A stretch of DNA of 32,824 nt from a virus. The notes beneath the pieces were generated by a model that ran no database searches, was not told where the DNA came from, and worked only from the letters and a program-made list of their open reading frames with translations. Location of the stretch: positions 1 to 32,824 of the IMG/VR virus record IMGVR_UViG_3300032265_001454; one strand, written 5' to 3'. Shown here one piece after another: positions 1 through 32,824 of the stretch (position 1 is its first letter; each line of letters opens with the position of its first letter). A program made the position numbers and the translations under genes.

Positions 1-261
1 AGGGAAAAAGTAAAATTGATCAAACGCCTGACCGAGCTTTTCCAAGGCCCTAAGGCTATAGTCCATAGTAGTGATGTTAAGACTGTTCCGATTGTGATGC
101 CAATCGCCCATAAAAATTCCTGTATCACAGCCTTCCTCCTTGGCTTTGGCAATGTACCAATCTACAAAATCTTCACAGTCTTGATTGTGAGTGTGACTAT
201 TAGATTTTAATCCAAAATGTATGTCTGTAAAACAGGCAACTTTCTTAAACAACTGCGTCAT
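1..261 (-). CDS. 47: gp47-like recombination endonuclease subunit (SbcD/Mre11 family), 5' part only
   Basis: The reverse strand from 261 reads 87 codons without a stop to the window edge, so the 3' part of the gene is missing. The N-terminus carries metallophosphoesterase motifs. D13 and H15 form the DxH motif (CFTDIHFG), and G52-D53 followed by H55, H56, N57 and R58 (MGDWHHNR) match the second metal-binding motif of SbcD/Mre11 and T4 gp47. In T4 the gp46/gp47 complex resects double-strand ends for recombination-dependent replication. The start ATG overlaps the stop of the upstream gp55-like gene (ATGA), so translation is probably coupled and both genes share one transcript. The gp55-gp47 pairing is usual in T4-like genomes. 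The family call is firm; the active site beyond motif II is not visible. Confidence 0.88.
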   Translation of the reverse strand, partial: MTQLFKKVACFTDIHFGLKSNSHTHNQDCEDFVDWYIAKAKEEGCDTGIFMGDWHHNRNSLNITTMDYSLRALEKLGQAFDQFYFFP

Positions 262-1088
262 TCGGATGTATCCTCATTGTATCTCTTAACTGCGGCCGCA
301 TGTTCTCCAGCACCAGTTCTGCTGTAACTAGGATTCATGCCATTAATTTCTAAAATGTCGTCACGAATATTTTGATTACGTTTCTCAATATTAATAACAC
401 GAACAAAACTATTAGTAACGGCGGCAGTAAAGTATGCAAAGGGATTATCGGATTTTGATTCATCGAATTGTAGTCCTATCTGTGTTAGTTGTAAAATAGC
501 TTGACCCTTCATTTCGTCATTGTATGTGTAGCCGCGAACGTTGCCTCGTGTAGCATATCTCTCACATAATTTTAACATCATTCTAGCCAAGGTGTTAGTA
601 ATTTGGCCAGCATCTTTATCAAATTTACCTTTGACTAAGTCGCCCTTCCAGTGACTTTTACCCACGCATACCAGCTCGTCTTTGTCATTGAATTTCCAAT
701 GTTGGAATGGCGGAAAGTTTACTTTGTCTCTATGATCTGCCAAACTTTTGGGATTTTTCTTTCTAGTGTTGTTCAGCGGGATGTGATCAAACGTCATGAT
801 TCTAAATACCACATCTGTTTTAGCTATCTTTTTGTAGTCAACTTCGCAGTCTGCTTGTTTGACTTTTTCTCCAGCCTTTTTACGAGTTTGATAATCCAAA
901 TCTCCTATTCGCTTTGCACGATTGCGTTTGGCTTCAGCTATACTACGTATATTGATTTTGTCTACACTTGACAATATAAGATCGTATTGGTGATATTCTG
1001 GGCTGGTAAACACACAATATGAGCTTTTTGATTTATGTATTTCTAACAACATATCCTTGTTGTTTAGGTAGTTAACTTTTGCTGTCAT
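258..1088 (-). CDS. 55: gp55-like late-transcription sigma factor
   Basis: This 276-aa protein should direct host RNA polymerase to phage late promoters. In T4, gp55 recognises a TATAAATA -10 element and works with gp33 and the gp45 clamp. Residues 6-12 (NYLNNKD) match the start of T4 gp55. Residues about 160-245 match its sigma region 2-like core, including GYTYNDEM, FDESKSDNPFAYFT and an F-x-R-x(4)-EKRNQNIRDD basic stretch. Between them lies a charged segment of about 140 residues (roughly 18-158) that the 185-aa T4 protein lacks. It contains RSIAEAKRNRAKR, FRIMTFDHIPL and VCVGKSHWKGDL. I believe related insert-bearing forms occur in marine T4-likes, but I could not check. The start at 1088 has an AGAGGA ribosome site about 8 bases upstream. 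A strong sigma70-type promoter lies just beyond, as expected for a gene made before late transcription. Confidence 0.85.
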   Translation of the reverse strand: MTAKVNYLNNKDMLLEIHKSKSSYCVFTSPEYHQYDLILSSVDKINIRSIAEAKRNRAKRIGDLDYQTRKKAGEKVKQADCEVDYKKIAKTDVVFRIMTFDHIPLNNTRKKNPKSLADHRDKVNFPPFQHWKFNDKDELVCVGKSHWKGDLVKGKFDKDAGQITNTLARMMLKLCERYATRGNVRGYTYNDEMKGQAILQLTQIGLQFDESKSDNPFAYFTAAVTNSFVRVINIEKRNQNIRDDILEINGMNPSYSRTGAGEHAAAVKRYNEDTSE

Positions 1089-1110
1089 CCTTAGAGTCCT
1101 CTTATATGTT

Positions 1111-1139
1111 ATTATAAACTACGCAGTTAATAAAGTCAA
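1111..1139 (-). promoter_or_regulatory. sigma70-type promoter for the gp55-gp47 operon
   Basis: On the minus strand, TTGACT (complement of 1134-1139) is followed by exactly 17 bases and then TATAAT (complement of 1111-1116). This is 5 of 6 and 6 of 6 matches to the bacterial consensus at optimal spacing. It lies about 25-50 bp ahead of the gp55-like start codon. It would let unmodified host polymerase transcribe the late sigma factor gene. Its -10 shares bases with the late-promoter upstream box on the other strand. Confidence 0.75.
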
Positions 1140-1146
1140 ATAAATA
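1114..1146 (+). promoter_or_regulatory. late promoter 1: ATAAACTACGCA box plus ATAAATA -10
   Basis: ATAAATA at 1140-1146 matches the core of the T4 late -10 element TATAAATA. It starts 29 bp before the ATG at 1169, which predicts a leader of roughly 15-20 nt holding the AAGGG ribosome site (1156-1160). A 12-base box, ATAAACTACGCA (1114-1125), begins 26 bp upstream of the -10 motif. The same box recurs at the same spacing before the gp6-like gene. Confidence 0.75.
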
Positions 1147-1168
1147 ATATACCAAAAGGGATATTATT

Positions 1169-2164
1169 ATGGCATTCGGCGACAACTTACTACAAACTGT
1201 GACTAGTTCACAAAATGCAATTGGCGCGGCCGCTAATGCGGTTAATATTGCTGGAAACTTATCCAGTGCTATTAGCGCCGGATATAACAACGGCGGCGTA
1301 ATGAGTGCTATTCGTAGTATTGATCTACCAGCAGCCGGCGAAGCAATAGGAGACATAACCAGTGCTGTAGCCAGTTTCGGCGGAGATTCCAATTCCAATG
1401 ATTGGCGTGTTAGATTGAGCTTGCCAACATGGCCCAGCTTTAGAAATAGTCCAGTACTTTCTCCGTTAAAAGATGCAGGTGGATTAATTTTTCCTTACAC
1501 TCCTCAAATCACAATGACCAGTAAGGCCAACTATACTACTATTCCAGTGACACATCAAAATCATACATTTAGAGCATTTCAAAATAGTGAACACGGAGAA
1601 ATCAGTATTACTGCCCCAATGAACGTTGAAGATCCTACACAAGGATTATACTGGATTGCGGCGGTTCATTATTTAAGAAGTTTAACCAAAATGTTCACGG
1701 GAACTGATCCTAAGGCAGGTAATCCTCCTCCAATTGTTATGTTAAACGGATACGGAAACTATGTGTTTAAAAATGTCCCTGTAGTGGTTACAAATTTTAC
1801 AACAACACTGGATGCGGCATCGGACTATATCGGCGTCAACGTTGTAGGCAGTGCGGCAGGAGCTGCCGCAGGGGTAGCAGATGCTATTGGAGGCCTAGCA
1901 GGCAGTTTAGGTGGAGCCATACCTGGCATTAGTGGCATTACAGATACGGTAAGTAGTTTAGCTGGCGGTATTGGGCAAGTTGCCTCCTTAGCTGGAACAT
2001 TTGGTATCGGCGGAACCACTAGCGGAGGGGTCACTCATGTTCCAACCAAGAGTAGTTTCACAGTAACACTACAACCAATGTACAGCAGAAACAGTATGAG
2101 AACCTTTAGTCTTGATAGATTTGTTCAAGGCGGTTATATTAATAATAGTTTTGGATATATCTAA
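1169..2164 (+). CDS. baseplate tail-tube-fold protein, gp48/gp54-like
   Basis: This 331-aa virion protein opens the first late block. The central part (about 80-225) looks like the tail-tube fold used by gp19, gp48 and gp54: a WRVRLSLP strand, then FPYTPQITMTSKANY, an ALTERNATING hydrophobic strand pattern and a YWIAAVHYLRSLTKMFTG helix. The C-terminus (FTVTLQPMYSRNSMRTFSLDRFVQGG) is the kind of strand and tail found in such tube-end proteins. Two Ala/Gly/Ser-rich, weakly amphipathic stretches stand out, at about 8-70 and 228-285, the second inserted before the last strands. The gene precedes gp53, and its length is close to T4 gp48 (364) and gp54 (320), but I cannot tell which one it replaces. 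Identity as a tube-initiating baseplate protein is an inference from fold-like pattern and position. Confidence 0.55.
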   Translation: MAFGDNLLQTVTSSQNAIGAAANAVNIAGNLSSAISAGYNNGGVMSAIRSIDLPAAGEAIGDITSAVASFGGDSNSNDWRVRLSLPTWPSFRNSPVLSPLKDAGGLIFPYTPQITMTSKANYTTIPVTHQNHTFRAFQNSEHGEISITAPMNVEDPTQGLYWIAAVHYLRSLTKMFTGTDPKAGNPPPIVMLNGYGNYVFKNVPVVVTNFTTTLDAASDYIGVNVVGSAAGAAAGVADAIGGLAGSLGGAIPGISGITDTVSSLAGGIGQVASLAGTFGIGGTTSGGVTHVPTKSSFTVTLQPMYSRNSMRTFSLDRFVQGGYINNSFGYI

Positions 2165-2166
2165 AC

Positions 2167-2469
2167 ATGTCATCACATTACACAAATACTAGTCCGTGGT
2201 ATACAACACCAATTGTTAACAATTATTTGGATGTATTAACAATACGACCAGTTGCTTCAGCGGCTGATGATTTCTTGTACACTATTCAACCACAATATAC
2301 CTACAGACCAGATTTACTAGCATTTGACTTGTACGGGCAAGCAAGTTTGTGGTGGGTGTTTATTCAACGTAACCTTGATGTACTGCATGACCCTATTTTA
2401 GATTTTGTTCCAGGAACACAAATTTATATCCCAAAAGGATCAGGATTAACCACAGTATTAGGATTATAA
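2167..2469 (+). CDS. 53: gp53-like baseplate wedge protein (short form)
   Basis: This 100-aa protein matches the N-terminal, LysM-like part of T4 gp53, which lies in the wedge near the hub. The pattern RPDLLAFDLYGQASLWWVFIQRN corresponds to the gp53 signature in which a residue pair before YG is followed by LYWVLL. The end (DFVPGTQIYIP) is typical of LysM-type modules in baseplate proteins. T4 gp53 is 196 aa, so this is a reduced form lacking the C-terminal half. The gene begins 2 bp after the preceding stop and ends 1 bp before the next ATG, so it is part of a tight operon. Only a weak ribosome site (TGGAT) is seen, so re-initiation after the upstream gene is likely. Confidence 0.75.
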   Translation: MSSHYTNTSPWYTTPIVNNYLDVLTIRPVASAADDFLYTIQPQYTYRPDLLAFDLYGQASLWWVFIQRNLDVLHDPILDFVPGTQIYIPKGSGLTTVLGL

Positions 2470-2470
2470 T

Positions 2471-4759
2471 ATGAGTCTAGACGGAATACCAGGCCTAGTA
2501 GATTCAGCAACCGCTAGTGTTCAAGCAGGCGCTCAGTCGATCAGTAATACAGTATCCGGCATTGGATCTTCTGTTAGTAGTTTTTTATCTCAAGGCCCTG
2601 CCAGTGCGTTAGGATCAGTAGGAGATGCAATATCGGGTATTTTTCAATCAGTTAGTAGTTTTATAAAACCTCTAGCTGGAGTAAAACTTCCACTGCCTAA
2701 TCCTTTGTTTGCCTATGCCAGTTATGATTATGTATTAGGTATAGGAATTTTAACAGACGAACAATTAGCAAATCCAAGTTTGTACATGAGTACTTCTCAG
2801 TATCCATTGATATGCAAATCTGCTAATGCAGATCCTAGCAATCGTATTAACACACCTTATGGAAAATTTGACTTTTTTATAGATAACTTAGAAGTTAAAG
2901 GTGTGCTAACTGGAAACAACGGAAAAAACTCTAGTGTTACTAATATAACATTTGATATCACTGAGCCATACAGCATGGGTTTATTTTATATTGCCTGTCA
3001 GCAAGCTGCCGATCAAACAGGTCATAAAAACTGGAGAGATGCTCCTTACTTGCTAACAATAGAATTTAGAGGTAACACAGAAACTGGACAGATGGCCAAT
3101 GTGCCTAACACTACTCGAAAACTAGTTTTTAAATTTCAAAATTTAACAATGAAAGTTACCGAAAAAGGTGCAGTATACAATGTTGAAGCATTTGTACAAG
3201 GTATGCAAGCTCATACAACAGAATATGCCAGTTTAAAAACAGATGTTTCTATCAAAGGATCCACTGTACAAGAAACTTTGCAAACTGGAGATAAAAGTCT
3301 TCAAGTTGCTGTTAACCAAAGATTGCAAAAACTAAAACAAGATAAAATAGTTGATGTTGCAGATGAGATTGTGATAATGTTTCCAACTGATATATCTGCT
3401 GGATCATCTCCTGCATCGGATTCAAACTCATTGGAAACTACCACAGGCGCAACACAAGCTACCGATGCTCCAAGTGCCACAGCAGTATATTCTCAATTGG
3501 GTCTTTCTCGTAGTTCAGTAAACAAAACACTAGTACAATCAAATTCAAATTGCAATATATTAGGAAAATCAGAACTTGTATTCAACGAAGTTAAAAAAGG
3601 AGATCCTAGTACTGGCCAAGAAAATAAGATATACGATCCCAAAGGAAAAATTTATGTCCAAGGGAAAAACACTATAGATACAACATCAAGTGAATTTAAA
3701 TTTACACAAGATAGTGATATTCCTAATGCTATTAATCAAGTGATGTTAAAAAGTGATTATGCAAGCAAAGCATTAGAGGAAGGCAATGTTACACCTACTG
3801 GTATGAGACAATGGTGGCGTATCGATACACAAGTTTACAATATTGGTGACATACAAAATAACACTGGTAAGAAACCCAAATTAATTGTATATCGTGTTGT
3901 GCCATACGAAGCACACACTAGCAAAATTATGCCACCTAACACAAAAGCTCCAGGTTTTGAGCAATTGAAAGCACAGGCTGTTAAAGAATACAACTATATC
4001 TATACTGGTAAAAATATAGATATTATAAAATTTGATATAGAATATAATGCAAGTTTTAGCACTACGTTGCCTGCCGGTAGCCTAGCCAATACACAAGATA
4101 GTAAAAATGCGGCAGCAGAAGGCGGAACTAAAGAAAAAACAGCACCAACTTTGACACCTTTGGAAAAGGGAAATAAACCCAGTGGTGCTCTAGGCGAAAG
4201 TACAACACAGAACAAATACTCTGGTACTTCTTTGCCTACAGATAAGAGAGGTGGCGGCGGCAGTGAAGATCAAAAGACTCGTGCGGCCCGTGTATGGCAC
4301 GATGCAATCAACGGCGGAACAGACATGCTACAACTTAATATGGAAATCATTGGAGATCCTTATTATATTATGCATAGTGGCGCTGGCAACTATACAGCAC
4401 CTCCAAGTCAGTACAGCAATCTCAATGCCGATGGATCAATGAATTATCAAAATGGTGAAGTTGATATTATAGTTAACTTTAGAACTCCTATAGACATTAA
4501 TCAAACCACAGGTTTGTATGATTTTGGAGGTAAAAGCGCAACAGCCCCTATCATGGCATTCAGCGGACTGTATTGTATAAACAATGTTGAGAGTCATTTT
4601 AAACAAGGAAAATTCACCCAGAATTTAATTGGGTTTAGAAGACCTGCACAAGAATTGAAGAAAACTGGTACACCGTTTAACACATCTAAGAAAATTGTTG
4701 ATCCTAACAATCCTGACGGTGAAGGAACACGGGTTCCGCCTCCAGGCAAGCCTGATTAA
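2471..4759 (+). CDS. large baseplate hub candidate at the gp27 position
   Basis: This 762-aa virion protein lies directly upstream of gp5, where a gp5 partner is expected. Residues 1-70 are Ser/Ala/Gly-rich and amphipathic, resembling the low-complexity parts of the gene at 1169. Residues about 80-300 form a beta-rich domain (PYGKFDFFIDNLEVKGV, SSVTNITFDITEPYSMGLF, LVFKFQNLTMKVTEKGAVYNV) that resembles hub tube-like domains. A Ser/Thr/Gly linker follows. Residues about 440-540 (MRQWWRIDTQVYNIG, IIKFDIEYNASFSTTLPAG) and the C-terminal part (MLQLNMEIIGDPYYIM, FSGLYCINNVESHFKQGKF) look like further hub domains with an E-x(4)-G-x-F-x-Q ending common in tail hub proteins. T4 gp27 is 391 aa, so a one-to-one match is unproven. 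The ribosome site is AGGA at 2460-2463. Confidence 0.55.
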   Translation: MSLDGIPGLVDSATASVQAGAQSISNTVSGIGSSVSSFLSQGPASALGSVGDAISGIFQSVSSFIKPLAGVKLPLPNPLFAYASYDYVLGIGILTDEQLANPSLYMSTSQYPLICKSANADPSNRINTPYGKFDFFIDNLEVKGVLTGNNGKNSSVTNITFDITEPYSMGLFYIACQQAADQTGHKNWRDAPYLLTIEFRGNTETGQMANVPNTTRKLVFKFQNLTMKVTEKGAVYNVEAFVQGMQAHTTEYASLKTDVSIKGSTVQETLQTGDKSLQVAVNQRLQKLKQDKIVDVADEIVIMFPTDISAGSSPASDSNSLETTTGATQATDAPSATAVYSQLGLSRSSVNKTLVQSNSNCNILGKSELVFNEVKKGDPSTGQENKIYDPKGKIYVQGKNTIDTTSSEFKFTQDSDIPNAINQVMLKSDYASKALEEGNVTPTGMRQWWRIDTQVYNIGDIQNNTGKKPKLIVYRVVPYEAHTSKIMPPNTKAPGFEQLKAQAVKEYNYIYTGKNIDIIKFDIEYNASFSTTLPAGSLANTQDSKNAAAEGGTKEKTAPTLTPLEKGNKPSGALGESTTQNKYSGTSLPTDKRGGGGSEDQKTRAARVWHDAINGGTDMLQLNMEIIGDPYYIMHSGAGNYTAPPSQYSNLNADGSMNYQNGEVDIIVNFRTPIDINQTTGLYDFGGKSATAPIMAFSGLYCINNVESHFKQGKFTQNLIGFRRPAQELKKTGTPFNTSKKIVDPNNPDGEGTRVPPPGKPD

Positions 4760-4767
4760 GGATCACT

Positions 4768-6180
4768 ATGGCAGATAAAAATTACGACTATGCACCGTCA
4801 GGTGATGCAGAACAAAAACCTGGCCCGTTTTTAGCACGAGTTGTTAGTCACCTTGATCCTACATACATGGGTGTATTAGAAGTTGAAATTTTAAGACCTG
4901 CTGGTGGTGACGGAGTTGAAAGCCAGTTACATCAGGTAAAATACATGAGTCCTTTTTATGGAATTACTGGTGTTAAACATGTTCAAGCAGATCCTGACAA
5001 CTATAACAACACACAAAAAAGTTACGGCATGTGGATGATACCTCCCGATCCGGGAACCACAGTAATTGTATTTTTTATTGACGGAGATCCTCGACAAGGT
5101 TATTGGATGGGATGTGTACAAGACGAAAACGCAAATTTTATGATACCAGGAATTGCGGCTACACAAAATAATGTAGAAGGTACATATACTCGGGCGCCTG
5201 TTGCAGAATACAACAAACAAGTTAATGATACTCCAACAGACCCAACTACGATTAAAAAACCAACCCATCCACTAGCAGATGTATTAAATTCTCAAGGATT
5301 AATCAAAGACGACATACGAGGTATTACCACAAGTAGTGCTCGTAGGGAAGCACCAAGCATGGTATTTGGTATCAGTACGCCTGGCCCGTTGGATAAGCGA
5401 CCAGGAGCAAAACAAGGCCCAGTTGGAAAAATAGAACACTTGATACCCAACGCTCCGGTCAGCCGTTTAGGTGGTACAACATTTGTTATGGATGATGGCG
5501 ATGATAAGTGGTTAAGAAAAACAAAAGCCAAAGACGGTCCTCCAGAGTATGCATCTGTAGAGCAAGGAGATTATTCTGGTAAACCAGATATTCCTCACAA
5601 TGAGCTAGTACGTATTCGTACTAGAACTGGTCATCAACTACTAATGCATAATAGTGAAGATTTAATCTATATCACTAACAGTAGAGGAACTGCATGGATT
5701 GAATTTACCAGCGACGGAAAAATTGACATATATGCACAAGATAGTATCAGTATGCATACTGCCAATGATATTAATTTTATAGCAGATAGAGATATAAATT
5801 TTAATGCAACTGGAAACATTAATATGACTTCTGGAATTAGCATGTATGCTACTACTAAAAAAACATTTGAAGTCAGCGCAGGAACAGATGTTAAATTGAC
5901 AGCAAAAGGTAACTCGCACATTAGTAGTGCCCATCACTTTGAAACTGCTGGCAAGATCGATATGAACGGCCCAGCAGCCGAAAAAGCAACTGCGGCTAAA
6001 TTACCAGTTAGAGTCCCACAAACTGAACCTTGGGAAGGGCATGAAAATTTAGACCCAACAAGTTTTAAACCAGACAAGACCAAAGCTACAGAAACAGGCC
6101 CAGTAAAATCAACACCTGCGGCATTTGGTATGTATACAACATCAACAGATACTTTTAATAAAGTACAAGGAGGAAGTTAA
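4768..6180 (+). CDS. 5: gp5-like baseplate hub and spike protein without lysozyme domain
   Basis: This 470-aa protein forms the central hub and cell-puncturing needle. Residues about 18-130 are the gp5 OB-fold domain: GPFLARVVSHLDPTYMGVL, then YMSPFYG and SYGMWMIPPDPGTTVIVFF, then DPRQGYWMGCVQD. Residues about 290-400 are a repeating polar/hydrophobic beta-helix (LIYITNSRG, KIDIYAQDSISM, DINFIADRDINF, NINMTSG), as in the gp5 and VgrG spikes. In T4 a lysozyme domain sits between these parts. Here the connecting stretch of about 150 residues is Pro/Gly/Lys-rich and shows no lysozyme catalytic pattern. The protein is also shorter than T4 gp5 (575 aa). The AAGGA ribosome site (4758-4762) overlaps the upstream stop, and the TAA overlaps the next ATG (TAATG). 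Confidence 0.88.
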   Translation: MADKNYDYAPSGDAEQKPGPFLARVVSHLDPTYMGVLEVEILRPAGGDGVESQLHQVKYMSPFYGITGVKHVQADPDNYNNTQKSYGMWMIPPDPGTTVIVFFIDGDPRQGYWMGCVQDENANFMIPGIAATQNNVEGTYTRAPVAEYNKQVNDTPTDPTTIKKPTHPLADVLNSQGLIKDDIRGITTSSARREAPSMVFGISTPGPLDKRPGAKQGPVGKIEHLIPNAPVSRLGGTTFVMDDGDDKWLRKTKAKDGPPEYASVEQGDYSGKPDIPHNELVRIRTRTGHQLLMHNSEDLIYITNSRGTAWIEFTSDGKIDIYAQDSISMHTANDINFIADRDINFNATGNINMTSGISMYATTKKTFEVSAGTDVKLTAKGNSHISSAHHFETAGKIDMNGPAAEKATAAKLPVRVPQTEPWEGHENLDPTSFKPDKTKATETGPVKSTPAAFGMYTTSTDTFNKVQGGS

Positions 6181-6617
6181 TGGCTTCTAAATTATATAAC
6201 AAGATTACTTTGCCGGCTGTAGCGCCTAACACTATTGCAGGCCCTAAAACTTACAAAGGATTCAGCACAGTAAATACCAATACTGAGAATTTTGCTCTGT
6301 ATGATTTTGAATTAATCAAACAGGATCTACTAAATCATTTTTATGTGAGACAGGGCGAAAGATTAATGAACCCTACATTTGGCACTATTATTTGGGACCT
6401 GTTGTTTGAACCATTGACAGAAACTATCAAAGATTTAATTTTACAAAATGTAAACGAAATTATCAACTACGACCCAAGGATACAAGCTGGTAATGTTGTT
6501 GTTTTGCCCTATGATACTGGTATACAGATACAATGTACATTGAAATATTCGCAATACAATTTGCAAGAAACCATACAATTAAAATTTGATCAAGCTAACG
6601 GATTGCTTGTACAATAA
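6180..6617 (+). CDS. 25: gp25-like baseplate wedge / sheath initiator
   Basis: This 145-aa protein is close in size to T4 gp25 (132 aa). It is the conserved sheath-initiating wedge component shared with type VI secretion TssE proteins. The signature RQGERLMNPTFGTIIWDLLFEPLTE carries the family's G-E-R/N-P-x-F-G and E-P elements. A helix (KDLILQNVNEIINYDPRI) and terminal strands follow. The start ATG overlaps the gp5 stop (TAATG), so translation is probably coupled. Its own stop codon (6615-6617) lies inside the ATAAACTACGCA box of the next late promoter. It ends the first late block. Confidence 0.93.
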   Translation: MASKLYNKITLPAVAPNTIAGPKTYKGFSTVNTNTENFALYDFELIKQDLLNHFYVRQGERLMNPTFGTIIWDLLFEPLTETIKDLILQNVNEIINYDPRIQAGNVVVLPYDTGIQIQCTLKYSQYNLQETIQLKFDQANGLLVQ

Positions 6618-6646
6618 ACTACGCACATAATTTATTTCAATAAATA
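6614..6646 (+). promoter_or_regulatory. late promoter 2: ATAAACTACGCA box plus ATAAATA -10
   Basis: ATAAATA occupies 6640-6646, 25 bp before the gp6 ATG at 6665. ATAAACTACGCA occupies 6614-6625. The two elements are separated by the same 14 bases as in the promoter before 1169, although the sequence between and around them differs. AGGA at 6655-6658 is the ribosome site. Confidence 0.75.
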
Positions 6647-6664
6647 CACTTATTAGGACACATT

Positions 6665-9600
6665 ATGAGCTCAACGGATAGACAAAATAACCTGTTAATT
6701 AGCGAAAATTGGCAGAAAATTTATCAATCGTTTAAGAATGCAGACTTTCAAAGTTACGACTTTGAAAATTTACGTCGTACAATGATTGACTATATCCGTA
6801 CGAATTTTCCTGAAGATTTCAACGATTACATAGAGTCCAGCGAATACCTTGCACTTATTGATATTATTGCATTTGTGGGACAGAGTATAGCTTTTCGTGT
6901 TGATTTAAATGCACGTGAAAACTTCCTTGAACTGGCAGAACGTAGGGATAGTGTACTGCGTCTCGCTCGTATGATTGGTTATAACCCTAGTAGAAATGTA
7001 CCAGCTTCGGGTTTGTTAAAAATTAATACAATTAGCACAACAGAAACTGTGCTTGACAGCAATGGCATCAATCTTGCCGGACAATATATTACTTGGAATG
7101 ATCCCAGTAATACCAATTGGTATGATCAATTTATTAAAGTATTAAATGCATCATTGATATCAACAAATCAATTTGGTAGCCCAGTGGATCAAGCAAGCAT
7201 TTATGGTATCAGCACTGGTCAGTATAGATTCAATGGCGCAAATACAAACGTCCCTACTTATAGCTTTACTAAAACAGTAGCAGGGCGTAGTATGAATTTT
7301 GAAGTTACTAGCACAACATTTGCTGGTAAAGACTATATTTACGAAGAGCCTCCAAAAATTGGCAACAGAATTGCATGTGTTTATAGAGACGATGGCTTTG
7401 GCGCTGGCAGTCCTAACACTGGATTCTTTTTTAATTTTACACAAGGCACATTGAATCAAGGCACGTTTGTTGTTACTCAGCCTACTAAGAATGAATCTAT
7501 AGATATTAACACACAAAATATCAATAATACTGATGTATGGCTATATTCAATAAATCAACAAACAGGTTTAGAAAACACTCTGTGGACTAAAGTACCAGCG
7601 TTGACTGGAAACAATATCATCTATAACAGTTTAAGTAATAAAATTAAAACTATCTATAGTGTAATAACTAGAGCAGGGGATGCAATAAGTTTAAGTTTTG
7701 CTGACGGAGTATTTGGAAATCTTCCACTAGGTAATTTTAGAGTTTACTATAGAACTAGTAACAATTTAACTTATACAGTTAATGCTTCTGATATTTTAAA
7801 TGTTTTAATCACAATTCCTTATACTAGCAATCAAGGGCAAATTGAAACTTTAACAGTAAGTCTTGGTTTAGTTACTAGTGTTTCTAACAGCTCGGGAACT
7901 GAAACAAACGCAAGCATTAAAACTAATGCACCTCAAACATACTATACACAAAATCGTATGGTGACTGGCGAAGATTATAATATTAGTCCATTGTCTGTCA
8001 CACAAAAAGTTGCAAAAGTTAAATCTATTAATAGAACAAGTAGTGGTATCAGCAGATACTTCGATCTAGTTGATCCTACTGGAAAATATAGTAGTACTAA
8101 TCTTTTTGCAGACGACGGAATCATTTACCAAGAACCCTATGTTTCAACAGTTGACTTTTCTTATTTGACTAAAACAGAAATTGAAGGTGTTATCTATAAT
8201 ACAATATTTCCAATATTGAATACACCTGATTTAAGAAATTTTTACTATGCAAATTATATTAATTATATTACAGAAAGTTTAAACATTTCTTGGTATAATA
8301 TAACAACTGACAGTAATAGTTGTACAGGATATGTCGGTTCGTCTTCGGACGGTGTACCTTATAAATTGGGATCCTACACCAGTACAGATTTAAAATATTT
8401 TACAACTGGCGCATTGATAAAATTTGTTGCACCTAGCGGAAAATATTTTGATACAACAGATAATAACATGTTAGTAATAGGCGATGCTACAGCTCCTGGA
8501 GCAGTTACTTATTTGTGGGCACAGGTTGTTTCTATAACAGCTGACGGTACCGCTGGTGGCACTGGAACTTTGGATACTAAATTTGGTCCAGTAATACTTA
8601 ACAAAGTTATTCCGTCAAATGCGGTAATAAGTCAGATTATTCCTCAATTAAATGTTACAATTTCTTCATCAGTTGTAACCACAATGATTGATTTAATTTT
8701 TAATAATAAACCATTTGGACTTCGCTACAATGCAAGTATCCAAAGCTGGCAAATTGTATTTGAGACTAACTTAAACACTACTAGTTCTTTTAATTTAAGT
8801 AATCAGGGAAATTCCAATAATACACAGCAAGATGCAAGTTGGTTATTATTGTTTACAACTAACAATGTGTACTATACAGTAAGTTCAAGATTACTGCGTT
8901 ATATATTTGAAAGCAATCAAGAAGTCACATTCTATTTTGATACTACACAAAAAATTTATGATATTGTATCAAGCAACACAATATTAGATAATTTAAAAAT
9001 TTTAAGCATTAACACACAACCAAATAGTACTCAGCCTTTTACAGTTGATATGTCTTGGCAAATTATTAGTGAGTATGTTGGAAAAGACGGGTACATAGAT
9101 CCAACAAAAATTGTTATAGCATTTGCAGATAGTGAAAATAATGGAATTGTTGACAATCCTCAACTGTTCTTAGATGTTGTTGCTCCTACTGTGAACAGTT
9201 TAGAAAAATATATTATACAAGAAAAATATTTAATTAGTGCAGGCCAAGAAGACTACCGTTATGTTGCTAATGATCAAAACATAGTTATAATTTTAAGCAC
9301 ACAGGGTAATGTTGGCGCATTGACTCAATATACTGACGGACAATATTTTTATTTTGTTGACAAGCAAGTTGTTAAAAAATACAATGCTTCAACAAGTACA
9401 TTGAATCCAACATTGGATTACAAAGTGTATGTAGGTAGAGATAATCTAAAATTCCAATACACTCACAGTGCTGATTATGATGCAAGAATTGATCCTGGCG
9501 CAAGCAATATCATGGACATCTATGTGTTAACTACAGCATATGACACACAATTTAGACAATGGCTTTCAGGTGCAAATGTAACCAAACCTCTTCCTCCAAG

Positions 9601-10129
9601 TAGTGGAGAATTGAATAGTTTGCTAGGATCAGAACTAAATGTAATCAAGTCTATATCAGATGAGATTATCTATCACCCAGTCAGTTATATTTTATTATTT
9701 GGAAATCAATCAGATCTTAATTTACAAGCTACATTTAACATAGTAAGAAATCCAAGTAGTACAGCTAGTGACAACGATATCATTGCTAGAACTATTACTG
9801 CGTTTAATAGATTTTTTGCTCTTGAGAATTGGAATTTTGGAGATACGTTTTATTTTTCAGAATTATCAACTTATGTCATGACACAGCTTACTCCTGATAT
9901 TACAAATTTTGTTATTGTTCCTAAACAAGGAGCTCAATATTTTGGTAGTTTATTTGAAATACAATGTCCAAGCGACAAAATATTCATTAGTTGTGCCACA
10001 GCACAGGATGTTGTGATAGTCTCAGGATTAACATCGGACAATATTAAAACAGTAACAGGGCAAGCTCTAAATTCGGTAGTGACAAGCCAAAATATAACTA
10101 GCGCAACTTTTGGGGTAACAAATGGCTAA
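6665..10129 (+). CDS. 6: gp6-like baseplate wedge protein (baseplate_J family), enlarged
   Basis: gp6 homologues form the ring that joins neighbouring baseplate wedges. Residues 1-120 match the gp6 N-terminus: NADFQSYDFENLRRTMIDYI, then ESSEYLALIDIIAFVGQSI, then RDSVLRLARMIGYNPSRNV. Residues about 335-445 are the baseplate_J-like core (SFADGVFGNLPLGNFRVYY and NRMVTGEDYNISP). The end (SISDEIIYHPVSYILLFG, ALENWNFGDTFYFSELSTYV) is the conserved C-terminal wedge region. At 1154 aa it is much longer than T4 gp6 (660). The extra mass lies mostly between about 500 and 1000, in beta-rich sequence. The last 8 nt overlap the start of the giant downstream gene. Confidence 0.9.
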   Translation: MSSTDRQNNLLISENWQKIYQSFKNADFQSYDFENLRRTMIDYIRTNFPEDFNDYIESSEYLALIDIIAFVGQSIAFRVDLNARENFLELAERRDSVLRLARMIGYNPSRNVPASGLLKINTISTTETVLDSNGINLAGQYITWNDPSNTNWYDQFIKVLNASLISTNQFGSPVDQASIYGISTGQYRFNGANTNVPTYSFTKTVAGRSMNFEVTSTTFAGKDYIYEEPPKIGNRIACVYRDDGFGAGSPNTGFFFNFTQGTLNQGTFVVTQPTKNESIDINTQNINNTDVWLYSINQQTGLENTLWTKVPALTGNNIIYNSLSNKIKTIYSVITRAGDAISLSFADGVFGNLPLGNFRVYYRTSNNLTYTVNASDILNVLITIPYTSNQGQIETLTVSLGLVTSVSNSSGTETNASIKTNAPQTYYTQNRMVTGEDYNISPLSVTQKVAKVKSINRTSSGISRYFDLVDPTGKYSSTNLFADDGIIYQEPYVSTVDFSYLTKTEIEGVIYNTIFPILNTPDLRNFYYANYINYITESLNISWYNITTDSNSCTGYVGSSSDGVPYKLGSYTSTDLKYFTTGALIKFVAPSGKYFDTTDNNMLVIGDATAPGAVTYLWAQVVSITADGTAGGTGTLDTKFGPVILNKVIPSNAVISQIIPQLNVTISSSVVTTMIDLIFNNKPFGLRYNASIQSWQIVFETNLNTTSSFNLSNQGNSNNTQQDASWLLLFTTNNVYYTVSSRLLRYIFESNQEVTFYFDTTQKIYDIVSSNTILDNLKILSINTQPNSTQPFTVDMSWQIISEYVGKDGYIDPTKIVIAFADSENNGIVDNPQLFLDVVAPTVNSLEKYIIQEKYLISAGQEDYRYVANDQNIVIILSTQGNVGALTQYTDGQYFYFVDKQVVKKYNASTSTLNPTLDYKVYVGRDNLKFQYTHSADYDARIDPGASNIMDIYVLTTAYDTQFRQWLSGANVTKPLPPSSGELNSLLGSELNVIKSISDEIIYHPVSYILLFGNQSDLNLQATFNIVRNPSSTASDNDIIARTITAFNRFFALENWNFGDTFYFSELSTYVMTQLTPDITNFVIVPKQGAQYFGSLFEIQCPSDKIFISCATAQDVVIVSGLTSDNIKTVTGQALNSVVTSQNITSATFGVTNG

Positions 10130-13100
10130 CAGTCAAGATGCAAAAAAAGGTAATATTAGTTTAAGTGAAAAACTTTTACCAACATTTTATCAAACTAGCG
10201 CCAATAGAAAATTCTTACAGGCAACTGTTGATCAATTATTTCAACCAGGCTCGGTACAAAAAATTAACGGCTATATTGGTAGAAAAAATGCCAAAAGTGC
10301 TAACGGGGAAGATATCTATCTAGCCGCGGCAGATCGTATTAGACAAGATTATCAATTTGAACCTTCAATTACTATACAAGACAATTTAGGTAATACTACA
10401 TTCTTCAAAGACTATATTGATTATATAAATCAAATTGGAGTATTTGGCGGTCTTAACAATAACCATGCTAGACTAAACAAACAAGAATTTTATTCTTGGG
10501 ATCCCCATATTGATTGGGATAAATTTGTCAATTTTCAAAATTACTATTGGTTGCCGTACGGCCCAGAGACAATTAAATTTCCAGGCCAAGCCAAAGCTAT
10601 TGAAAGTACATATACGGTAACAATAGAATCAGAAATCAATAATAACGAATATGTGTTTACGCCTAACGGGTTTACTAGAAATCCTGTATTAAAATTATAC
10701 AGAGGACAAACATATCATTTTGATATCAATAGCCCCGGCAATCCTTTTAGTATTAAAACTGCTAGAACACCTGGCACAGCTGACCGTTATCTAAACGATT
10801 TTGTCAGCGGGTACGGAATAGAAACAGGTGTATTAACATTTACTGTCCCATTAGATGCACCTACAATATTGTATTATCAAAGCGAAACAGATGTTAATCT
10901 TGGCGGAGCATTTGAAATATTATCAATATTAGAAGATTCATACATAGATATTACACACGATTTATTGGGTAAAAAAACATATAAATTACCCGACGGCACA
11001 CAACTTAGTAATGGAATGAAAGTTTCATTCCTAGGCAACGTGACACCAGCTGAGTATGCTGTGGGAGAATATTTTGTTGAAGGTGTAGGAACTTCTATTA
11101 AGTTAGTATCTACAAAAATTTTAGAAATTATCAATACCTATACCACTGAACAAACAATACCTTTTGATACTGACAAATTTGATACAGAGCCTTTTAGCGA
11201 TGCAACCGGTTTTGCTGGACAACCAGACTACATTGTAATTAATAAAACAAGTAATGATTATAATAACTGGAGTCGTTATAATCGATGGTTCCATAAAGAT
11301 GTTATTATAGCCAGCGCAACTTACAATGGAAATGTTGCTAGTCTTGACCAGACAGCTAGAGCGGTTAGACCAATTATAGAATTTGAAGCTAATTTAAAAT
11401 TGGCTAATTTTGGCACAAATGCAATTACCGACGTTGATATTGTAGACGATTATACAACTGACGCATTTAGTTTTATAGAAGGTACATTAGGATATAATGT
11501 AGACGGCGTTCCGTTGGCTCAGGGACAGCGAATTATTTTTACAGCAGATCAGGATAGACTAGTAAGAAACAAAATTTTTGAAGTTCAGTTCTTGGATGTA
11601 CTACATTTAAATGCTGGAAGTCGTCAAATACACTTGGCAGAAATTGCCACCCCAGTCCTGAATCAAGTTACATTGGTTAAAACTGGTAAAAAATATCAAG
11701 GAAAAAATATTTACTACGATGGTAGTTCGTGGGTTGTAGGGCAACAAAAAACTAAAATTAATCAGGCTCCTTTATTTGACATAGTAGATTCAAATGGTAT
11801 AAGTTACGGAGATAATACTGTTTATAACGGGTCTACATTTAAAGGAACAACATTATTTTCTTATAAACTTGGATCGGGAAATAACGATAGCCATTTGGGG
11901 TTTCCGTTAAGTTATAGAAATATTAGTAATATTGGAGATATTGTTTTCAATTTTACACTTGCTACCGACAGCTTTCAATACAAAATAAACACTGAAGTTT
12001 TAACACAAAATATTAATGTAGGATATCTTGTAACTCAGAATTATTCTGGAAAAACAATATATAAAAATGGTTGGCAAGAATGTACGGTAGAGAATACCCA
12101 AGCAGCCATACGAATTTATAAAAATTCAAATTTAACTAATAATTTTCCTATAGATATATTTGATGATATTAATAATCTTTTAGATTTAACAGTAAAAATA
12201 TACATTAACGGAAAAAGATTAGATCCTGCTCTTTGGTCAATCTCTGCCGGGCCGTATTACAAAATAGTAGTACTGACTACACCAATAGCATTAACAGATG
12301 TACTAACAATTAGAGCATTTTCTGCACAACCAATTAATAAAAATGGTTACTATGAAATTCCTTTAAATTTACAAAATAACCCTTTGAATAATATCATGGG
12401 AGATTTTACGTTGGGAGAAGTTATTGATCATGTAGGATCAATAGTGGACAACACATTGGAATTTTCTGGCAGTTTTCCAGGATCTGGAAATTTAAGAGAC
12501 CTAGGCAATACTACCCAGTACGGAACAAAGTTTGTTCAACACAGTGGCCCGTTAAGTAATTCATTGTATCATATTACATCTGAAACAAACAACATTGTTC
12601 GTTCAGTTGAACAAAGTCGAGACGACTATAATAATTTTAAAAGAAATTTTATTAAATTAGCCGGCAATTTAGGAGTAGATGGAAATCCAGTTACTGTTGT
12701 TAATTTAATAATGCAAAAATTAAATAAGGATCGACCAAATACGGCTCCTTATTATTTTAGCGATATGGTTCCATACGGAGCAAGTGTAAAAACTGATTTA
12801 ACAGTAGTCGATCATAGAATAAAACAATACCCGTTAAGTTCAGTATTCACACTAGATACATTGTCTAACAAAGCAGTTGGTATCTATCTAAACGGTGTAC
12901 AATTGTTACACATACAGGATTATACATTCGACAACCAAGGATTTGTAATTATTGATCCTAGTGTACCTATGAATACCGGCGACACAATTACTACAGTAGA
13001 GTACGATAGCACAGACGGTTGTTTTGTTCCTGCTACACCAACCAAATTTGGTATGTGGCCTTCATATATTCCAAAAATTTATACAGACACAACATATCTT

Positions 13101-16100
13101 ACTCCTCGTACAATGATACAAGGCCACGACGGCAGTCAAGTACTAGCCTACGGCGATTATAGAGATGCTTTGATATTAGAATTAGAAAAACGTATTTTCA
13201 ACAATATCAAAGTTAAGTATGATACATCAATTTTTGATATTGCAGATGTCATACCAGGCTATAACAGATCCAATGATTATAGTTTAACAGAGTTTAACGA
13301 AGTACTTGCTCCTAATTTTTATAAATGGACTACGTTGTCCGGTAGAGATTTTACTAAACCGTTAAGTTACAATATTAATAATACATTTACATACAATTAT
13401 ACAGGAACTGCCGCACCTGATGGCAGCCCCTTGCCTGGATACTGGAGAGGAATATTTCAGTATTTGTTAGATACTGATCGCCCTAATTTGTGTCCTTGGG
13501 AAATGTTAGGGTTTAGTATTGAACCAAGTTGGTGGCAATCTCTCTACGGCCCAGCTCCTTACACTGGTGATAATTCACCAATGTGGCAAGATATATCAGA
13601 TGGCCTAGTTAAAGCCCCCGGCAAGCCTCCTGTAAAATTAAGCAAGTATGCTAAACCTTTTTTAATGAAACACCTACCTGTTGATAGCGATGGCAGATTA
13701 GTTAGCCCGTTAGTTTCAGGTTTAGCACACGGCCCAACTACACAAACAATCGCTAACAATTTTATATTCGGCGATCAAAGCCCAGTTGAAACTGCATGGC
13801 GTCGTAGCAGTCATTATCCATTTGCAGTAATACTCTCAAGTATCTTATTGACTCCGGCAAAAACTATTGGACTGTTACTAGACAGATCTAGAATAGTAAG
13901 AAATTTAGCTGGACAGTTGGTGTATAAAGATACCAATTTAAGAATTAGACCAGCTGACATTAAATTACCAAGCATCTATACTAGTTCAAGTAGAGTACAA
14001 ACATCCGGAATTGTTAATTATGTTGTTGATCAAATTTTAAATTTTATTTTCAGCAATAATATAAAATCTTATAAACAGTATATAACTGACTTAGCTACAA
14101 TGACAACAAAGTTGTCTTACCGTGTTGGAGCATTTACCAGTAAAGATCAGTTGAATTTACTATTGGATTCTAAAACCCCACTTAGTAAAGGCAATGTATT
14201 TGTTCCAAAAGAAAATTATAATGTAGTTTTAAACACATCGAATCCAATTAAAAAAATAACATATAGTGGTGTTATTATCACTAAACTATCTTCAGGATAT
14301 GAAGTTAAGGGCTACAGTAAAACACAACCATATTTTAAATATTACCCGTATACTCAATCAGGTGCAACAATTACAGTTGGTGGTATAAGTGAAGTATACT
14401 CTCAATTCACACAGGGTCAACAGTATACAACTGGATCGGTAATTGAATTCAACGGTCAATATTTTAGAGCATTGGTTAATTTTACTGCCGGCCCAACATT
14501 GGATTCGTCTACGGTAACCATATTAGGTTCGTTGCCAGTAATTGGCGGCGCTACTGCTACTATGAGAAAACGATGGGATAGAACAGTTCCTATTACTGTT
14601 CCTTACGGAACAGAATTCGGCACTGCTCAAGAAGTAGTTGATTTCCTGCAGGGATACGGTCGTTGGTTGCAAGATCAAGGATTTGTATTTGATAGTTTCA
14701 ATGTTAATTTATCACATGTTGCCAACTGGGAAACTAGTTCTAAAGAGTTTTTGTTCTGGACTACACAAAATTGGTCTCCTACTATTAATCCAAGTAAAGA
14801 TTGGGTTCCTAATGAACCAGTGGCATACGGATCTATTATAAAATATAATGGATCATACTATAGTGCGCAGTACAACATACCCCCAGCAGAACTGTTTGAT
14901 GAAACATTATATACAACTTTAGATGGATTAAGTGTGGTTGGTAATTCTGTACTTAGTTTAAGTCCAGCTGCCACTAAACTGACATTCACTACTACATTAG
15001 CAGTTGTTGACGATATCAAAAATCAATTTTACAAATATGAAATTTTTAAAGTTGATGGTACACCGATTTCTCCAAAATTTCTAGATAGCTATCGTAGTGG
15101 AAACGTGGTTACTTATACCCCAAGAACTACTGACGGGATATACAGTGCCAGCTTTTATTTGATTCAACATGAACAAGTAGTTACACTGGATAACACTACA
15201 ATTTTCAACGATGTGATATATAACCCTGAGAGCGGATACAGACAAGAGCGTATCAAAGTAGCTGGCCATGTTAGTATGGACTGGTACGGCGGCCTTGATA
15301 TTCCAGGATTTATATTCGATCAGGCAGTAGTACAAGAATGGCAATCTTGGAAAGATTATTCTCTTGGAGATATTGTAAATTATCAAGGATTTTATTACAG
15401 TGCATTGTCTGCATTAGTTGGAACTCAAACATTTAATCCAGTGTCTTGGACACAATTAGAAAACAAACCAACTCCACAATTGTTACCAAACTGGTCATAT
15501 AAGGCTAGTCAGTTTGAAGATTTTTATAGCTTGGAAAGCGATAATTTTGATAGTGCTCAACAAAAGATGGCACAACATCTAGTAGGTTATCAAAAACGTC
15601 AATATTTAGATAATATTTTACAAGACGATGTTACAGAATTTAAATTCTTCCAAGGAATGATAAAAGAAAAAGGTACACAAAACAGTCTTAATAAGTTGTT
15701 TAATGTACTAAGTTCTGATAATCTAGAAAGTTTAGTATTTTATGAAGAGTGGGCACTGCGTCTAGGACAATACGGTGCTGCCAAAGCGTTTGAAAATATC
15801 GAATTTATACTAGACGAATCTAAATTTAGAATCAATCCTCAGGGTGTTGAGCTACGTAATTTAAATGACGTTAGTTTGGATGAAACATTTATTATACAAC
15901 AAACTAAAAATGATGTTTATTTAAAACCGTTTGGATATAATAGCCAGCCATGGCCTTTATTAAGTGTGTATAATCCTTATTTAAGAAGTGCTGGATATGT
16001 TAATGCATCGGATGTGTTTTTAAGTATAGGACACTTGACCGAATTAAAAAATCATAATGTTGCAACATTTAACGAAGGTGCTTATATTTCAGTGTCGTTT

Positions 16101-19100
16101 GACGGCCCAAGTTGGAACGTTTATAGATTTACAGATTTACAAATTACAATCACCAGTGTAGCTTATAATAATGTTGATACTTTAACTTTTACAACAGAAA
16201 ACTTACTATCATTTAAAGTAGGCGATTGGATTGGTATATCGCAAGTTGCTAAAATACAAGGGTTCTATCAAGTTACCAGCGTAAAATTGAATTCGTTTAC
16301 TGTTAATGCAGTTATTAGTGGATTTCCAAGTCCGTTTACACAGACTGCACAAGTAGTTGTTTATGCATTAGTAAGTCAGCGAACCAGTAGTATAAACAAT
16401 TTAGATACAGTTCTTACACCACGAGCTACACCTGGAGAAATGATATGGACAGACGATCAGGGCAATGGCAAATGGGCCGCGTGGAAATACAATCCAGTAT
16501 ACAATATTTCTTACCTTAATAATTCTGCTCCCCAAGCTAGTTTGGAGTTTGGATCAGTTGTTGCAATTAACAGAGCAGGCACAATGGCCGCTGTTGGAAC
16601 AGGTTTTGGACAAATTACTACCTATGATAAATTTAGTATTGCATTACCGTGGGTTCAACGACAAATTATAGAACCACCGTTTATTGCCACTAATGCAGTT
16701 TATCTCATCGGTGCTTCTACTACACTTGGTAGTACAACGGTATCTATGGCATCTGCTGTATCGGGCATGATTGGCGGACTCATCACAGGGCAAGGAATTC
16801 CGCTAGACACATTAATTACATCAGTAACACCGGGAGTTAGTGTAACAATCAGCCAAAAAGCTAATGCATCCAGTTCTGGAACAACATATACTGTTTCTAC
16901 AAACGTTAACCCATTAAATGTAATTTCAACATCGATATCGATATCTCCAGATGGTGAGTATTTAATTACAGGTAGTCCTTTAGCAGGTAATGCTGTTACA
17001 AATTATCTTGGCGAATACGATCCGTTGATTATTTACGGCCCAGGCGCAATAGTTAGTGTATTAAATTATGATACAGGTTTTACTGATTTTTACCAAGCTA
17101 TTGCGGTTGCACCGCTTGGAGCCGATCCATATGGCGGTAATCCAGAGTACTGGGAAAATATTTTTTATGTGCCTGTTAACAGCTACGGTACATGGGATCC
17201 AACTGTAATATACCCATTTGATTCAGGTACATCAACAGGCACAACTGTTGTTTATAAAGGTAAAGTTTACGAATCTGCAATAACTATATATGGTCAGGCA
17301 ACTATTACTGTTACAAATACCGCAGCCGTAACATATTATCTAACCACAGCAGATACTAGTGTGTTAGGTGTTGGATATCAAATTACTTTTTCAGGTAATA
17401 CATTTGGTGGTGTTGCACAAGGAGTAATATATTATGTGGCAACAATTATTAGTAGTACACAATTTACTATAACGGCTTTACAAGGTAGTGCATTAACTGT
17501 TCCATTAACTACCGCAAGCGGAGAGATGACAGCGACTCAAGCAGCCGCTCAGGCACCCGATAGCGGAAATGGTCAGTGGACACTACAGTATTCGTTAACT
17601 GGATATACTGGACAAGGTGTTGTTAGTTTATACAAAAAAGATTCAAACAACATTTATTCACTAGTTGATACTATCATTAGTCCGTTTGCTTCAGCAAATG
17701 AAAACTTTGGTTCAAGTTTTGCATTTGGCAACGATGTTATCTATATTTCTGCTCCAGGATATTTGAATAATACTGGTAGAGTTTATAAATTAAAATATTC
17801 TACAGTAGTTCAAGCAACATCTGCATATAACCCGGTTGGCAGTTATGCATCTGTGTTGCGTGTAACTAGCACAAGCGGTATTAGACCTGGTATGTATGTG
17901 TTAGGTGCAGGGTTCACTAGTGGTCAAATTGTCGAAACTATTTTAAGTTCTACAACAGTACAGTTATCGGGAACTCCTGATTCAACACCTAGTGGCTTGA
18001 TTGAATTTGCTGTAATTGGTTGGGGGTATGATCAAACAGAAATATATTCTGGAACAATAACCGGGATGAATTTTGGATACAGTCTTGCTATTAGCAATGA
18101 CAATTCTACTTTAGCAATCAGCGCCGCAAGTAATGTTACCACAGCGATAGTTGCAATATTTAAAGCATCGACTAATTTATCAATAGCTACAACCGGAGCA
18201 TCGGGCACTGGTACAACTGCAACAATAACATTTACAAAACAAAATCTTGTACCTTTTGCATTAGGAGATACTATTACAGTATCTGGAGTATCTCCTTCAA
18301 CATTTAACGGTGCATTTGTAGTAACTGCTGTTACAAATTCAAATGTAAGTTTTGCTAGTCCTGCAAGAGGTCCCCAAACACATGCTGGAATAATTACCGG
18401 TAATAGTTTATCTGGAATTGCTTTGACACAAGTTTTAGCTGGTATTGATTATGATATTCAACTGGCTATATCCGATGACGGCCAGTATATTGCTATATCT
18501 GATGACACAACTAGTACTTCTCAGATTAAACAAGGTGGTTCTGTAACTGTTTTCAAAAATACAAACGGACAATATACAGTTTATCAATCAGTATTACCAC
18601 ATCAGCCAGAAACAAATGGTCATTTTGGAAGAAAAATTTCCTTTATGAACAACTATAATACATTGGTAATTTATAGTCAATACGGCGATACATTTATTAC
18701 AACAACTTTTGATTCTAACGGAACAACATTTGATAAAAATTCAACACCATTTACTGTAAGACAAATTAACAGCGGTCGAGTTGATGTGTATGACAAATAT
18801 GCCGACAATTGGATATTCAGTGAGAGTCTAACTAGATCTAATCCAGTAACACCTGCTGGAGAATTTGTTGTGGGAGACACATACTCAATATTGAGTCTAG
18901 GTACAACTGATTTTACAAAAGTTGGTGCAAGTATCAATGCAATTGGGGTTACATTTACCGCAACCGGCGACGGTAATGGAACAGGTACAGCCGCTATCAT
19001 AACCAACGAATCAGGTGTGGCAGACGGGTATGGTTCTGGGTTTGCAGTCGGAGGAAATCATATTTTAATTGGTGCTCCTTTTGGAATTGATCAAGGGCTA

Positions 19101-22100
19101 CAATCTGGAAGAGTTTATGACTATGGAAAAAAACCAGGCCAGCAAACTTGGTCAGTCATGCATAGTGAAATTGATAAACCAGATGTGAAAAAAATTAAAA
19201 AAGCGTTTTTATACAATAGAAAATTAGGAACTCTGGTAACTTACTTGGATATAATTGATCCTGCCCAGGGAAAAATTGCTGGCCCAGCTGACGAAGAAAT
19301 TAAATTCAAAGCAGTATACGATCCTGCAACTTATAGTGTTGGAGATACCACAGTCAATGTAAATTCAGGAACAGCATGGACTGATGATCGAGTAGGACAG
19401 TTATGGTGGGATTTAAGAACCGCTAAATTTTTAAATGCTTATCAAGATAATCCAATTTATAAAAATACTAATTGGAACACATTGGCCCCAGGCGCAAGTA
19501 TAGACGTTTATGAATGGGTAAAATATAATCAGTTGCCAAGTCAATGGGACAGCCTTGCAGATACTCCTACCGGCATTGCACTTGGAATCAGCGGAACTAG
19601 TTTGTATGGTAACACTGTATATAGTGTAAAACAAACATATAATACAACCACACAGCAATTTAAAAATACATATTATTTCTGGGTCAAGAACAAAAAATTT
19701 GTACCTAATGTTCCTGGTAGAAATATGTCAGCTCAAAACGTGGCTAATTTAATTGCAAATCCAAGAGGTCAAGCATATACATATCTTGCACTAACTGGCC
19801 CTAGTAGTTTTAGCCTTGTAAATGCAAAACAATATTTAAAAAGCGATGAAGTTGTATTAAGCGTAGAATACTGGCTCGGCACAAAAACAGATCAAAATGT
19901 ACACGGCCATTGGAAACTTATCAGTAACGATCCTACCACTTATATTCCTTTGGTAATTGAACAAAAATGGATTGATAGTTTATGCGGAAAAGATTCTGCA
20001 GGTAGACAAGTTCCAGATCCGTCGTTGCCTCCAAAGATTCGTTACGGCATCGAAAACAGACCACGCCAAGGAATGTTTGTAAATCGTTTTGAAGCATTAA
20101 AAGAATTTGTAGAACAAGCTAATCAATTACTAGCAGTAAATCAAGTAGTTGAAAATAATAATCTTACAAATTTAGAAAGTTATGATGCTCCACCGTCTGC
20201 ATCATCTGGATTATATGATATATCTTTTGACACTTACCCTGAATTAAATTTTGCCAGCGTAGGAAATTTTGCTAAACCATCTATTAGTCCTTCGATAGCA
20301 GATGGTCGAATTGTTGGAATAACAATTAATACAGATACACAGGGAAACCCATTAGCTGGCAAAGGGTATACAATTGCACCGTTTATACAAGTAGTAGGCT
20401 CGGGCGAAGGCGCTGTTGTTAGAGCAATTATAAATGCTAAGGGACAAATTACCGGCGCTAAAATAGAATCAGCCGGTGAAGGCTACGATAGTTCAACTAT
20501 AATGATTGTTAGAAATTATAGTGCATTGGTATTAAGTGATGAAAATGCAAATAATAAATGGAGCATATACAACTGGATACCACCAACAACTACATCCAAT
20601 GGATCGATAGTTGATGGTTACTGGACCCTACAAAGAACACAATCGTATGATGTTAGAGATTACTGGAATTATTCAGATTGGTATGCACCTGGATATAGTC
20701 AGTTTACATTAGCTGATTTTTCTGTTGCTACATTATCTGATTTAAATTCTATAGAACCTATACTGGGAGAAACAGTAAAAGTTAGAAATAGTAATTCAGG
20801 AGGGTGGGTAATACTAGTCAAGTATGCTAATTCAACTAGCGTTGATTGGACACAAAGCTATAAAATTGTTGGAATACAAAACGGAACTATACAATTAAGT
20901 TCTTCTTTGTATAATACAACTGCAACTACACAAGGTTTTGATAATAATATATACGATTCAGACTCTTATGATTTGGTAGCGGCAACTGAATTAAGAATAA
21001 TATTAGATAGTTTAAAGAATAATATTTTTGTTGGAGAACTAAACGGTTCTTATTTAGACTTGTTCTTTGGTAGCGTACATTATATTCACAGTGAGCAACC
21101 TTATGTTGACTGGATATTTAAAACCAGTTTTGTAAGAGCACAACATAACATTGGAAGTTTAGATCAGCCGGTTACTTACAAACCAGACAATTTATCAAAC
21201 TTTGAAGATTATGTAAACGAAGTCAAGCCTTATAAAACCAAAGTTAGAGAGTATATTAGTAACTATGATAGTATAGATCCAGCACAACTTCCTATAACTG
21301 ACTTTGATCTACAACCAATCTATGAAGGTAATAAAATGACCTTGATAGAAGTTCATGTACAAAATGGTCAAATTATTGCACAGGATCCAGCCATTGAAAC
21401 TTATCCTTGGAAATTCTGGGCAGATAATGTTGGATTTACCATTACTGAATTAAAACTAATCGACGGCGGCAGTGGATATGTAACAGAACCTCAGGTTGTT
21501 ATTTCAGGAAATAGTGGAAATGGAGCTACTGCAAGAGCATTTATCAGTAATGAAAAAGTTAATCGAGTAGTATTACTGACACCGGGCGCAGGGTATTTAG
21601 AAGCTCCAAAAGTTACAATTAACGGCGGGATACTTCCGACTGGTACTCCTGCACAGGTTGTGGCCACTATAGGAAAAGGTGTTGTTAGATCTAATTATAT
21701 CGGAATTAAATTTGACAGAGTTGACCAAAAATATTATATAACACAGTTACAAAAAAATGAAACTTTTACTGGAACAGGTTCTAGACTACAATTTCCATTA
21801 GTATGGGGCCCAGATAACCGAATTGGTCAAAGTACAGTTACTATTGATGGCATTCTTGCATTAAGAGATACCTATACATTAAATATTCTTTCAAATAAAA
21901 CCAAAGGATATACAACTTATTCTGGTACAATAACATTTACTAAACCGCCCATCAAAGGCGCGGCAATATCAGTTACATATATCATAGATGAATCTTTGTT
22001 GAGTGCTACAGATCGAATTCAATACTATTATAATCCAACAACTGGAGAATTAGGAAAAGATCTAGCACAGCTGATGACAGGCATTGATTATGGTGGTGTG

Positions 22101-25100
22101 ATAGTTAATGGTTTAGGTTTTGAAGTGTCACAGGGTTGGGACAGTGTTCCATTTTATTCAGATAAGTGGGACACATATGATTCTAAATACACTGATTATA
22201 GCATAGTTGTAGATGCAAACACACATGAATTTACATTGCCATACACGCCGTCGTCTGGAACACAACTAAACATTTATAAATTGTCCACCAGTGTTGACTC
22301 ATATGTGTCAGACGGTGTCGCAACTCAGTATCAGTATAACATTCAAGACTTTAATCCGTATGCTACTGTAACAAACACCACACAAACTCAGGGAATTTAT
22401 GCTACATTTACATCAATTAATACTGTAGTAAATTCGTATGGAACAGTTCTAGTGGTATCTAGTACAACGAATATTGTATCAGGTATGACAATTTCTGGAA
22501 CAGGATTTGTGTCCGGTCAAACAGTAGTATCAGTTACAAATTCTACTACAATAAGATTAAGCGCACCACCAGATAGTTTACCAAACGGCACACTAGTATT
22601 TTCTTTTAATGTTGCTGGTAGTAACATTCTTAGAGTAGCTAGTGTAACAGGCGTGAGAGTTGGAGACGTGCTGTCCACAGCTGATACTAGTCTTGACTTG
22701 TTTGCATCAAGCACCACTGTAAAATCAATCTCTGGAAAAGTATTAACTTTAAACACAATATTATATTACAGTATACCTGATACTACCTATATAACATTCA
22801 CACGCAAATTAATTCAACCAACAGATGTAGTTATAACAGGAACTGGATTAGCAACTTTAACTAATTTGTCAAACAGCGGAATTGTGGCAGGTTCCACGAT
22901 CAATATTATTGGATCTCTGAATCCAATTAAATTAGATGATCCTAATTATAACATTGCACCGTATTTTGCTCAACTGATAGAAGCATCTGCATATGATACA
23001 GCCTTTACTTCTAACTATCAAAGTATTCAAGCAGGACTTGCAATACTAAATCATATCACTGTGTATGGTTACAAAGTAAGCGAAACAAATTATTCTATTT
23101 CTGAATTAATTTCTAACATTACTGGGTTACCAAATGTAGCAAATAATACACCAGCGGTTACTGAAATCAATACTAATGCCGCTATTATTAAAAATATTGT
23201 GAGCGGAGGTATTGTTCCACAACCAATTTTTACCTCACCGTATGGCACACCAACACGCATAGTATACAATGTTCCAACGATCAATACTCCTAGCGATGGC
23301 ATTCATATTGGTCCATATGTGTATATTCCAGTAGCAACTATTGGTGCTACACCTGTAACAACCGGTTGGTCTGTATCCGGGTTAGGAATAACAGGGTTTG
23401 CCAGTGTCACAAATGTAGTAATACAAAATGGATTAGTTGCGGCACAAATTAATCAAAGTATTCAACTATTGGTTGAATCTGGAAATTATACCTTTATTTC
23501 TCCAGGATACGGTTCGTATAGTGCCGCAACATTGCTGAACGATAATATTCCGTTCATACAAGCAGAGTTGGTAAAGTATCTTAGCAATAATTATCCAAGC
23601 ATAACAATCAATCTTACAGATTTTCAAACAAGAATACAGTACATTGTACTAAGTTTATGCTATGATTTAATGTACGGCGGCAACAGAGAATCTATATATT
23701 CGGCGACACAATACTGGATTTATAACAATAGTATTCCATTCATTCAACCATCGTCTTATTGGTCTGGTATATTTGGTTACCTTAATACTATAGCACAAAA
23801 CATTATTACGAATACGCCGTTTACAAGATTACAAACAGCTTTTTTCCAAACTACAGTTGCTAACTTGGTAAATGGTGTAGTTGCAAGTACATCTATTAGT
23901 AACAATATTACGACAATAAAAACAGTTATTAGTAATTCTTTCTATCCTAATGCTACAATAGTTAACCCTACATTAACTGTTGCACCTGCTGGATTGCAAA
24001 CTGTTGCAAACACAATTTTATCAAACGAATCTGCATTAACTCCAGCTGTAAATCCATCGGCAATAGTTAATACATTCTTGTCTAATGGTGTGTCTGATGG
24101 CGACGGGCTTGTAACTAAAACATTTACAATACCACAACCATACACATTGGTGGACGGCGGAAAAGCAAATTCAGTTATTGATATTCAAGTTGACGACGGC
24201 GGCTCAGCCAGTACCACTTACGGTGCTCTTGATAGAGTGGACGCAGGATCAAACGCATCTGCAAATGTGTTTATTGTATCAAAAGGCGATGAATTTATTA
24301 TTAGACAAACAACTAGTGATGGTTCTATTACTCCTCAGCCTCAAGACTACGATACTGCCTTAGACGGCGGTGATACTAGTACATTAACTGGAATTTTTGC
24401 TACAGCAACGGGTCTAGCCGCTGACGATATTATTGTAGATGGCGACGGGTTTGTTACAACTTCCACAAATGTTGCACCAGAGGAAGTAGTTCCAGGGCAG
24501 GTTGTTGATACTCTTGCTATCAAAGTATTTGACAAACCTACCAGCGGATCAGCAACTATAAAAGTAGATAATTATTTCGGTGACGGAACTAATACTACTT
24601 TCAAAGTCACTCAGCAAGCTAATAGTCCAGGCGCAATTATTGTAAAATCTAACGGATCAGTAAAGACAATTACAGCAGATTATGATATTGATTTTAATAA
24701 TAGCAATGTGGTATTCCATGTTGCTCCTGCAATGAACGCACAAATCAGTTTGTTTAGTATTGGATTCAGCGGTGCTAATATTATTGACATTGACCATTTT
24801 ATTGGAGACGGACAAACTAGAGAGTTTGTAACCAATGCATCTTGGACATCTCCAATAACTGTGCTGGTTTACGTTAATGGCACAGTTGCTAGCCCGCAAA
24901 TATTTAAGACTGATACATCTTATTCGTATTCAAATGCTATTGGATTTAAATTTGCAATAGCTCCTAAGGTAGGAGACCTTATCAATTTTATAATTGTAGC
25001 AGGATCTTCGCCTACGTATGCTATTTCTAATATTGAAACAGTATTAACTAACGGCTTAAGAACTTATACATTACAAAATATTGTTGGTAATTCTTTACCT

Positions 25101-26690
25101 AATGAATCAAATATGATTGTTCGAGTAGATCAAAATATTTTATCTGGGCCAGTTAATAGTTACTTTACAATTGGTAGCAACAGATTAAATTATAATATTG
25201 ATCCAACCAAATTTGTTCCTTACAGCGTTGATATTACTACAATAAATGTATATGTAGGAAATACTACATTGGTATTAGGCAAAGATTATATTGTAGATCT
25301 CGGCGGTATCACAATTAAAATTAATAAAAATACATATTCTGCCTATAAAGGACAAGAATTAGTGGTAAGCGTTACTACAGGCCAAGGTTACACATTTAAT
25401 CCGTCATCTAATCAAATCACATTTGATCAAGCATACGACAATACTCATGTAGTTCAAGTGATTAGTTCTTATCAACATGAGTTTTTAGATATACAAAGAA
25501 CAACAGTTTCTGCATCCAGCACTGCATTGTTAGTACCAAACTCTTCTCAATATTATTACTATGAAAATATTCTTGGAGGTGTAATAGATTTAGATAGACC
25601 AGTGCTTAATGATTACTATGTATGGGTAATTAAAAATAACAAATTGTTAAGTCCTGTAGTTGACTACAAATTAAATGAAGATTATCAAAGTATCACACTG
25701 GCACAAAACTGCATTATTACAGATAAGATTACGTTAATTACATTTGGTAGTAATGTGTTACAATCTGGAATTGCATACATGCAATTTAAAGACATGCTTA
25801 ACCGAGTAAGTTACAAACGCCTAAGTCAGGCAAAACAAACTACACTTGCACAAGATTTGCATTGGAATGATATTAATATTGTGGTATCAAATGCTTCTGC
25901 ATTTGATTTGCCTAATCCTAGAAACAACAAACCTGGAGTTGTTGAAATTCGAGGAGAGCGTATTGAATATTTTTCGTTGGTTGGTAATACACTAAGTCAA
26001 TTACGCAGAGGAACATTAGGTACTGGAGTTAACACGCTAGTGGTTGCAGGATCTAATGTGCAAGATATTGGCGGTAGTGAAACTATACCCTACCACGATA
26101 CACAGATTGTAAATCATATTATCAGTGACGGAACTTCTACAGTTAATTTAGATTTCACACCAGCATCGGTAAATGAAATAGAAGTGTTTGTTGGCGGATA
26201 TAATGACGGAACTCAGTGGGAATCAGGAGCAGTTTATTCTGTAGGATCAATAGTTAATGTAGGAGTTTATACTTATAGATGTCTTGTTAATCACTCCAGC
26301 GGCAGTACTTTCTTCAGCCCTGTGACTACAGTGACTATAAACCCTGACGGTACAACAACAGCAACAGCAATTAATGTACTTTCTTCTAGTGTTTGGCAAT
26401 TCTTTATAGGCAATCTTCGATTGAAGAAAGTTGGATATAGTGTGTTTAACATAAACAACGCACCGTCCAGCCCCGAAGGAGATGTTACATTTAAGGCAGA
26501 CTTTACAGTTGACGGCACTACACCTCAAATAACATTGACTAATTTACTAAGTTTTGGAACACAAATTACAGTAGTTAAGAATACCGGAAAGGCATGGGAC
26601 AACACTACAAATATTCTCTACGATACTGGAAAGATAAGTGATTTTGTTAGATCTGCACCCGGTATTTGGTACAGCGAGTATAAACAATAA
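10122..26690 (+). CDS. giant modular baseplate structural protein at the gp7 position (5522 aa)
   Basis: One open frame of 16.6 kb follows gp6, where T4 has gp7 (1032 aa), so it is probably a wedge or wedge-attached protein; I see no clear gp7 sequence match. The N-terminus (1-165: ANRKFLQATVDQLFQPGSV, RIRQDYQFEPSITIQD, EFYSWDPHIDWDKFVNFQNY) is familiar to me from marine T4-like structural proteins. A cupredoxin-like module follows (about 163-268), and about 1130-1300 is a conserved core (FGDQSPVETAWRRSSHYPFA). Chitin-binding-like modules appear near 1426, 1549 and 1738, an apparent FG-GAP-type propeller at about 2130-3010, Gly-rich beta repeats near 3390-3463 and 3778-3836, and a helical region near 4280-4650 (YDLMYGGN). 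The C-terminal part has EEVVPGQVVDTLAIKV (about 4787) and VEIRGERIEYF with QLRRGTLGTG. I count only about seven cysteines. Recognisable phage structural motifs throughout argue against a chimeric assembly. Function beyond the virion baseplate is inferred. Confidence 0.8.
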   Translation: MANSQDAKKGNISLSEKLLPTFYQTSANRKFLQATVDQLFQPGSVQKINGYIGRKNAKSANGEDIYLAAADRIRQDYQFEPSITIQDNLGNTTFFKDYIDYINQIGVFGGLNNNHARLNKQEFYSWDPHIDWDKFVNFQNYYWLPYGPETIKFPGQAKAIESTYTVTIESEINNNEYVFTPNGFTRNPVLKLYRGQTYHFDINSPGNPFSIKTARTPGTADRYLNDFVSGYGIETGVLTFTVPLDAPTILYYQSETDVNLGGAFEILSILEDSYIDITHDLLGKKTYKLPDGTQLSNGMKVSFLGNVTPAEYAVGEYFVEGVGTSIKLVSTKILEIINTYTTEQTIPFDTDKFDTEPFSDATGFAGQPDYIVINKTSNDYNNWSRYNRWFHKDVIIASATYNGNVASLDQTARAVRPIIEFEANLKLANFGTNAITDVDIVDDYTTDAFSFIEGTLGYNVDGVPLAQGQRIIFTADQDRLVRNKIFEVQFLDVLHLNAGSRQIHLAEIATPVLNQVTLVKTGKKYQGKNIYYDGSSWVVGQQKTKINQAPLFDIVDSNGISYGDNTVYNGSTFKGTTLFSYKLGSGNNDSHLGFPLSYRNISNIGDIVFNFTLATDSFQYKINTEVLTQNINVGYLVTQNYSGKTIYKNGWQECTVENTQAAIRIYKNSNLTNNFPIDIFDDINNLLDLTVKIYINGKRLDPALWSISAGPYYKIVVLTTPIALTDVLTIRAFSAQPINKNGYYEIPLNLQNNPLNNIMGDFTLGEVIDHVGSIVDNTLEFSGSFPGSGNLRDLGNTTQYGTKFVQHSGPLSNSLYHITSETNNIVRSVEQSRDDYNNFKRNFIKLAGNLGVDGNPVTVVNLIMQKLNKDRPNTAPYYFSDMVPYGASVKTDLTVVDHRIKQYPLSSVFTLDTLSNKAVGIYLNGVQLLHIQDYTFDNQGFVIIDPSVPMNTGDTITTVEYDSTDGCFVPATPTKFGMWPSYIPKIYTDTTYLTPRTMIQGHDGSQVLAYGDYRDALILELEKRIFNNIKVKYDTSIFDIADVIPGYNRSNDYSLTEFNEVLAPNFYKWTTLSGRDFTKPLSYNINNTFTYNYTGTAAPDGSPLPGYWRGIFQYLLDTDRPNLCPWEMLGFSIEPSWWQSLYGPAPYTGDNSPMWQDISDGLVKAPGKPPVKLSKYAKPFLMKHLPVDSDGRLVSPLVSGLAHGPTTQTIANNFIFGDQSPVETAWRRSSHYPFAVILSSILLTPAKTIGLLLDRSRIVRNLAGQLVYKDTNLRIRPADIKLPSIYTSSSRVQTSGIVNYVVDQILNFIFSNNIKSYKQYITDLATMTTKLSYRVGAFTSKDQLNLLLDSKTPLSKGNVFVPKENYNVVLNTSNPIKKITYSGVIITKLSSGYEVKGYSKTQPYFKYYPYTQSGATITVGGISEVYSQFTQGQQYTTGSVIEFNGQYFRALVNFTAGPTLDSSTVTILGSLPVIGGATATMRKRWDRTVPITVPYGTEFGTAQEVVDFLQGYGRWLQDQGFVFDSFNVNLSHVANWETSSKEFLFWTTQNWSPTINPSKDWVPNEPVAYGSIIKYNGSYYSAQYNIPPAELFDETLYTTLDGLSVVGNSVLSLSPAATKLTFTTTLAVVDDIKNQFYKYEIFKVDGTPISPKFLDSYRSGNVVTYTPRTTDGIYSASFYLIQHEQVVTLDNTTIFNDVIYNPESGYRQERIKVAGHVSMDWYGGLDIPGFIFDQAVVQEWQSWKDYSLGDIVNYQGFYYSALSALVGTQTFNPVSWTQLENKPTPQLLPNWSYKASQFEDFYSLESDNFDSAQQKMAQHLVGYQKRQYLDNILQDDVTEFKFFQGMIKEKGTQNSLNKLFNVLSSDNLESLVFYEEWALRLGQYGAAKAFENIEFILDESKFRINPQGVELRNLNDVSLDETFIIQQTKNDVYLKPFGYNSQPWPLLSVYNPYLRSAGYVNASDVFLSIGHLTELKNHNVATFNEGAYISVSFDGPSWNVYRFTDLQITITSVAYNNVDTLTFTTENLLSFKVGDWIGISQVAKIQGFYQVTSVKLNSFTVNAVISGFPSPFTQTAQVVVYALVSQRTSSINNLDTVLTPRATPGEMIWTDDQGNGKWAAWKYNPVYNISYLNNSAPQASLEFGSVVAINRAGTMAAVGTGFGQITTYDKFSIALPWVQRQIIEPPFIATNAVYLIGASTTLGSTTVSMASAVSGMIGGLITGQGIPLDTLITSVTPGVSVTISQKANASSSGTTYTVSTNVNPLNVISTSISISPDGEYLITGSPLAGNAVTNYLGEYDPLIIYGPGAIVSVLNYDTGFTDFYQAIAVAPLGADPYGGNPEYWENIFYVPVNSYGTWDPTVIYPFDSGTSTGTTVVYKGKVYESAITIYGQATITVTNTAAVTYYLTTADTSVLGVGYQITFSGNTFGGVAQGVIYYVATIISSTQFTITALQGSALTVPLTTASGEMTATQAAAQAPDSGNGQWTLQYSLTGYTGQGVVSLYKKDSNNIYSLVDTIISPFASANENFGSSFAFGNDVIYISAPGYLNNTGRVYKLKYSTVVQATSAYNPVGSYASVLRVTSTSGIRPGMYVLGAGFTSGQIVETILSSTTVQLSGTPDSTPSGLIEFAVIGWGYDQTEIYSGTITGMNFGYSLAISNDNSTLAISAASNVTTAIVAIFKASTNLSIATTGASGTGTTATITFTKQNLVPFALGDTITVSGVSPSTFNGAFVVTAVTNSNVSFASPARGPQTHAGIITGNSLSGIALTQVLAGIDYDIQLAISDDGQYIAISDDTTSTSQIKQGGSVTVFKNTNGQYTVYQSVLPHQPETNGHFGRKISFMNNYNTLVIYSQYGDTFITTTFDSNGTTFDKNSTPFTVRQINSGRVDVYDKYADNWIFSESLTRSNPVTPAGEFVVGDTYSILSLGTTDFTKVGASINAIGVTFTATGDGNGTGTAAIITNESGVADGYGSGFAVGGNHILIGAPFGIDQGLQSGRVYDYGKKPGQQTWSVMHSEIDKPDVKKIKKAFLYNRKLGTLVTYLDIIDPAQGKIAGPADEEIKFKAVYDPATYSVGDTTVNVNSGTAWTDDRVGQLWWDLRTAKFLNAYQDNPIYKNTNWNTLAPGASIDVYEWVKYNQLPSQWDSLADTPTGIALGISGTSLYGNTVYSVKQTYNTTTQQFKNTYYFWVKNKKFVPNVPGRNMSAQNVANLIANPRGQAYTYLALTGPSSFSLVNAKQYLKSDEVVLSVEYWLGTKTDQNVHGHWKLISNDPTTYIPLVIEQKWIDSLCGKDSAGRQVPDPSLPPKIRYGIENRPRQGMFVNRFEALKEFVEQANQLLAVNQVVENNNLTNLESYDAPPSASSGLYDISFDTYPELNFASVGNFAKPSISPSIADGRIVGITINTDTQGNPLAGKGYTIAPFIQVVGSGEGAVVRAIINAKGQITGAKIESAGEGYDSSTIMIVRNYSALVLSDENANNKWSIYNWIPPTTTSNGSIVDGYWTLQRTQSYDVRDYWNYSDWYAPGYSQFTLADFSVATLSDLNSIEPILGETVKVRNSNSGGWVILVKYANSTSVDWTQSYKIVGIQNGTIQLSSSLYNTTATTQGFDNNIYDSDSYDLVAATELRIILDSLKNNIFVGELNGSYLDLFFGSVHYIHSEQPYVDWIFKTSFVRAQHNIGSLDQPVTYKPDNLSNFEDYVNEVKPYKTKVREYISNYDSIDPAQLPITDFDLQPIYEGNKMTLIEVHVQNGQIIAQDPAIETYPWKFWADNVGFTITELKLIDGGSGYVTEPQVVISGNSGNGATARAFISNEKVNRVVLLTPGAGYLEAPKVTINGGILPTGTPAQVVATIGKGVVRSNYIGIKFDRVDQKYYITQLQKNETFTGTGSRLQFPLVWGPDNRIGQSTVTIDGILALRDTYTLNILSNKTKGYTTYSGTITFTKPPIKGAAISVTYIIDESLLSATDRIQYYYNPTTGELGKDLAQLMTGIDYGGVIVNGLGFEVSQGWDSVPFYSDKWDTYDSKYTDYSIVVDANTHEFTLPYTPSSGTQLNIYKLSTSVDSYVSDGVATQYQYNIQDFNPYATVTNTTQTQGIYATFTSINTVVNSYGTVLVVSSTTNIVSGMTISGTGFVSGQTVVSVTNSTTIRLSAPPDSLPNGTLVFSFNVAGSNILRVASVTGVRVGDVLSTADTSLDLFASSTTVKSISGKVLTLNTILYYSIPDTTYITFTRKLIQPTDVVITGTGLATLTNLSNSGIVAGSTINIIGSLNPIKLDDPNYNIAPYFAQLIEASAYDTAFTSNYQSIQAGLAILNHITVYGYKVSETNYSISELISNITGLPNVANNTPAVTEINTNAAIIKNIVSGGIVPQPIFTSPYGTPTRIVYNVPTINTPSDGIHIGPYVYIPVATIGATPVTTGWSVSGLGITGFASVTNVVIQNGLVAAQINQSIQLLVESGNYTFISPGYGSYSAATLLNDNIPFIQAELVKYLSNNYPSITINLTDFQTRIQYIVLSLCYDLMYGGNRESIYSATQYWIYNNSIPFIQPSSYWSGIFGYLNTIAQNIITNTPFTRLQTAFFQTTVANLVNGVVASTSISNNITTIKTVISNSFYPNATIVNPTLTVAPAGLQTVANTILSNESALTPAVNPSAIVNTFLSNGVSDGDGLVTKTFTIPQPYTLVDGGKANSVIDIQVDDGGSASTTYGALDRVDAGSNASANVFIVSKGDEFIIRQTTSDGSITPQPQDYDTALDGGDTSTLTGIFATATGLAADDIIVDGDGFVTTSTNVAPEEVVPGQVVDTLAIKVFDKPTSGSATIKVDNYFGDGTNTTFKVTQQANSPGAIIVKSNGSVKTITADYDIDFNNSNVVFHVAPAMNAQISLFSIGFSGANIIDIDHFIGDGQTREFVTNASWTSPITVLVYVNGTVASPQIFKTDTSYSYSNAIGFKFAIAPKVGDLINFIIVAGSSPTYAISNIETVLTNGLRTYTLQNIVGNSLPNESNMIVRVDQNILSGPVNSYFTIGSNRLNYNIDPTKFVPYSVDITTINVYVGNTTLVLGKDYIVDLGGITIKINKNTYSAYKGQELVVSVTTGQGYTFNPSSNQITFDQAYDNTHVVQVISSYQHEFLDIQRTTVSASSTALLVPNSSQYYYYENILGGVIDLDRPVLNDYYVWVIKNNKLLSPVVDYKLNEDYQSITLAQNCIITDKITLITFGSNVLQSGIAYMQFKDMLNRVSYKRLSQAKQTTLAQDLHWNDINIVVSNASAFDLPNPRNNKPGVVEIRGERIEYFSLVGNTLSQLRRGTLGTGVNTLVVAGSNVQDIGGSETIPYHDTQIVNHIISDGTSTVNLDFTPASVNEIEVFVGGYNDGTQWESGAVYSVGSIVNVGVYTYRCLVNHSSGSTFFSPVTTVTINPDGTTTATAINVLSSSVWQFFIGNLRLKKVGYSVFNINNAPSSPEGDVTFKADFTVDGTTPQITLTNLLSFGTQITVVKNTGKAWDNTTNILYDTGKISDFVRSAPGIWYSEYKQ
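10609..10929 (+). other. cupredoxin-like module in the giant protein, metal ligands lost
   Basis: Residues about 163-268 follow the pattern of cupredoxin-like domains: LYRGQTYHFDI, then a G-x-P-F strand, then YGIETGVLTFTVPLDAP, then LYY and GG. In related modules the G-H-P-F histidine and a YYxCxxHxxM ending are expected. Here the positions read G206-N207-P208-F209 and Y251-Y252-Q253-S254-E255, with no Cys, His or Met ligands. A structural rather than redox role is inferred. Confidence 0.5.
14395..15465 (+). repeat. cluster of three chitin-binding-like (CBM5/12-type) modules
   Basis: Three stretches of the giant protein share the layout x-Y-x-x-G-(S/D)-(I/V)-(I/V)-x-(Y/F)-x-G-x-(Y/F)-(Y/F)-x-A. 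They are YTTGSVIEFNGQYFRAL (near 14424-14475), VAYGSIIKYNGSYYSAQ (near 14820-14870) and YSLGDIVNYQGFYYSAL (near 15357-15408). The third is flanked by W residues as in CBM5/12 folds (EWQSWKDY and NPVSWTQL). Related copies occur at about 17180-17280 and 26212-26415 in the same gene, and at about 28368-28470 in the collar fibre gene. Glycan binding is an inference from the pattern. Confidence 0.5.
16530..19150 (+). other. apparent FG-GAP/propeller region with inserted modules
   Basis: Residues about 2137-3010 of the giant protein contain recurring blades of the form (F)G-x-(S/A)-(V/L)-A-I-x-x-D/N-G-x-x-(A/L)-(A/V)-(I/V)-(G/S). Examples are FGSVVAINRAGTMAAVG, TSISISPDGEYLITGSP, FGSSFAFGNDVIYISAPG, FGYSLAISNDNSTLAIS, LAISDDGQYIAISDD and YGSGFAVGGNHILIGAPFG. 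This is typical of integrin-alpha-like FG-GAP propellers. The blades are separated by unrelated beta modules, including two chitin-binding-like stretches. Blade number (about six or seven) is estimated by eye. Confidence 0.5.
17844..18008 (+). repeat. dispersed beta module, copy 1 (pairs with 22437-22608)
   Basis: Residues about 2575-2629 of the giant protein read GM-x-V-x-G-A-GFTSGQIVETI, then SSTTVQLS and PDSTPSG. They align closely with residues about 4106-4163 of the same protein (GM-x-I-x-G-T-GFVSGQTVVSV, NSTTIRLS, PDSLPNG). A more diverged relative lies at about 16696-16880 (GLITGQGIPLDTLITSV). Confidence 0.7.
22437..22608 (+). repeat. dispersed beta module, copy 2 (pairs with 17844-18008)
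   Basis: Residues about 4106-4163 of the giant protein repeat the module seen about 4.6 kb upstream, keeping the SGQ-x-V turn, the STT-x-x-LS strand and the PDS-x-P loop. A related half-module follows directly (ILRVASVTGVRVGDVLS, near 22624-22680). The two copies sit in otherwise unrelated surroundings, as expected for a movable insertion domain. Confidence 0.7.
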
Positions 26691-26696
26691 AACTAT

Positions 26697-26727
26697 TAAA
26701 CTAGCAGATAATGATGCTGGATAAATA
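26697..26727 (+). promoter_or_regulatory. late promoter 3: TAAACTAGCA box plus ATAAATA -10
   Basis: ATAAATA occupies 26721-26727, 27 bp before the ATG at 26748. Upstream, TAAACTAGCA (26697-26706) equals the TAAACTACGCA of the first two promoters with one base missing. Its GCA lies exactly the same 14 bases from the -10 motif as in those promoters. An AG-rich ribosome site (GAGAGA, about 26736-26742) follows. There is no convincing terminator in this 57-bp gap. Confidence 0.68.
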
Positions 26728-26747
26728 TAAGATAAAGAGAGATTGAT

Positions 26748-27356
26748 ATGCAGACTAAAGACGCAACAGGAATTCATATTGAAGGTCATATTAAAATTTA
26801 TGACCCAGTTTCTAACGAAATTTACATTAACAAACGTAATGCAATTCATTATGAAAACATCAGTTTGGCTCTAGCAGAAAGCCTAGCAGATAGTGGTAAA
26901 GGGTTTGTGTACCAAATGGCATTTGGTAATGGCGGAACTAGTATAGATCCAACAGGAATTATCACATATTTGACACCAAACACCAGTGGAACCAATGCTA
27001 GTTTGTATAATCAAACCTATGCTAAAGTAGTTAATCAAAATTCTAGCAACAACACAGACCCTAGTAGAAATTTTATCGAAACTAGACACGTTACTGGAAC
27101 TAACTATACTGATTTATTTGTTACTTGTTTGTTAGATTACGGCGAGCCTAGCTCACAAAGTGCGTTTGATACTGTTTCTACCAACGACAGTAACTTTGTG
27201 TTCGATGAATTAGGACTAAAAAGTTACGATTCTACAGGTAACAGCCTGCTATTGACACATGTGATTTTTCACCCTGTATTAAAAAGTTTAAATCGTTTAA
27301 TACAAATTGATTATACTGTACGTATTCAAAGTTTAACCGGTTTGGTAGGAGTATAA
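26748..27356 (+). CDS. conserved virion structural protein, unnamed
   Basis: This 202-aa protein has no T4 counterpart that I recognise. Its motifs (GIHIEGHIKIYDPVSNEIY, KRNAIHYENISLALAESLAD, YQMAFGNGGTSIDPTGIITY, VFDELGLKSYDSTG, HPVLKSLNRLIQIDYTVRIQ) are familiar to me from proteins annotated as virion structural in marine T4-likes. It is predicted to be soluble and mainly beta, with no signal peptide or membrane segment. It opens the fibre block under its own late promoter, between the giant baseplate protein and the collar fibre. It may therefore link fibres to the baseplate; that role is inferred from position only. The next gene starts after tandem TAA stops. Confidence 0.7.
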   Translation: MQTKDATGIHIEGHIKIYDPVSNEIYINKRNAIHYENISLALAESLADSGKGFVYQMAFGNGGTSIDPTGIITYLTPNTSGTNASLYNQTYAKVVNQNSSNNTDPSRNFIETRHVTGTNYTDLFVTCLLDYGEPSSQSAFDTVSTNDSNFVFDELGLKSYDSTGNSLLLTHVIFHPVLKSLNRLIQIDYTVRIQSLTGLVGV

Positions 27357-27359
27357 TAA

Positions 27360-29750
27360 ATGTCTTATCAAGTAACATTTACACAAACCAATAACCCAGA
27401 TAAACCGCCAATCACAGTTGCTGACGGAACTATTGATAGCACAACCAGTTTAAAGTTTGTTGGAAAAAATTATGCTGGTTATGGCCCTGTGATTGCAAAT
27501 GATTTTTTACATTTATTAGAAAATTTTGCAAATGATACAGCACCAATCAATCCAGTTCAAGGACAATTATGGTTTGATACTGCCGCTAGTGTAAACTTGT
27601 TAAAAGTTTATGATGGATCTTCATGGAACCCAGCTGGAAGTTTGAAAAAATCTGGCACTGCACCAGCTGCCGCAACTTCAGGTGATCTATGGGTCAACAC
27701 AACAACTAGCCAACTGTATCTTTATTCAGGAAGTGCTTGGATTTTAATAGGCCCGCAATTTAGTGCTGGATTACAAACAGGACCTATTGTAGAAACCATT
27801 GTAGATACTGCTAATATTTCTCACAACATACTTACATTTTATGCAAGTAGTAGTAGTAATAATATTGAAAGTTATAGAATTGCAATCATCAGTAAAGATA
27901 CATTCACTCCTAAAGCCGCAATAACTGGATTTCAAACAATCAACGAAGGTTTTAATCTAAGTACTGTAAATTCTACTAGCGCAACTAGTTTATCTCGTCT
28001 ATGGGGAACTGCCCAGCAAGCTGATGCATTACTAGTTGGTAGTACTACAGTAGCCGCCGCAAACTTTTTACGCGGAGATACAACTACAATTGCAAACTAT
28101 CCAGTTAACGTTCGTAATGATGGCGGTATAACACTGGGAGCTAGTTTAGGGTTTAACGTTGGTATCACCGGATCTACTACTGTACTATATTCTAAAAATA
28201 GCGGAAACAGTGTAGAATTTGCTACTAACAATTCTGGAACAGTTATTACTGCCATGCACCTTAGTGCAGATGCAAAATTAGGTATTGGCGCTAATAATGC
28301 AAATCCACAAAGTACATTGGACGTTATCGGTGGAGTCACAATTAAAGATGATCCAACTAGTCATGCAGTAAACTGGACTGCCAACACACCTTATTCCATA
28401 AATGCTTATATTATCTATAATAATTTTTACTATCAAGTTAGTATAGCAGGTGTATCTGGATCAAACGGTCCTATACACACCAGCGGTTCTGCATCCAACG
28501 GTACTGCTACATTGCTATACATTGGTAGTGTTCCTGTATCCCCAGTACCGGGAAGAATAATCATATCAGGTACATCGGATGTTGGAGAAAGTAGTATTAG
28601 TCCATTCGATCCAGGTGGAGCAAGTATTCAAACCGCAGGCGGTTTATCTGTAAGTAAGAAAACATCTTTTGGAGATGATGTTACTAGCTACGGACAGTAT
28701 TTTATCAATTATCTAGATGCCAATGGTAATCCAGTTGCATCTAGTGTTATTCAACCAGGAACCGATAGCGCCGCTAATTTATACGACATTGGAACCAGTA
28801 CTAGACCTTTTAGAAACGTGTATGCACAGGCATTCCAGGGAAACTTTAGTGGTACATTTACCGGAAGTTTAACAGGCAGTATCACTGGCGCTGCCGCAAA
28901 ATTACAATCAGCTACTACATTTTTGTTAACAGGAGACGTAACAAGTCCTGGTGTAGTATTTGATGGACAAACTGCTACTGGAACAGTTACATTCAACACT
29001 AGTATCAATCAAGGAATTATTACTGGTAAAAATGAAGCGACTGACTCGGCATTAAACGATCAATTATTAGTTTACCAAGCATCGAGCAGTCAACTAGTTA
29101 AGATGTCTAAACAGGCATTATTTAAACATACAGCTACAGTTCCAGTGGGAGCATTGTTCCCGTTTGCTGGAAATAAAAATTCATTGCCCGCAGGATATTT
29201 GTTATGCGATGGTAGCGAAGTTAAAATAAGCGATTACCCTCAACTATTTTCAGTTATAAGTTATACATACAGAGCGGCACTATTACTAGTTGGTTTAGGC
29301 ACTTTTGCCCTGCCAGATTTTAGAGGACGTATACCGCTTGGCGCAGACAACATGAATAATGGGTTGACGGTCCCGGCAGCAGATGGCTCAAATATTCAAA
29401 TTAATGCAGGTGGCGGAGTTGCTAACAGAATTACTGAAGTAACAGCCGACACAATTGGTGCATCTGGCGGTAGCCAAACTGTAACGCTAGGATTAAGCAA
29501 CTTGCCAGATCATAAACACAGTCTCAATGATGGTAATGCACAGTACTTTGCAGTAGGTGGCCCTAATCCTTCAACCGACCCATACGCTGGTGTTTCTACA
29601 GGCAAGGGATTGACTGTACAAAACCAAGCTGGACAAGGTTATGGATTGTCTGACAGTGGAAGTGTAGTAAGTCCAACACTTGCAACACCATTTACAGTCT
29701 TACAGCCTTATACAACTATCAACTACATAATTTTTACTGGTGTTATATAA
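27360..29750 (+). CDS. tail fibre protein with C-terminal phage tail collar domain
   Basis: This 796-aa protein is a probable receptor-binding fibre. The N-terminus (about 8-135) is shared with the next two genes: VADGTIDSTTSLKFVGKNYAGYG, FLHLLENFAN, then two GQLWFDT/GDLWVNT tryptophan repeats ending SAWILIGP. This is likely the shared attachment domain. The middle is a fibre shaft with strand repeats and a GIGANNANPQSTLDVIGG head-like turn. It also carries a chitin-binding-like module near 335-375 (YSINAYIIYNNFYYQV). The C-terminus (about 594-796) is a clear tail collar domain as in T4 gp12: VPVGALFPFAG, PAGYLLCDGSEVKISDYP, TFALPDFRGRIPLGADN and LPDHKHSL. AGGAG at 27347-27351 is the ribosome site. 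Confidence 0.85.
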   Translation: MSYQVTFTQTNNPDKPPITVADGTIDSTTSLKFVGKNYAGYGPVIANDFLHLLENFANDTAPINPVQGQLWFDTAASVNLLKVYDGSSWNPAGSLKKSGTAPAAATSGDLWVNTTTSQLYLYSGSAWILIGPQFSAGLQTGPIVETIVDTANISHNILTFYASSSSNNIESYRIAIISKDTFTPKAAITGFQTINEGFNLSTVNSTSATSLSRLWGTAQQADALLVGSTTVAAANFLRGDTTTIANYPVNVRNDGGITLGASLGFNVGITGSTTVLYSKNSGNSVEFATNNSGTVITAMHLSADAKLGIGANNANPQSTLDVIGGVTIKDDPTSHAVNWTANTPYSINAYIIYNNFYYQVSIAGVSGSNGPIHTSGSASNGTATLLYIGSVPVSPVPGRIIISGTSDVGESSISPFDPGGASIQTAGGLSVSKKTSFGDDVTSYGQYFINYLDANGNPVASSVIQPGTDSAANLYDIGTSTRPFRNVYAQAFQGNFSGTFTGSLTGSITGAAAKLQSATTFLLTGDVTSPGVVFDGQTATGTVTFNTSINQGIITGKNEATDSALNDQLLVYQASSSQLVKMSKQALFKHTATVPVGALFPFAGNKNSLPAGYLLCDGSEVKISDYPQLFSVISYTYRAALLLVGLGTFALPDFRGRIPLGADNMNNGLTVPAADGSNIQINAGGGVANRITEVTADTIGASGGSQTVTLGLSNLPDHKHSLNDGNAQYFAVGGPNPSTDPYAGVSTGKGLTVQNQAGQGYGLSDSGSVVSPTLATPFTVLQPYTTINYIIFTGVI
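27384..27762 (+). repeat. shared fibre N-terminal domain, copy 1
   Basis: The protein segment from VADGTID to SAWILIGP is repeated in the two downstream genes (about 29770-30135 and 30975-31335). Shared residues include GTxD, GKN-x-x-GYG, LENFAN, GQ-(L/I)-W-(F/Y)-D and GD-(L/I/F)-W. Each copy holds two tandem W-D-G hairpins. Confidence 0.85.
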
Positions 29751-30904
29751 TGAGTTATTCAATTCTTAAAACTGACGGAAGTACATTAACTGAAATTGTT
29801 GACGGCACAATTGACCAAACATCAACCGATCTAACGTTAATTGGAAAAAATTCTACAGGGTACGGAGTTTTCCTCAACGATAATTTTGTGCATATTTTAG
29901 AAAATTTTGCTAATACCAGTCAACCTAATAAACCAATCATAGGACAACTATGGTTTGACACAACTCAAAATAGATTAAAAGTATACGATGGTGTACAATT
30001 TAAAGTAACTGGAGGAACTTTGATAGGTTCTACAGTTCCTAGTAATTTAACTACTGGGGATATATGGATTGATAGTGGTACTAGCCAGTTGTTTTTTAAT
30101 GACGGAGTATCTAATATACTTTGCGGTCCGTTATATACAGCTACTCAAGGTCAAAGTGGTTTTATAGTAGAAGATATTATCGATACTAACAAGTTAAATC
30201 ATACTATTGTATATCTATACTGTGCTGGTACGCTGTTAGGCATATTCAGTAACGCCGCTTTTACACCAGGCGAAACTATATCTGGATTTACCGGAAACAT
30301 TACTGTTGGATTTAATGCGGCAAACTTGCTTGGTTTACAGTTTAATGTACCTGTTGTTACTGCAAAACAATTGTTAGATGCATCCGGTGTGTCGCATACT
30401 GCGGAGAACTTCATTCAAACTGTGGCGCGCAGTCAAACAATCACCGGATCTTTAACAATACAAGCACAAACACCATTAGTACTTGGAACTTTATCTAATA
30501 ATGAAATTGATATTAGCTCTACACTGTTTCAAATCAAATCAAACATTGCAAATCAGAACTTTTCAATAGCTACACTAAGTCAAACAGGTATTAGTTCAGC
30601 ATTATTTGTGAACGCCAGTAGTAAGTTTGTTGGTATTTTTACCAATAATCCACAGTATGCATTAGATGTAGTGGGCACAGTACATAGTTCAACTTCCATA
30701 GTAGCAGGTACTACAATTCAGGCAACGGGAGAAATTACTTCTGGGTCAACACTTACAGGAACAGCACTAAAAGTAACAGCTAGTTATACTCCTGCAACCA
30801 GTTCTAGCACAGGTACAACCGGGCAAATATCATGGGATTCCCAGTTTGTATATGTTTGTATAGCTACAAATACTTGGAAAAGAGCGGCCCTTAGCACTTG
30901 GTAA
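29750..30904 (+). CDS. fibre paralogue with shared N-terminal domain and short C-terminus
   Basis: This 384-aa protein has the same N-terminal domain as its neighbours: VDGTIDQTSTDLTLIGKN, VHILENFAN, GQLWFDTTQNRLKVYDG, GDIWIDSGTSQLFFNDG. It is followed by a shaft-like stretch with QTITGSLTIQAQTPLVLG and an NPQYALDVVGTVHSS head-like repeat. It lacks the collar domain and ends TGQISWDSQFVYVCIATNTW, a small beta cap that I recognise from other phage fibres. The ATG overlaps the preceding TAA (TAATG) and I see only a weak ribosome site, so translation is probably coupled to the collar gene. It is probably a shorter fibre, or a partner of the collar protein, built on the same attachment domain. 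Duplication and divergence is inferred from the shared N-terminus. Confidence 0.72.
   Translation: MSYSILKTDGSTLTEIVDGTIDQTSTDLTLIGKNSTGYGVFLNDNFVHILENFANTSQPNKPIIGQLWFDTTQNRLKVYDGVQFKVTGGTLIGSTVPSNLTTGDIWIDSGTSQLFFNDGVSNILCGPLYTATQGQSGFIVEDIIDTNKLNHTIVYLYCAGTLLGIFSNAAFTPGETISGFTGNITVGFNAANLLGLQFNVPVVTAKQLLDASGVSHTAENFIQTVARSQTITGSLTIQAQTPLVLGTLSNNEIDISSTLFQIKSNIANQNFSIATLSQTGISSALFVNASSKFVGIFTNNPQYALDVVGTVHSSTSIVAGTTIQATGEITSGSTLTGTALKVTASYTPATSSSTGTTGQISWDSQFVYVCIATNTWKRAALSTW
29770..30135 (+). repeat. shared fibre N-terminal domain, copy 2
   Basis: This is the second copy of the fibre attachment-type domain (first 27384-27762, third 30975-31335). It keeps GKN, the GYG turn, LENFAN, GQLWFDT and GDIWIDS, while the intervening residues have diverged. 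Confidence 0.85.
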
Positions 30905-30921
30905 TAAGAGCTAAAATAATG

Positions 30922-30928
30922 ATAAATA
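30922..30928 (+). promoter_or_regulatory. late promoter 4: ATAAATA -10
   Basis: GATAAATAC contains the ATAAATA motif at 30922-30928, 31 bp before the ATG at 30953. AAGGA at 30938-30942 gives a ribosome site. The ATAAACTACGCA box is not present at the expected upstream position, which falls in the end of the preceding gene. Confidence 0.6.
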
Positions 30929-30952
30929 CTCAAGAATAAGGAACAGGATGAG

Positions 30953-32428
30953 ATGGCATATACTATCAATCACTTTAATGGAACACTACTAGCAACAGTT
31001 GCCGACGGCACTGTTGATGCTAGTACTAATGTAAAACTAGTAGGTAAAAATTACGCCGGTTACGGACAAATTCAAAATGAAAATTTTGTGTATCTACTTG
31101 AAAATTTTGCCAACAATACTCCACCTTCAAACCCACAAACAGGTCAAATTTGGTACGATAGCGGCACAAGCAAGTTAAAATTCTGGGATGGAAGTAAATT
31201 CCGTACAACAGGCGGTGCTGAAATTGGTGCAACAGCGCCAAGCGGCTTAACAGTAGGTGATTTCTGGTTCGATACAGTTACCAATCAGTTGTTTGCATGG
31301 AGCGGTAGCCAGTTTACCTTGATTGGCCCACAAGCGGTTGCCGGTTCTAGCACAACAGAAATGTTAAGTACCAGTGTAAAAGACAACTTTGGTACAAGCC
31401 ATACTGTTATTGAAGCAATCGATAATGGCCAAGTTATTTTTATTATCAGCCCAGACAGTGCATTTACATTAGATAATACAACAAATCCAATTACAGGATT
31501 TACACAAATACAACAGGGTGTAACATTATGTTACACAAATAATAACAGCACACCGGGTGTTACAACAAGTGCTCATAGATTCTGGGGTACTGCTACTAAC
31601 GCAGATCGTTTAGGCGGTTTGGCAGCCAGCAACTTTGTTCAAGCCGGCAGTGCGGCATTTAGTACTGTGGTTAACTTTGCAGACGTTGGGTATACAGTTG
31701 GTAATCCTGTTGCACGTTTGCGTGTATTCAATAATAACAGTAGCACACCTACTATTCAGAATCAATCAAATAATACAATTGTATTCCAGACAACAGTTGC
31801 TAGTTCTACAGTAACTCCAATGCAACTAGTAGGAGCAGATGTATTACCAGGAACTACTGCAACAAGTAACTTAGGAAATCAAAATTATCAGTGGTTAAAT
31901 GTGTGGGCAACTACATTTAACGGCAATGCTACCAGTGCTACTGGCTTAGTATTCAACGGTAGTACAATCACTCCAAGTGCTAATACAAGTCCAAATACAG
32001 TAGTTGTTCGTGACGGCGGCGGCAATGTCAATGCAACTATTTTCAATGGTGCAAGTACAACTAGTTACTACGCTGACTTGGCAGAAAAATATTTACCAGA
32101 TGCTGATTATGAACCTGGTACAGTAGTTAGTGTTGGTGGAGAACAAGAAGTTACTGCTAGTGTAACTGGTGATACACCAATTGGAGCAGTATCTACTGCT
32201 CCAGGTTACATGATGAATTCAGAATTAGAAGGTGGAATTTACATTGCATTGAAAGGGCGTGTTCCTGTCAAAGTCGTAGGTCCAGTTAAAAAGGGAGATT
32301 ATTTAATTCCTACAGAAACTGGATGTGCTCGTAGTGCTGTTGACAATACTATTCCTGGAATGTTTGCTATTAGTTTAGAAACAAGTGATCATAGTGGTGT
32401 TAAACTTGTAGAATGCATAATCTTGTAA
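30953..32428 (+). CDS. fibre paralogue with C-terminal YADLAE-type domain
   Basis: This 491-aa protein is the third protein with the shared N-terminal domain (VADGTVDASTNVKLVGKNYAGYG, YLLENFAN, GQIWYDSGTSKLKFWDG, GDFWFDTVTNQLFAWSG). The middle has an FWGTATNADRLGGLAASNFV turn and a shaft. The C-terminal part (about 370-491) starts SYYADLAEKYLPDADY and continues PGTVVSVGGEQEVTAS, GIYIALKGRVPVKVVG and KKGDYLIPTETGCA. This compact beta domain follows the YADLAE-Y pattern found at the end of phage fibres, and I suspect it is related to peptidase_G2-like tips. No catalytic set is confirmed. Another ATG at 30948 is out of frame. The start at 30953 fits the N-terminus of the paralogues. Confidence 0.75.
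   Translation: MAYTINHFNGTLLATVADGTVDASTNVKLVGKNYAGYGQIQNENFVYLLENFANNTPPSNPQTGQIWYDSGTSKLKFWDGSKFRTTGGAEIGATAPSGLTVGDFWFDTVTNQLFAWSGSQFTLIGPQAVAGSSTTEMLSTSVKDNFGTSHTVIEAIDNGQVIFIISPDSAFTLDNTTNPITGFTQIQQGVTLCYTNNNSTPGVTTSAHRFWGTATNADRLGGLAASNFVQAGSAAFSTVVNFADVGYTVGNPVARLRVFNNNSSTPTIQNQSNNTIVFQTTVASSTVTPMQLVGADVLPGTTATSNLGNQNYQWLNVWATTFNGNATSATGLVFNGSTITPSANTSPNTVVVRDGGGNVNATIFNGASTTSYYADLAEKYLPDADYEPGTVVSVGGEQEVTASVTGDTPIGAVSTAPGYMMNSELEGGIYIALKGRVPVKVVGPVKKGDYLIPTETGCARSAVDNTIPGMFAISLETSDHSGVKLVECIIL
30975..31335 (+). repeat. shared fibre N-terminal domain, copy 3
   Basis: This is the third copy of the attachment-type domain (others at 27384-27762 and 29770-30135). It is closest to copy 1 in the GKNYAGYG segment and in its LIGP ending. 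Confidence 0.85.
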
Positions 32429-32431
32429 ATA
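32426..32431 (+). promoter_or_regulatory. possible weak late promoter or read-through junction
   Basis: GTAAATAAG spans the stop of the preceding gene and resembles ATAAATA with the first base changed. It starts 27 bp before the ATG at 32453, as the other late boxes do. A single mismatch in a 7-base AT-rich motif is weak evidence. Co-transcription from 30922 is equally likely. Confidence 0.25.
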
Positions 32432-32452
32432 AGAAGTTATAAAGGATAAAAA

Positions 32453-32824
32453 ATGGCTGGACAAGGTACCCCGATTCGGGCTAGTGATTATAATTCAATT
32501 CAATCAACCATCTCTAATGTGTTAGGTACTGGATCTGGATCAACTGGCTACGGACAAACAGTTACTAGCGGACAAGTTTCCGTTGGCGGTAAAATTGTTG
32601 CCAGCGACTGGGTGTTGTTACGTAACGATCTTTTATCAGCTCGTCAACATCAGACAGGTAATAATGAAGGTGGGCAATTAACACCAATCAATACTACTAC
32701 TCTTGTTAGAGAAACAGATCGTGCGGCTTACTACAATCTTGCTCAGTTGGTTCTTGCCAATCAGAATGTAACTCCGCCATCAGGGCAAGCAACTTTAACA
32801 ACATTTAATTCTAGTTCTCGTTCA
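32453..32824 (+). CDS. virion structural protein, 5' part only
   Basis: An open frame of 124 codons runs to the window edge, so the 3' end is missing. The start has a good AAGGA ribosome site (32442-32446) 6 bases upstream. The N-terminus (MAGQGTPIRASDYNSIQSTI, then GTGSGSTGYGQ and VASDWVLLRNDLLSARQHQ) looks like a small tail- or fibre-associated structural protein family of marine T4-likes. It probably belongs to the late fibre operon. No enzyme motif or membrane segment is visible in the part present. I do not know its function. Confidence 0.7.
   Translation, partial: MAGQGTPIRASDYNSIQSTISNVLGTGSGSTGYGQTVTSGQVSVGGKIVASDWVLLRNDLLSARQHQTGNNEGGQLTPINTTTLVRETDRAAYYNLAQLVLANQNVTPPSGQATLTTFNSSSRS

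Follow-up and report, generated by a model that had tools for sequence, protein, structure and literature searches.

Promoters that consist of a -10 element alone are classically exemplified by the late promoters of T4, from which transcription begins ~6 bp past the -10 late in infection; the gp55-type holoenzyme is thought to leave the -35 region unread. The -35 position of these promoters shows no sequence conservation, and gp33 recognizes no sequence (PMC2988020). DsbA, a GapR-like dsDNA-binding protein of T4, binds A/T-rich sites that overlap late promoters (PMC2988020). In T4 middle promoters, the -35 element is replaced by a MotA box, which is centred near -30 and has a strict spacing to the -10 (PMC2988021). 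The C protein of phage Mu is a dimeric activator of a few late promoters and has its site at or upstream of the -35 region (PMC4461284).

The late promoters described here resemble those of the T4 type in that a NATAAATA -10 is found at late structural genes and a gp55 homologue is encoded. One of the four in the window (at 30922) and most other late promoters of these phages also share the lack of -35-region conservation. Unlike T4, however, a subset carries a conserved 18-bp dyad in this region. As with the MotA box, this is a phage-specific box near -30 (here approximately -29.5) with strict spacing to the -10, but the MotA box is a non-palindromic sequence (TGCTTtA) that is bound by a monomer and paired with a sigma-70 -10, whereas the element found here is a dyad paired with a gp55-type -10 ([AC]TAAATA). 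The proposed likeness to Mu C is that of a dimeric activator (the dimer here being predicted from the dyad) with a site in the -35 region of a few late promoters; it differs from the Mu promoters in that the -10 is of the gp55 type rather than the host type, and in the sequence and position of the site. The literature searched, which leaves out most subscription journals, contained no description of an element of this kind. A -35-region dyad at tail promoters would mean that a second factor divides T4-type late transcription into regulated classes, and it hints at a means by which jumbo phages could keep tail and head production in proportion.

Gene content of the window

The window (the whole stretch of DNA that was analysed, 32,824 bases) is the entire IMG/VR virus record IMGVR_UViG_3300032265_001454. 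Judged by sequence comparison, it is a contig of an uncultured jumbo phage of the PA5oct/RaK2 kind. The closest cultured phages with respect to gp55 and gp6 are PA5oct, Phosso and the RaK2/CBB/121Q jumbo phages (all <60% identity), and the gene order near gp55 is mostly kept in PA5oct, RaK2 and CBB. The features of the window are collected in Table 1. The part of gp55 that lies N-terminal to the T4-like segment is conserved. The virion module includes a single open reading frame of 5522 aa (10122-26690), and positions 27360-32428 encode three consecutive tail-fibre-like proteins with a related N-terminal segment (VADGTID.. KNYAGYG.. LENFAN).

Table 1. Genes, late promoter elements and dyad boxes of the window.
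Feature	Position	Strand	Remarks
gp55 late sigma factor, 276 aa, with N-terminal extension	258..1088	-	phrog_12791 (3.9e-73); phrog_234
-10 TATAAT of gp55 sigma-70 promoter	1111..1116	-	17-bp spacer; overlaps outer end of dyad 1
Dyad box 1, ATAAACTACGCAGTTAAT	1114..1131		7/9 symmetric pairs; 26 bp upstream of late -10
-35 TTGACT of divergent gp55 sigma-70 promoter	1134..1139	-	
Late gp55-type -10 ATAAATA	1140..1146	+	before 1169 baseplate operon
Virion structural protein	1169..2164	+	opens baseplate operon; homology
Baseplate operon after 1169	2167 (gp53-like); 2471; 4768 (gp5-like); 6180 (gp25-like)	+	homology
Dyad box 2, ATAAACTACGCACATAAT	6614..6631		5/9 symmetric pairs; overlaps gp25 stop codon
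Late -10 ATAAATA	6640..6646	+	before gp6
gp6-like baseplate wedge protein	6665..10129	+	phrog_10646 (2e-297)
Box 3, ATTAAACTAGCAGATAAT	26695..26712		variant: half-sites closer by 1 bp
Late -10 ATAAATA	26721..26727	+	before 202-aa gene
202-aa conserved protein, function unassigned	26748..27356	+	phrog_11259; heads tail-fibre genes
Late -10 ATAAATA	30922..30928	+	before 30953; without upstream box

An 18-bp dyad upstream of late -10 elements

The sequence ATAAATA occurs only four times in the window (19.7 expected), each time on the + strand directly before a gene, as would be expected of real late promoters. This TATAAATA-like -10 directly before genes is as in T4-type late transcription, and CTAAATA is found in orthologues. 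A preliminary description of the window correctly placed the 12-mer ATAAACTACGCA at 1114-1125 and 6614-6625, exactly 26 bp before the ATAAATA at 1140 and 6640, and a shorter copy (TTAAACTAGCA) before that at 26721. The occurrence of two identical 12-mers in the same register in four AT-rich upstream regions has a P of ~1.5e-4 (Markov simulation). In a scan of the window with a profile of the box, the three sites rank at the top with scores of 24.8 to 26.6, the next distinct site scoring 13.9. The simulation, together with the counts at promoters and control sites given below, rules out a chance origin of the shared box.

While the element is real and fixed in register, its conserved length is 18 bp and not the 12 bp that had been proposed. 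It is an imperfect dyad that extends from -26 to -9 relative to ATAAATA, with the consensus ATWAACTACGYAGTTWAT and half-sites of approximately ATWAWST separated by a 4-bp gap. Because it reaches -9, the stretch between the 12-mer and the -10, first thought to be unconserved, is partly conserved. In T4 numbering (TATAAATA at -13 to -6, with an inferred start site) the dyad covers approximately -38 to -21 and is centred at approximately -29.5. Two parts of the earlier proposal are supported, namely that these late promoters are bipartite, having an element near -32, and that the promoter at 30922 belongs to a separate class. No box is present at 30922 or at its orthologous promoters (0/9).

Conservation of the box in related phages

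Relatives were collected by homology to gp6, gp55 and the 202-aa protein, the box being ignored in the selection. The box recurs at -26 before the orthologous genes of >200 IMG/VR contigs, including those of marine relatives (e.g. L274), and has a sharp left edge; in the homology-selected promoters of the 202-aa gene, the information content rises from ~0 bits at -27 to 1.1 bits at -26. Each of three promoter families (1169, gp6 and 202-aa) shows conservation from column -26 through column -9 ahead of ATAAATA, and gp6 promoters retain the box down to ~50% protein identity. The -10 can also begin with C: of 120 orthologous 1169 promoters, 49 read CTAAATA and retain the box.

In profile searches, 238 of the 275 promoters that precede the 1169, gp6 and 202-aa genes have the box precisely at -26, a count that describes the fit of the profile because it was trained on the three families that it scores best. 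Several of the promoters that lack a match at -26 carry the same box at -25. Upstream of NTAAATA, a box at -26 is present at none of 1471 sites without a following ORF and at 4 of 417 sites before other ORFs. As many of the contigs are related, these counts do not represent independent events. Simple inheritance of one promoter is ruled out, since unrelated genes share the box at a fixed spacing.

Restriction of the box to tail genes

By the criterion that the preliminary description set for itself, the box is no general late-promoter element: nearly all other late genes lack it (the 4/417 above) and it is absent from cultured relatives. PA5oct, RaK2, CBB, Phosso, Atu_ph07 and SCTP-2 have no box at these genes, although most have ATAAATA there. 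In these box-less references the frequency of the dyad pattern for the most part does not exceed that of its reversed control, whereas box-bearing contigs mostly show an excess.

Two of the four matches before other ORFs, and two more at -25, precede a gene of the tail-tube family (PHROG tail tube). A homology search with this gene gave 33 unique promoters, nearly all of which lie outside the training set of the profile; the box is present in 30 of them, nearly always at -25 or -26. The tail-tube-family gene (region L318 5213-5260; orthologues L420-L466) starts 5 nt after ATAAATA and so would have a leaderless late mRNA, beginning at the AUG itself, if the T4 start-site distance holds.

Two scans of IMG/VR for the dyad followed by 7-8 bp and [AC]TAAATA (MTAAATA), with no gene requirement, returned at least 116 unique contexts. 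Among the matches listed, a tail gene follows in every one of the 112 that have a readable ORF (1169 family, at least 51; tube, at least 43; gp6, at least 16; gp25, at least 2), and four others end at contig edges. A pattern scan with the box as first described gave matches almost exclusively at 1169, gp6 and 202-aa genes. In 257 Gb of bacterial and archaeal (GTDB) genomes, the exact palindrome is found in four contigs, which is the level expected by chance and argues against a common host operator.

Symmetry of the box

The most symmetric sites are those of the tube family, in which the box is mostly palindromic (ATTAACTACGTAGTTAAT; 9/9 pairs in five sites, 8/9 in five and 7/9 in ten). A symmetry scan of the tube promoters that makes no use of the profile finds the same centre, where 5.09 of 9 pairs are symmetric (median, 2.45). 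The centre of the box is also the best symmetry centre in the gp6 promoters (0.58 of pairs) and the 1169 promoters (0.65). In the 202-aa promoters the gap seems to be 1 bp shorter and symmetry is confined to the outer arms; relative G004, unlike the others, has the ordinary form of the box at this promoter. Symmetry is present in the consensus and in individual sites, and no covariation was seen between half-sites. The 18-base palindrome suggests that the tail genes are a late class of their own, under the control of a DNA-binding protein, and its symmetry points to a dimer rather than to a sigma domain.

Overlap with the gp55 sigma-70 promoter

The divergent promoter of gp55 (TTGACT-N17-TATAAT) is a near-perfect match to the host sigma-70 sequence TTGACA-N17-TATAAT. 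An exact TTGAC[AT]-N17-TATAAT precedes gp55 in 60 of 67 unique relatives, and the dyad centre lies at one fixed position relative to this promoter in 66 of the 67. The dyad at site 1 is thus inside the sigma-70 spacer. The conservation at this site is that of the box only in part; the remainder belongs to the divergent early promoter, which the preliminary description had missed. PA5oct, RaK2 and CBB have a sigma-70-like gp55 promoter with no dyad. Since the site 1 dyad stands between divergent promoters and is part of neither local transcript, it is expected to act as DNA.

Proposed function of the box

The reading that we favour, with somewhat better than even confidence, is that the box is the operator of a dimeric, probably phage-encoded protein that activates the gp55-dependent tail promoters and blocks early transcription of gp55. 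Under this model, the dimer would bind the dyad in the -35 region at a fixed spacing to the late -10 and, once bound, would contact gp55-RNA polymerase, leading to more initiation at the tail-assembly operons. Its targets would be the tail-tube family gene, the 1169 baseplate operon, gp6 and (through the variant box) the operon of the 202-aa and tail-fibre genes, which together would make up a late-gene subclass under common control. At the site shared by 1169 and gp55, the dimer would occupy the 17-bp sigma-70 spacer and so also block early gp55 transcription. That the spacing stays constant in unrelated promoters speaks for contact with the polymerase and hence for activation. The overlap with the early promoter of gp55 makes this early-to-late switch directly testable. 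A broader suggestion, which is tentative and which we hold to be rather doubtful as a whole, is that this clade has added to a T4-type late system a dedicated, phage-encoded dimeric activator at the -35 position, which the absence of sigma region 4 leaves vacant, such that the tail genes form a separate regulon and the early source of gp55 is turned off.

The main alternative, possible although unlikely, is that the dyad is a repressor or timing operator, at which a dimer bound at approximately -30 would keep the tail promoters silent, together with the sigma-70 promoter of gp55, until titration or removal of the dimer. Dyads over core promoter positions are typical of repressors. The dyad at the gp55 locus, lying in the sigma-70 spacer and covering part of the -10, is one at which binding should block polymerase. 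Box-like sequences over the -10 of gp26-like promoters and a dyad without a late -10 at a GIY-YIG endonuclease gene (both described below) fit repression as well. The spacing of 25-26 bp to the late -10 is, however, constant at four unrelated promoters, and repression needs no such constancy. The position of the dyad also matches that of an activator box, the MotA box centred at -30 (PMC2988021).

Activation by a separate dimer is also to be weighed against a box that is read as a true -35 element by the N-terminal extension of gp55 or by a gp33-like subunit, which appears improbable. The location of the box is one to which sigma region 4 would extend, and gp55 is a 276-aa protein with a conserved N-terminal part beyond its T4-like segment. 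An extra gp55 domain was among the readers first suggested, but a long-type gp55 is also found in RaK2, CBB and PA5oct, all of which lack the box. The other late promoters of the same phages have no box, and the element is a dyad. No match to gp33 (PF16805), a divergent family, was detected in 20 related contigs, which are fragments.

The possibility that the box is merely the conserved sigma-70 promoter of gp55, copied or inherited elsewhere without function, is largely refuted and now very remote. The most conserved columns of site 1 (ATTATA and GTCAA) do form the TTGAC[AT]-N17-TATAAT of gp55, but the gp6, 26748 and tube promoters share the dyad and its spacing with no divergent gp55 gene, the three cultured phages named above keep the sigma-70-like promoter without the dyad, and the conservation extends to those bases of the dyad that lie in the spacer. 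Equally little is left of an RNA or structural element (terminator, hairpin, recombination or packaging site), which the inverted repeat in intergenic DNA might suggest but which is largely refuted by the folding energies of the window sites as RNA (only 0 to -0.4 kcal/mol), by the location of the site 1 dyad outside both local transcripts and by the constant -10 spacing and tail-gene restriction, which fit promoter control.

Candidate proteins for recognition of the box

The box provides concrete DNA sequences with which its binding factor could be fished out. The MotA domains (PF09158 and PF09114) matched T4 only and none of the related contigs, which are incomplete. The AlphaFold model of gp55 is weak (mean pLDDT 62.7) and gave no significant fold match. 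Pfam scans of 20 small conserved proteins revealed no clear DNA-binding domain besides a weak match to DsbA. Weak homologues of this T4 protein are encoded by many box-bearing contigs and also by the box-less PA5oct, Phosso, Atu_ph07 and SCTP-2; the presence of DsbA alone does not explain the box, and DsbA is rejected as its specific reader.

A candidate was also sought among small protein families common to large contigs. A protein of ~90 aa encoded after gp46 (L182:596-871:-) was found at every one of 40 box-bearing gp55 loci and in 8/8 further contigs of the clade; 8 reference phages lack it, as do 50,697 phage records (tblastn). It is basic and has a predicted helical hairpin, with no informative PDB match. 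This small two-helix protein could be the reader of the box; its association with the box would also be expected from shared ancestry, and it is a candidate only.

Other box-like sequences

At promoters of a gp26-like gene (MANNPL...; e.g. L281 10044), a box-like sequence, AAAGTACGTATATAAATA, overlaps the -10. A second late promoter faces the first at these loci, forming a bidirectional pair. Dyads without a late -10 are found at L476 10095-10112, L311 18024-18041 and L141 near 392-409. These are located after gp46, where the gene of a small basic protein meets that of a SegE-like GIY-YIG endonuclease. A 94-aa gene whose product starts MSRPKP (L281-L333) has a late promoter and, downstream of it, a short hairpin in the 5' UTR (ATGCGTA...TACGCAT). 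This hairpin surrounds the ribosome-binding site and differs from phage to phage by what look like compensatory changes. A box-like match at this gene was set aside because the region resembles this hairpin.
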